Assembly: GCA_024449915.1 (NCBI GenBank)
Contig: JAMZAV010006724.1
Location: 58,759 to 122,758 of the forward strand
Reading direction: 5' to 3'
Length of the DNA: 64,000 nt
DNA from: Sweltsa coloradensis
Lineage: Eukaryota; Arthropoda; Insecta; Plecoptera; Chloroperlidae
The translations under genes were made by a program, and so were the position numbers. The notes under the pieces were generated by a model. The model had not been told where the DNA came from. It was given only the letters and a program-made list of their open reading frames with translations, and made no database searches. This document shows, one piece after another, positions 1 to 64,000 of the stretch; positions within the stretch are counted from its first letter, which is position 1; every line of letters starts with the position of its first letter.

Positions 1-648
1 TTTTGTACAGGTTTCTAAAACGTGTTTTATAGTTAAAACTTTGCCACACTCATCACAAATGGGAGGGTCTTCACCTCTTAGAAGATATCCGTGAGTGAGG
101 TATATGTACCCGATTCTTAAACGAGCCAGAACCATTTCTTCACGGCGAGAGGAGCGACGTGAAGAGATCCAATCTGCCGTGCTATTCTTGATTTGGCGCA
201 ATTTATTGTTTTCTATCTTGTTCCAGAAATATTGCTATTGCTCTTTAAGCTTTTGTTTACAAAATGCTTTTAAATCTGAAGGTATGATTAGCTGACAGTC
301 TATGCTGTCCTTTTCGCATGCTGATTTTGCACATTTGTATGCTACTTTGTTACCTAAGATCCCGGAATGACCAGGGACCCAACAAAATACTACAGACTTT
401 TGTTTAGAGGAAAGCTTTGTAAGTATAATCTGAATCTTGTGAATTATGGGATGACTTGGATAAATTTCAGACATTGCTTCCAGGGAACTCAAAGAGTCTG
501 TGCAGATTAGAAACTTTGGTTCGTTACTCCTTTGAACATATAGTAGGCTTTGGAATAGTGCAAACAGTTCAGCATTATACACACTGAACATTGGGTGGAG
601 GTGGAAAGTGAAGTTACCTGCATCAGTAGTATAAGCACAACCAGGGGC
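1..648 (-). pseudogene. LINE fragment: RNase H domain and C-terminal tail
   Basis: Reading leftwards, the frame gives a ribonuclease H core of a non-LTR retrotransposon. It has ICTDSLSSLEA around an active-site Asp, then CWVPGHSGILGNK near 370-400, the usual final RNase H block. After an in-frame stop near 262 the frame continues with ARLRIGYIYLTHGYLL and a zinc-knuckle-like CDECG...KHVLETC, the normal tail of I/Nimb-type LINEs. RNase H removes template RNA during target-primed reverse transcription. The first RNase H strand, with its catalytic Asp, is missing because other DNA begins at about 649. The remaining upstream part of the element lies at 1766-2406. The 3' end runs off the window. 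Confidence 0.85.
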
Positions 649-870
649 GCCGGATTTTGAAAATTCTGAGGGGCGCTCAACTTTGTGGAGAAGGGACCAA
701 GCACGGGGGGTTTGGGGGGCGGAGCAACCCAACATAGCGCCGCAGGCGAAATCTTTGAAAATCACGTTTTTATAGTGCATTTAGTGCGTTTTAGACAAAA
801 ATAGGGGGCTGGATGCAATACCGAAATACTGTAGTTTTTGTACCGCAAAAACTAGAAAACTACCAACAAG
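649..870. repeat. Dispersed repeat F, copy 1
   Basis: This G-rich stretch contains CCAAGCACGGGGGGTTTGGG, followed by GCAGGCGAAA, an ATCACGTTTTTATAGTG segment and ACTAGAAAAC. The same series recurs in the same orientation at 56127-56290. It sits exactly where the RNase H frame of the flanking LINE is broken, so it arrived by insertion or was carried with the neighbouring element. No ends or target duplication could be defined. Confidence 0.6.
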
Positions 871-1005
871 AGAATTGGAAACTAACGAGATAGATCATCA
901 TGTTACCAAAACAATGCAATTTTTTACAGTAAAAACTAGAAAACCGTAAAAAAAAAAATGGAAGTGCGAGATTGACCATGTTACAACCATCGAATATGCA
1001 TATCA
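871..1005. other. Short unassigned spacer
   Basis: AT-rich DNA between repeat F and the asymmetric element that starts at 1006. Nothing recognisable is seen. It is part of the foreign DNA that separates the two halves of the flanking LINE. Confidence 0.4.
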
Positions 1006-1589
1006 CTAGGAAAACGCTAAAGTCCCGCCGCGTTGATGGATGAGCTTTTTTGTAAGTCCTTAGTTGGCATAGGACCACTTTTCCTTTGCAAGTGCTTTTT
1101 GAATACATTGTAGGTGATTGTTGTAAAGTTTCTATTGTTATTTGTTAATTGTTATTATAAACCTCAAAAAATTCATATTAAAACCTTTATTTCTATGGAT
1201 TCTTAACTTTTTCAACTTTTTCTTTCAAAAGGTATTACATCACCATTACCTTAATGTCCATGTGAAATATGAACGTTGTAGCCCCATCCATCTGGTCAAA
1301 ATCGGCCCAAATGTCACAAAAATATCACACTAAAAATAAAAAATAAAAAAAATCGTAAAAGTACGATATTCATGAGAAATATTTCTTTGATTGTACCCAA
1401 AAACGAGGCACGTCTAAGCTCAGAGATTTTGAAGGTTCCCTACAATTTTCATCAAGATCGCATATGCCATTTGCCCGGAATCGTGCAAACAAACAGACAG
1501 AAAAACAAAAAAACAAACAAACAAACAAACATTGGAGTTAAATTTTTTGAGGGGTCAGTGAATATTGAAGTCTTCGCTTTGCTCATCCA
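1006..1589 (-). mobile_element. Small asymmetric (Helentron-like) element, family A1
   Basis: Read on the minus strand, it starts with TGGATGAGCAAAGCG at 1589 and ends with a GCGTTTTCCTAG tail at 1006. The complementary GCTCATCCA lies just inside the 3' tail, so the inverted repeats are asymmetric. The base after CTAG is T on this strand. The interior has no long open frame and holds runs such as (AAAC)n near 1500. Related copies are at 9314-10062, 20641-21383 and 23230-25168. It lies inside the LINE whose parts flank it, so it is the younger insertion. Confidence 0.7.
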
Positions 1590-1765
1590 ATTACGTTCGC
1601 GATCGTGTCCAACAATCATGAGCCTTCCTGCATGACTCAAGTGAGTTTGACGTTTGACTAGCTCTAGCATAGCATATCAGTTCTCAGCGTGAGCACTGTC
1701 GAGTGTCGAGCATGGCCACTCTTTTGGTGGGGATTCCGGTTCGAGCATATGGAAGTGAAGAAGGG
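1590..1765. other. Unassigned DNA between element A1 and the LINE
   Basis: This is non-repetitive sequence with no frame worth reporting. It probably belongs to the foreign DNA that splits the LINE, because the LINE frame stops at about 1796 and the weak coding trace fades by 1766. Confidence 0.3.
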
Positions 1766-2406
1766 CATGTGTACAAGTGAAAAATAGAAACCTTTTCAGC
1801 TATGGTCATGAAAATGAGAGCGTATTTCTTGAAATAATGCTTGGAATTGAGTATTGGATGTAAGACTCTTTTTGTATCGAGACAGTTTGGTAATGCAAGT
1901 CGGTTTGCAGAGCGTCCAAGGTGGAATTGAACCGTAGGACGTTATTAAGGCTAAAAGTAATGTTATGTGCAATTTCTCCAACAGTTCAAGCGAACGAATG
2001 CCTACTGGTCTAATTGCTTTCGGACGTAAGAAACAACAATTTTTAAAAGGGGGATCTAAAACTGCATTGTGGGAAGGGTTTTTGGGGTGACCTTTTAACG
2101 ACGCCACATAATTAAGCATCAAGTGATTCCTTCTAGTGAGTAATGATGGTTCTCCTGCTTCGTTGTATAGGCTATTAACAGGACTGGTTCGGAATGCGCC
2201 TGTTAACAATCGAATACCAGTGGGGTGTAATGTATCCAACGTCCTAATGTATGAAGGCCTAGCAGAGTTGTAAATAAAGCTAGAAAAGTCCAATTTTGAG
2301 CAGATAAGTGCTCTGTATAAATTGCAGCATGATAGTTCGGTCTGCACCCCATGAAGCTGATTGTAACAAATAAGGGCGAGGTTTATGCCCACCTTGACCA
2401 ACATAA
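1766..2406 (-). pseudogene. LINE fragment: C-terminal part of reverse transcriptase
   Basis: A 202-residue frame on the minus strand matches the thumb and connection region after the RT catalytic core of I/Nimb-like LINEs. LYRALICSKLDFSSFIYNSA and the stretch GIRLLTGAFRTSPVNSLYNEAGEPSL are both characteristic. The RT palm with its YxDD box should lie upstream, above 2406, but is not present. The frame ends at a stop near 1797, where an RNase H domain should follow. That domain is found at 1-648, so the two pieces form one element split by about 1.1 kb of inserted DNA. Confidence 0.8.
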
Positions 2407-2984
2407 TTTGAAAGGTAGTAGGCTAATGTTGTGTTTATAAAAAAGTTTGTTTGGTTCCATTAATTTGAACGGTCATCAAATTCTAGCAATTAATGCAAAA
2501 CCTAAAAATGTCAATTATTGCTGCATCGGAAAAAGTTTGCAAGTCCGTAAGTTCTACCTATGAGCAAAAAAAAGTTGTTTTATACTCTCATGGGTAACAT
2601 AGAAACTCATGTTCAAAGTTTAAAAATAATTTAAAATATTAGTACAGTAGTTGGTAACATTCTGGTGGAATGACCCACCTACCTAGTTCAAAGATCCCCT
2701 TAAAATACCAACCAGATGATCATATTACCCTTTTCCGGCAGAGAACAAACAGACAACCAAACAACATATAACTCAATATATTTTTCTCAGGATAGGCCCT
2801 AGTCCTATAGAAATTCAAAACTATTCAAGAAACATTTTTCCGGACTGCTATTAAAAATTTCAGGAATATCCGGACCCTCCACAAACGCTTATTGCACAAT
2901 AACCATGTAAATATAAGACTTTCATGATACAAAATTTTCCAACCACACTTTCGGATCATAATGCACAATGATTACATTTAAAAA
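2407..2984. other. AT-rich unassigned spacer
   Basis: No open frame, structural RNA or clear repeat boundary is seen. A short GAACAAACAGACAACCAAAC run near 2742 resembles the interior of the small asymmetric elements found elsewhere in the window, so an old fragment may be present. Confidence 0.3.
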
Positions 2985-5546
2985 GAAACATTGCCTAAAC
3001 CTCTAAATGACACTATGAAATTTCAGGGGAGGTCATTTAATGATGAAAATATAAAAATGTTTCTGGATAACCTTGCAAATGAAACTTGGGTGGGGGTGCT
3101 ACATGCAGTAGATACAAATGAAAATACAATACTTTTCTTAGCATCTTTAAAAGTCACTACGAAGCGTGTTTTCCAAAACGGCAAAAACAGACTACTAAAA
3201 CGAAAAGTTGGATTACTCCGCAGCTCAAAAACACTGGTAAACAACTTAAACAACTCCATCATCAAATGAAATACCATAATGATATGGAAACAAAGCTTAA
3301 GTATCAGGCCCTTAAATCAAATATAAAAAAGACTTGAAGAAGGCAAAACGCGTAAATAATAACAATTTTATTACAAAAGCTAAAATAAAAGTAGAGCCAT
3401 TTGGCAAATAGTACGCAAAGAAACGTTCTCAACGAATACAAAACAATTGAAAAACATTAAACTGCATATTAGGGGAACAAATAAACGGACCGGTATGTTG
3501 AAAACCCACTAGAGGTTGCCTCAGAATTTAATACGTTTTTTGCAAATGCTTTCAAATCAGTGAGTCCAGACGACCAGCCACAAAGCAAGAGAATAACCAA
3601 TAACGGGGAAGACGAAGACCCAATGGAGATGATAAAAAAACATAGTGAACCGTTAGGGAACTCGTTGACTTTGACACCGGTCACGGAAAAGGAGTTAGTG
3701 GAAACTGTCCTAAAACTAAAAAACACAACAGCGTGCGGGTGGGATGACATCTCAACGCTAATAATAAAAAAAAGCGTTCACTTAATAAAAGGGCCATTAA
3801 CCCATATATTTAATAACTCGCTAGAGACCGGTATCTTTCCAAATAATCTAAGGCTATCCGTGGTCTCTCCTCTTTATAAAAAAGAGGACCCAGCTAATAT
3901 TAACAACTATAGGCCAATCTCAATGTTGCCAATATTTGCAAAGGTACTGGAATCATTAGTACAATTTCGAGTCGTCCAGTTCCTGGAAAGTAATAATGTA
4001 ATATCAAAATCACAACATGGTTATCAAAAAAAAATCGACTATAACGGCTCTAGCAGAATTGGAAAATCTTACTCTGAAAGCAATGGATAAGGGAGAATAT
4101 GCTTTGGGCATTTTTTGCGATCTGACAAAAGCGTTCGACTGTGTTGACCATAATGTACTTCTTAGCAAGCTAGATTTCTATGGTATAAGAGGGTGGCATG
4201 GAAGTGGTTTAAATCGTATCTTGGGGAAGAAAACAAAAAGTAAAAATAAGATATAATAAGAGAGGGCTTTGTACAGAATTCTCTTCAAACTGGTTAGAGA
4301 TGGTGACCGGAGTCACAAAAAGGTTCGGTCCTTAGTCCTACCCTCTTCCTTGTTTATATAAATGATCTACAAAAATATATTAAAGAAATAACGTTAATTC
4401 TTTTTGCAGACGACATAACAGCGCTGCTATTTAATAAATGTCTGGAAAGCCTCGAGAGGGAAGCAGTAATTATTATTAAACTAATTTACCAATGGCTGGT
4501 AGCAAACAAGTTAGCACTAAATGAGACTAAAACATGCTTTATTCAGTTCCATTTTTGGCAGAAGCATATAGAACATTTCCCAAAATTACAACTTAATGAT
4601 AAAAAAATTGAGCGAGTAACGAATACAGGGTTCCTGGGGGTAATCACAGATGAAAATCTAAACTGGGAAAGCCATATAACCAAACTAAGTTCTAAATTAA
4701 GTTCGGCATCTTTTGCATTGAGGGTGATTAAGGCAGCCACAGGCAAGCAGACAGCTAAGATTGCATATCACGCATATTTCGAGTCACTACTCAGATATGG
4801 AATACAAATATGGGGAAGCACCACTCACCTAGGGGACATTTTCATACTCCAAAAAAAAGCGATAAGGATAATAGGAGGACTAGCCTTCAGAGAGTCCTGT
4901 GTGGCAACATTCATTGAATTAGAGATTCTTACGGTACCATGTATCTATATATATGAATTGTTGAAACTAATTATTAAACAGCAGACAGACAGAGACCAAA
5001 CGTTAAATAAAGACATTCACCAGTATAACACAAGACATAGGGGGATTTTAACATACCACGCAGTAGAACAACTAGGTACCAAAAGGGTTATTGTATTACA
5101 GGCCAAACAATATTCAATAAGCTCCCAAAGGGTATTAGAGAAATAGGAAATAAGGATAAGCAGATAGAGAAAATACACAAGTACCTAGTCAAAAATGCAT
5201 TTTATTCTGTAGAGGCATATTTTTACAGTGTGACCAAATAAACAAAAGGTGGTGTTTGTATAATGCTTAATGCTACAACTTGTTAAATGTTACAATTTTA
5301 ATTACCTAACTTTGAACTAATTTTAACCAATGATTGTGATCCATGGTTGAATTGTTTTTTACATAAGGGTCTGCAGTGTTGTTGCATTTTATGTATTTAT
5401 TATTGTTGTACAGAAACTGGTTGTAGGTAAGTTTTCTTTGGTTTAGTTTTTAGACAAGACTGGATAGGCAATGACATGTAATATACCCAGACCAGCTAAT
5501 GTTGTAACGGGTCAACATTACGAAAATAAAAATGAAATGAATGAAA
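2985..5546 (+). pseudogene. LINE with reverse transcriptase (Jockey/Daphne-like), frameshifted
   Basis: The plus strand carries most of a non-LTR retrotransposon ORF2 in three frames. First comes the linker after the endonuclease (FNDENIKMFLDNLANETW, 3023-3090). The RT follows from about 3690: NNYRPISMLPIFAKVLE at about 3900, then SQHGYQ, a frameshift at about 4020, LTKAFDCVDHNVLLSKLDFYG, a damaged loop after 4190, and the catalytic FADD at about 4400. The C-terminal part at 4618-5146 includes HAYFESLLRYGIQIWGS and HQYNTRHRG. Two or more frameshifts make it dead. The 3' end is a GAAAT/GAATG-type tail near 5525-5546. The clade is judged from sequence character only. Confidence 0.85.
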
Positions 5547-5779
5547 TGACAGCAGCAAGCTGAGCTATCGAGAGGATGGTGTGAATTATAAAACATAAAA
5601 TAATAACTAATATTCATAAAACATTGTGCACTCACCAGAATGTTTAGAGGGGAAGGAAAAATAAGAGCTGCTAGCTCGATATTCAGACAAGGTTGATAGA
5701 CAGCAGCAAGCTGAGCTATCGAGAGGATGAGGTTGGATGGATTAGCTGCTAGCTGGTCCAAAGCGCAACACCAGAACAT
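5547..5779. repeat. Direct repeat of about 150-bp period
   Basis: A 31-base stretch starting with GACAGCAGCAAGCTGAGC and continuing with TATCGAGAGGATG occurs at 5548-5578 and again at 5699-5729. Each copy is associated with AGCTGCTAGCT and CACCAGAA(T/C) segments, so this is two decayed units of a tandem duplication. It begins exactly at the 3' end of the preceding LINE. No matching copy was seen at that LINE's 5' side, so it is probably not its target duplication. Confidence 0.6.
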
Positions 5780-6420
5780 TTTTACAGGAGAGGAGCCTGG
5801 TTTATATACTCGAGATGTCCCTATAGTTAGGTGTAATTAGCTGTTGGCTGATGCAACCTGATGAGATTGTTACATGAGCACAACATGTTGTTGAGATTTT
5901 GATGATTATTTGTCAATCGGGGTTTACCATCGTTTATGCTGTATAGGTTAGTTAAGCTAAGATAATGTATATAGTCCGTCAACTCTAAGGTAAGCACCGC
6001 GCACATTCGACCCATAACACATTGAGTAGAGTAGAGTAGAGTATTATTTGCCGTTTGATCGGTACATTGTAGGCCTACATATATAGGAATCGTCAAAACT
6101 ATGCTAAAACTAGGGTAGGCCTTGTGACTAAAATATAATAATATAATGACATACTATACCAATTAAACACAAATATATAGGTATATACAGATCATCATAC
6201 ATTGTAATGTGACTCATCGATTACGGCGAAACTTAAATTGTAGGCTCTCGTGTCCCACAGCCTCTCACTTCTTGCTCGGTTATTGGGCGCCAGTAATAAA
6301 TATTGATTATTACGAGTTGCTCTACTCATTAGCTGTAAAGCGTTAGATAACAAAAGGGGAAATATCCCGACACAAATAACCATAGACTTGCAATGCAATG
6401 ACAATGTACTCACTACCATG
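5780..6420. other. Unassigned spacer with a short GAGTA microsatellite
   Basis: There is no supported gene. A (GAGTA)4-like run lies near 6025-6045. Minus-strand open frames of 74-109 residues in and beside this stretch have no recognisable motifs and probably occur by chance. Confidence 0.4.
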
Positions 6421-8060
6421 TGCGTACTGTAAGGTAGACCCTTACCCTTCAGTGCACACTCGGCTCACCGGACCTCCGGGTCTCCCAGAGAGATGCCCTC
6501 GGCTGGCTGCGCCCGCTGTGCGTACTGGATCGCTGGCACACCTGCATAGCCTAGTTTCTAGATCTATTGTTTTCTAAGCTAATGGGCTGGCTGATGGCCT
6601 GAGAGATAAAAAGGAGCAAAATTGGTACAGTGAAGGACATTCTGGGTAATGCACTCGTACACTGTAAAAGATTGGAATTCCGTGATATAATGTACTCAAA
6701 CAACAGGTGATACAAAAGATTAGAAAAAGTGACGCTAATATTGAATTCCAATGCATTGGTAAATACCCCCTTTTAAATTGAACATTGAATATTGATACAG
6801 TGATATGGCCTAAAATTATTACATAAATTTTGGTACTCAACACTGTCCTTCCGTTGACCTCATGGTTATTGTAGACGACGCGTAGATTCACACGAATACG
6901 AAGCGTAGTTGTGGGGGAGGGAAAAGTTGGCTTGAGGCGGAAACCTGACGTTAGCGTCCCCTGACTTGGGAGGCGAACCGGTTGCGCGTCGGCGTCGAAT
7001 TCCACGGTACCTAGGATGATTGGACCCGAACTGCTCATCAGATAGGGTTCTATCCGGCACTGCCCTCTGCCTCACGCACTGGCTCGCGTGGGCGATCCAA
7101 CGGTGCTGGCTATCGTCGTGTGGGCATCGGGAGGATCAACAGGACGACACCGTATGGAAAACCTCAACATGAGGTGGACCTACTAGGTACAGGTTGTTTG
7201 GTTCCTGGGATCTCCTCGTGTCTCCACGTGGTCAGATTTAGACGGAATTTCGATTATCATCGAAATGACGGATGGGTTTATTTAGATTTCAAACTTGAGT
7301 TCCGAAAAGGATTAATTTAGATAGGTTTGGTTGTGGTTGAGATAGGTTTAGAGGAAATTCCAAGGAATTGCGTGGTCGTCATGGAGCGCGGCTTGAGGTA
7401 GCCACATGGCGTGGCCGCTCTTCCCCTCAAAACTCCGCTAAATTTTATATAATATGAATAAAAATGCTTAGCTCCAACTTACAGTTCCTCTGTCCTTTGC
7501 CTTGACCCGATAAACCACTGCCATTTCGGCTTCTTTTACGAATAGCTCACTCGGACTGTGTCGCAACGCGCACTCAGGTATAGCACCTGAACACTCACCA
7601 AGTACAAAACACCAGTGAACGACCAACGCGTTCCTCTTCGAGGTCGGGTAGCTGCCCTGGCTTGCAGAACAACAACCTGCGCCGCACGACCGGACTATCC
7701 CCAGCCCCTATTGGTCAGTGCTCGGCGTGCTCTCATATCAACCACTCCTGCGCTAGCCGCTTCGCATCCAGATTACAGCCGCTAGTTGCACACAGATAAA
7801 TCTAGCGGTACAAGTGCACAGCGTTGCAACCTCTGCAACCTGCACTTGCCACACCGTCGTCGCATACACCCCTCTCATTGGTGCATCTGAACTTCCCGCT
7901 GGAAATCGAATCGAAATTGCTAGATTCTCAGAACTGGGTTGACGAGGCTTCACCCGAAACATCGCCAAACTAGCTCTCTTGCCAGCCAAGGTCAAGTGAA
8001 AATTAACCCAGCGGAAATTATGCCCCTGTTTAGGACACAATCCCTGGCTCCTAGGCTTAT
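6421..8060. other. GC-richer region of unknown nature
   Basis: Base composition changes from AT-rich to mixed, with many CpG dinucleotides, notably at 6440-6550, 6890-7140 and 7490-8050. Open frames occur on both strands, the longest being minus 7038-6574 (154 residues). None has a domain, catalytic motif or splice pattern I recognise. The stretch could be a CpG-rich gene flank with 5' exons, an old LTR-type or other mobile element, or unmasked low-copy DNA. No terminal repeats were found around it. Confidence 0.3.
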
Positions 8061-8286
8061 TACATCATATTGAAAATATATTATATTAACAATAAATTAT
8101 CATTGAAGATGATGATTCATTTGATGGCTAATTAATTTACATATAATTATGGAAATTAATTGCGAAAAATTTAATTAGGGCAGAGGGCAAGGCGATCCGT
8201 TACCGTAACATTGCAACATTGTAAAGAAATAAACCTTCTCTTTGGGGTTTTTAACAAGACATCGAAACGAACCAACGTAAAAAGTT
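8061..8286. other. AT-rich spacer
   Basis: This is A/T-rich DNA with short direct motifs (AATTAATT and similar) and no gene. It follows an abrupt drop in GC content at about 8060. Confidence 0.3.
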
Positions 8287-8840
8287 TATCAATTAGGCCT
8301 ATCATCATCTGACATTGACAAAAATATTTTATGTTTATTTTTTGGTTGAGCAGTAGCCTAGATGCCCAATATAGACCTAGACAATTATAGTGAAATTTAT
8401 GAGGTAGGGGCTATAGGCCTACCTCGGACATATTCCTGCTCATATATTTTTGGTTAGAAGGGTATTTTTTTAAACACATCTAGGCCTACTATTGTCTACA
8501 AACTGACATAGGCCCTAGGCCTACTTGGGAAAAAATTCTCGGTAAAATTGTAGGATGTAAGATAGCATAGGCCTATTAACAATAACATTTTTTTAAGTAG
8601 GCCTATGACAGTTTATACCCAATAATACAGTAGGTAGGCTAGGTAGGCTATGTTTTTTTTTAATTAGCCTTCCAACCAAACAATTGTGAGCAGGAATATG
8701 TCCGGGGTAGGCCTACGTTATAAATTTCATATTTCACTATGGTATAATCGTCTATAGGCCTATTGGGCCTACTGCTTAAAACAGAAAAATAAATAAAAAA
8801 TAGTCTTGGCAATGTCAGATGATCAAAATTGATAAACTAG
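8287..8840. mobile_element. Fold-back element with ~180-bp imperfect inverted arms
   Basis: The left arm (about 8285-8470) contains CATCATCTGACATTG, GAGCAGTAG, GTGAAAT and GGACATATTCCTGCTCA. The right arm (about 8664-8840) contains the same blocks in reverse complement and reverse order. About 190 bases separate the arms. There is no coding capacity. This is the structure of a MITE or fold-back transposon. TAGGCCTA octamers are scattered through both arms. Confidence 0.7.
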
Positions 8841-8937
8841 GTAGGTAGACCCTACTAGGCCTACTTTGAAAAAAGTAATGAGGCCGATAGATTCACCTAA
8901 ACTAGTACAAGTACAACACTAACAGTATTTCTGATTA

Positions 8938-9223
8938 CTAGGGAAACGCCAAAGTCGTTGTTAAACGAGTGAGTGAGCTATGTGTTGAGTACCCCATAAC
9001 ATATTACTTTTCTTCCCCCTACCTTAGGCCTCCCTAGCCTATCATAGGCTAGAGAGGCGCATAACGGCCTTACAGTTGACGCGCCCGTATCGGCGTATAC
9101 CAACTAAACTTAAAAAAACTATTATTTATGTGAATTTAATTATCAATCTTAAATGCAAATGTTCCCGGGTACTCAATACATGACTCGCTCACTTGTCTAA
9201 CAACGACTTTGGCGTTTCCCTAG
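8938..9223. mobile_element. Double-ended element C, copy 1
   Basis: Both ends are the same 3'-type terminus in opposite orientation: CTAGGGAAACGCCAAAGTCG at 8938 and its complement ending GGCGTTTCCCTAG at 9223. Outside bases are A on the left and T on the right, so each terminus sees T on its own strand. Inside both ends lies GTTGTTAAACGAGTGAG-type sequence (CTTGTCTAAC at the right end). The middle is unlike the middles of the copies at 30654-30833 and 31328-31505. Confidence 0.65.
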
Positions 9224-9304
9224 TCAAGTTGGCTAAAGCGCCCTTATAGCCGAAATATGGGAGACGTGGGTTCAATACCCTGGTCGGGAAAGATTTTGTA
9301 ATTT
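9224..9304 (+). repeat. tRNA-like (SINE-type) block
   Basis: AGTTGGCTAAAGCG resembles a pol III A box, and GGGTTCAATACCC about 45 bases later resembles a B box. The sequence cannot fold as a complete tRNA and is followed by non-tRNA DNA, so it is best read as the head of a tRNA-derived SINE or a captured tRNA pseudogene. A second copy lies at 32438-32524 in the same relation to a family B element. Confidence 0.5.
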
Positions 9305-9313
9305 CTGGATTGT

Positions 9314-10062
9314 TGGATGAGCGAAGCGAAGACTTCAATTTGACTTTGTGTTTTTTTGTTTGTTTTTTACTTACGTTACCCCAAGAAAAATAGCTCGGGT
9401 GTTTTGTTTTTGTTAGTTTTTTTGTCTGTTTGTTCGCTCTCTACCGGGCAAACGGCATTTGCGATCTTGATGAAAATTGGAGGGGACCTTCGAAACCTCT
9501 GAACTTAGAGCTGTATTGTTTTTGGGAACAATCGACGTAATATTTCTCATAAATATCGTACTTTTACGATTTTTTTTTCAATTTTTATTGTGATTTTTTC
9601 GTTATATTTGGCAAACGGTTTCTCCGATATTGATGAAACTTTATCGGAACGTTTAAAATCACTTAAGTCATATATGTTATGATTTTAGAGACATTTGAAA
9701 AAATATTTCTTATAGAAATCGTACTTTTACGATTTTTTCTCCGGTTTTTAATGCGATATTTTCGTGATATTTGGGCCGATTTTGACCAAACGGGTGGGGC
9801 TACAACGTTCATATTTTACATTGACATAAAGATTATGGTGATGTAGTGTCTCTTGAAAGAAAAAGTTGAAAAATTGGTCAAAATTGGTCGAAAAAGGTTT
9901 TACTATAGGCCTTTTACAGGTGTATAATTAACAAGTAGCTTACTATCAAGTAACGAAAGAAAAAGTAATGAGATTCCACTTAAAAACGTAATCATTCCAC
10001 AGAAATATTCCAAAAAATGCTCATCCATCAACGCGACTGGAAAAAGCGTTCGCGAAGCGGCC
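9314..10062 (+). mobile_element. Asymmetric element A1, nested, type-2 tail
   Basis: It starts TGGATGAGCGAAGCGAAG after a T and ends with ATCAACGCGACTGGAAAAAG, then CGTTCGCGAAGCGGCC. The AACGC/GCGTT hairpin near the end is kept, but the last bases differ from the CTAG tail. The corresponding region at 32510-32560 lacks this insertion and joins the two flanks directly, which fixes the boundaries to within a few bases. The interior matches 1006-1589 in reverse, including a T-rich TGTTTTTTTAC tract and ACTTTTACGATTTTTT. Confidence 0.75.
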
Positions 10063-10758
10063 TGGTATTTAAAAAATTATTAAACATGTTTTGAAATGCA
10101 TATAACGCAGTGTAGTCCATCATCTGTGGCAATAGGGCCTACTATGGTAAACATAGCCAGTAGGCCTACGAAATACGTGAAAATATTGCATGGTTTACTC
10201 AATCTACGAGCCGAATTTGGGGGTAGGCCTACCTTGACTTGCAACATTTGATAAACCTTGTACTGTGTACAGAATGTACACGGCATTTCACAGCCAGGTA
10301 AATAACAAACAAAAAATATATTTTCAAAATCTAAACCATTGTCGTTAAAATTATTTCTAAAGCCTATTTTTCAAATTATTATTTCTTGTGGGTTTAAATC
10401 GCAATGGATCTAGCTGATTTTGTTAGCAGTTCTCAGTAAACTCGTACCGGATGTCTGTTAAAAATTTCAACGCAATCTGTTAAGCGATTCGGCTGATTTT
10501 CAACGTACACACACGCACGCAGACTAACAGAATGAGAGCCGTTTGAGTTGAATGGAGATCACTCCGTTTGCTGCGCTCACTCGTTTAATAAACTGGCCAC
10601 TCTATAACAACACATTGATGGATTTTTCTTTGTTTATGCCTTTGCTTCCTGAGTAATGTGAAAATGTAACCTACAACTTTATTCGGGCCAGCGCTTCAAT
10701 TAGATTTACCACAACTGGTTTTGCATGTAGGCCTACGCTCGCTGTAGGCTACATTAAT

Positions 10759-11540
10759 TGGATGAGCGTAGCGAGCGTAGCGAGCGAAGCGAAGATTCCA
10801 TTTCACTACACTGGAGAAAAAAATCCGGAATGTTTTTTTTTTTTTTTTTTTCTTTCTTTCTTTCTGTATTTTTGTCTGTCTGTTAACACGATTCCGGCTA
10901 AACCGATACTCCGATTGCGATGAAATTTTATGGAGGCCTTCGAAATCTCTGAACTTAGAACTGCCACGTTTTTGAGCGCAATCAAAAAATTATTTCTCAT
11001 GAAAATTGCAATTTTACGATTTTTTTCGATTTTTAAAAAATTTCTTCGACTTATAACACCTACATGCTTTATCCGATTTTAATGATTTTTACACACAACC
11101 TTTATTTTATGAATTAAGATATTCTTGTGAAATTTGAGCGCAATTGAAAAAATATTTATCATAAAAATCGAAATTTTACGGGTTTTTTCTTTTTTAAACA
11201 ATTCTTTGACTTATAACACCTACATGCTTTATCCGATTGAAATGATTTTTTCGCAGAACCTTAATTTTATGAATTAATATATTACTGTTAAATTTGAGCG
11301 CAATCGAGAAATTATTTCTTATAAAAATTTCAATTTTACGATTTTTTTTAACAATTACGATTAATTAAAAAAAAAAAAAAAAAAAAAAAAATATTTTTTA
11401 TTTTATTTAATTTAATTTAAAACATTTCAATTTAATAATGATTTTACCACAGAACAACAGAAAATTCGCATAACACATGGCAGCTCAATGCACCAATTAC
11501 GCTCATCCAACAACGCGGCGGGACTTAAGCGTTTTCCTAG
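10759..11540 (+). mobile_element. Asymmetric element A2 with internal tandem repeats
   Basis: It begins TGGATGAGCGTAGCGAGCG after a T and ends GGCGGGACTTAAGCGTTTTC then CTAG, followed by T. CGCTCATCCAA, the complement of the 5' start, lies just before the tail. Between them are a pyrimidine tract (10838-10865) and about three ~120-base tandem units, each carrying CGACTTATAACACCTACATG, a TTTATCCGAT block and a CAATTTTACGATTTTTT-like end. It has no coding capacity. Confidence 0.75.
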
Positions 11541-11546
11541 TTTTAG

Positions 11547-13780
11547 TATAGGGTAAGTGGGGGGAATTTGGAGGTACCGGTATGTTTAGAAAAAAATTAA
11601 TTTTATACATATTTTTTATATTAATTAATAATTATGCACAAATACTCTCTTGAATGATATGTTGTTTGCTAAGGTTTAATAAAAAATGTGCATTTTGGCA
11701 GTTATTGGTCATTAATCATATAAAAAGTGGAATTTTATGCTTCAACTACACAACCACAGGCCTGAAATCTTCTATAATACACATGCTGTAGAATGGGGGT
11801 AAATGGGTGGTGATAGAGGAAGTGAAACTGAAGAGATTGATACCTCACACTTTGTTGTAGGTTAAAAACTAATGGATATATTTAATAATGTTATAATTAA
11901 TTATATTCTATGCAACGATAAACAAAATATGCAAATGAACAGACTAGGCCTATAACTATTTTTACATTTTTGTCTTGGTTTTTACTAAACATAGGTACTT
12001 AATGTGTGAACAAACTGTAACAAGATTTTCATGATTTCAATATAAAATAAAAAACTTAGGGCCTACTTAACTTTAAAAACTTTTAAAAATCACTGACAAA
12101 ATAGCCACTGGACTAGATTTATAGGTTATGTTGCCCTATGTCAAAAACTTGAAAATGAAGGGAAATTGTTGCAGATATAACTGCCATCTAAAAACATCAC
12201 TAAAATAAGTTGGTTTCAAGAGCAGCCTGGTAGAAAAAGTTTAAATTATTAGGTAAAACATAATTTTGAAGTTCAACTTCTTTACCACCCATTTCCCCAC
12301 AATGGGGGTAATTGGGTGGTAGGCCTACTTATTTAATTGCTTGTTTTCATTGATGATATTTTGTTTATTGTTGTGATAAATACACAAACAATATTTTTCA
12401 ATATCTTTAATACTTTAAAACAAGCATTGGTTGAAAATACACTGCTTGGAAATAATAGAACTCAACTTAACATTTGAATTGCAAAGTTCTAAATAACTTT
12501 CAGTCCTCTTCCATTGACAACAATAATAGTATCTTCTTTAACAATTACAATTTGTTCATAAACCAACTACACATTTGGATGAGCGTAGCAAAGATTCCAT
12601 TTCACTACACTGAAGAAAAAAATCCGGAATGTTTTTTTTTGTATTTTTGTCTGTTCGTTAGCACTATTCCGGCTAAACCGACAGTCCAATTGCGATGAAA
12701 TTTTCTGGAGGCCTTCGAAATCTCTGAACTTAGAATTGCACGATTCGAAAAATCGTTCAAAAAATTATTTCTCGTGAAAATCGCAATTTTACGATTTATT
12801 TCAATTAATTCTTCGACTTAGCCTATAACACCTAGACCTACATGCTTTATCCGATTGTAATGATTTTTTAACAGAACCTTAATTTTAAGAATTAATATAG
12901 GCCTATTCGTGTGAAATTTGAGCGCAATCGAAAATTATTTCTTATGAAAATTGCAGTTTTAGGATTTTTTAAATTTTTAAAACTTTCTTCGACTTGTAGG
13001 CCTAACACCTACATGCTTTATCCGATTGTAATGATTTTTTCACAGAACCTTAATTTTATGAATTATTATTATCGTGTGAAATTTGAGCGGAATCAAACAA
13101 TTATTTCTCTTAATAATTGCAATTTTACAATTTTGCTATGGTGCTGGGATAATGCTAAGGCTTTTACAATTTTCATTTTTTTTTTAAAGTGAAAGGTGTT
13201 CAAGATTAAAAAACAATACATCTAAACATTTACCAGACGGATTTTATAATTTTTGTTTTGTTTGATAATATATAATTTTTTTCCTTTGCATTGTTTGAAA
13301 ATGTAGGCTATGTTTTTTGTGAAAAATCTATATCTCCCATATTTTAAATAAAAAACTATAAATCTCATCAAAAAAGTGTCCGGTGAATTTGTCAGAATAA
13401 GACTTGTGAGCACATTAAAAAAGAAATTATCCTTTCATCTTAAAAACTGTAGAAGAAGTAGGAACAATTGTTAGCAAATGTGCTAGAATAAAAGTTTTGA
13501 GAAAAAATCATTTAAAGTTTATTTATGTTGTTTTTTGGTAAAACAACAGAAAATCTGCATAACACATGGCAACTCAATGCACCAATTACGCTCATCCAAC
13601 AACGCGGCGGGACTTAAGCGTTTTCCTACTGTTAATTATTTAAGAGTGATATCTTATGAGAATTTTAAGATAGTTTACTTACTTTAACAGTACCCAATAA
13701 CTTGGAAAAATGGAAAAAACAAATGTTCCACCCAATTACCCCCCCGCCCCCCCCCTCCCAATTACCCCGCTTACCCTATA
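11547..13780. mobile_element. Non-coding element with GGGTAAG-type terminal inverted repeats
   Basis: The left end TATAGGGTAAGTGGGGGGAA (11547) is mirrored by TTACCCCGCTTACCCTATA at 13780, with imperfect complementarity for about 26 bases. Motifs such as ATGGGGGTAAATGGGTGG (11790) and its complement CACCCATTTCCCC (12287) add internal symmetry. A second asymmetric element, 12576-13629, is nested in it. No transposase is visible. Superfamily and target duplication could not be settled. Confidence 0.65.
12576..13629 (+). mobile_element. Asymmetric element A2, nested copy
   Basis: It starts TGGATGAGCGTAGCAAAG after TT and ends with CAACAACGCGGCGGGACTTA then AGCGTTTTCCTAC. The last base is C where most copies have G. 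The following base is T. The interior shows the same ~120-base tandem units as the neighbour at 10759-11540, followed by about 400 bases of private sequence before the 3' end. Confidence 0.7.
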
Positions 13781-13976
13781 ACTGTTTGCATACAGCATAA
13801 TATAATACCATTACGCAAAAACATGACAACAACAAAAACTAAAACATTTTTATTTCCATGAGCTTGGCTGGTGCTGATTCCGTGATGTCCAAGATCAACG
13901 GTAAAAACAGCAAGTTTTACCCAAGAAACGCTGAAACTTGGAGCAAAGTCTAGCGATATAAACTATAAAGACTCAC

Positions 13977-14138
13977 CTGCCGAGTTCGGCAAACAACACT
14001 CTCATCCACTCCTCATCATCGGTCGGTGCCTTCTGATTGGTCAGACGCTGAGCAAGCCACGCATGCGCCAGACAGACGCTCAGGTTCAGCGCAACATTGA
14101 ACACAGTGTGCACGCACTCAGCACCGTACATTGTGGCA
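13977..14138 (-). CDS. Candidate internal exon of an unidentified gene
   Basis: On the minus strand a TTTCACATTACAG acceptor precedes a 162-base open block, and GTGAGT follows directly as a donor. The reading starts ATMYGAECVHTVFNVALNL and ends with a charged stretch containing PTDDEEWMRVLFAELG. It begins and ends in split codons (one base completes the first codon, two bases are left at the end). Composition is clearly richer in GC than the surroundings, as in real exons. I do not recognise the family. The amphipathic middle could be a helix or a membrane-proximal segment. A promoter-like block at 20.1-20.3 kb lies upstream on this strand. A second copy at 17556-17715 is frameshifted. Confidence 0.55.
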
Positions 14139-14321
14139 CTGTAATGTGAAACAGAACTAGTATATAGGGATGGTATACGTTAGTGTAGGCCTACACGTGT
14201 AGGCTCAACATTTTAATGCGTTCTTTACACGTTTACTGTTTCTACGAATATAATAAACTTGTGTGTGTATCCCTATGCTGTGTGCGCGCGCAAATCTCGT
14301 TGCGCCGTGCAATGAGTGTTG

Positions 14322-17300
14322 ATGTAGGCCTACCGCTCGCTGTAGGCTACATTAATGGATGAGCGTAGCGAGAGTAGCGAGCGAAGCGAAGATTCCATTT
14401 CACTAACATGAGAAAAAAATCCGGAATGTTTTTTTTTCTTTTTTTTCTTCTTTCTTTCTGTATTTTGTCGGTCTGTTCACACGATTCCGGCTAAACGATT
14501 ACTCCGATTGCCCGATGAAAGTTTATGGAGGCTTCGAAATCTCGAACTTAGAACTGCCACGTTTTTTGAGGCGCAATCAAAAAATTATTTCTCATGAACA
14601 ATTGCAATTTTACGTTTTTCCGATTTTTAAAAATGTCTTCGACTTATAACACCTACATGCTTTATCGATTTTAATGATTTTTACACACAACCTTTATTTA
14701 TGGAATAAAGATATTCTTGTGAAATTTGAGCGCAATTGAAAAAATATTTATCATAAAAATCGAAAATGTTAAGGGTTTGGTGTCTTTTTGTAAAACAATT
14801 CTTTGACTTATAACACCGACATGCTTTATCCCCCGCTTGAAATGATTTTCGCAGAACCTTAATTTTATGAATTAATATATGGACTGTTAAATTTGAGCGG
14901 AATCGAGAAATTATTTCTTATAAAAAATTCAATTTGACGATTTTTTTTAAACAATTTACGATTATTAAAAAAAAAACCCCCCAAAAAAAAAAAAATATTT
15001 TATTTTATTTAATTTAATTAAAACATTTCAATTTATAATGATTTTAACCACAGAACAACAGAAAATTCGCATAACAAGCAGCTCAATGCACCAATTACGC
15101 TCATCCAACAACGCGGCGGCTATGCGTTTTCCTAGTTTTAGTATAGGGTAAGTGGGGGGAATTTGGAGGTATGTTAGAAGAAAAATTAATTTTATACATA
15201 TTTTTTTATTTATATTTTTTAACTAATAATTATGCACACATACTCTCTTGAAATGATAAGTTGTTTGCTAAGGTTTAATAAAAAAATGTGCATTTTGGCA
15301 GTTATTTGGTCATTAATCATATAAAAAGTGGAATTTTTATGCTTCATACACAACCAACAGCCTGAAATTCTTCTAAATTACACATGCGTAGAATGGGGGT
15401 AATGGTGGTGATAGAGGAAGTGAAACTGAAGAGATTGATACCACACTTTGTTGTAGGTTAAAAACTTAATGGATCTATTTAATAATGTTATAATTAATTA
15501 TATTCTATGCAACGATAAACAAAATATGCAAATTAGCTAACAGACTATAACTATTACATTTCTGTCTTGGTTTAATAAACCCATAGGCCACCATACTTGA
15601 TGTTGAACAAACTGCAACAAGATTTTCTGATTCAATCTAAAATAAAAAAACTTAGGGCCTATTTAACTTAAAAAAACTTTAAAAAATCATTGACAAATAG
15701 CCACGGACTAGATTTATAGGTTATGTTAGCCCTATGTTTCCCCAAAATTGAAAGAAGGTGAAATGTTGCAGATATAACTGCCATTAAAAACATCACTAAA
15801 ATAAGTTGGTTTCAAGAGCAGCCTGGTGGAAAAAAGTTTTAAATTATTGTAAAACATAATTTGAAGTTCAAACTCTTTTACCACCATCTTCCCACAATGG
15901 GTAATTGGGTGGTAGGCCTACTTATTTCATTGCTTGTTTCATTGATGATATTTTGTTTATTGTTGTGATAAAAACACAACAATATTTTCAATATATTTAA
16001 TACTTTAAAACAAGCATTGATGAAAATACCTGCTTGGAAATTAAAGAACTCAACTTAACATTTGCAATTGCAAAGTTATAAATAACTTTCAGTCCTCTTC
16101 CATGACAACAATAATAGTCATCTTCTTTAACAATACAATTTGTTAATAAACCAACTACCACATTTGGATGAGCGTAGCAAAGATTCAGTCCACTACATGA
16201 AGAAAAAATCCGGAATGTTTTTTTGTATTTTTGTATGCGTTAGCACTATTCCGGCGTAACGACAGTCAATTGCGATGAAAATTTTTCTGGAGGCCTTCGG
16301 AATCTCGGAACTTAGAATTGCAAGATTCGAAAAAATCGTTCAAAAAATTATTTCTCGTGAAAAATCGCAATTTTACGATTTATTTCAATTAATTCTTCGA
16401 ACTTAGCCTATAACACCTAGGCCTACATGCTTCATCCGATTGGAATGATTTTTTTTAACAGAACCTAAATTTTATGAATTAAAGAGGCCTATTTCGTGTG
16501 AAATTGAGCGAACTCCGAAAATATTCTTATGAAATTGCAGTTTTAGGATTTTTTAAATTTTAAAAACTTTCTTCGACTGTGGAGGCCTAACACATACATG
16601 CTTATCCGATTGTAATGATTTTCACAGAACCTTAATTTTATGAATTATATTATCGTGTGAATGTGAGCGGAATCAAAAATTATTTCTCTAATAATTGCAA
16701 TTTTACAATTTGCTATGGGCTGGGATAATGCTAAGGCTTTTACAATTTTCATTTTTTTTTAAGTGAAAGGTGTTCAAGATTAAAAACCAATACATCTAAA
16801 CATTTAACCAGACCGGATTTTATAATTTTGTTTTGTTGATAATTATATAATTTTTTCCCGTTGCATCGTTGAAAAATGTAGGCTATGTTTTTTTGTGAAA
16901 AATCTATATTCCATATTTAAATAAAAAAACTAAAATCTCATCAAAAAAAAGTGTCCGGTGAATTTGTCAGAATCAAGACTTGTGAGCACATAAAAAGAAA
17001 TTATCCTTTCATCTTAAAAACTGTAGAAGATAGTAGGAACAATTGTTAGCAAATGGGACTGAGAATAAAAGTTTTTCTTAAGAAAAATCATTTAAAGTTA
17101 TTTAGTGTTTTTTGGTAAACACAACGAAAAATCTGCAGAACACATAGGCAACTCAAGCACCAATTACACTCATCCCAACAACGCGGCGGATTAGCGTTTT
17201 TCCTACTGTTAATTATTTAAGAGTGATAATCTTATGCGAATGTTAAGATTAGTTTACTTATTTTAACAGTACCCAATTAACTTGGAAAAATGGAAAAAAC

Positions 17301-17906
17301 AAAATGTTCCAACAATTTACCCCCCCCCCCCCCCTCCCAATTACCCGCTTACCCTATAACACTGTTTGAATAGCATAATATAATACCATTACGCAAAAAC
17401 ATGACACAACAAAACTAAACATTTTTATTTTCCATGAGCTTGGATGGTGCTGATTCCGTGATGTCCAAAGATCAACGGTAAAAACAGCAAGTTTTACCCA
17501 AGAAACGCTGAAAAACTTGAGCAAAGGTCTAGCGATAATAACTATAAAGACTCACCTGCGCGTTCGGCAAACAACACTCTCCATCCACTCCTAATCACGG
17601 TCGGTGCTTCTTGATGGTCAGGAGCTGGGCAAGCCAGCATGCGCCAGACAGACGCTCAGGTTAGCGCAACATTGAACACACGGTGTGCACGCACTCAGCA
17701 CCGTACATTGTGGCACTGTAATGTGAAAAACAGAACTAGTACCATATAGGGATGGCTACGTTAGTGTAGGCCTACACTTGTGTAGGCTCAACATTTAATG
17801 CGTTCTTTACACGTTTACTGTTTCTCGAATATAATAAACTTGTGTGTGCTCCTATGCTGTGTGCGGCCAGCGGCCAAAATCTCGTTGCGCCGATGCAATC
17901 GAGTGG
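14322..17906. repeat. 3.6-kb tandem duplication, copy 2 (degraded)
   Basis: This is the second unit of the tandem duplication. It differs from copy 1 mostly by single-base insertions and deletions, many in short homopolymers, and by few substitutions. The same elements recur at 14356-15135 (A2), 15143-17360 (GGGTAAG element) and 16165-17206 (nested A2). This error pattern resembles uncorrected long-read sequence, so the unit may be a misassembled haplotype rather than a biological duplication. Confidence 0.85.
17556..17715 (-). pseudogene. Second copy of the candidate exon, frameshifted
   Basis: It matches 13977-14138, including the acceptor and donor, but is 160 rather than 162 bases long and has several small indels, for example in the CATCCACTCCT and GGTCAG segments. 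No single frame stays open. It is either a decayed duplicate exon or the same exon seen through poor-quality sequence. Confidence 0.6.
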
Positions 17907-18953
17907 ATGAATGAAGCAGTCAGTCAGTAGCTCATCTTCGCGTCGTCGCGGCGTCTTTAGACATCAAAGCAGGCACGCTGCACGCAAAACTAGTATTAAA
18001 ACAAGTCAATGAAAGGAAAGCCTATTATCTACCTACCCCTCGATTTGATTTAATTCCACGTGGCAATATTCACTCCAGAAAGAAATCTTTCCTAGTCGGA
18101 CACAAAATAAAACATAGCCTAAATATAGCCTACATCATTGTTTTTAGCAAGTGGCAAAACATAACACAGTGACGTGTAGGCTACACGCGATGACAGACAA
18201 GAGTGTGCACGTTTAGGAAAAGTAGGCCTACAACGCATTTGCCCAATCCCACCAGTAGATAGGCCTAAGTTGGGATGTAGGCCTAGGCCCTACTGTATTT
18301 TGATTATAATAATAATCAAACACCCAGTAATTAGATTAGCGTAACTACGATAAAAGGTTGAAATCCGAGTGAATGAAATTTAAATAGGCTACACCACTCG
18401 CAATCTAGAGCTTCATATCAAGGTAGGCCTAAGGCCTACGTATCCTACCCAAAAAATTAAATGCATGTAGGCCTAGGCTACACCCAGGACGAGTTTCAAA
18501 TTGCAACATTGGTATAATCTTAATTTGACGGGAATGTTATTTTACATTAAATTTATGATTTTCCTTTTTCTAATTGAATATTGTTATGTGTTTACTTGGT
18601 TTTTGGGCGCGGAAAGTAGTTTCTGGACTTATAATCCTTAGTTTGATTGAATAAACACACGCAATTCCCCTACCCCGAGCCATACACAACACTCGTTTCC
18701 AACTTTTTCAACACAGTTTTTTCCAAATTTGTGAAAAGAATAAAAAAACAACTTCAAAATATGAAACAATGAGAAGACCTCATATTAACGATTACTTTAT
18801 ACTAATCACTCCTGAAAAATATACCATTAAATAGAATAAAACATATTTACACAAACACTACGCTCATTTCACGGTCATTGATCGCCATGTTTGGTATTGT
18901 ACGTCTAGATTTACTACTAGGCGTACAACCATTTTCGCTAAATACTCCACCTA
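17907..18953. other. Low-copy DNA, no gene seen
   Basis: After the tandem duplication the sequence is not repeated elsewhere in the window. A short CpG-rich patch at 17930-17990 includes TCGCGTCGTCGCGG. Several TAGGCCTA octamers occur. No exon with convincing splice sites was found. Confidence 0.3.
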
Positions 18954-19041
18954 CAAAACCGTTAACGTCGCTATTTTATATTATAAAGGACTTTCCACCA
19001 CAAAAGGATTTTCGTTTAAAATAGCGACGTTAAAGGTTTTG
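18954..19041. repeat. 25-bp near-perfect hairpin
   Basis: CAAAACCGTTAACGTCGC with TATTTTA following (18954-18978) pairs with its complement at 19017-19041, with a single mismatch across 25 positions and a 38-base loop. It may be a tiny MITE, a structured RNA element or a DNA cruciform. No pol III terminator or conserved RNA motif was seen. Confidence 0.6.
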
Positions 19042-20060
19042 AATTGTTTTTTTTTATTATAAACAGTAAAAAAGTGATGATTTCTATTTGGATTTTTTTT
19101 GTGTTCTTGTAAGGTAGGCCTAACTGGCAGTGAGTACATCTCAGCCACGGTAGGCCCTAGGCCGCGTCGCTCGCGCTACTTATAACTTACTTTGTTTTAT
19201 AAAACAGAAGCTGAAAATATTTTTAATTGGTTTCCGCGCATTATTTAACTATACTTGAAAATATCATGATTTGGAAAGAAAATTAAGTAAAAAACACAAA
19301 CATTGCATTCCGTCAAACTAGTAGAGTTCTGCAACATCAAGTTGTAGCTCGAAGCTGGCATGTGGCCGTGTAGCTGTTTCCACCATGTCTTGCAACGGAG
19401 GTTATAGTTTTGTGAATGTATCAAATCTAAACAAAGGCTGTCATTGGATTGTATCTCGACCTCTAACACAAGCAGCAGGGCCTATGGAAGCCTAGGTTTG
19501 CTTTGGTTTTCCATGAGGCTCTAGACTAGCTAGCCTAGGAGGGTAGGCCTACCGGAAATAGAATTAAGTCTAAGCCAGGCCTAGGCCTAGGGAGTCGCTA
19601 GGCTGGCATAGCCCAACCAAAAGGTTACACATTCTTGGCAAGGCTAGGCCCATAGCCTTAAGAAGCTCTTTTAGGCCTAAACAGTCCGCAAGTCTCGGAA
19701 CGAGGCCCGGTAACTGCCGGGAAACATTGGCTAGAGCCTGCCTATGATTTGCATTTCCCGGTAACTGTAACGGAAGGCTATTGTCAGTCTATTATTAGAG
19801 CGTTCTATTAGGCCTAGGCCTTAGCCTTACATCCATTGTATTGTACTAGCCTAGCTAGGCCTAGGCAGGCATAGGGGCTAGGGGCTATAACTAGGCTAGG
19901 CCTACACCTAGCCCTACCCTACCTAGCCTACGATGCAAAAATATCATCTGGACCAGACCTAGGCTAGCCTAAGACTAGAATAGTAGAGTTATTTTAGATA
20001 GAATTAAAAAAACATTTAAACAACAGCAATTTACGATAGACTCCAAGACAAAAAAGAACA
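19042..20060. repeat. TAGGCCTA-rich low-copy region
   Basis: The palindromic octamer and its variants (CCTAGGCCTAGG, GCTAGGCCTA) are packed densely between about 19100 and 19980. No gene was found. The 74-residue minus-strand frame at 19469-19245 has no recognisable motif. Confidence 0.5.
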
Positions 20061-20064
20061 ACAT

Positions 20065-20350
20065 GGACGACGTATAAAACGAACAAAACATGGCGGACTG
20101 CGATGTGAGCCGCGAGCGTGCGTGTAGCTTGCAGTTGCAGGCGCGCTGGAGCCCCAATGCGCATGCGCTGCAACATAAATAGTATCCTTGTGCGCCGCTG
20201 AGCGGAGGGGCGAGCTCGAAACCCAAGGTATGCTGGATCTCCGCCTAGCGGAGATAGGTCTAAACTCTATAGGGTAACCTAGTGGCCACACGAAGCGAGT
20301 TAGACGAGCCTACGCCAGGTGGCGGAGATGTAGTAGGACCTTAGCTCGAA
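20065..20350. promoter_or_regulatory. CpG-rich candidate promoter with TATA, YY1-like and NRF1-like sites
   Basis: On the plus strand a TATAAAAC box (20073-20080) is followed by AACATGGCGG (20088-20097), which matches the YY1 core and could also be a start codon. A perfect GCGCATGCGC palindrome, the NRF1 consensus, lies at 20159-20168. The block is much richer in CpG than its surroundings. A frame from the ATG at 20090 runs 31 codons to a stop. Direction is unresolved: the TATA and ATGGCGG orientation suggests plus, while the candidate exon at 14.1 kb would need minus. Confidence 0.45.
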
Positions 20351-20640
20351 CCGTACGAACTCTGTGAGTGGCTTTCACAACATCCAGTCATTTAATGTGG
20401 ACGTCATAGAATAAAGCGCCAACTTAAAATCTATTTTGCCTAAATAAAATATTGAGAGCGTAGCGAGCGAGCGAAGATTCATTTCATTATACTGGAGAAA
20501 AAATCCGGAATGTTTTTATTTTTCTGTTTGTATTTTTGTGTGTTGTTAACACGATTCGGCTAACCGATACTCCGGAAAATCTCTGAACTTAGAAGTGCTA
20601 CGGTTTTTGAGCGCATCGGAAAATTAGTTCTCAATAATAT

Positions 20641-21383
20641 TCCCAGCTACTAAACGTCCCGCCGCGTGGGATGAGCTTTTTTAAGTTTCTAGTCGGCGTG
20701 GGATATCTTTACTTTTGCAAGTGCTTGTTGCTTTGTTTGCTTCCACGCATGTAGGTGATTGTGTCAAGTTTCTTGTTACTTGTCAATTTGTATTATTTCG
20801 TTAAAAACTGATAGTAAAAGCTTGAATTTCTATAGATTTGGGTAACTTTGCAACTTTTCTTTAAAAGGTAACAACAGACATAACCTTAAATGTCCATATA
20901 TAATATGAAGTTGAAGCCCGCCCTTTGGTCCAGAATTGGCCCAAATGGCACGAAAAAGATCGCATAAAAATCAAAAAACTATATTAAAAGCTTATTTTCT
21001 ATGGATTCTGGCTAAGTTTTTTCAACTTTTTCTTCAAAATGGTACTAACGTATCATCATAAACCTTAATGTACATGTGTAATATGAACGTTGTAGCCCCT
21101 CCCGTTTGTCAGAATCGGCCCAATGTCACGAAAATATCGCACTAAAATCAAAATAATCGTAAAAAGTACGATATTCAGGAGAAATATTTCTTCGATTGTA
21201 CCCAAAAGAATACACCTCTAAGCTTCAGAGATTGTCGAGGCGCCTCAATTCATCAAGATCGGATATGCGTTTGGCTGTAGAGAGTTACAAACAGACAAAA
21301 CAACAAACAAAAAAACAAAAAAAAAACACCGAGCTAAATTTTTTGGGGGTCAGTGAAATTGAACTCTTCGCTTCGCTCATCCA
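20641..21383 (-). mobile_element. Asymmetric element A1, nested
   Basis: On the minus strand it runs from a TTGGATGAGCGAAGCGAAG start (21383) to a damaged tail, CATCCCACGCGGCGGGACG, near 20650; the final CTAG is not clear. The interior contains the two AGTACGATAT- and CATGTGTAATATGAACG-like blocks typical of A1. It sits inside the A-type element at 20453-21935. Confidence 0.6.
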
Positions 21384-21844
21384 AAAAATCGCAATTTTAC
21401 GTGTTTTTTTTTTTAATTTTAAAAAAATTTCTTCGACTTATAACACCTACATGCTTTATCCGATTTAATGATTTTTCACAGCGCTTAATTTTATAAATTA
21501 AGATATTCGTGTGAAATTGAGCGCAATCAAAAATATTCTCATGAAATCGAAATTCTCAGTTTTTTTCTGTTTTTAAACAATTCTTTGGACTTATTCACCT
21601 ACATGCTTAAATCCTATTGTAATGATTTTTTCACCGAACCTTATTTTATGAAATTTAATATATTCGTGTTAAATGTGAGGCGCAATCGAATAAGTATTTC
21701 TTTCAAATCGCAATTTACGATTTTTTTAAATACGAATATAAAAAATTAAGTTATTTTTTAATTTAATATTTGAAATTTAAAAAAAACTCAACTAAGTGAT
21801 GATTTTTCCACAGAACACAGAAAATCCACAAAAAACATGGTTGG

Positions 21845-21873
21845 CTCCATGGAGTTATAAAAACTCCATGGTG
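21845..21873. repeat. 10-bp hairpin CCATGGAGTT / AACTCCATGG
   Basis: CCATGGAGTT at 21847-21856 pairs perfectly with AACTCCATGG at 21862-21871. The stem-loop interrupts an ACATGG...CTCAATGCACC segment that is continuous in sister copies (for example at 11477), so it is a local templated insertion. Confidence 0.6.
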
Positions 21874-21889
21874 CTCAATGCACCAATTA

Positions 21890-22380
21890 CGCTTCATCCA
21901 ACAACGCACCGAAAAAGCGTTGGAAAGGCCATCTAGTAATATGTATGCCAAACAGTGAGACTGATGAACGTTTCGTCGCAAGGATTAACAATATTTCAAA
22001 TATTAATGGAAGCTTCGCAAACGCTTTATTCATGCGCGCTGTTGGATGAGCGTATGATTTTTTACGAAAAAAAAGGTGAAATTAAGGTTTTTACTGAGAA
22101 ATAATTTTCGATAGCGCTCAAATTTCACATAAATTCCCCCCATTACGCTCATCCAACAACGCACCTGGAAAAGCGTTTGGAGCTCTAGTAATATGTTATG
22201 CCAACAGTGCAGACTGATGAACGTTCGTCTGACAAGGATTTCAAATATTTCAAAAATAATAGGAAGCTTCGCAAAGCGTATCATGCGCCCGTGTTGGTTA
22301 TGAGCGATGAGCGAAAAAAAACGTGAAATTAAGTTTTTACTGAGAAATAATTTTCGATAGCGCCTCAAATTTCACATAAA
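21890..22380. repeat. ~245-bp tandem duplication of element ends
   Basis: Two units (about 21890-22138 and 22139-22380) each contain CATCCAACAACGCACC, a TCTAGTAATATGT block, CTGATGAACGTT, GGAAGCTTCGCAAA and TGAGAAATAATTTTCGATAG. Each unit joins a plus-oriented type-2 tail to a minus-oriented type-2 tail, back to back. The units differ by small indels. Confidence 0.65.
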
Positions 22381-23073
22381 TATATAATTAAATTCATAAA
22401 ATTAAGGTCTGTGAAAAATCCATTACAAATCGGATACAGGTAGGTGTGATCAGCCGAAGAAATTTTAGTATAAAAAATCGAAAAATCGTTAAAATTGCGA
22501 TTTTCATGAGAAACTAATTTTTTGATTACGTTCAAGTTTCAACGAATATATTAATCATAAATTAATGTTCTGTAAAAAATCATTACAATCGAATAAAGCT
22601 TGTAGGTGTTATAAGTCGAAGACCGTTTTTTAAAATCGAAACAAATCGTAAAATTGCGATTTTTTCATGAGAAAATATCTTTCGATTGCGCTCAAAAACG
22701 TGGGGCAGAATCTAAGTCAGAGATTTGAAGTCCTCTAGAAAATTTTCAAAGTATGGAGTATCGGGTAGCCGGAATCGTGAAGTTACAAACACACAAAATA
22801 CAAACAGAAAAAAACAGAAAAACGAAAAAAATCGGAAAATTTCTATTTTCATGAGAATAATTTTTCGATCAATTTTTGAACCGTGCAGTTCTAAGTTAAG
22901 AGATGTCAAAGGATCTCCAGAAAATTCATTGCAATTGGACTATCGGTTAGCCGGAATCGGGCGAACAGACACAAAAATACAAAAAAAAAAGGAAAAAAAC
23001 ATCCGGAAATTTTTTTTTTTCTCAGTGTTGTAGTGAAATGGAAATCTTCGCTTTGCTCGCTACGCTCATGCCA
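22262..23073 (-). mobile_element. Asymmetric A-type element, type-2 tail
   Basis: On the minus strand it starts near 23073 with GGCATGAGCGTAGCGAGCAA and a following GCGAAGATTTCC, and ends with the type-2 tail GCTTTGCGAAGCTTCC at 22262. The interior carries the ~120-base units (TCATTACAATCG, GTTATAAGTCGAAG and so on). A 102-residue plus-strand frame in it (22725-23033) is K/N-rich, has no domain and is not a gene. Confidence 0.6.
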
Positions 23074-23229
23074 ATTAAAATATTGATCTTTGTTGGTTAT
23101 CGCTCACTGTTACGATTGCGTCGGGGCCTATAGGGTTGGCTTGGCGCTTTGATTACTGTTCCACTGAAAAATCAGTAATAGATCTGATGGGACGACTCTA
23201 AATACAATTTTTTATTTTTATTTCTTTAA

Positions 23230-25168
23230 CTAGCGCTCACGAAAACGCTTTTTTAGTCGCGTGAGGATGAGCTTTTTAATAAGTTTTATTTTGTGTGGGA
23301 TCTCTTTACTTTTGCAGTCTTTTGAACGCAATGTAGTGTGATTATTGTCAAGTTTCCATAGTACTTGTTATTATTATACACAAAACAAATATAAAACCTT
23401 GTTTCTATGGATTCTGGCTAAATTTTTAACTTGTATTTCAAAAGTAACTACATCACATTATTAATGTCGTATGAAACAATAACACAGAACGACTAATAAA
23501 AATAAATAACTTGAATCACTACGGCATTGAAGACTCAGCACTCAAATGGTTTAAACGTTATGTTAGAAAATTCAAACAAAAAACTTCATTTAATGGTAAA
23601 ATCGTCGGAGAAATAACAAGAAAATGTGTACTCAGGGTTTCCCCCCCCAGTCCTTGGCCCATTATGTTCATTACTATACAATGATATATGTAATAGTGTA
23701 GAAACATATTATAACCTGTTTGCTGACGATACAATAATCTCAGTTTCATGTTATAATTTAGAAGATTTAGTTACGTTTTAAACCGCGAATTGCAAAACTG
23801 TTTCGGTGGCTGACTGTAATAAAATCATGCTGAATATGCCAAATCCGAAATGATGATTATTGTAGGTAATAAAAAGAACGCTTGATTCAACAAAAAAAAA
23901 AAACAAAAAAAAATTAATTGGGCCTAATGGAACTATAAATGGCGAGACTATGGCATAGTTGATGAAATGAAATACTTGTGTGTAATTTTAGACAATAAGC
24001 AACTTCTCTAACCATATAGCGTATATAAGAAGAAAAAACAAGTAAAAAATAGGATTTCTAACTAGAATGGCAAAAAAAACCTTATAATCATGGTCACTGG
24101 AACTTGTATATAAATCCATAATCCAACCCCACTTTGATGACTGTGTACGGTCAGTATGGGATCAAGGGGCTGACAATCAGCTACTACAGTATTTAACAAA
24201 TAAAGGTATGAGAGTGATACTAAAGTGTAATAGAGACATTCCAGATTGAGTTGATGCTGGACGTTCTAAAAGGATGTGTGTACGTAAACGACTAGAATAT
24301 AAACTTAATTTGTGTACACTCAAAACACACTAATTTACCGGTTATTTTCAAATTTCATGTTGATATAATAATGATGTACATAAATACGACACTAGAAACA
24401 AAGAAATTTTATCTAGGACACAAAAAACAAAAAAATCAACGCAAGAAATCTGTGTTTTATTTGGTCTAAGGGAATATTTGATGAATTACCAAAGGCCATA
24501 AAATGTATAAATAACCTGTCGTTGTTCAAACGTAACTGTACTAAATATATTTTAAGTATTGCCTATGTAGTGAGTGGGTAGCAAATATGGAATACTATAA
24601 TTGATGTAATGTATCTACAATGTATAAAATAGCATTATGCTAAACTAAACAATGCTTACTTACTTACATGAAAAATAAATGCCCATGCAAAAATATGAAT
24701 GTTGTAGCCCCAACCGTTGCGTCAGAATAAAGCCAAATTCACGAAAAATCGTATAATCGAGAAAAAAAAATGATAAAGTACGATTTCTATGGACAAATAT
24801 TTCTTCAAATGTCTCTAAATCCTAACAATATATAATTTCAGTGATTTTTAAAACGTTCCCATAAAGTTTCTCAAGATGGGAGCAGCTGTTGCAAATATCG
24901 CGAAAATATTTCATTAAAAATTTAAAAAATCGAAAGTACGATAATCATAAGAAATATTTGATCGGATTGTACTCAAAAAACGTGGAAAGTCGAAAGTTTA
25001 GAGATTCGAAGGTACCCTCCAATTTCACAGATCGCTTATGCAGTTTGCCCTGGTAGAGAGGGAACAGACAAAAAAACTTACAACAACACCGACTATTTTT
25101 CTTGGGGTAAACATAAGTAAAAAAACAAAAAAAAACAAAAAGTGAAAATGAATATTTGCTTGCTCATC
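23230..25168 (-). mobile_element. Asymmetric element A1 carrying a LINE insertion
   Basis: The left boundary CTAGCGCTCACGAAAACGCT (23230) is a diverged 3' tail with A outside. The right boundary is a TGATGAGCA-like 5' start at 25168. A1 interior blocks (TGTTATTATTA, AATATGAATGTTGTAGCCCC, AAAGTACGAT) are present but separated by a decayed LINE at 23484-24672. Confidence 0.6.
23484..24672 (+). pseudogene. Decayed LINE reverse transcriptase fragment
   Basis: The plus strand shows scattered RT pieces. A PxxGFPP...LGPLCSLLYNDICN-like stretch at 23630-23695 (the QGTVLGP...YINDI motif) is followed by LFADDTIISV (catalytic FADD) at 23717-23746, and by weaker C-terminal pieces to about 24560. Many stops and shifts break it. 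It lies between two halves of an A1 element, and imperfect AATGYCCATG repeats flank it (about 23464 and 24671), consistent with a target duplication. Confidence 0.7.
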
Positions 25169-27427
25169 AATAACGATGGATACGGTAATGTAGACTCACG
25201 AGGTTCATAATAGGCATGATGATTACAGATTGTGATTTCAGTTTGTTTATTTGTTACCTAATTAATACATAATATACAATTGATACGTTCGATTTGTGAT
25301 TCTCTAATGATTAATTAAGTTTTTTAAAACTTTCCTCTCTCGTAATCAATAAATGAAAGAAAAACTTCGCGACCCTGTAACATGTGCGGGCTAGTGCTAC
25401 CTAACTAGTATCTACAGCTATAAATCCTTGGAGGAATTTGTATGTCTTTACATGTGAATTGAATACCCTATGTGATGAATTTTTTTCAACAAAAAATACT
25501 AGAATAGAAACTAAAAAACTAGAAACTGGACTTTGAAAAAATTTTCACTACCCTATGTCTACCACAAATGCAGCTACTTCGTTTGTAGTGTATAACTTTT
25601 GGCAGTTTCTGTTGAAAGTGTTTCTCTAGAAGTGTGCGGGACTATGTTATTTTTAATTTAACATCACTTGTTATTGTTTTAGTTAAGGATTGTTAAATTG
25701 GCCACAACCACTCAACTGCAGCTTATCCATAGATGGATCCACTTCCTCATACCTTTAATTAACAACTAGAAATATTCTTATTCTTCACAATGATAGTTAC
25801 AAGTATGGTTCACTCACACATATACAGGATAGCAAAACAATATCAATCACTTATGAATATTTAACTTACATATTACGATTAGTCAAAACAAATTGAACCA
25901 AACCATAAATCTGGTAATCTAAAGATATATCTGCAGCATCTGCTCCATATTTTACATGCGAACATCCACAACATCTAGTGCAAAGAAAAAATATGTTGAT
26001 CCTTGTCTATTATGTTTACTTCAAGGACAGTTCAGTGATGTGAACAATTTATGCAACAATTATAAACAATATTATATTTGGCAAATTGTTGCATACGTAG
26101 ACCCATCTATTCCAGGTTTGTTTGATATATTGACGCTTAGGGTTGGGGCCTCGGTATATAAAAACAACAAGAACAAGGCACAACCCTCTGCACTAACAAT
26201 GATATCTGTAGTCTAGACATAGAGAATCCAAAGTAAAGTGATTTCTGCACAATGAACCAATATTGAAAGAAACAGAATGAATAAAGAACGTTGGTTACAT
26301 GTTATTATTAGGGCTTAATCAGAGATTAACTGAAAATGAAAATGTTCTTACGTCTTATAATCCTTTCTAACGAACATTAAGAGACTGAAAAAATATAAAA
26401 ATAAATTACACATCAGTACAAATTGAATCGTTCAAACCTACAAAAATTTGCTGATTTTTGGATTTTGTTACTACGACCTAGTTATGCATACAAAGTAATT
26501 GATCTAGTAATGTTGGTTTATTTTTAGAATCACAAAATATCTCAAATAGCACTGTTGATAACATCCTTGTGTACATATGTAGCCTACGTTATTCAACATA
26601 TTATTTGCTAGCAATTTTCTGAACATAAATTAAATAGTCGTCACATAGGGAGTCTTTAACTTTGTCCATGTTTGGTACATGTTGCTTTTAACTGAATAAA
26701 TTATTGAAGCGTGACGTAGCTAAAAAATATAATGCAATACAAATAATCAATAAATCTCATCTTAGAAAGTGAAAAAGGCTAATATGTATATTTCAATCAA
26801 AACACATATTCCACTAGTTTCTTCTTTATAATTAGGTTATATTCCACAAGTCTCACAAGAAGTAGTGATAAAAACTGTATGTTTAGTTAAGGTAGTGTAA
26901 GTAAAAGTTTTCAGTCTAAAGAACAAATTGCCGGTGCCGTACTATTTATGTTAAAAAATGAACTCAAACTTTCCTCTTCCAGGCTACTTCTATGAGCGAC
27001 TCTATAAAAATAAAAACAGTGTTAAAATTATTAATCATTGCAGCCTTGCCTTACTTTGTGTTCTTAGTAGAGAACGTTGGACCTTTTATCAGGATGCTGA
27101 GATGCACAAATCTTCACTCGAAGCTCTAGTCGATTCGGCTTTTGAGATGATTGATAACTTTAACATTACCTCCTAGGTCCTGGGGTGAAGTCAGTGTAGA
27201 TCGTTTAGAATCTCCTCCCCCTCTGTATCTCCCGATTCTCAAAACTATCTCAATAGACAGAATTATCTCAAAGGAACCATGTTCTTCTTATTGCATGTTG
27301 TACCTGTTGCTAAATGCCATATTGAATCAGGCAAGTGGACATCGGCATTCAAGGCAAACAAATTTTCATTCAAGGATATTTTGGTATGCAATGAAAAGAG
27401 GCCAGTTGTAGATGCACGCATTGCACT
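25169..27427. other. 2.2-kb unassigned AT-rich region
   Basis: No repeat family from elsewhere in the window is recognisable here, which is unusual for this locus. Short plus-strand frames (25956-26216, 26958-27176, 27151-27411) have no motifs. The last two overlap in different frames over a region of higher GC at 27050-27260. It may be intergenic or intronic DNA of host origin. Confidence 0.35.
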
Positions 27428-27512
27428 TCAGTCAAAGTCATAATCGTTTTTGAGCTTGGAGCGCCGGGCAATGGTCTTGTTACAAGGTAGAATTCTCCGT
27501 AAGAACATACAC
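27428..27512 (-). CDS. Candidate terminal exon of an unidentified gene
   Basis: A TTTTCAG acceptor on the minus strand precedes an 85-base block. The first base completes a codon, then 27 codons read CMFLRRILPCNKTIARRSKL with the end KNDYDFD and a TGA stop. The basic RRSKLK run followed by an acidic-aromatic end is protein-like and not low-complexity. No clear polyadenylation signal was found just downstream. It lies 7.6 kb downstream of the last seen SMYD4-like exon on the same strand but does not match the SMYD4 C-terminus I know of, so ownership is open. Confidence 0.3.
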
Positions 27513-27607
27513 CTGAAAAGATGTAAAATATAAAACAAATCACGTACATTTTTCAAGTCTCTTCTATGTAGTTTATTCGCCTAAAGCATAAACCAAATAA
27601 GTAACTC

Positions 27608-28360
27608 GGAAGCTTTGCAAACGCTTTTCAGCGCGTTGTTGGATGATGTCGTAATAATTCGGTGCATTTGCGCTTCCATGTGTTATGCGGATTTCTGTGG
27701 ATTCTGTGAAAAATCATTACTAAGTCGATTTTTCTTTAATTAAATTAAATCAAATAAAAGTAACTTAAAATTTAAAATTTTAATTAACGTAATTTAACAA
27801 AAAGAAAAAAGATCGTAAAATTGCCAAATTTTCATAAGAAAGAATTATTCCCATTGCGCTCAAATTTAATATGACTATATTATCATAAAATTAAGGTTCT
27901 GGAAAAAAATCATTACAATAGGATAAAAGCATCGTAGCGTGTTATAGTCAAAGAAACTGTTTAAAAAAATAAAAAAACGTAAAATTTGATATTCATGAGA
28001 AATAATTTTTCGATTGCACTCAAATTTTACAGGAATATTTATTCATAAATTAGGTTCTGTGAAATAATCATTAAAATTCGGATAAAGCACTAGGTGTTAT
28101 AAGTCGAGAAAATTTTTAAAAATAAAAAAAATCGTAAATAGCGATTTTCCATGAGAAATAATTTTCCGATGCCACCAAAAACGTGGCAGTTTTAAGTTCA
28201 GAGCTTTGAAGGAGCATCCAGAAATTCATCGCAATTGGAGATCGGTTTAGCCCGGCATCGTGCTGCCCCCAACACACAAAAAATACAAAAAAAAACATTC
28301 CAGATTTTTTTCTCCCAGTTTAGTGAAATGGAATCTTCGCTTTGCTGCTATGCTCATCCA
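27608..28360 (-). mobile_element. Asymmetric A-type element, type-2 tail
   Basis: The minus-strand start is TTGGATGAGCATAGCAGCAA (28360), and the tail is GCGCTGAAAAGCGTTTGC then AAAGCTTCC at 27608. Three ~120-base units with TCATTACAATAGG, TTATAGTCAAAG and GCGATTTTCCATGAG blocks fill the interior. It is non-coding. Confidence 0.7.
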
Positions 28361-28485
28361 ATAACTGATTGCGGAATAAGAGGAGAGTAAGAATATTTTG
28401 ATATGGTTTCATAAAGATGTATTGGCTCACAGTGTTCTACAATCGATAGTCTAATCCCTGTTCAGTTATGTGGATGTTTTGATAA
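28361..28485. other. Spacer between two asymmetric elements
   Basis: These 125 bases of unassigned DNA separate two elements in the same orientation. Nothing else is seen. Confidence 0.4.
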
Positions 28486-29131
28486 CTAGGAAAACGGTTA
28501 AGTCCCGCCGCGTTGTTGGATGAGCGTAATTGGGCATTGGAGATGCCATGTGTTTATGCGGATTTTCTGTGTTCTGTGGAAAAAATTTAGTACTAAGTTT
28601 GCAAGATTTTTTTAAAAATTAAATTAAAATTAAATAAAAATAAAACTTTAATTTTTAATTTTTTTAATTTACTCGTTTATGAAATTAAAAAAATTGAAAA
28701 AAGAAAAAAAGTTGCAATGTTTATAAGAAATAATTATTCGATGCGCTGAAATTTCACACGAATATATAAATTCATAAAATAAGGTTCTTGTGAAAAAATC
28801 ATGAAAATGGATTAAGGCATGTAGGTGTTATAAGTAAAATAAATTTCAAAAACTCCCGAAAAAAAAAAATCGTACAATTGCGATTTTATGAGACAAAATA
28901 ATTTTTGATTGCGCTCAAAAACGTTGGCAGTTCTAAGTCAGAGATCTGGAAGGCCCCCTCCATAAAATGTCATCGCCAAACGGAGTATTCGGTTTAGCCG
29001 GAATCGTTTGCTGACAAACACACAAAAATACAGAAAAAAAAGAAAGAAAGGAAAGAAAAAAAAAACATTCCAGATTTTTTTTCTCCAGTGTAGTGAAATG
29101 GAATCTTCGCTGCGCTCGCTACGCTCATCCA
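28486..29131 (-). mobile_element. Asymmetric A-type element with CTAG tail
   Basis: The minus strand starts TTGGATGAGCGTAGCGAGCG at 29131 and ends CGGCGGGACTTAACCGTTTT then CCTAG at 28486, followed by T. It is internally like the A2 elements, with a purine tract at 29033-29062 and at least one ~120-base unit. A near-full pairing partner of the 5' start (CGCTCATCCAA) precedes the tail. Confidence 0.75.
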
Positions 29132-29149
29132 ATAAACAAGTAGGCTATG

Positions 29150-29719
29150 ATATTTGATACATCAGTTATTCACAATAATTCCTACACAGTTTTTATCTCT
29201 TCTTTTCATATGCCCGCATTTTGTTGCTTAATGGGTCATCATGCATTTTCTGGTTTCAGTACAGAGAGACTTCTTTTTTCCTCATACGTAGTTTCATTCC
29301 AAGTGGAAGGGCATCAATTTCGTCTTTTACACTTAAACATCTCATCAGATGCTCTCGGTTCTGTTCTTCCCTCCCACATAGACTGCAAATACTGATATTG
29401 GTGATTCCTATGCGATGTAAGTGCTTTCCAAGCAGATTACGTCCTGTTTGAAGTCTAAACTGTGCAATAGCTGTTCGTGTATTTCCATGATGTTTGACAT
29501 TTCCAACAGTTATCTTTTGCCATGCTTACCCTTTACCTTTAACAATCCACTCTTTTTGCACTCTCCTCTTGGTTGCTGTGATAAGATTTGCCTTTACCGA
29601 TGAATGTGACAGATTCTTGACTACTTGGGGCATTTTGCTGCCTCTCTTTGCCATGTAATCTGCCTTCTCATTACCGTACACTTCAGAACGTGCTGGAATC
29701 CATTGCAGCACTACCTCTC
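29150..29719 (-). pseudogene. LINE 3' part: RNase H end and C-terminal zinc knuckle
   Basis: The minus strand reads VVLQWIPARSEVYGNEKADY (29660-29719), the last RNase H block of a LINE, then LSHSSVKANLI and RRVQKEW. A different frame continues below 29525 with TRTAIAQFRLQTGRNLLGKH and a CSLCGREEQNREHLMRC knuckle. At least one frameshift breaks it. The upstream part of the same domain continues in frame at 31896 once the intervening hAT-like element is disregarded. Confidence 0.8.
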
Positions 29720-30150
29720 CAGACCTGGGTAAGTAACTTTTGAAAAGGAATGAAATTACATTACTCATTACTTCAGCCAAAATGTAACTAAATTACTATT
29801 TAGTTACTTTTCCAAGAAAGTAATGAAATTACGTTACTTTTTATTGAAAAAAGTAGTGAAATTACTTTCAAAAATTACTTTTTAATTAAAAATGTATCTG
29901 ACGTGCGGACGAGTATGACGCAAGTGCTTTGTCTGCCGATGGCGGGTCTCAGACAGGGTGTTATCTACGCCCACACTTTAAAACCAGTGGAGACCTATCA
30001 CAGAGATATTGTAGATATCGACGTATAGATGTATAGTAAATTATTGATTGCGCGGGTAACATCTATCGTCGAAATGTTGTAACTACAAAGTGTAACAATT
30101 CGACTATCGATTTATTTGACAGACTTGAATGTTTGATGTCAAGTAGATAA

Positions 30151-30833
30151 TTAAACGAGTGAGCGGAGCGACCGAGTATCTCCATTCAACTCGAACGGCT
30201 CTCATTCTTTGATTCTGTCTGTCTGTCTGTACGTCGAAAATCAGCCGAACCGCTGAACAGATTGGGCTGAAATTTTAAACAGACATCCGGTACGAGTTTA
30301 CTGAGAACTGCTAACAAAATCAGCTAGATCCATTGTGATTTAATCCTACAATAAATAAAAATGTGATTTTTAAAATATCGATAGCATTTGTTTAGTAGCA
30401 GCTAGCGGGTCTATATCTATGTGGCTTGCATGGCCTATTGGTAAGCATTGAGTGTACCAAACGGAGGGTTGGATGGGGTTCGATACTCATTAGCTCCAAC
30501 CTTTTTTATAATTTTACACCCACATATTATTTTTGAGGGGTGTTAAATGGGAAATAAAACTTGGGTGATTTTGTTTTTTCTTGGAAATTTGTTAATGTTT
30601 CACGCTAATACGTTTTGAACACGATTCGCATTTCAAATGTTCAATTTAAATAACTAGGGAAACTCCAAAGTCGTTGTTAAACGAGTGAGTGAGCCATGTG
30701 TTGAGTACCCGGTATCATTCCTCATATACTGGGCTAGATCCTTAGGTATAGGGGAGGAAAGGGGATGTTCCCGGGTACTCAACACTTGGCTCACTCACTC
30801 ACTCGTTTAACAACGACTTTGGCGTTTCCCTAG
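30151..30833 (+). mobile_element. Asymmetric element family B, tandem copy 1
   Basis: It starts TTAAACGAGTGAGCGGAGCG and ends AACAACGACTTTGGCGTTTC then CCTAG. CTCACTCGTTTAA, the complement of the start, lies just before the tail. An internal tRNA-like block spans about 30425-30500 (GGCCTATTGGTAAGCAT with GGGGTTCGATACTC). Its last 180 bases form a double-ended C piece (30654-30833). The next copy starts at the very next base. Confidence 0.75.
30654..30833. mobile_element. Double-ended element C, copy 2
   Basis: Inverted 3'-type termini lie at both ends (CTAGGGAAACTCCAAAGTCG on the left, its near-complement on the right), and the inner arms ...GTTGAGTACCCGG / CCGGGTACTCAAC extend the pairing to about 60 bases. 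The centre is about 55 bases of private sequence. It can fold into a long hairpin. Confidence 0.7.
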
Positions 30834-31505
30834 TTAAACGAGGGAGCGGAGCGACCGAGTGTCTCCATTCAACTCAAACGGCTCTCATTCTGTGATTCTG
30901 TCTGTCTGTACGTCGGAAATCAGCCGAACCGCTGAACAGATTGGGCTGAAATTTTAAACAGACATCCGGTATGTGTTTACTGAGAACTGTTAACAAAATC
31001 AGCTAGATCCATTGCAATTTAAGCCTACAATAAATAAAAATGTGATTTTTAAAAATATCGATAGCATTTGTTTAGTAGCAGCTAGCGGGACGAGATATTC
31101 CTGGCTGGCATGGCCTATTGGTAAGCATTTAGCCTACCGCACGGAGGGTTGGGGTTCGATGCCCGATAATTGGAACTTTTTTATATTTTTACACCCACAT
31201 ATTATTTTTGAGGGGTGTATATGGGAAATAAAAATTAGGTGATTTTGTTTTATCTTGGAAATTTGTTAATGTTTCACGCTTATACGTTTCGAACACGATT
31301 CGCATTTGGAATGTTCAATTTAAATAACTAGGGAAACGCCAAAGTCGTTGTTAAACGAGCGAGTGAGCCAAATGTTGAGTACCCGGGAAACTCCCATGTC
31401 CTCCCATATACCCAAGGCTGCATCTTGTCCAGTATGGGGAATTATAGCGGGTACTATACACATGGCTCACTCACTCGTTTAACAACGACTTTGGCGTTTC
31501 CCTAG
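30834..31505 (+). mobile_element. Asymmetric element family B, tandem copy 2
   Basis: This is a head-to-tail repeat of the preceding element, 672 against 683 bases, starting TTAAACGAGGGAGCGGAGCG and ending CTAG at 31505, followed by T. It includes a tRNA-like block at about 31105-31175 and a double-ended C piece at 31328-31505, whose centre differs entirely from that of copy 1. Confidence 0.75.
31328..31505. mobile_element. Double-ended element C, copy 3
   Basis: The left end is CTAGGGAAACGCCAAAGTCG and the right end its complement. The arms pair for about 60 bases, while the middle ~60 bases (31388-31450) are unlike copies 1 and 2. The base outside each terminus reads T on that terminus's own strand. 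Confidence 0.65.
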
Positions 31506-31895
31506 TTGCGTCGTCAACGGCGCTCGTCATAGGCGGAAGTACCAAAAGTAAACATGGCTAGGTTCTGAAATAAAAACTCGGGACTCGAAATCTCTCGATC
31601 AGACCTACGAAATGTCGGAAATGCTGCATGCACATGCACATTGTTCAAGCGGGCGATACATAGAAAGGCAGCAGGCGCACTGGCCCAGTGACTGATATTT
31701 GATACACAAAGGCGCGGGCCGCGCGGCAAAAGTAACGCGTTACTAACGCCAAATTACAATGATAAAAGTAGTGAAATTACTCTTCCGTTACATTGAGAAA
31801 AATGTAATTAAATTACTGGCTCGTTACTGAAAAAAGTAATTTTGTTACAGTAACGCGTTACTTCCGTTACGTTACTACTCAGGTCTGTACCTCTC

Positions 31896-32010
31896 TGGTA
31901 TCATAATGTAGCCTTAGCAGCAGTACCGTATCTTGCATTCTTTCACCTCATACTCCACCCTCTCTTTACTTTGCCCAGGAATTATGGAATTTAATTTTGC
32001 AAATAGCGGG
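31896..32010 (-). pseudogene. LINE RNase H fragment upstream of the hAT insertion
   Basis: A minus-strand frame, RMQDTVLLLRLHYDTR, reads straight into the VVLQWIPARSE block at 29719 when the hAT-like element and one copy of its 8-bp duplication are disregarded. This shows that the hAT element hit an RNase H sequence that was still open at that point. Coding signal is lost above about 32010. Confidence 0.7.
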
Positions 32011-32289
32011 ATAAAACTAAACATAGCTGGATTTTTTCAAGATGCTCAGTTGGTCATGAATTATAACTTACTAAAAGTTCTTACATGTATTGTGTGAGCT
32101 TCTTTATAATATGACCTTGAAATGACCACGATAATTGTTTGTTTGGATTTATCTCATAAATGGTGAAAATAATAAAGAAATGTTTCAAACAAAATATGTC
32201 AGACATTACATTTTATATAAAAAAGGTCCCAACCGATTTTAGCCACAGTTCACTCCTTCCTCCTCAAAATCCAGGATGGGTAAATCCTA
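32011..32289. other. Unassigned spacer
   Basis: AT-rich DNA without motifs, perhaps the further decayed upstream part of the LINE. No frame of interest was found. Confidence 0.3.
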
Positions 32290-33019
32290 CTTTCGCATTA
32301 TGGCCTTACAGTTGACGCTCCCTTATATCAACTAAACTTAAAAACTCTATTATTTATACCAATATAATTATTAAACTTAAATGCAAATGTTCCCGGGAAT
32401 TCAACACATGACTTGCTCACTCGTCGCGTTTTTCTAGTCTAGTTGGCTAAGGCACCCTTATACCTGAAATGTGAAAGACCTGGGTTCAATCCCCTGGTCG
32501 GGAAAGATTTTGTAATTTCTAGACTGTATTTTATAAAAATTATTAAACATGTTTTGAAATGCAGATAACACTATGTAGTCTATCATCTGTGACAATACTA
32601 TGGAAAACATAGCCAGTACAAAATACGTGTAAAGATTGCAAGGTTTACTCAATCTCCGAGAGGAATTTAGGGGTACCTTGAGCGTGCCAGATTCGTTACA
32701 CCTTGGTCACTGCTTGTAATTTTCACTGCCTGAAAAATTATGATTTTTATTTTTTCAAAAATAAAACCATTATCGTTAAAATAATTCCTACACGTTCGCA
32801 GCCTATTTACAACTTATTATTTCTTGTAGGTTTAAATTGCAATGGATCTAGCTGATTTTGTTAGCAGTTCTCAGTTAATTCGTACCGGATGTCTGTTTAA
32901 AATTTCAGCGCAATCTAGTCAGCGATTCGGCTGATTTTCAATGTACATACCACACACACAGAATCACAGAGTAAGAGCCGTTTGAGTTGAATGGAGATCC
33001 TCAGTCGCCCCGCTCCCTC
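32290..33019 (-). mobile_element. Asymmetric element family B, empty-site copy
   Basis: The 5' region at 33019-32830 (minus strand) matches family B. Going left come a unique middle, a tRNA-like block at 32438-32524 and half of a C piece ending CTAG at 32437. It parallels 9070-10588 over its whole length but lacks the A1 insertion found there. The left C half is lost at about 32300. Confidence 0.65.
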
Positions 33020-33021
33020 GC

Positions 33022-35093
33022 CTCTCATCCAATATGCTGACGACTCGAGCCACCTTCTTACCCTACCTAAACATCGTCCTTTTCATGAGTTTCCCCCCTT
33101 AATTACCAAACAAGTTGCTCAAATGTCATCCTACTGCCTTGGCAATCAACTCATCATCTCACGTTCGAAAACTGTTTATCCCTACTTTCACACTCATCAT
33201 AAGCAGAGTTGGGTAAGTTCATTAAAAAATGGAACTAGTTCCAGTTACAAGTTCCTCATAAGAAAAAGGAACTCTTTCCAGTTACAAGTTCCTCTAAAAT
33301 AAAAGGAACTAGGGCGTTCCTAAGTTCCTTTTCAAATGGAACTAAGTTCCTAAAAAGTTCCTTTTTTTCAATTTCCATTTTTCTTTAGATCTTCTTGAGA
33401 GGATCAATGATTAGTAACGGTAGATATCCGAATTTATACTTGAAACCAAGTATTTGCAAATAATATATAAACTTTGTTTAAGATTTGGAGGAATTAAATA
33501 TATAAGGATGAGTATGTACTATGTAGGCTTTTACGGCCTGTGAATCAATTTTGAATGATCTTTGAGTTGATGATGCACTGCTCCACGTTTCGCAACCAAC
33601 ATAGGTGGTGAACACGACACAACGCAACAACCCAAAAGATCATTCAAAACTCAAGGGTGATTGTATTGAAAAGAATGAAGTTTAGTTGGCAATGCGACTA
33701 ATAATGGTGAGAAACCCACGGTGGATGGGGGTTGACCACTGAGTGTAGGAATGGGGTTGGGGGTATGACAAGAATTTAGAACAATTGAGGCGAATTTTAG
33801 ATTTCCTGGAAACTTGAGTACGTATTTTACAATCCCTTCATCTTGTAAGTAAACTATGATTTGACTCTTTCATTCCTTAAATTTGTACAGTCAAGTTATA
33901 GAAAAGGAACTTATGAAAATAAGTTACAGTTCCTGGAAAATTGGAACTAGTTCCTACCTTAGTTCCTGTCTGGAAAAAGGAACTAGTTCCTTCATTCGTT
34001 CCTTAAAAAGGAACTAGTTCCTAGGAACTGGAACTGTTTAGTTCCGTTCCTACCCAACACTGATCATAAGATCCCCCCACTAAGTCCCCTTGTCCGTCTC
34101 GACTCGACTACCATCCCCCGCACCCACACCGCCAAAGTCCTAGGCCTAGCGCTAACCGATAATCTTGACTGGTCCATAGGCCTACATGTTAACCATGTTG
34201 CCAACAAAATATTATCGGGTTGCTACGCAATTCGCAAACTCAAACAAATAGTACATTCCCCCGTCCTTCTGCTAGTATACTTTGCCCACGTTCACTCTCA
34301 CCTATCATATGGTCTGCTTTTCTGGGGAGCTTCTCCCCAAGCTAACCGAATCTTCATTCTTCAAAAGAGAACCATCCGAATCATAGCAGGTGTATCTAGA
34401 AGGCATTCGTGTAGGAACTCTTCAAGAAACTGGGAATTCTTACCCTAGCATGTACCCTAATCCAAACAGCTGCATTATTTGTCCGTACCCACAGCAATCT
34501 GTTCCCTCGGAACATCTCTGTGCATTCTCATTACACTAGAGCCAGTCTCCATATTCATCGGTCCTCTCACAACTTGACTCTCTTTTCCCGTGGCCCTGAA
34601 CATCTTGCATCCACCCTCTACAATAAACTCCCTAATCACATCAAAACCTCCCCCTCGCTGTCCTCTTTCAAACACAACTTGAAATCTTTCCTTGTGACCA
34701 ATAGCTTTTACTCCATTAACGACTAGGCTACCTCACTGATGAGTAAGCTTGCGTTTTCTCCTCGTATTAATTTCTATCTATAAATAAAGGCCTAAACAGT
34801 ATTCTTTCCAATTGCCAATTATTCATGTGCTGGCCTACCAAATATTTTAATTTTGATAAATTAGTATAAAGGGCTTGTAATCATTGTAACTTATCAATAT
34901 TTTTACTCATTTTGAAGGCCATATTGTATATTATATTATATTATATTTATGTATTAGGCCTACTATTGTATATATATATTGTATATATCGTGTGTTTGTG
35001 TATGTCTACTGTGTATTACTATTTTCTATCTTTCCTGACGAAACCTATATTTGTATTATGTACGAATCAATGGTGAATAAATTATCTTAAATC
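33022..35093 (+). pseudogene. LINE reverse transcriptase fragment interrupted by a hAT-like element
   Basis: The frame opens with IQYADDSSHLLTLPKHRP at 33031-33080, carrying the catalytic YADD box, and runs to 33203. After an 859-base insertion the same frame resumes at 34071 (LSPLVRLDSTTIPRTHTAKV, then LGLALTDNLDWS, and FAHVHSHLSYGLLFWGAS up to about 34340, and ILQKRTIRIIAGVSRRHS). Frameshifts follow after 34410. The N-terminal RT and endonuclease are absent, with a family B element at the 5' break. A non-coding 3' region follows to about 35093, where AATAAA-like and ATTTTA-rich sequence occurs. Confidence 0.8.
33204..34062. mobile_element. hAT-like MITE, 859 bp, 8-bp TSD
   Basis: The ends are CAGAGTTGGGTAAGTTC and the complement of CAGTGTTGGGTAGGAACG. 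The 8-bp duplication ATCATAAG is perfect at 33196-33203 and 34063-34070. Subterminal regions hold repeated GGAACTAGTTCC palindromes on both sides (33230-33370 and 33940-34040). There is no transposase. The host LINE frame is continuous across the site once one duplication is removed. Confidence 0.9.
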
Positions 35094-35128
35094 TTATCTA
35101 ATAAAATGTAAACAATTTATGTCATTAC

Positions 35129-35767
35129 CGTTTCTCCTTTAGTGATGAATCGTCTGGCAGAAAGGCTGACTGTGTTTCCATTGTAAAACGAAGCGCAGGC
35201 GTTCGGATCACAGGAATGAGCAAACAAACTGAATGTGGAATACACTCCAGATCCAGATTCTTCAGCTCTTTCAAAGGTTTGGCCAATGACAAGGTTTTGT
35301 AATCCTACGGCATTAGTGTTTTCAATGTCCACTAATTTCATTATCAGACCTGACGCAAACTTAATGTTTTCCTCCTTTCTGCTTTTCCTCGTTATACATG
35401 AGAAAAAATCCGTGTATTTATCAAGACAATTCAAGATGCAGGAAGCAACAATTACATTGATTAGTTGTTGCTTTGAGTTAGTTTTCCAATTGTTTCTAAA
35501 CAGATAATGGATTTGTTGATAGTCCGTCGATTTGTACTGGCCATTTTGATCGTATTCGTGAATCTTCTCGTTACCCTGTTGTGCTTCAAACTCCTTGACC
35601 TGGCGATGCAAGCCCCGGAGCCCTTGGTTTTGGCTGCATGCGGTCAGGAACATTCGCAACGGTAACAATGTCTTTATCCCCACATCCAGTTCATATAGCG
35701 TTGGGATAAGTCTGCATTCAACATTGTGATAAGCATCCATGCAGGCGGCATTCGAAACAAAACATTG
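35129..35767 (-). CDS. SMYD4: SMYD4-like exon: end of MYND finger and SET core
   Basis: This exon is 639 bases (213 codons, phase 0 at both ends). It starts QCFVSNAACMDAYHNVEC, the second half of a MYND zinc finger with its Cys and His ligands, and continues through an alpha-helical middle (LYELDVGIKTLLPLRMFL). It ends in the SET core: STFSLFAHSCDPNACASFYN, containing the N/A-HSCxPN signature that binds the methyl donor and forms the active-site knot, then ARRFITKGET. SMYD4 proteins are putative lysine methyltransferases of cytoplasm and nucleus. The donor is GTAATG at 35128. The acceptor is a GGTGCAAAG end, rather weak in pyrimidines but in phase with the upstream MYND exon. The next exon, expected to carry the CYGPH motif and post-SET cysteines, was not found. 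Confidence 0.9.
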
Positions 35768-36440
35768 CTTTGCACCAAAAATGTTACATATAAGCGATAA
35801 AGCTGAACATAAACAGTGAAATAAGTATCCAATGCTGGTAAGTCCATCATATAAAACTATTGCCTTTGGCACTAAAGTGAACACAGAAACAAAATAAAAA
35901 TGAATATAGAAAAATAAAAAATTATCAAGACTGGGTTAAGTACAAACTACATAATTAGAACATTACACCAAAATTTTGGATATGCATCAAAAATGAAAAA
36001 GCTTAAAAATTATGAGCATGATGCCTAGTAAGCGTATTCATCATAGAAAAAACCAGTAACAACCCGCAAAAGTAGAATTATAATTTGATTGACTTAACAT
36101 CAGTTCTAGACTTCGGTTACTTTGTAACCATTGGCTTGTAGCGTCTTAGCACGATGCACAATAAATTGCGATTTCCTGAACGTCCGTTGATTTCGGCGTT
36201 ATCCTCGGTTGTTTAGGAGTTGAACCACTTGGAGGTCTAGCAACGATTCTGCATAAAAGATGTTCGATCTGAACGGCTTGTTATGGCGTTCCTCTGCGGA
36301 GGATCGCCGGTGAACAAGCGGAAATAACTTTGCATCATGTAGGGACGTAGTTTAAACATTTTTATTATTGGAGATCCTTCCCGACCCCTCAGACCGGATC
36401 GCGACCGCAATAAAACTGCAATATTAATTTTACACTCATT
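35768..36440. other. Intron of the SMYD4-like gene (unassigned)
   Basis: Open minus-strand frame continues for about 115 bases beyond the acceptor at 35768, but the join with the upstream exon supports a splice site there. A GC-richer patch at 36165-36420 has CpGs and no frame. No repeat family was identified. Confidence 0.4.
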
Positions 36441-36790
36441 GAAGCGTAAGTCACATCACTATTGTAGTAAGTTCCATCACACCCCTTCGATACCCTCATT
36501 CCACAACCCCCCAATTTCATTTATCCCAATTTTTCAATTATATATGTTACTATTTACGCGTATAACTATTTCAACCCTTTTATATTCCTCATTCATATCC
36601 CCTTCCACAACCCCTCAACCCCTTCACCCCAATTTAAAATTATATTTTATTTTTACACGTAATAATAACCTATGTATACCACATGTGGTAAGCTCATCAC
36701 CTTTTAATTCCTTATTCATCAACCCCACAACCCCTTTCACCCCATTAACCTAATTTTACAAAATTATATTATTTTTAAATAATACTGTAT
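36441..36790. repeat. Three ~110-bp tandem units, C/T-rich
   Basis: Units start at about 36447, 36561 and 36671. Each carries CATTCATC/CCTCATTC, CCACAACCCC, TTCACCCCAAT and a TTTTAAATTATATTATTTT-like end. The P/T/S-rich open frame over them is a by-product of the repeat. Confidence 0.6.
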
Positions 36791-37353
36791 AAAATTTGTA
36801 TTGTCTCATCGGGTATTGTGTCATCGGATATATATATATTGATTAAAATTTAATTTAATTTAATTTAAGTTACAATTTCACCAAACCGTATTTAGTAATA
36901 TTAAACAAAAAGTAAATACAAACAAATAATTTCATTTAAAAATAATTAACCAATTATAGCGTGTTACAATAAAATTATAAATACAACATACAACAATCGA
37001 TATTTAAGACGGAATAGTGTAGGTAAACATAAATAATAGCAATTGTTACATTTTATAATAATATTATTTGTTCATACTTTTCAACGTATACAAAGTAATA
37101 TTTTTCTATCACACATGTATTAGTGATTTTCATTTTTAAATTAACGTTATAATTTAATTTTACAATGAATAGTATGTTAACAGGGTGTGTGCCTTACACT
37201 TTAATACCACCAAACATATTATTCGTATATCCAAACAATGTTCAACCAATAATTTGTAATTTGCTAATAAGGTCAATGGTGATAGATGATGGATGATCAA
37301 TGGATGATAGACTCTAAATACAATTTATTTATTTATTTATTTATTTACCAAGA
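36791..37353. other. AT-rich intronic DNA with a TTTA run
   Basis: (AATTT)n near 36848-36866 and (ATTT)n at 37322-37344. Nothing else is recognisable. Confidence 0.4.
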
Positions 37354-37629
37354 TTGGTTAGAGAGTCCATTGAAATAGCTAAAACACCAAACAATTTTAA
37401 TGGTGATGTTGGGTTTAAGCTGAGCGGGTCGTGGGCGCCCATATTAAAACTGATTCGAGACAACTCCAACGCTGGCCGTATCGCAAATAAATGCATTATC
37501 GCCGAGATCTTACTCCCGGTTTCGAATACATGCCTTCTCGTCCTCCCTGTCCCGGAACTGGATCAGCCCCAAGAAAGTGAGTTCGAAGTGGATCACCCCA
37601 AGAAGAGTGGGAAACAAGTTCAGACTTAG
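37354..37629 (+). pseudogene. Retroelement C-terminal fragment, possibly Penelope-like
   Basis: The frame RESIEIAKTPNNFNGDVGFK then LSGSWAPILKLIRDN resembles the short conserved tail after the GIY-YIG nuclease in Penelope-like and related retroelements, where a REAIEI..HP.NFNRD.GY.LS..W pattern is usual. No RT or nuclease precedes it; instead a (TTTA)n run does. The rest of the 91-residue frame is not conserved. The assignment rests on this one motif. Confidence 0.45.
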
Positions 37630-37921
37630 GGTGATCGTGAATATAATCCAAAGTAAGATTCCCCTCAAATAACTGACATTGGGATCATGGTGTCAGGAAG
37701 AAGACCGTAGATTGTAAATGCAATTTGTAGGAAGGCGTCTTCATGATAACTGTTCGTTTTTTTAATAGAAATATAAATATTTGTATGAGAGTCTAACACC
37801 CACTCAGAATAAAATTAAAAACTTGATTTTTATGTGGGTGGCAGAACGTCAAAGTCACCAAGAAAACCCTTAAGACCAATGAACTGATGTAATTAATCCA
37901 AACCAGAAGTTAAAAAAATTC

Positions 37922-37976
37922 TCACTTTGGCGGGAATCGAACCCGGACTCCGCATTGAACACAAGGCCACAGCAAC
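37922..37976 (-). repeat. tRNA-like (SINE-type) block, two decayed copies nearby
   Basis: The plus strand reads GGCGGGAATCGAACCCGGAC followed by TCCGCATTGAACACAAGGCC, the complement of a tRNA T-arm/B box plus variable region. A weaker copy, AACCCGGATCCGCATTGACC, lies at 38092-38111. No full cloverleaf exists, so these are SINE or tRNA-pseudogene remnants. Confidence 0.5.
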
Positions 37977-39240
37977 AAATATGAATTTATTTGTGTTTTT
38001 CTAAGGGCCCAAAGTCCATTTCATATATTTTAGTAAGTTACTGATTTCTTGTTTCTAGATCCCACAAGTTAAAACGTCATGACTGGCAATAAACCCGGAT
38101 CCGCATTGACCACAAGCCACGACCTCAAATTAATTCATTTTTTTTCATAGAAATTTTCTTCATTTTATTTTTTGTAAGTTTTTACATTATTTTTCTTTTT
38201 TTGATTTATACACACAGTTAGGCTAAAACAAAAAATAAAAAAATTAGGCAAAACTTGTCTGAACCTTCAATTAATTATTATTATTATAATTTTTACTTTA
38301 TTAATTTTATTTTATATTATAGTTTTACTTATTTTATTTTTTTTATTTTTTTACGCTAGTTTAATTTATTAAAGAACTAAAAATTAATAAAATAAAACCT
38401 TTTTAAAGCTTCTCTTGTTTAAATACTTAATTATTGTATTACATTATCTTTTATTATATTTATTAGTTGTTATATTTATTTAATGTCGGCTGATGTATTC
38501 ATAATTGCATAAAGAAGCTAAAGATTTAGATTAGACATTAAGTAACAAAGTTAAGTTACAAAAGTTGTTACAACTGTTAAATTAATTTTGTATTCATTTG
38601 TCATCAGAGTAAAAGTTTTTGTGCCTATTTTAGGCTGGTGAATGTTTTAATTGATTACTTTATGTTCTATGTTTACGCAACTGTCAATGCAACCAAGCAT
38701 ATAAGTAGCAAAAGTTGTTTCCTAACTTTAATATTAGGTATATAATAAATATTTTGGTCGAGTTTTTAGTTTTCTGCATTAATGTTCTTATGTTTACCTG
38801 TAACCCTTATCCAATCATACTAAACTAGTGGCTCATTGGTATCCAAGGGATAGTGGAGATTAGTCGAGGGTTTGACCGCACTCACTTTATTTTCTTGTAC
38901 GTTCCACTAGTGTGGGCTACCATCAGAAAATGAAAATGAAACTAAAAACTTTTGTGTTGTATTGTTAATTAGATAACAAGGGTCTTGTCAGTTCAATTTT
39001 CATTATATAATGAAAGCCCATGTTTGGTCTGAAAAGTAAAAAGTAAATACATAATCAACGAGGCAAAATGACCCCTCAAAATAATTTTTATATCCCAAGC
39101 TGCGAAAGCTTTGTTTTGAAATTATCAAAATTATTATTCAAATAAAATAGTTATTGTATGAAGAGGCTGAAGAAGTTGTGTCAGGTACAATGTCCCATCC
39201 ATACTCTAAGTAATAATACAGTAAAGAAACGGTGACTTAC
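37977..39240. other. AT-rich intron DNA
   Basis: Apart from the weak tRNA-like copy at 38092, this is A/T-rich sequence (very high between 38140 and 38480) with no exon or recognised element. Confidence 0.4.
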
Positions 39241-39362
39241 ATAGTTGCACGTTTTACATGGTAGCATCGCATCCGACTGCTTCTGGCAATTAAAGCAATG
39301 AGTTGCATAACGTTCTTGATCCAAAACTGCAGCAAACGGCTTTTCCACTAGCACGGTGTCTC
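39241..39362 (-). CDS. SMYD4: SMYD4-like exon: start of MYND zinc finger
   Basis: The acceptor TTTTCCAG lies at 39363-39370 and the donor GTAAGT at 39240-39235. The 122-base exon reads DTVLVEKPFAAVLDQERYAT then HCFNCQKQSDAMLPCKTCNY. VEKPFA is the typical SET-N strand just before the MYND finger, and HCxxC...CxxC gives the first zinc ligands. It begins with two bases completing a split Gly codon (the preceding exon must end in a lone G) and ends at a codon boundary, so it joins the exon at 35767 in phase to restore the CxxC...YHNVEC finger. The MYND finger binds proline-rich partners in this family. Confidence 0.9.
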
Positions 39363-39756
39363 CTGGAAAACGTGAAAAATATAGTTATTCTAGCTGACAA
39401 GACTTCTTAATAACGAAAATCGTCTTTAATTCAAATGTAGAATGCAAGAATGCAAGCAAGTACCCGCACCGGAATGGACACTGGAACAGACGGACACTCA
39501 TTTCATTATATGGAAATCAATCCAGATTTTAAAAAAAGGGTCTCCCGATTGCCGGTCGATGCTTTACCCCTAAGCAACCGATCTGAAAAGATTGGAACAT
39601 ACCTGACATAGTTAGGCCCTAATGTTTAGTTAATCAGTTCATAGTCAGCAGAGTCCTTGCAGTACTACACCAATAAGCATCCGACTGGTAAATCAGGAGA
39701 TTCGGGGTCGATGCCCTGCTGAGATGGGTTTATACATTGTTGGGTGATTATCATAT
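39363..39756. repeat. Intron with opposed tRNA-like fragments
   Basis: On the minus strand CGGTTGCTTAGGGGTAAAGC (near 39560-39580) resembles an A-box half. On the plus strand GGGGTCGATGCCC at 39704-39716 resembles a B box, with AATAAGCATCCGACTGGTAA before it. They are parts of tRNA-derived SINEs in opposite orientation, too incomplete to be genes. Confidence 0.4.
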
Positions 39757-39807
<51 letters not shown>

Positions 39808-40790
39808 TTTTATTTAACGTCTATCCTATTCAGTTATAAAAACTGATTTACAAAGGAGGACAACTAAATAAATCTAATTACATAGATGCAGACACAACAA
39901 TGAACTTTGAAATAGTAATATTACAACAATGCATTAAATACTCAACAAATTTGATAACAAATAAAAAGGATATTAAATGCAATTTATGAATGAATCGAAT
40001 AATATATAAAAAAGGGGGGTGGGGAATGAAAAGAAAGGAAAAAAGGAAAGAAAAAGAAAAAATGAAAGGAAAAAAAAACATTAAAAAAGAAAAACGAAAA
40101 GAAAAAACTGATTTATTAGACGATCCCACTCAAACGAATATGAGGTTTGCCAAAAATCAGGAACAGCAAATCAGGGAGTAATCAATCTTTCGCGGAAGAA
40201 ACCACCGAACGCGAATCTTCATTCTTGCGTTCAACCATCATTCTTGTGTTCAAATCTTGATAACAATTTAGTGCAAAAGATCTTGACTCTAATATATAAT
40301 TATATCAGATATATAATTATTTAAAATTGTTCAAGTCAAAAACTGATCATAGCAATGATACAGGACACCTAACTCAAGTTGCAAGTTCCACCAGTGGGCG
40401 GCAACCAGACAATCTAGGCAGAAAAATATCAATTGAAAAATGAAAATACATTGAATACATCAAAATCAAAGCAATAATGAACAAACAAAGAGAACAGCAA
40501 AATCATAAATAAGAACATATGAAATTAACATTACATAAACACAGAGACAATGCCCCACAAATAAATAATAAAAATCAATTCTTCTTTGTTCTTCGATTCA
40601 TTATCATTGCTTCAATTTTACTTTTAAATTGTACTATTCCTAGCTCAGTAAACTGGCTTCTAATATCATAAGAAATTGAATTCCAAAAGGATACTCCTCT
40701 GTACAAGAATGACTTTCTTAATGATTCAGAAATTAATTTAGGAACTTTCAAAGAGTTCATTAGAATAGAATTTCTATCACGATCAACAAA
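39757..40790 (-). pseudogene. LINE 3' end: C-terminal coding piece, 3'UTR and (AAAT)n tail
   Basis: The minus strand reads SLKVPKLISESLRKSFLYRG then VSFWNSISYDIR (40755-40640), the standard extreme C-terminus of many LINE ORF2 proteins, and ends in a stop at 40575. About 750 bases of 3' sequence follow, and the element ends with CCTCCTTTGTAAATCAG, AGGATAGACGTTAAATAAA and a long (AAAT)n microsatellite at 39757-39815. The same 3' end and tail occur at 54950-55095. The 5' part is missing above 40790. The K-rich plus-strand frame at 39990 is a by-product. Confidence 0.75.
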
Positions 40791-40960
40791 TTAAAAATAT
40801 TATTATCAATTACACCTATGAGCATGTTTTCCAATTAATTATATTGAGAAACAAGTGGTCGCTGGCGTGACCACTTGCGCCAGTCCTTTCCGCCGCATGT
40901 TCCGATCTGTCGAAAGACTTACTGACGCATGTGGTTTCTAAAGAATGCAGAGTAGGGTAA

Positions 40961-41398
40961 TTGAGCGAGCGTAGCGAGCGTCTCCACTTGACTCTTATGG
41001 CTCGAATGTCTGTTTTTGTTTTTTTGTTTTTTTCTGTTACTGCTTCGGTACAGGTCACACAGTTTCTCTGATCGACCTGAAATTTTGCACACATGTACAT
41101 ACCACCTATGCGGGTTGCTGTATAGTTTTTGAACAAAATTCGATCGTTGGTTATAATAAATAAAGAATAAAATAAAAAAATAAAAAAATAAAAATGTTCC
41201 GATCGTTATGAAATTTTGCAGGGTCAATAACTACAACATTCTCTACTATTTTACAAATTTTCAGCTAAATCGGTCAAGACCTTAAAGACTTATTGGTATG
41301 TAACATTATGAAAATGTCGTACTCGTCGTCGTACTCGGTCGTTGTTGCACGTACCGGTGCTCGCTCAACAACGCGACGGGACTTTAGCGTTTTCCTAG
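40961..41398 (+). mobile_element. Asymmetric element family D, complete copy
   Basis: It starts TTGAGCGAGCGTAGCGAGCG and ends GCTCGCTCAACAACGCGACG then GGACTTTAGCGTTTTCCTAG, with T following. CTCGCTCAA before the tail is the complement of the start, so this third family has its own 5'/3' match but the common tail. The interior includes a CTGTTTTTGTTTTTTTG tract and ATCGACCTGAAATTTTGCAC. It is non-coding. Confidence 0.75.
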
Positions 41399-41579
41399 TT
41401 TAACATAATTCTTCTCAAATTAATTTGAAAAACACAAGCAAAATACTGTGCACCCTCATGATATCAGAGCGGTAAAATATTACAACTTTTGAAGCGATAC
41501 TTTACGAAACAAAAATATGACCAAAGTTAGTGCGATGAATCGATGATCCAATTAAAATATACTAGGAACGTCATTTTGG

Positions 41580-42020
41580 ACGCTTTGATAAGCAAGCACG
41601 TGGCTATAGCTAGACCCACATTGCACATTTTTTTAAATTTTTAAAATTTGCGACTTTTCGCTGTCCACGGGCCATTTCCAATATTATTATTATTGGCAAG
41701 GTATTTGGGTAAACCCGTGGGTAACCTTTACTTTTGAGATAAAACCACTGCCATCTAGAGGACCTTGACATCATTTCTTTGGGAAAACTATTTTAAATCT
41801 TTGGTAACAAATTAATACACTGCTTCCTGGATAGTTTTTTGAAAAAAAAAAGCTGGAGTAGCTTTGAAATATCGTTCAAATATAAAAAAAAAAAATATAA
41901 CCTGTGTCAAGTTTTAAAAATGTGTGTATTGTAGTATTTTGATTACTTCTGGGTGGCAGTGCATAGTGACCAGAATTCTCGTGGGGACTATTCGTTGCCA
42001 TGGAAAACGTTACTTTTGTT
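41580..42020. repeat. Dispersed repeat E, copy 1
   Basis: TATAGCTAGACCCACATTGC, AAATTTGCGACTTTTCG, GGTATTTGGGTAAAC, TCTAGAGGACCTTGAC and GGGTGGCAGTGCAT occur here in the order also seen at 63270-63620. There is no coding frame and no clear ends. A poly-A-rich internal stretch at 41845-41895 is absent from the other copy. Confidence 0.6.
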
Positions 42021-42108
42021 AAAATTTTAATTTCTATCTACATTCCTAAAGGTCTTGACCGATTTAGCAAAAAAATTTGAAAAAATAGGAGAGAATGTTG
42101 TTTACTAA

Positions 42109-42331
42109 TTGAGGGGAGCATAGCGAGCGTCTCCCACTTGATCTTATGGCTGGAATGTCTGTTTTTTCTTGTTTTTGTTTTTTGTTTTTTTCTGTTAGAG
42201 TACTGCTTCGGTACAGGTCGCACCGTTTCTCTGATCGACCTGAAATTTTCCCACACATGTAAAATACCACCTATGCGGGTTACTGTAAGGTTTTGAACAA
42301 AATCCGATCATTGGTTATAAAAAAAAAATGG

Positions 42332-42364
<33 letters not shown>

Positions 42365-42404
42365 CCAAACGTTATGAAATTTTGCAGGGTCAATAAGTAC
42401 AACC
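42109..42404 (+). mobile_element. Asymmetric element family D, 3'-truncated
   Basis: It starts TTGAGGGGAGCATAGCGAGC and follows the copy at 40961 through ACAGGTCGCACCGTTTCTCT, the GAAATTTT block and GGGTCAATA. It has a long A-tract at 42333-42360 and stops at about 42404, where the large inverted-repeat arm begins, so the 3' tail is missing. Confidence 0.65.
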
Positions 42405-44015
42405 GTTGAGTGACTAATATATAGCTAGAGTCGTAACGGCCTATGCTGAGTGTCTACGGAAAAATTTGCCTCCGCTCATGTAGTACATTGCCAACATGCT
42501 AGGCAGCGTGCCCGACAGCTCGAGCGAAGCTACAGCTACCTAGCAGCAATCGGAGAAAACTTCGTAGGCCCCAAGGGGGAGAACCGGATGTGAATATAAA
42601 TTAGAACGCGCGGAAATATTTTAATTTAACATAAGATACATTGATACAAGCATTTCGTTTGTAGGTTTCACGATTAATATTATTATACATACAAATAAAC
42701 TTGTTTTCGAGTGTAAAATACAAATAAATATGTCGTATTTGTTTGTTTTATATATTTAAAACATAAATATTATGTATTTATATTTGAAACTTCTAAAAGT
42801 TTACATTCTCTAAACTGTAATGGTAATAAAGTTATTTTGCAGCTGCATGGTATTGTTCTAGGAAGGCCATGCTTATAAGGAAGTGTATTAAAAGGAAATA
42901 TACAAGGAAGTTTCGCAAACGCTTTTTCAGGCGCGTTGTTGAATGAGCGTAATTTTTTTAACGAAAAAAAGCGTAAAATTGCTATTTTCATGAGAAATAA
43001 TTTTTGATTGCGCTCAAATTTCACACCAATATATTAATTTATAAAATAAAGGTTTTGTATAAAAATCGTTACAATCGGATAAAGCATGTAGGTGTTATAA
43101 GTCGAAGAAAGTTTAAAGAAATAAAAATAAACGTAAAATTGCAATTTTCATGAGAAATAATTTTTTTATTGCGCTCGAATTCTACACGAATATATAAATT
43201 CATAAAATAAAGGTTCTGTGAAAAAATCATTACATTCGGATTAAGCATGTAGGTGTTATAAGTTGAAGAATTTTTTTAAAAATCGAAAAAAATCGTAAAA
43301 TTACGATTTACATGAGAAAATTTTTTTGATTGCGCTCAAAAACGTGGCAGTTCTTGGTTCAGAGATTTCGAAGGCCTCCATAACATTTCATCGCAATTGG
43401 AGTTTCGGTTTAGCCGAAATCGTGCTATCAGACACACAATAATACAAACAGAAAGAAAGAAAGAAAGAAAGAAAGAAAAAAGAAAGAAAGAAAGAAAAAA
43501 AAACATTCCGGATGTTTTTCTCCAGTGTAGTGAAATGGAATCTTCGCTTCGCTCGCTACGCTCATTCAATAAATAACGTAACGATATAATAAAGTAATAA
43601 TTTAATTTGGTGTGTGGAGTGCCAGAGCTGTCAAATTATAACGTGAAAATCATTAGAATATGAGGAGACCAATATTATGTCAATCTTGGCCAGCAGCAAC
43701 ATTGTAATTTACATTGTTTGTATTTTCTTACTCATTGTGACAATATTATTGTAGACAATTATTAATTATTATTGATCTTCAGGGACGGATTTGTTTTGCA
43801 TAACAAGCAAGTTAAACTGTGAGCAGGTCCAGGAATCGGCCGTTGGCATGAATTCTATGCATTTCATCATGTTTCACAGACAAGAGGTAACACATAATTG
43901 CCAATGTCTCTTCTCCCCGTCCGTTTCGAAAATCTGATTTGTATCAACGAATACGATTTATTACGTTACCGGCTTCTAGTTTGTGTACACATAACCCACT
44001 AGACCCCCCCCCCCC
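42405..44015. repeat. Left arm of a ~12-kb inverted repeat
   Basis: About 1.6 kb is complementary to 52695-54450, from CGTTGAGTGACTAATATATA at the outside to a TGTGTACACATAACCCACTAG-like end and a poly-C run at 43996-44011 on the inside. Both arms carry an A-type element at the same place and a CAGCTCGAGCGAAG / AGGCAGCGTGCCCG block near the outer end. No transposase lies in either arm. Confidence 0.85.
42906..43568 (-). mobile_element. Asymmetric A-type element in the left arm
   Basis: The minus-strand start is TTGAATGAGCGTAGCGAGCG at 43568 and the type-2 tail is GCGCCTGAAAAAGCGTTTGC then GAAACTTCC at 42906. The interior shows three ~120-base units and a (GAAA)n run at 43446-43500. It is the mirror of 53137-53962 in the right arm. 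Confidence 0.75.
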
Positions 44016-45714
44016 ACCGCGGTTTTACACATGTCCATTATTTTGTTAAAAGTAGTATGCATAATAGAATAATTACGGTACCAGTAGTTTTCTCAGTTCG
44101 TAGTAATTGCATAATTCGTAATTTATTAATTTGGACCAAAGATTTGGCTGTGAATGTGAGGCTTGAGCTGTGCCATAGGACAAAAGTATGCCTACCTTCT
44201 TACAATGGTCTGGAATTCCTCAGAAACAGAGACGCGCGCGGGCTCGGCTTCTACTCCGACGTTGCCAAAATATGCTAAGTAATTAATTGTAATGCAACCG
44301 CGCATTAGATGATCGCTTGACCAAACGAAGCCACTCGTCTTCCAAGGACTTGCTTATATTATCACGGCTTGCCACAGGCGGTCGAAATGCGATAGCGAGG
44401 GGTTGGGAGTTTTCATGATTGTGCGACTACTGAGGGTCTATGCTCTGATGGGAGGGGGCGGGGGGGGGGGGGGGGGGGGCATGTATTTCCGCAAAACTGA
44501 GCGCATGGAAATAAAACGTGGAAAGATGAAAATAGCAGTTAAAAACATTTCTCGAACCAAGTTAATATTATATTGAATCTGCTTTAGATCACAGTGGTCT
44601 ATTCGTAATAATCATTGATTAAAGATGGCTTCTTTAATCAAAGACGTAAATGTATCGTACTAAAGATATCCTTCCTAAAGATCAAATACAATATTGTCAT
44701 TGTTAATGATTTATCAATCTAACTCAAACACAAAGCTCTCGTTGCTAGACGGTCCCGAAGGAGAATCTTATCACATAGGCGGTTTGAAATACGTGCCTGC
44801 TGCGGACCTTGTTTTGATGATTGAGAGAAAATGTCCTCTTTCCGCTATGTCTTTTACGTCATACGTCATACGTGGTCATGCTTTGTAACGAAGTGATTGG
44901 GCAAGGGGGAAATTATATTTTATGAAACACATTGCAACAGGGCATACGCGCCTCACAAGTGCAATTACCATCATTGGGATGAGTATTATGAGATTTTTTC
45001 TTCCACATACAACACTCTAGTATTCTGACTGTATAATTCGTTTCTCAGTGTTGTGTGTCGTTGTGATGTACTGTGTGGTGGTGACAGTGTGGGGTACACT
45101 GGAAAGGGCGGGGGGGGGGGGGGGTGTACCCATCACAAAACCCATCTTCCTACGCGACTGTCTGCACACATAATCCCCCGGGGGGAAAAATTCCATTGAA
45201 TATTTTAACAGAGTTCATTAAATTAAAACATAGTATTATTTGAGGTATTTAGTGAGTTACGGTTATTTTTTATTTTAAATTAATTTTTTGCGATCTTTTG
45301 TTCAAAAAAATATTTTGATTGAACCACACCCATTAGCCATTGTTATGCCTTGATATTAAAAAGCGTTTTGCTCGGGAAAATAAGTCAGGCCCATTCTAAA
45401 ACATATCGTTACAGTGAAATATATAAAAAAATTTACGAAATTTTATTGCACTCGTATTTTTTCTCTGGGTTAGTATTCTTTTTGTACACGAGAAATACTA
45501 CTTCTGTTGACAGCATTATATAGATTGCCAGCAAAGTCCAATCCGGTCCAATCCACCAAAATAAAATAATCGTTAGATTTTAATAACATCGATTCACAGA
45601 CAGTAGAGTTTTTTTTTGTAAATTTATTGGACCGTGACTTGTCCCCGTACCTGAGCAAGGGCCCTTATTTTAATTACTTCCCCTTCGGCTGGGGAGTGTT
45701 TCCCAGAATTTACC
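44016..45714. other. Loop DNA with poly-G runs, no gene recognised
   Basis: Two long G runs (44458-44480 and 45108-45124) are notable. The 62-73-residue frames here have no motifs I can place. In minus frame 45658-45470, DYFILVDWTGLDFAGNLYN looks protein-like but is unassigned. Confidence 0.35.
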
Positions 45715-46090
45715 TTTACTCTTGTCTGTGAAACCTGATGAAATGCACAGATTTCATGCCAACGCAAATCCTGGACCTCACAATGTGACTAAGTCTTTCT
45801 TGTGATGTGAAACAAATCCATTCCAAGAAGATCAATAATATTGTTCATAAAATATTGTTTACAATGAGAAAGAAGATACAAACAATGTTAATTGCAATGT
45901 TGAAGTTGTTGGCCCATTAACCACCAAGTAGGATATTGTCATAATTATCCTTATTTCGTAAACAATCTGTCAATATCCATATCTTAATTAATTGTGTATA
46001 GTCTCCTCATATTCTAGTATTCTGATGATTAGCAAAGGGGATAATTTGACGGCTCTGTTACTCTTGCCAAATTAGATTATTAATTTACTA
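45715..46090 (+). repeat. Third, diverged copy of the inner arm sequence
   Basis: CTTGTCTGTGAAACCTGATG, ATCCTGGACCTCACA, ACAATGAGAAAGAAGATACA and GTCTCCTCATATTC follow the order of 52825-53100 in the right arm, in the same orientation but with more divergence. It shows that this sequence was repeated before the present arms became alike. Confidence 0.7.
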
Positions 46091-46379
46091 TATTGCTACC
46101 TCCTTTATATCCTTTCCTTATAAAATACTTCTTTATCTTCTTTTTTATTTTTCCTTCACTCAGTACAGCATTGCGCCATTTTACATTGAGGTACAAAGAT
46201 AATAAATTTAAAATCATATTATAAAAAAAATAAACGTAATAAAAACAGTTTGAACATTTCAGAAACATACAGTTGTAGGGTACTTTTATCTCGTAATTTA
46301 AATATAGATAAATAATATGAACTATGCATGTATCATCGAATGCTGACGCCATTTCTACCAGTAACCACATACCATGTCA
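46091..46379. other. AT-rich spacer
   Basis: No motif was recognised. The minus-strand frame at 46370-46080 is K/Y/N-rich and not assigned. Confidence 0.3.
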
Positions 46380-49300
46380 GCGGCACCACAAACTACGGCC
46401 GGGTCAGCCATTCCCGAACATGTTCCAACATCTCCGTTTCAGAGGCCAGCCTGGGCACTAACATGAGGGTATCACTCGGGCCACACCAGTAAAATTCAAG
46501 GCAGTCACCTCCAGGCCTATTGGAGTATGCCACGAAGCAGCACACAACCCCTATAATCATGAGTTGGAAACCTTATTTGGCCCCACCCCCGCCAGTGGCC
46601 TTTGTTACATCTCCAACGCGGTCTATGCCCCCAGTTACCAAATCCCGTCCAAGAAGAGTCCATTCCAAACGGCGGAGCTTCAAAAATACGAGTCATCTCC
46701 AGCAATAGAACATATCCAAGATGATCCTACACCCGTCTCCCCTGCCATATCCAGGTGCCAAGGACTGACCTGGAAGAAGTCTCCCAGCCAAAATGACCTC
46801 CCATTAAAAAACAATCATGCCAACATCACAAGGCCATCAACCAAACCATGGTGCCTGACATGACTTTTTTTAGGAACTCCAAAGCTAGACCACCCATTCA
46901 ACCCCTTTGGACATTCCCCCAAATACCAAACACATCGATACCCATCCTTACTTTAACCACTCTCAAGCAGAAAGTGCTTAGGCCAAATGAGTCCAAGCCA
47001 ACATTCATCAACTCATTAAAGAAGTCCAATAACATAGTGATAAGTGATTCCATGTTTGCTGGTTGCAAATTCCTCAAGCCAAAACCCAATAGACACTACA
47101 CACAAGAAATTCATGCAGGTGTTCAACTTCAACAACTTCATAAAGTCCATCTACAACCGTGTCCCGATCCAAAAGTTGCGACAGTGATTCTTCACTGTGG
47201 TATGAATTTGCCTTCATAAGATGAGACCAACGAATATTGGACAGGTGTACCAAGTTAATACATACAACGCAAAAATCGTTTCCCAACGGCAATTATCGTA
47301 TACATTAGCCTTATATATAGAAAGCGATATAAAAATCAAATTATTTACAACGCCAAACGAGGCTATCAAATGGGCATTGCGAGGAACTTGGAGCAGTATA
47401 CGGTCCAATCAAGCCATGTGGTTTAACTGACGCCGACATCTACATGACGGATTACAACCTAACAACTCAGGAGTCTCAAAAATCCAAACAGATTGAGGAA
47501 ATGTGCACACCGTTACATGGCGGCCCTTCCACCCGCAAATCCAGCACCTGAAAAATAAACACTGAAAAAAACTGCCATCAAACGAGGCTAGCTCATCGAT
47601 CCACCTGTCAAAGCCATCTTCCGGTAATCCTGATGGCTACCAAGGAAACCTTCTGTAAGCCTAGAAGAGTCGGCCCACCGGCCTATCGCAACATCGTCTC
47701 TATCCAATCCCGATGTGACTACCATCATGTCTGCAGCCAATCCTAACGCTGCAAGCACAACGTCTCCAGTTGAATCCAGTTTTTTTTTTTTTTTGTCCCT
47801 AGTTGCTATGAAACCCGGCAACTAAATCAAGATATGGACCAGGTATCAGAATCACTGTCTTAAAGCTTCAATCCACTCTACAAAGATGCTTCAGTTAGAC
47901 ACTCAGCCCTGGTTGTCAAGGGACCCTGCTGCTGGTTTAGACCAGCCCTCCCAGCCTAGAATCTACCCGAAAATGCAGTTCAGCCTGAAGATGGACAAAA
48001 CACATCAGCCCAGCCGGATGTAGACAATCCTCAGGCAGATCCAAAACAACAAATTACTCCTATTTGACTTCCCGTAAAACAAAAAGATAATGCCACCACG
48101 TAGAAACCATTCCGTCCCGATTATCTAAAACAAAAAATAAAATCATACCGTTCTCAAATTTTCATAATCTCCCCCCCCCCCCCCCCCCCCCCAAAGGGTC
48201 TCAAGACCACCCATAACTCCATCCGTAGACCAACACATTCTATCTCAAAATCCTAAATTCACAAAGATGATCTAAAAAAAACTGACCTAATCAATACTCA
48301 GCATGTAATCATCACAAAGGCACTCCTAGCATAAATGTACCTTACCATTCGATCTATAAAAAATTAAAGTTGATGAAGTAGAAGTGTTCCTGTTAATTAG
48401 TCGCCAGACATATTCTGTATTTCCGGAAACACTGGTGGTCTGCCTCGGAAGCCATAAAACTTTCAATTCCCAGTACTGTACTTCCCGCATTACTGTAGAA
48501 CCTCTCCATTGGCGGGGTTGCACTATTTGCAAAATCATGCTGTCATACTATCCTTATTCCAGGCATTCATGATAATTGCATTTGAATATAAGTGTTTGGA
48601 GTGTACTTGGAAATCTTGTGGAGAGGAGTAAATATAGAAGTGATCTCCTCTCAGTTTATAGACCACCCTTACTAGGCATCTCACAATTTATTGGACAATC
48701 AGAAGCAACTCTATCCGAGTTACCAAACATTCATCCAAATGCAGCGTTAGTGGTCTGCGGTGACTTCAATATTGATCTCGAAACCATCAAATTAATATGT
48801 TCTTTACAAGACATTCAAACTCCTTGGTCTTATAATAGCGTCAGTATCACTCCAACACGTAAAACTACTACCACCCTACTCTATAGCAACAATCTATTCA
48901 CCACGTCAATTTAGGACACCTTCAAGGGGAAAACTTTACTAGTAGACTCGTGTTTATCAGACATTTTGCATATTCCTTAAATTCGAATCTTCACTAAAAC
49001 TGGAGTGGTCCAAGCTGGATCTAAACGAAAATTTAATGAAAGAAATACTTTTAAAATTCCTTGAACTCCTTCGCAAGATGAGCTCTGGGTTGATGCTCAA
49101 AAATATATATACTGTCAATGGTGTTTTGAGGCATTCCAGTACACTATGTGTTATCTCTTTAACAAAGCCTTTCCAGTTAACAGATGTAATACTCATTAAA
49201 CCAGTTAAATCAAAGAAATGGATTACACTGAGATTCGCTCAGCATCTGCCGACCTCAGGAACCTACATGCACTAGTAGAGAAAAACCAACTTGACCTTAT

Positions 49301-51440
49301 TCATAAAGGCAATTACAATCGTTAAAAATCTTCACTCTAGAAATATAAAATAGCCAAAGAAAATTTAACGGATGGCATTATTTATTTCCACAAGTGATAA
49401 ATATAGGGCATCCTGGAACATTATCAGATCCAGAGACCTCATCATCTACTTCACCTATAAACATGGCATTGTCCGGTTGATGGAAAAGGATCCTAATCCT
49501 TTTGAGGTTGCTTAATAGATTCAACGTGTTCTTTAAAGAAATTAGTGCGATACCTCTTTTTAAAAACTCCTATTGTGTCTGACTATATTGAGGACCAATA
49601 CAAATCAATCTGTTTTATATCCAACAAATCCTACAGGAAATTTGCAAAAACTAATGAAGAATAGCTTCCTAAGTACCTCGTGCGGACATGATGGCATACC
49701 TAGTGCCATCCTAGTGGAAATCAATTAAACTCATTGCATTGCATTCTATCCAACATTATAAACATGTCGTTCGAAACTCGGCGCGTTCCCCACATTTTGA
49801 AGCAATAACAATCGTCCCTATACACAAAAAAGGAAAGAAGGATAATTTAGATAAACTATCCGCCCAATCTCGTTAATCTCATCGTTTCAAAAATTTTTGC
49901 AACTCGTACTGTACAATCGACTTACCTCCTACTCAATAAATATCACATTCTGATGACAGTCAGCATGGCTTCCGGTCTGGGAAATCTACGACGAACAGCT
50001 ATTTTTTCATTATCTCTCATCGCTTTACTCTGCTTTAGGGACAGAGGAGATCAAAAGCCATTCGGGCTTTTTTTTGAATGAGCAAAGCTTTTGAACAATC
50101 GATCATGTAATTCTCCTCAAAACACTAAAGTTCCTTAGCATTATCGCCCTGCACACAGTTGGATAACGTCATTTCTCACTAACCGCAAACCAACGGTGAA
50201 AATAATGTCATCGAAATCACAATTCCTTCAATATTGACCCACTCCCAAAACTAGTGGTGTCCCCAAGGGTTACGCTTGGACCCTCTATTTTTATAATATA
50301 TATAACAGTCTTCCCAAACTCTCTTAATATGGAAAAATTCCAGGGACATTGTAAAAATCGTCTTTCCTACCTTTAATATGTGATGACATCAAACTCCCTC
50401 TCATACCCCCCATAATGTAATTCAATGTGCTAACATCAGCCTGCAAATCTCAAGTCTCACAAATATCATCATACTGTAATTATAGTAGATGGCTATCAAA
50501 ACCGATAAAAAAACAATTTCTTAAATTTCATACTAATGATCGCAATACCCCTAAGCCCAATTATTCGTACTGGAGGTAAGAGTATAGCAAGTGCAAAACC
50601 TATGCAAAATTCTAGGGCTTACTGTGAGAGAGTCTTGAATGGCTTCCACATATCCAGACATTGGCACCGCGTCTGCTAAGTGGTGTTTCATGCTTCGAAG
50701 GGCTAAAACTTCTTGTGAGCTCTTCTACGTTACTCATGGTATATCATCATACATTCAGTCAATTACCATATGCAGTCTTTGGGGTGTCATCTCAAGTCAT
50801 GCTAAATGATATTCATAATACAAAAAAGGGCGGTGAGATAATCGCCGGTATATCAAGGGGAGACATTCATGTAACGAACACATTTCACTAAATCTTCATA
50901 TAATTGACTCTTAAATCCGAATTAATTGTCAGCTTCCACATTTGCACACTCTCATCCTGAACTGTTTTTAACAAAGCAATAAACCACTCTCATAAAACGC
51001 GTACTAAAACTCTAAATATTCATTCCTAACGTTTCAAACCATTCACTATTTAAAAACAGTCCAAGCTACCTCTGTAGTAAAATTTACAATAAATTTCCAC
51101 AAATCCATCAAAAAACGAATACTCCAACATCATTTAGAATTAAAAATTAATCTTTTCTCATTCATACACCCTTTTTATTCCTATAAGGAATTCCTTATTG
51201 CAAAAATTGAATTTAACTAACACATTTGTGTCCATCTTCCTTCTTGTCCATACATAACGTATGTATGTATCTTATCATTCTTATTAATTGTCTCTTAAAT
51301 ATTTTATGTATACTATTTAATTCTAATTCTAATTACTATGCCTAGTTATTCACTCCTCTCTCTCAGGAGGACGGGTATATTTTTACTATGTAAGAATCTG
51401 GAATAACAGAATGAAATGCAAAATGAAAATGAATTATGTG
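46380..51440 (+). pseudogene. Near-full-length decayed LINE (ORF1 with SGNH-like domain, endonuclease, RT)
   Basis: ORF1 remains lie at 46520-47220. VISDSMFAGCKFLKPKP and ATVILHCGMN resemble the GDS and HxGxN blocks of the SGNH/esterase-like domain found in some CR1-group ORF1 proteins. Endonuclease: SVYRPP and VVCGDFNIDLETIK (48650-48790). RT pieces at 49800-50330 include HKKGKKDNLDK, HGFRSGKSTTN, an AFEQSIM/ILLKTLKFL pair from two frames and a damaged PQG...LDPLFL. The extreme C-terminus is traceable to about 51180. The 3' end at 51400-51436 has GAAATGCAAAATGAAAATGA. Dozens of stops and shifts are present, and a poly-C run at 48171-48192 is inserted. It fills most of the loop of the inverted repeat. 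Confidence 0.75.
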
Positions 51441-52694
51441 AAAAGGGCACAACGTGTGTGCAAATGTGGGCCTTTCCGAACCTGCTGGTGAAGACAAAAC
51501 AACCTAATAATATATGATTCTAGAATTGTGATGATGGTTGAATGCTCGCCGAAGAATCCCCATCCTCTCACATTGAAGACTATGGATGAGCTCGTGCAAA
51601 CAGGTTTGACGCGGGAATGCAGAGGTATTTACTTCTTTCTCAAGCATTAAAGCCGTAAATGCGCCACTAAGCGGTAATTTGTGGAAATTTACCAAGCTCT
51701 AAAAAAGACTATTATTTTAAATGTTGATTATATTTTATTATGATTGATCGCACAATTTGCATAGCCTTTGTAAAACTTAACCTGTCAATTCACGTTTTAT
51801 GAAACAAACTCTTAAAAAAATATTTTAAAATAAGTTACAAAAATAAAAAGATCTGTGATTTTTATCGGGCTCTTACTGGCTGATGTTTGCGAGGTGGACT
51901 TTTTTGCTTGAATCGACTTGTTACGATAGCAGAGCCATGTCTGGGTCAAATTCTACACCGGCCCAGACGGGGTAAAGAATTGTAAAATCTCATGCAAATA
52001 CTCGCGCCAGGGTGCAGGCAATTCCATTAAATTGAAATACGATATGCTTTAGTTGTAGTAGGAATTCCACAGATTTACGAAATATAGATAAAACATTGTA
52101 CATTGTTATTTTAAAACGATACAGGATTAAGTCTGAGTATGAGTTTTAGTTTGAAGATGATGAGTTTGTCGGCGACAAGCATGATATTAATTTAATCGTT
52201 AGTTCAACGGTTGCATAGTCAGCAAAACAAAAACTGTTCCAAACCGTAAAGTGAACCAATTAATAGTTAAACGGTTACCGGTACCCCCCCCCCGGTGCGA
52301 GTGGACGCAGTGGACAGTTTATAATTATTAGTTATTTGACAGTGTTGTTCATATTTGGGTGATACTCAATGATTCAAGTTTCTAATTAGTGAAGTAATCA
52401 ATGAAATAAGTAGTTGTTTTATTGCACGTTCAGTTTGAATGCCATAGTAATAGAAGCGTTGAGTGACAAAATATGCTAGAGTCGTGTAAAAGAACTTAAT
52501 TCATATTTTGAATTGATTTTAATTGAGATATTGCTTAACGTCTCATATTTATGCTAAAAATTTTAGACGTACTTGCAACTTTTAAAAATTTTAGGTTTTA
52601 AAATAACTTTCAACTTTGAAAAAAGTTATTATTTGAGCGGTGAACGACGTTTAGAAAGTTTCATTTAAAAAATGAACTGTCCCCAAATTGGGTG
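51441..52694. other. Unassigned loop DNA
   Basis: There is no supported gene. GCGTTGAGTGACAAAATATG at 52454 echoes the outermost sequence of the inverted-repeat arms in left-arm orientation, so another fragment of the same element may be present. A poly-C run occurs at 52286-52294. Confidence 0.35.
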
Positions 52695-54450
52695 GGGGGG
52701 GTCTAGTGCGCGGTTATGTGTACACAAACTAGGAAGCCAGGTAACGTAATAAATCGTATTCGTTGATACAAATCAGTTTTCGAAACGGAGGGGAGAAGAG
52801 ATCTTGGCAAATACGTTGTTACCTCTTGTCTGTGAAACATGATGAAATGCATAGAATTCATGCAACGGCGATTTCCTGGACCTGCTCACAGTTTAAACTT
52901 GCTTGTTATGCAAAACAAATCGTCCCTGAAGATTCAATAATAATTAATAATTGTCTACAATAAATATTGTCACAATGAGTAAGAAAATACAAACAATGTA
53001 AATTACAATGTTGCTGCTGGCCAGATTGCATAATATTGGTCTCCTCTATTCTAATGATTTTTCACTTTATAATTGGACAGCTCTGGCACTCGACAAATTA
53101 AAAGTATTACTTAATTATATCGATTACGTTATTTATTGAAAAGAGCGGTAGCGAGCGAAGCGAAGATTCCATTTTACTACATGGAGAAAAACATCCGGAA
53201 TGTTTTTTTTTCTTTCATTACTTTCTTTCTTTCTTTCTGTTTGTATTATTGTGTGTCTGAATAGCACGATTCGGCTAAACCGACTACTCCAATTGCGATG
53301 AAATTTTATGGAGACCTTCGAAATCTCATGAACCAAGAACTGGCCATGTTTTGAGTGCAATCGAAAAATTATTTCTCATGTAAATCGTAATTTTTACGAT
53401 TTTTTCGATTTTAAAAACATTCTTCGGACTTTATAACACCTTACATGCTTTATCCGAATGTAATGATTTTTTTCACAGAACCTTCATTTTATGAAGTTAT
53501 ATATTGTGTTGAATTCCGAGAACAATAAAAAAATTATTTATCATGAAAAATCAAAATTTTACGTTTTTTTTTTTTTTTTTTAAACTTTCTTCGACTTATA
53601 ACACCTACATGCTTTATCCAAATTTATGATTTTTGCACAGAACCCTAATTCATTAATTAATATATTAGTGAAATTTAAAGCGCATTCAAAAAAAATATTT
53701 TTTATGAAAATCGCAATTTTTACGTTTTTTTTAATTTATGTATTATACATTTTCCCCCCTTGACTTATAACACCTACATGCTTTACCGATTGTAACGATT
53801 TTTATACAGAACCTTTATTTTATATAAATTCATATATTGGTGCGAAATTTGAGCGCAATCAAAAATAATTCCCATGAAAATCGCCAATTTTACGCTTGTT
53901 TTCGTTAAAAAAAATTACGCTCATTCAACAACGCGCCTGAAAAAGCGTTTGCGAAAGGCTCCTTGTATATTTTACTTTATTAACTTACTAATAAGCATGG
54001 CCTTCCTAGAAACAATACCATGCAGCTGCAAAAAACTTTATTACCATGACAGTATTAGAGATTTCTTTAGAAGTTTCAAATATAAAAATAATATTTTATG
54101 TTTTTAAATATATAAAACAAAACAATATATGACATATTCGTTTGTATTTTACACTCGAAAACAAGTTATTTGTTATAAAATAATAATCCCGCGGAAACCT
54201 TAAAAACGAAATTGCTTGTATAAACAATGTATCTTATGTAAAATATTTCCACGCGTTATAATTTAAATTCACATCGGTTCTCCACTAGGGGCCTACGAAG
54301 TTACTCGATGCTGCTAGGTAGCTGTAGCCTTCGCTCGAGCTGCGGGCACGCTGCCTAGCATGTCACGGCAATGTACACATGAGCGGCAGGCAAATTGTTC
54401 CGTACGACACTCAGCATAGGCCGTTAGACTCTAGCTATATTATAGTCACC
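52695..54450. repeat. Right arm of the ~12-kb inverted repeat
   Basis: This is complementary to 42405-44015 along its whole length. It starts at a GTCTAGTGCGCGGTTATGTG region next to a poly-G run (52692-52699) and ends GGCCGTTAGACTCTAGC, TATATTATAGTCACCAACGG. It is about 150 bases longer than the left arm, mainly because its A-type element has one more repeat unit. Confidence 0.85.
53137..53962 (+). mobile_element. Asymmetric A-type element in the right arm
   Basis: It starts TGAAAAGAGCGGTAGCGAGC, then GAAGCGAAGATTCC, and ends CAACAACGCGCCTGAAAAAG, CGTTTGCGAAAGGCTCC. It has four ~120-base units against three in the left-arm copy. The unit-number difference dates part of the change to after the arms were made. 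Confidence 0.75.
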
Positions 54451-54949
54451 AACGGTACAACATTATCTCCTATTGACATTAGAGCAGACATGTGGTTAGA
54501 CCCGCATGTTCTGTGCTGCACTCTGGTGGTGAAGCTAAAAGATCCCCATTGATAGCAGACTTTCGATGACAAGCTATCGCGATGTGTAAAAGACCAAAAA
54601 ATTTTACGGCTACTAAACTTGCAATTGCATTTACGAACACTTACGCCCCTCACAAAATGTATGAAATTTTAATTCGAGTGATGCATGTGTTCTTTTGGAA
54701 TCATGCCGTAAAGTTTTGTTTACATTGGTTAATAGATTCTACCTCTAATAAATGCGTAGGTCTTGACGCGCTCTTAAGTACACAGATACATCGACATAAT
54801 CTATAATCTGATGCAAACCTATAAGGCGCTAGCCGCGCCCCTAAAAACCCAATAAATGTGGAAATAGAGCCATCATTATAATTGGATTTCCACCTTGCAT
54901 TAAAGCATTAATTATTCTTCTTAGATTTTGATTTCAACAAATGTCATTT
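54451..54949. other. Intron DNA outside the right arm
   Basis: There is no recognised element or exon. Plus and minus frames of about 73 residues overlap and neither has motifs. Confidence 0.35.
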
Positions 54950-54960
54950 TATTTATATAT

Positions 54961-54999
<39 letters not shown>

Positions 55000-55095
55000 T
55001 TTTTTTTATTTATTTATTTTTTATTTATTTAACATCTATCCTATTCAGTATTCAGTAATAATTTGACTGATTTTCAAAGGAGGACAACAAAATTA
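54950..55095 (-). mobile_element. LINE 3' tail with (AAAT)n microsatellite
   Basis: A long (ATTT)n run at 54950-55033 is followed by TAACATCTATCCTATTCAG and a TTTCAAAGGAGGACAAC block. This is the same 3' end, in the same orientation, as 39757-39860. Only the last 60-70 bases of the LINE were copied, a typical severe 5' truncation. Confidence 0.7.
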
Positions 55096-55362
55096 AATAT
55101 TATTACATGTAAAAAAAGTACTACTAATGTCACATTGGTTCTCTGAGAAAAAAATGAGTAAATTGTTTGAAAAAAAATAAATATGGGAGTAGTCTACATT
55201 CAAGGTATCTTTCCGATTGGGTAAACAACGGCAACAACTACAAATTTGTTCTGCAAATTTCAAAAAAGTTCAATAAGCACCTCCCCAAACCCCCCTATTT
55301 TCCCTCACAAAGTAAGCATGTGTGGCAAGGAGTGTAATGGAAATAAGGATCTTGTCACTTAC
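55096..55362. other. Intron DNA
   Basis: Nothing recognised between the LINE tail and the donor site at 55362. Confidence 0.35.
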
Positions 55363-55575
55363 CAGGGTTTATGTCCTCTGGTAGCAACCATTGTAGCGAA
55401 CCCATCGCTTCGTTGCTCCTCACTTCCAAACAGTCTGCAGCGCTTTGGATGTTTGGTGTTGGTTAAACGCTCTGAGGAAGTAGGCTTCAAGGCGTCTCTA
55501 GGCGGCTCACGTGACAGGCACTTGCCAGGGTCCAGTTGAAGCTTGCTCAGGGCATCAATGGTCGAATTCATCCAT
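55363..55575 (-). CDS. SMYD4: Probable SMYD4-like linker exon
   Basis: The acceptor CACTCATCTCACTCAG precedes 213 open bases and a strong GTAAGT donor (55362-55357). It reads WMNSTIDALSKLQLDPGKCL with a serine/arginine-rich remainder ending ATRGHKP. The first base completes the split codon left by the exon ending at 56646 (AG|A), so the two exons join in phase. It would correspond to the poorly conserved linker between the TPR part and the SET-N segment. It ends with two leftover bases, while the MYND exon at 39362 needs one, so another exon must lie between 55.36 and 39.36 kb. The family match of this exon alone is weak. Confidence 0.55.
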
Positions 55576-56126
55576 CTGAGTGAGATGAGTGGCTAAAGTG
55601 AAGACAGTCTTTAGCTTCCTGTGGATATACCACAGACATGAAGCAATTTTGTGTTATGTTTTTGTTATATCTTTTCAAAAGTAAAAAGTAAGATGGGTAA
55701 GGCAAAAGCCCTTTTTGGAGGTATGGACTTTTCCCACCTCTGTCAGCAAATTTAATATTAAAATTAGCATTAATAATGTAATTACAAACTGTCGCCCCAG
55801 TACCGACTACTTATCTTATATGAACTTTAGCAGCGGTGTTATACTTCTAAAACCAATAAAATAAATATCTTTATTGTTCTACTCGTTTGGCCGTTATGGT
55901 TTTCCTGGACGTTGACATTCATAAGTACATTTGCTAGGTCGAAAATATAAAAATTATAAAGAAAATAAAAATAAATTCGAATTTAGAGCAACTTACTCAG
56001 TCACGTCATTCACATAACTGATTTTTAGTAGACATTGTATTTAAAGCAGACCAAGCCAACAATGTAGGTGCCGACACAATCAACAAGCAATATATTTTGC
56101 CGAGTCTTGGGGTAAAAGAACCAAGC
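55576..56126. other. Intron DNA
   Basis: No repeat was placed and no gene was seen. AT-rich after 55620. Confidence 0.35.
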
Positions 56127-56290
56127 ACGGGGGGTTTGGGGCCCCCCAACTACAGCCGCCGCGGGCGAAAATGAGGAAAATCATGTTTTTATAGTGTGTT
56201 TGGTGCCTTCTAGAAAAAAAATAAGTAGGTAGAATGCCATATCAAGAAATGCATTTTTTGTACAGGAAACTAGAAAACTATAACTTTTTA
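56127..56290. repeat. Dispersed repeat F, copy 2
   Basis: CCAAGCACGGGGGGTTTGGG, GCGGGCGAAAATGAGG, ATCATGTTTTTATAGTG and AACTAGAAAAC repeat the order of 649-870. It lies in the intron of the SMYD4-like gene. Confidence 0.6.
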
Positions 56291-56645
56291 ATATTTTTTA
56301 GAAATTTTAGATTCAAAATCGCAAATTCGTTTTTTGGTTGTTGTCACCGTGGAGATTTACGACGTGACTGAATTTCTAACATTCTGGAAGTGGGGAGGTC
56401 CCTGTCAAAAGTGGGGACGGAATTCTCCCCTCCCCCCCACCTCTCTACGCGCCTGGAACTATTATAATAGTAAAAAGCTTATAAACGTTTCCGAGACCAA
56501 AGGTTCTTGGCCTCCAAAATTCACCCTGCTACATTTAAGTTGTACAAACGCAATGCCTCTACCTATTGGTAGACATCACAATGTGAAAGCAACAATAGTT
56601 CTGTCTACACAATATAGTGGGATATATACCACAACGAATACATAC
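56291..56645. other. Intron DNA
   Basis: A mixed-composition stretch. The 127-residue plus-strand frame crossing it (56334-56717) runs antisense into the TPR exon and has no motif of its own. Confidence 0.4.
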
Positions 56646-56925
56646 CTGGGCGCTTGCACTTGCTTCGTCACTCTTAACCCAGACTCTTCGCCTTGGCTCG
56701 GACTCTCCCGAAGCTGAACGCGTTTATCAGGGTATCTAAACATCAGAGCCTGATCAAATCTCTCAGGAAATGCCTCGTACATCTCATCGCATGATACACA
56801 GCGGGACCTGTTTGCAAAGCCCGTGCCAGTTCTGCCTGACTCCTCTTGTTCGAACGTGGGATACGGAGCAGCTGCGATGCTCTGTTTGAGTAAAGCAACC
56901 AACGCCTTCTTCCGTTTTCTTCGTC
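56646..56925 (-). CDS. SMYD4: SMYD4-like exon: N-terminal TPR part
   Basis: The acceptor ACCACTGTCAG and donor GTATGT (56645-56640) bound 280 open bases. It reads KALVALLKQSIAAAPYPTFE, then EESGRTGTGFANRS and FDQALMFRYPDK. This is the TPR segment before MYND in SMYD4 proteins, where KAL..(Y/F)..S...AP, A(L/G)FANRSA and AL..GYP mark successive helices. TPRs in this family bind partners such as HDACs or chaperones (known for the family, not shown here). The last 25 residues (ESPSQGEESGLRVTKQ) are less like the family, where an ER.G.C block is expected, so a frameshift or sequence error near 56690-56715 is possible. An upstream exon ending in a single leftover base is required and was not found. 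Confidence 0.75.
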
Positions 56926-57989
56926 CTGACAGTGGTTATTACCTTTATTCCTGAGGGCTGATTGAGACTTTCCTAGAATTTATCCAATCGGATCCCTTCA
57001 CTTTGATAACAAGGCCACGATCCCCAGAACTTATGTATAATTGTTGTGCCAATGAGTGCGGCCTTTGTCGTCTAGGTTCGTGTGTTGGGAAGCAAACTCT
57101 GCATTGAATAACTCTTATGGTTGCGGAAACTGCTTGTCAATAATTACTTGAAAGTATGGCAGCGGCGTTATTGACGATCGATTCATTCTCTTGTTAATCT
57201 GCAACATAATCGATAAAACTAACATACTTGGTCGATTCGAGAATGCTTATTTTCACAGCCGCGTTGATGGCTAAGTATTTTTGGGCTAACTGAGGAATAT
57301 TTTTCTGCGATTTCGAAATTCGTTTTGTTTTTGTTTTTCATAAAAGCGTAATTTTAACATATTTATTTATAGTCCATCATCTACAATTCTATGTTTTATG
57401 CCTACAAGTTAGCCTGCTTTACTTGTCAGCACATGTGTAAGAGTATTAATTAGAAGTGTGTGATTGGCAGTTTTTAGTTTTCAACCAGGAAGAGACAAGA
57501 GAATTATGCAGTCGTGCAGTGCAGAAGTGTAATACACTTACACTAACTTAATATAAAGTTAGGGGGGGAGGTAGGGGTAGTTGTACAAAACAACACTGAG
57601 CTCCCTATAGTTCATGGATGAGTGTATTTGGTAGCATGTTCTCGAATGTTTCCTCCTTTCAGTGTTTCATTCAGTTTGGCTTTTACCCCCAATGTAAAAC
57701 AGTAAGTAGAGCTTCATATACGTCCGGAGTCGGATCTTACCGGGTCCGAGCGAATAAGCTAATCCACTGTCAGCAGTGTCCTATTTGAGATTGGATAGAG
57801 ATGTGTGGGAATGTCCAAAGGTGCACTAGCATTGTGATTTCAAACCAAACTAGAACTTCCTGACACAAAACAGTTCGAACTTCGAACCGCAACTTTCACA
57901 AATCTGTTCAAACCGAAAACAGGTAGCAAGTTCAGAGAGAGAGGGATATCTTACAACTGAAAATATTTAGTAGTTTCGGATACAGTAGG
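56926..57989. other. Region upstream of the TPR exon, unassigned
   Basis: The missing 5' exon(s) of the SMYD4-like gene may lie here or further right. A 27-base open piece between an acceptor-like CTGACAG and a donor-like GTAAGA (about 57730-57770, minus) was considered but does not fit the phase. No repeat was placed. Confidence 0.35.
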
Positions 57990-58850
57990 ACACCAGCATG
58001 CTGCTTAATAAACTCGACCTGTACCGGAATCAGTGGAAAGTTGCCTTCGTCAATATAAGTTATTTAACAAATAGAACCCAAACTGTAAAAGTCGGACAAA
58101 GCATATAGGCTAAGCAAAGAATGTACAATAAAATACGGGGTGCCGCAAGGCACTGTGCTCGGTCCTCTACTTTTCATAATACTATATATTAACGACATTT
58201 GCAAGTAACCAATAAAAGGGAAACATCATATATTATGCAGATGACACAGCAATGGTATTCAGAGGTAGTACCTACCTGGAGTGAAACAGCAGTAAATGAC
58301 TTGGACAATTTACAAAATGGCTACAATAGAATCTACTTACCCTGAACTTATCTAAAACAGTATTTATCTCTTTTACTACGTACCATGCCAAGAATCCCCC
58401 AAATTCCGTGGAAATATAAAAATACATGAGCAACATTACGCATTACCACCTAGCAACTGCAACTGTCTCGAAATCACTAAAATGCACCATGCTCAATACC
58501 TGGGTATCACTAGACAGTCAACTTAATTGGAATGTACACACAGGTAACTGGTAAATGGAATGACAACAAAATTAAAATACAGTCTTTTAAAGTTCTATAG
58601 ATAAAAAACATACTAAATGCCAAAACACTCAAAATGGTATAGGTATTTCGCTCTGCTACTGTAGATTACAATATGGAATAGTAGGCTGGGGTGGGAATAA
58701 GGGGTTAGAAACTCTCATTTAGAGCACTTAAATATAATTAAGAAACACATAACAAAAGTAATTACCATCAAGCCTCTTAGGCCTGTAACGAATTTGCTCT
58801 AGCTCTTCAAATAAAGAAGTTATGTGCACAAACCGTATAACCAGCTGAAA
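57990..58850 (+). pseudogene. LINE reverse transcriptase fragment
   Basis: The plus strand gives KYGVPQGTVLGPLLFIILYI and NDICK at 58130-58205, then IYYADDTAMVF at 58228-58260 with the catalytic YADD. Weaker C-terminal traces (NDLDNLQNG, and YLGI-like CSIPGYH...LIGMYTQ at about 58500-58545) extend to about 58850. Several shifts are present. N- and C-terminal ends are missing. Confidence 0.8.
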
Positions 58851-58902
58851 ATTAAATCAAGTGTTCTCAACACCCTGATTAACTAAAACACCCTAACTAA
58901 AA

Positions 58903-58918
58903 CTAGGGAAACGCCAAA
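58903..58918 (-). mobile_element. CTAG terminus of a family B/C element, split by a transposon
   Basis: CTAGGGAAACGCCAAA is the outer end of the B/C tail. It stops abruptly, and its continuation AAAGTCGTTGTTAAACGAGT is found 3.4 kb away at 62295. The base outside CTAG is A on the plus strand (T for this terminus). Confidence 0.8.
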
Positions 58919-61900
58919 TAGTCCTTTGCATAATGGGAATGTGGGTATAAAATTTGGGGCAAAGGTTGACCTATATTACTAGAAAGGTCTTGAAGAGACG
59001 ATACCGAATATCTATGATAGACCAGCAGCAGCGGTAGCTTTCTACCCAAAATTCAAGATCAAAGGTCCAATTATTACTATTTTGATAAATTCATTTCTCA
59101 TTGTTGCGATTTTTTTCTTTTTTCTTTTAATAGATTTAAGAATCAGATAAATTGTAAATAATCATGAAATAAAGAAAAATGTAATATTTGACCTTTTGTG
59201 ACCCAAAATTAGGTCACAATTGCCAATTTTGTACAATATTGCATTTTCTACTACATTTTGGTGACATTTCACGTTCACATCCATTTTTATCACATGCAAT
59301 AGTACCACACACATGTATTCTGGTGAGAGATCTGATTAAAAGCATGTCCAAGGTCATTGGGTCAGTCGTGGAAAGGTCAAATATGCTTGAAAATGTCGAA
59401 AATATCGAGTGGGTACTCTAAAGAAAGATATTTTCAGTTAGATTGCTACGACAAATGTGATATTGTTCAAAATAGTATATCAACGTTAACCTTCAAACAA
59501 GATAGTTTGAACTTGACATTTGAACTTTAATGACCTAATGTTTTGTTACAATTTTTTTTATTTAAAAAATGTTTCATTTTCTCATACGTTTTGATTTACT
59601 ACTTCACATTCCTTTTTCTGAAATATGTAGTATCTCACACATGTCTTTTAGTGTGTGCTCTGATTATAAGCATTGCCTAGATTATTTGGTCAGTCGTGAA
59701 AATGTCAAATATGCTTGCATGAAAAATATTGAAAATATCGAGTGGGTCACGAGTCATGATTCGATGCTATCACAACGGAGATCTCTTTGTACTTTTCGGT
59801 GATTTTATAGCATTTAAATTACACTTCTGTAGATATTATTTCGATGGATTTGCTGATCAAACCGAAATGTAATTCGATAATTGTAATGACAGCGAACAGA
59901 GAAGAAGAAATCACATGATTCACTAACATTAACTAACTAACTCTGCTGGCATCAGCGTTTCGAGAAGCAGAGGGTTGCGCCCCCATCGACATTGTCTTTG
60001 ATCTATAGAGAGTCTTCAATAAAACAAAATTGGAACGACTTCGGAGGAGTACACCCAAATTCTCGAAGTTCAAGATGTCACCGCTGGGCACTGCACTCGT
60101 GACTGGAGAGGATTTCTCCAAAGCTCTCATTATCAAACTAAGCTAATCAATTATGTTTTTGAAGATTGGAAATCCGAGGAGAAGAGACAGAAACTTGGTG
60201 GCAAGAGTCTTCTACGTTACTTGTGAGGAGTCTTGCGTGTGGAGATAGCCTCCATCAGCTGGCAGCCTTGTCCTGAACTCACAAGAAGAAGCCGACACTC
60301 GAATGCTGCTACATGCTAAGCATGCATCACTACAAGGTTTCAAGTCAGCAAGCATTACATCTTCTGACACGGACTGCTAGTTCTATGTCTCTGGGCTTCG
60401 TTTCGCCATGTTCTCAAAGAGAGAGACAAAGAACATAACACATTATACTGATGTTACCAAGATTGCGAGCTCTGCCGGGACTTCATGCTTTGACAGGAAA
60501 AGCTGGCTCTTAAAACGCTTTGCAAGAACATGGACTTTAGTGAAGATTTAAGTCAACTGGTTAGACGTGAACTCCTTAACAAAATAGAAGCATTTGTCTG
60601 CAAACTTTACGCGTTGAAGACTACATAACTAGCTTGAATCAGCTCCGCTACGAACTGTTCAAAAGTAAGTGTGGTGAAGTTGACAGACCGTTTACCACCT
60701 TGCTAAGACTGTTTGTCTGCACACGTTTCGAGGGCAAATTATCAGGCTGTAGTTTGGTATACATGTCTCAAACCACGTCCATCCGTTCCCGATCCAACGT
60801 CCAATGGATGAAGGAGGAATGAGAATGGCGATCTTAGAGTGAGTGGATGGTAGGACGTCCAGCACCATTGGCAGTGATGGAACTGTTGGCATGCAATTGC
60901 CCAAGAGTCTGCGTGCTGCCGAACTGTGAGTGCCTCACAAGCAAACTTACTTGCACAAACGCTTGTAATATGCACAAATTTTCAGTCAAATGAGGAGAGC
61001 GATTAAGAAAGTTTTGATGATTCGGATAGTGATGGCTGAATCTCCACGGACTCGTAAAGGTGTCACATGTCTACATTGCTTCACAACTAAATCCAGTATA
61101 CTGACGAGGACCTCAAGTTGGTAACATGGAGTAACAATGATCTCGACCTGATCTTTGTTGGTACCCCGGACATTGATGTTCGCACAAATATTTATTGATG
61201 ACGCATCGCATTTTCAATCTAATCACGCAGCGCTATTGTGTAGTGTTTCAATGCCAATGCATAAAATGTTAGTGTATCATGCGATTTCTTCTACTCTGTT
61301 CGCTGTCATTACAATTATCGAATTACATTTCGGTTTGATCAGCAAATCCATCAAAATAATATCGACACCGGTGTAATATAAATGCTATAAAATCACCAAA
61401 AAAGTACAAAGAGATCTCCGTTGTGATAACATCGAATCATGACTCGTGACCCACTCGATGTTTTTGACCATTTTCAAGCATATTTGACATTTTCACGACT
61501 GACCAAATAATCTTGGAAATGCTTATAATCAGAGCACACACCAAAAGACATGTGTGAGATACTAATGTATATTTCACAAAAATGAATGTGAAGTAGTTAA
61601 TCAAAACGTATGAGAAAATGTAACATTATTTTTAATTAAAAATTTTGTGACAAAGTTTTGGGTCATAAAAGTTCAAATTTCAATTTTAAACTATCTAGTT
61701 TGAAGGTTTACGTTGATATATTACTATTTTAAACAATATCACATTTGTCGTAGCAATCTAACTGAAAAATTATTCCTTTCTTTAGATTACCCGCACTCAA
61801 TATTTTCGACATTTTCAAGCATATTTGACCTTTCCACGACTGACCCAATGACCTTGGCCATGCTTTTATCAGATCTTACACAAAAAATACATGTGTGTGA

Positions 61901-62294
61901 TACTATTGCATGTGATAAGAATGGATGTGAACATGTTACGTCACCAAAATGTAGAAGAAAATGCAATATTGTTCAAAATTGGCAATTGGATGTGACCTAA
62001 TTTTGGGTCACAAAAGGTCAAATATTAAATTTTACTATATTTTATGATTATTTACAATTTATATGATTTTTAAATCTATTAAAATTAAAAAGAAAAAAAT
62101 CACAACAACGAGAAATTAATTTATCCAAATAGTGGTAATTTGACCTTTGACCTTGAATTTTGGGTAGAAAGCTACCGCTGGTGCTGGTCTGTCTATCATG
62201 AATATTCGGAATCGTCTCTTCAATACCTTTCTAGTGATATAGGTCAACCTTTGCCCCAAATTTTATACCCACATTCCCATTATGCAAAGGACTA
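58919..62294. mobile_element. 3.4-kb DNA transposon with ~1-kb terminal inverted repeats, 3-bp TSD
   Basis: The ends are TAGTCCTTTGCATAATGGG and its complement. The flanks are ...GCCAAA and AAAGTCG..., which rejoin to the known family B/C terminus with a 3-base AAA duplication. The inverted repeats (58919-59932 and 61255-62294) are close to full length in complementarity. Each contains two related ~330-base units sharing ATCTCACACATGT/ACCACACACATGT, a TTGGTCAGTCGTG block and AAAATATCGAGTGGGT. The centre holds the coding remains at 59933-61160. The 3-bp duplication and nuclease-like remains fit the Academ superfamily best. Confidence 0.8.
59933..61160 (+). pseudogene. XPG-nuclease-like transposon protein, heavily frameshifted
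   Basis: Plus-strand pieces in changing frames follow one known invertebrate protein type: EGCAPIDIVFD (59965-60000), EEADTRMLLHAKHASLQG (60285-60338), SDTDC (60363-60377), YTDVTKIASS (60440-60470), KIEAFVCKLYALK (60586-60622), NQLRYELFKSKCGEV (60637-60681), ANYQAVVW (about 60735-60758), and a cysteine cluster at 60861-60972 with spacing C-x-C-x3-C-x4-C-x-C-x6-C-x3-C. The EEAD...DTD arrangement resembles the acidic metal-binding residues of the XPG-I region (EAEA...ExxD in FEN1). That is an inference from spacing. At least eight frame breaks make it dead. Academ transposons are known to encode an XPG-like nuclease. Confidence 0.65.
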
Positions 62295-62345
62295 AAAGTC
62301 GTTGTTAAACGAGTGAGTGAGTGAGCCAAGTGTTGAGTGTGATAG
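62295..62345 (-). mobile_element. Inner part of the split family B/C terminus
   Basis: AAAGTCGTTGTTAAACGAGT, then GAGTGAGTGAGCCAAGTGTTGAGT, continues the terminus at 58903-58918 exactly as in the C pieces at 30654 and 31328. Beyond 62345 the sequence no longer matches them. Confidence 0.75.
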
Positions 62346-62640
62346 TTAGCTAGCTAGTGTTAGTGAGCCTAGGTTGGCTACACCTCCCGGGGTGGTAACA
62401 AGCATAGCCGAGCAGGAACCATCGAGCTACCGTGTTTACCAAGAAGTTCGGAAGATTAATTCACAGAAAGCAGCACCATCGAAGACTGTAATATGACATC
62501 GTGCGACTTGGCTAACCTTTCCCTCTCTGTCTAGCGTGGCGCGCGACCATGCTAACCATCTCAGTATGCGCGCGCATCATTGTCCTGCCGCTCAGTCAAA
62601 GAATAGTTAACCTTATTGATGGGAAATAATAAAAAAGACT
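62346..62640. other. CpG-richer block, unassigned
   Basis: Several CpGs and a TATGCGCGCGCATCATTG motif (about 62564) that resembles an NRF1-type site. It lies upstream of the SMYD4-like gene on the minus strand and might be its promoter, but no first exon in phase was found. Confidence 0.3.
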
Positions 62641-62649
62641 TCAAACCTT

Positions 62650-62915
62650 AATCGTTTCTAATTAAAATATAAATTACTTTTACCGGAAAGGAGTTCTATG
62701 TACTATATTAAAAAATAACAAAACTACCTTCAAAAACCTAACGTTACTATTTAAATATAATTTTGTTTACCTGGAAAGAGTTCTATACTCTTATTAAATA
62801 ACAAAATACCTCCAAAACTTGAACGTTTAATTTAAAATATAAACGTTATTTTACCCGGAAAGGAGTTCTATACTATTAGCTAGAACCAATAACAAAATAC
62901 CTTCTTAAATTTTAA
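62650..62915. repeat. Three ~85-bp tandem units
   Basis: Each unit carries ACCGGAAAGGAGTTCTAT (or a one-base variant), ATAACAAAAT/ACTACCTTC and an AACGTT-like end. Units start at about 62664, 62753 and 62834. No function is apparent. Confidence 0.65.
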
Positions 62916-63269
62916 ATTAATATACATGGTAACGTGATGTTTCGCGGCGCCGAGAAGGCATATAGGATTTCCTATTTTTTCGGTTCAGTTCAGCCTGCCT
63001 GTACAGTCTTTGCTATTTGTGTTGTTTTACTCGTTTTTTTAGTGCAAATCAAAGTTTTCATTTTGTGAGAGTTTCTAGAACATCTTCACCGCCATTAGGG
63101 CCACTTCGAAATACTCCGTTAGGTCAGAATAAACGCGTGTGACTGATAAAGACTGCTTCCAGCAACAGCCTTGCCTAGGCCTAGGCTAGTGGTGTGTTTG
63201 CAATAGAGTCGGTATGATGACATTAGTCCCAAAGTCTCCAACGTCCGAAGTCGTTGAAAGAAACAACTA

Positions 63270-63625
63270 GGATACGCTCATTGACGCTGTTGATAAGTCA
63301 GCAATCGTGCTATAGCTAGACCACTACATTGCACATCGTTGTTTAAATTTAAAAATTTGCGACGTATTCGTGCCACAGGCCATGTTTCCAATATTATTTA
63401 TTATCTCCAAGGTATTTGGGTAAACGCCGTGTGTAAGTAAAACTTTACTTTGTGGTGAATCCACTCGCCTAGAGGACTTGACTCCTTGGGAAACTATTTG
63501 AACTTTTGTTGACATATAGACTGGCTTCCATCGAAGTATTGAAATGTTCTTCTAGGTGGCAGTGCATTAGAACTTCGCGCGTCTTTTCGTTGCATGGCAA
63601 CGTTCCTTTTGTTTCAATGTAATTT
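63270..63625. repeat. Dispersed repeat E, copy 2
   Basis: TATAGCTAGACCACTACATT, AAATTTGCGACGTATTCG, GGTATTTGGGTAAACGCC, CTAGAGGACTTGACTCC and AGGTGGCAGTGCATTAG match 41580-42020 in order and orientation. Confidence 0.6.
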
Positions 63626-64000
63626 ACCATCTAAATACTTATACGAATCAAAATAAAATTAAACATATTCGTGACCGACGACATTCTAAATGCATTTGCT
63701 ATCTCAATTTTGTCCCGTTGAGTTTTAAAAAAAACTTTCGATTACTTTAATAAAATTTTTAACTTTTTGACGATTTTGCCACAAACTAATGGCATTCAAT
63801 CGAGACAAAGCTTGCGGATGGTGAAAATTTCACTCGATCCGACCTCCGTTTCGAACGTTAGGCGAGACATACAAACAAACAAAACAAAACAAAAAACAAA
63901 AAAAAAAAACAAAACCCCGTGACTAATTTTTTTTAGGCAGGTTTAAATGGAAACCCCCCTCGCTTTTTTCTCCTTTCCCCCTTTTTAATTTTTTTAAAAG
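63626..64000. other. Unassigned end of window
   Basis: GATCCGACCTCCGTTTCGAA and (CAAAA)n near 63875-63915 resemble the interior layout of the small asymmetric elements (a descriptive block followed by an A/C-rich run). No terminus is visible before the window ends. Confidence 0.35.

Follow-up and report, generated by a model that had tools for sequence, protein, structure and literature searches.

Rolling-circle-like elements sharing a CTAG tail in Sweltsa coloradensis, probably moved by a resident Rep-helicase, and replacement of the 3' end in one family

Results

The window, i.e. the whole stretch of DNA analysed here (64,000 nucleotides of the Sweltsa coloradensis contig JAMZAV010006724.1), harbours small repeated elements of three families (A, B and D; Table 1). 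The shared hairpin-CTAG tail reported in a first-pass annotation was borne out: the tail pattern GCGTTTYCCTAG has 10 exact sites in the window (allowing as many as 2 mismatches gives 19, versus a shuffling expectation of 5.99) and 100,193 exact copies in the 1.45 Gb host genome, against 127 of the reversed-pattern control. The tail patterns had no match in IMG/VR or in the genomes of bacteria and archaea, and Rfam and tRNA scans of the window found nothing. Pfam scans of 10 window ORFs, out of the 46 that reach 90 aa, detected no domains besides reverse transcriptase, RNase H and SET (no DDE transposase), and a search for relatives of the SET-domain ORF returned none. Besides the complete B copies, the window holds a degenerate B-type end at 32426 and another that an insertion has divided (58903 and 62295 onward); no second arm was found at either.

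Table 1 Elements, modules and empty sites in the window.
Feature	Position	Strand
A-type element (A' interior), TTGGATGAGCA...GCTCATCCATCAACGCGGCGGGACTTTAGCGTTTTCCTAG followed by T	1006..1590	-
B2 element, 5' TTAAACGAGTGAGCGCAGC at 10588, 3' CTAG at 8938; broken by the A-type copy 9313-10065	8938..10588	-
Type 2 B module, symmetric and twin-tailed (286 bp), with CTAG on either side; forms the 3' part of B2	8938..9223	.
A-type element inside the B2 copy; has the longer tail variant and ends in CTGG followed by T	9313..10065	+
Paralogous empty site for the 9313-10065 insertion	32467..32590	+
A element; ~160-bp central tandem repeats and CTTT/GTCT microsatellite-like stretch	10758..11540	+
A element, CCTAC tail variant	12575..13629	+
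A element within the second unit of the tandem duplication	14355..15135	+
A element, tail degenerate, second unit of the duplication	16164..17206	+
A element, longer tail variant GCGTTTGCAAAGCTTCCGAG	27605..28361	-
A element	28486..29132	-
B1 element, first of a head-to-tail pair; junction CTAG to TTAAACG	30151..30833	+
Twin-tailed B module type 1, 'flop' orientation	30654..30833	.
B1 element, second copy of the tandem pair	30834..31505	+
Type 1 B module, twin-tailed, in 'flip' orientation (inverted with respect to the module at 30654)	31328..31505	.
D element, TTGAGCGAGCG...GCTCGCTCAACAACGCGACGGGACTTTAGCGTTTTCCTAG followed by T	40961..41398	+
A element, longer tail variant, end CTTG followed by T	42903..43569	-
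Paralogous empty site for the 42903-43569 insertion; target interpreted as lying between A and T	46040..46170	+
Outer 16 bases of a B-type tail; inner part (62295 onward) split off by another element	58903..58918	-

Contrary to what had been proposed, the tail is not constant in A: the 12 A-type 3' ends recognised by pattern in the window divide into 6 with the short tail and 6 with a longer variant, with ends CTAG, CTGG, CTTG and CGAG; one short A tail, present in each unit of the tandem duplication, ends in CTAC. Copies with short and long tails have a common interior (10773-11348 and 42964-43563, 85.4%). Folding does predict the AACGC/GCGTT stem described earlier (5 bp; 4 bp and an isolated pair in B), which stops 7 nt short of the terminus in three of four folded tails, at a strength no greater than that of shuffled sequence (z values of -0.58, 0.06, -1.57 and -1.02). 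The canonical Helitron (Helitron1) carries a palindrome of 16-20 nt about 11 nt from the 3' end. The CTAG is directly followed by T in 81 of 83 sampled tails, the other two lacking it; this sample consists of the first listed places on two contigs, is not a random draw, and includes 6-7 tails unclassified to family.

The family-specific starts are best read as TTGGATGAGCG (A), TTAAACGAG (B) and TTGAGCGAGCG (D; also given as TTGAGCGAGC), and their complements were found just inside the tail in all three families, as the first-pass annotation had stated. The 3' repeat mirrors the two T's of the start, except in one A subtype, where only the second T has its counterpart. Genome-wide, the 5' motif tracks the tail family: the own motif accompanies 43/45 A tails, 7/9 D tails and 19/22 B tails, the B figure also counting module arms. 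Motifs of another family were rare (B in 1/45 A tails, A in 1/22 B tails, 0/9 in D tails), as was the own motif on the opposite strand (A 2/45, D 0/9, B 4/22). The end repeats agree at a mean of 6.2 of 10 positions between families versus 9.4 within them, the latter value being partly a product of construction. This likeness across families indicates that A, B and D, previously described as unrelated, are related to one another. The sampled A and D copies are 0.35-1.5 kb long, and their ends are asymmetric inverted repeats, not symmetric terminal repeats; the asymmetry claimed for all families thus stands for A and D and fails for the three complete window B copies, which end in a symmetric module. 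The A family combines subterminal inverted repeats, a microsatellite-like stretch, ~160-bp central repeats and a weak 3' palindrome.

The base to the left of the exact A and D starts (46 in number) is A in 31 cases, T in 10, G in 5 and C in none. Neither paralogous empty site gives evidence of a target duplication, apart from a single ambiguous T at most; one insertion lies between G and T and the other between A and T (this second empty site is weak, matching at 75.7% over 70 bases). Insertion therefore occurs before T without duplication, as in Helitron1 and proto-Helentrons, with A on the left preferred rather than constant, and not into TT as in strict Helentrons. The combination of symmetric repeats and constant-length duplication expected of cut-and-paste MITEs was found in neither A, D nor the B module: symmetry, part of what the first-pass annotation had named as contrary evidence, is present in the module, and the one junction tested there gave no constant-length duplication. 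The earlier view that these are not cut-and-paste MITEs agrees with the asymmetric A and D ends and the two duplication-free empty sites.

An intact Rep-helicase ORF of 1,637 aa is encoded in the host genome (L089:481-5391; Pfam: Helitron_like_N, DUF6570 and PIF1). In this one Rep copy read, Pfam detected no endonuclease domain at E values up to 0.01, no SET domain and no DDE transposase. Its motif 2 is RGSSHVH, of Helentron type (S, not L), and S was found in 107/107 pattern-recognised motifs among 120 listed relatives. The ORF is followed, 322 bases from the last codon to the CTAG end, by GCTCATCCATCAACGCGACTGGAAAAAGCGTTTGCGAAGCTTCCTAG and T, an A-type 3' end of the longer tail variant and not the 12-mer of the original finding. 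Another 20 copies of the Rep 3' region end within 2 bases of CTAG, and a Rep match lies upstream on the same strand in 12 of 22 border-reaching copies (Rep itself included); a second set of Rep copies departs from the 3' region at query position 184-190 (14/40). No matching start (resembling TTGGATGAGC) was found in the ~1.5 kb read upstream (L090, L091) or by DNA searches. The outermost 500 bases of this upstream region look like a retrotransposon LTR: the L091 segment recurs at 100% 4.1 kb further upstream, and each of the 40 places scored, out of 1,729 candidates, matched it at no less than 96%. The search for a Rep/helicase element with the same ends, suggested in the first-pass annotation, gave an A-type 3' end after Rep and no matching 5' start; with one Rep copy read, no Rep element with a short A tail or with B or D ends was found.

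The B family had been misread as asymmetric-ended. Each of the three complete B copies in the window ends in a module of 178-286 bp bearing a complete tail at both ends (8938-9223, 30654-30833 and 31328-31505). Comparison of 7 modules showed nearly perfect symmetric repeats across the initial 40 bases in all but L084, where they are less so, and the modules are flanked by A in 24/24 cases and by T in 23/24. The type B3 lacks the module at the corresponding position: B1 aligns with it over 497/497 bases of the B1 body (90.7%), and the two diverge exactly after AAATAA, where B1 continues with CTAG and B3 with TTATTG, no target duplication being found at the B3 junction. The 3' end of B3 is the B tail on an asymmetric element, and both module ends match it. 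The right junction predicted for a module nested in B3-like sequence occurs 11 times (control 0; counted, not read). These two junctions support the terminus exchange argued for earlier, and we conclude from the sequence comparison that the B 3' end is one replaced by a symmetric module at an AT site of an ordinary B element; the order of events is probably ordinary B, B with the nested module, and B1 cut off at the module.

Of 29 modules, 24 lie next to a B1 or B2 body, and three of the remaining five next to a different body that is shared or B-like; the flanks of the L039 and L084 modules come from no B body in the sample, and both have exact left borders of A followed by CTAG. Body and core types are mixed, since a type-1 core lies on two B2 bodies (L075, L078). 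The module is inverted in 5/13 B1 copies. Recurrent flip/flop inversion is not claimed: a tree of the cores groups the flips in one lineage (support 0.915), which includes L079 and the solo L039, whereas the body tree mixes them. L088 is a flip on a body type otherwise seen with flops, and the other body type bears three flops (L035, L070, L081; the margin for L035 is small). The junctions of L071 and L083 are altered.

Discussion

A, D and B are most probably non-autonomous rolling-circle (Helitron-like) transposons moved by resident, endonuclease-free Helentron-type Rep-helicases, the B 3' end having been replaced by the module. The rolling-circle mobility proposed earlier is supported by the asymmetric repeats, the two duplication-free empty sites and the Rep gene with its A-type 3' end. 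The elements would share one plan: 5'-TT, family repeat, ..., inverted repeat, CAACG-loop-CGTT, ... CTAG-3', inserted ahead of a T, most often with A on the other side, and leaving the target unduplicated. The repeat specific to each family, present at both termini, is a putative Rep-binding site, and would therefore have to change in the two places at once; the shared tail would act as termination and nicking signal. In B, a symmetric module may have entered an AT site of an ordinary element, its outer CTAG becoming the 3' end of the amplified B1. Modules of the same kind are carried by B2 and by one or more further bodies. We infer the assignment of Rep-helicases to families, the repeat as Rep site and the order of the B events from sequence comparison.

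The system appears to resemble a proto-Helentron, the Rep-helicase being placed by the motif 2 rule alone (L in Helitron1 versus the Helentron type, according to passages of PMC4067079). Proto-Helentron-Pi of Phytophthora infestans is described in passages of the same source with 5' TT, 3' CTAG, duplication-free insertion between A and T, a Helentron-type motif and no endonuclease. These features recur here, the terminal and target ones on non-autonomous elements, with A on the left as a preference, and the motif and lack of endonuclease in the one Rep-helicase read, where the 3' end alone was found; differences are that the elements are short, carry matched asymmetric repeats and number ~100,000 tails, and in that the Rep ORF has no SET domain by Pfam. 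Helitron2/FoHeli of Fusarium oxysporum likewise combines asymmetric terminal inverted repeats with a Rep-helicase without endonuclease, but ends in ATTTT or CTCCTGT instead of CTAG (parts of PMC5148889). The canonical Helitron Helraiser shares the CTAG end before T, the AT target, replaceable 3' ends and CTTG-3' as alternative end (parts of PMC4778049 and PMC5876387); most ends here are CTAG, but A, B and D start with TT and not TC, have matched inverted repeats, and the Rep motif is RGSSHVH instead of RGLPHxH. Helitrons have no similar inverted sequences at their ends in the description given in part of PMC5876387, whereas the B module bears the 3' end on both sides.

Strict Helentron membership, i.e. 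movement into TT by an endonuclease-bearing Rep-helicase, is improbable; the first-pass annotation had inferred that the families are Helentron-like. The A copies do match HINEs in their 5'-tip and inner 3' repeats, microsatellite, satellite-like centre and 3' palindrome (HINE/DINE-1/Pearl and Cg_HINE; parts of PMC4067079 and PMC7492417), the Rep motif 2 is of Helentron type, and a T flank before a T start cannot be told from a TT start in single copies (T precedes TT in 10/46); but HINEs insert with T-rich ends in TT according to the same passages, and here the end is CTAG, the left flank is A in 31/46, the empty sites read GT and AT, the 1,637-aa ORF of the one Rep read shows no AP endonuclease such as strict Helentrons fuse to Rep-helicase, and only 322 bases separate its last codon from the end of CTAG. 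Tail sharing by recombination or gene conversion between copies, rather than by common machinery, is very unlikely: the two B2 bodies with type-1 core and the alike A interiors with short or long tails would fit it, while the exact borders, the A and T flanks and the empty sites fit transposition, and conversion alone cannot place 100,000 copies.

As for the B module, a cut-and-paste MITE merely sharing sequence with the rolling-circle tail has little probability; it would account for the near-perfect symmetric repeats and for the foreign flanks of L039 and L084, but the B3 junction lacks a target duplication, the flanks are A and T almost throughout, and both ends match a tail that in B3 closes an asymmetric element. 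There is an appreciable chance, though below even, that the module is immobile, a single inverted duplication of the 3' end carried along by B bodies, with the solos as deletion remnants: most modules adjoin a B1, B2 or B-like body, and known Helitron transposition requires a left end (part of PMC4778049), whereas the exact left borders in L039 and L084, the 11 copies in which the B3 continuation follows the module's right end, and the several different bodies meeting at one module border argue against it. It is about as likely, again at less than even odds, that the module is a mobile unit with two 3' (right) termini, inserting between A and T without duplication in either orientation despite having no left end at its tip, and lending its outer CTAG to other elements. 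Such a unit would need a mechanism unlike the known one-strand, left-to-right rolling circle, possibly a self-complementary single strand whose terminal hairpin is turned over. Parvovirus ends offer a parallel, their terminal hairpin being turned over. Among the titles and abstracts listed for the terms searched in open-licence PMC papers, none described a Helitron-like module with two right ends.

The three related families occur in one genome together with a candidate Rep-helicase, both empty sites, ~100,000 tails and a 3' end replaced in steps, so that what the family repeat and the common tail each do becomes directly testable. The B end swap illustrates how such elements can trade ends, and TT...CTAG with matched asymmetric repeats offers an annotation search key for elements possibly filed as MITEs. 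A symmetric module that has a right end on each side and obeys the AT rule would, if true, challenge the view that a left end at the tip is needed for rolling-circle transposition.

Family-specific starts and a common 3' tail

The short tail of the finding, the 12-mer GCGTTTYCCTAG, occurs 10 times exactly in the window (19 times at up to 2 mismatches, against 5.99 expected) and 50,207 + 49,986 times in the host genome (1.449 Gb, 16,871 contigs), where the backwards pattern occurs 127 times. The elements were aligned by their ends (see the table). Since the inner 3' repeat mirrors two T's, both are best counted as part of the start; the A' subtype of family A, CTCATCCAT, mirrors one T. The first-pass annotation had taken the tail as constant and as a 3' hairpin. 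A pattern search of the window found 12 A-type 3' ends, six with the short tail but the other six with a longer variant (CAACGC...GCGTT plus further bases, ending in CTAG, CTGG, CTTG or CGAG), and either tail is carried by A copies with alike interiors. The 5-bp tail stem forms in the predicted fold but is no stabler than in shuffled sequence, so that the word hairpin rests on the recurring AACG/CGTT, not on energy.

Features of the window and of other host-genome regions (element borders marked by a slash)
Feature	Position	Start	3' end	Remark
Window	C6723:58759-122758			Eukaryotic DNA; Pfam: reverse transcriptase and RNase H fragments, one SET-domain ORF
A copies		TTGGATGAGCG	CGCTCATCCAA-CAACGCGGCGGGACTTAAGCGTTTTCCTAG/T	Aligned by ends
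D copy		TTGAGCGAGCG	GCTCGCTCAA-CAACGCGACGGGACTTTAGCGTTTTCCTAG/T	Aligned by ends
B copies		TTAAACGAG	CTCGTTTAA-CAACGACTTTGGCGTTTCCCTAG/T	Aligned by ends
A copy	9313-10065		CTGG/T	Absent from other copy of its host repeat, 32467-32590
A copy	42903-43569			Empty counterpart near 46040-46170, reads TTTA/TAT
A copies, alike interiors	10773-11348; 42964-43563			85.4%
Direct tandem duplication	10725-17905			~3.6 kb (89.7%); two A elements per unit
Neighbouring A-type tails	21883-22381			Both orientations, 254-bp period; possibly the A counterpart of the twin-tailed B module
Two short arrays	33219-34023			36-37 bp unit, GGAACTAGTTCC palindromes; adjoining ORFs without Pfam match
~3.4-kb element	58919-62294	TAGTCCTTTGC	GCAAAGGACTA	Inverted terminal repeats ~1.03 kb, 89.8% alike; within B-type tail; AAA each side, as if 3-bp target duplication
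Region L089, with a Rep-helicase gene	C962:70000-79900		CAACGCGACTGGAAAAAGCGTTTGCGAAGCTTCCTAG/T	This 3' end starts 286 bases past the last codon of the open frame; GCTCATCCAT precedes
Copy leaving the L089 query early	C812:450369-450551			Example of 14
Three successive B elements	L018:1920-3978			First two abut as CTAG/TTAAACG, like the window's tandem pair

Palindromes of the TAGGCCTA type appeared common across the window, by eye and uncounted, in the stretches read.

To sample the tails, 60 regions on contigs C1 and C2 were taken, covering sites within the first 100 12-mer matches on the list; adding the window made 83 exact tails, of which 73 lie elsewhere in the genome. The base after CTAG is T in 81 of the 83 and another base at L062 and L016; what lies upstream in L016 fits none of the families. 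That the start changes with the tail family was confirmed: within 1.5 kb upstream, the 45 A-type tails showed 43 A, one B and no D starts, the nine D-type tails seven D and no A or B starts, and the 22 B-type tails 19 B, one A and no D starts, many of the B matches being left arms of the twin-tailed module treated further on (11 B copies retain a start once arms are removed). Seven unclassified tails had two A starts and one D start. On the opposite strand the own-family motif was found in 2/45 (A), 0/9 (D) and 4/22 (B). The base preceding TT in 46 exact A and D starts was A (31), T (10) or G (5). Median lengths were 765 for A (555-1,474, 39 copies) and 518 for D (351-939, seven copies).

At the first empty site in the table the joined flanks align across the site without duplication, a single T being ambiguous; the second is a weaker match (75.7% over 70 bases).

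A Rep-helicase element with an A-type 3' end

A Helitron_like_N search of the host genome yielded 233 candidates, 150 of them scored as matches, and the same search found none in 14 control genomes. One region, L089, has a 1,637-aa open frame with DUF6570, Helitron_like_N and PIF1 helicase, in which no endonuclease domain was found. Its 3' terminus is A-type, of the longer variant (the 12-mer itself is absent there). Queried with the 329 bases of L089 from the stop codon on, the genome returned 40 scored matches of 486 candidates. Because 20 other copies stop at query 322-324 and the L089 CTAG ends at 322 (manual count), this CTAG is the element border. Border-reaching copies number 22: L089, the 20 just named and a further one that stops at 318. 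For 12 of them a same-strand Rep match lies upstream, at 2.9-3.4 kb in eight cases, in a comparison without chance control that used 48 of the 150 Rep matches, picked to include contigs common to both lists. Another 14 of the 40 leave the query at 184-190, having roughly its first 184 bases in common with L089 before a different 3' end follows; 10 of the 14 have a Rep match upstream, so that alternative 3' ends seem to occur among the Rep elements too.

A Rep/helicase gene with a matching 3' end is therefore present, but no start was detected within the 480 bases before the frame plus 1,000 more; the outermost 500 bases upstream are LTR-like, with a 100% match at a distance of 4.1 kb and numerous near copies. 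Since the Rep-helicase gene has the longer A tail, as frequent in the window as the short one (6/12 each), and not the 12-mer counted genome-wide, our confidence in the rolling-circle reading is slightly reduced but still high.

According to PMC4067079, the residue between G and P in motif 2 was S in Helentrons and L in Helitrons of that paper's sample. Motif 2 of L089 reads FRYEWQHRGSSHVH, and S was present in all 107 sequences recognised by pattern among 120 listed relatives of 202 found (the other 13 were unrecognised). The best named relatives among those listed were in Macrosteles, Frankliniella, Paramacrobiotus and Tetranychus (44-48% identity). The S agrees with the proposed Helentron type, but L089 lacks a detected endonuclease and the ends of the short elements are TT...CTAG, mostly at A/T. 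The same combination (5' TT, 3' CTAG, A/T, no endonuclease) is described for proto-Helentron-Pi of Phytophthora infestans (PMC4067079), the only paper in the open-licence PMC literature found to use the term proto-Helentron; because of this match we use proto-Helentron-like, not Helentron.

A twin-tailed module in family B and a probable origin of B1

Family B had been described as asymmetric, which fails for the window's three complete B copies: all end in a symmetric module with a full tail on either side. The left and right ends of a rolling-circle element should differ; this module is odd in having the right end twice, yet it follows the A/T rule on both sides. Among 24 modules with both arms read, most selected for exact match of both arms, the left flank was A in 24 and the right flank T in 23. 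The arms match at 93-100% over their first 40 bases in six of seven compared (65% in L084). Genome-wide there are 16,439 sites with the 23-base B tail (control 0); by manual count of the first 100 on the list, 36 make up 18 tail-out pairs.

By neighbour, 13 of 29 modules adjoin the B1 body and 11 the B2 body; L056 and L073 share another body, L079 adjoins a body like B3 (ordinary B), and the flanks of L039 and L084 were unmatched elsewhere in the 340-kb sample, save an A tail near L039. The module is inverted in five B1 copies and not in eight, and lies in opposite orientations in the window's two tandem B1 copies; repeated inversion was not proven by trees. The module may move by itself, or it may be a palindromic 3' end that other elements carry along.

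One region, L018, holds a B1 together with two B3 elements. The row of B elements there could be tandem rolling-circle products or could reflect insertion at a neighbour's end. The entire 497-base B1 body matches B3 at 90.7%, after which B1 continues into the module (CTAGGGAAACGCC) and both B3 copies into TTATTGTGGCAAG. Had the module inserted in B3, some copies should retain its right end joined to TTATTGTGGCAAG; the exact 26-mer of this junction, counted by match alone, has 11 genomic occurrences (control 0). The simplest reading of these sequences is that the module would have inserted between A and T of an ordinary B element, its right CTAG then serving a new family, B1, as 3' end. In Helraiser, a canonical Helitron, experiments reported in PMC4778049 showed that 3' ends can be bypassed and replaced; here the copies with a nested module are a likely intermediate of 3'-end replacement that survives in the genome. 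The earlier finding holds in substance and applies more widely than first stated, with the family label qualified as proto-Helentron-like, and its most interesting part is the twin-tailed module hidden within family B.
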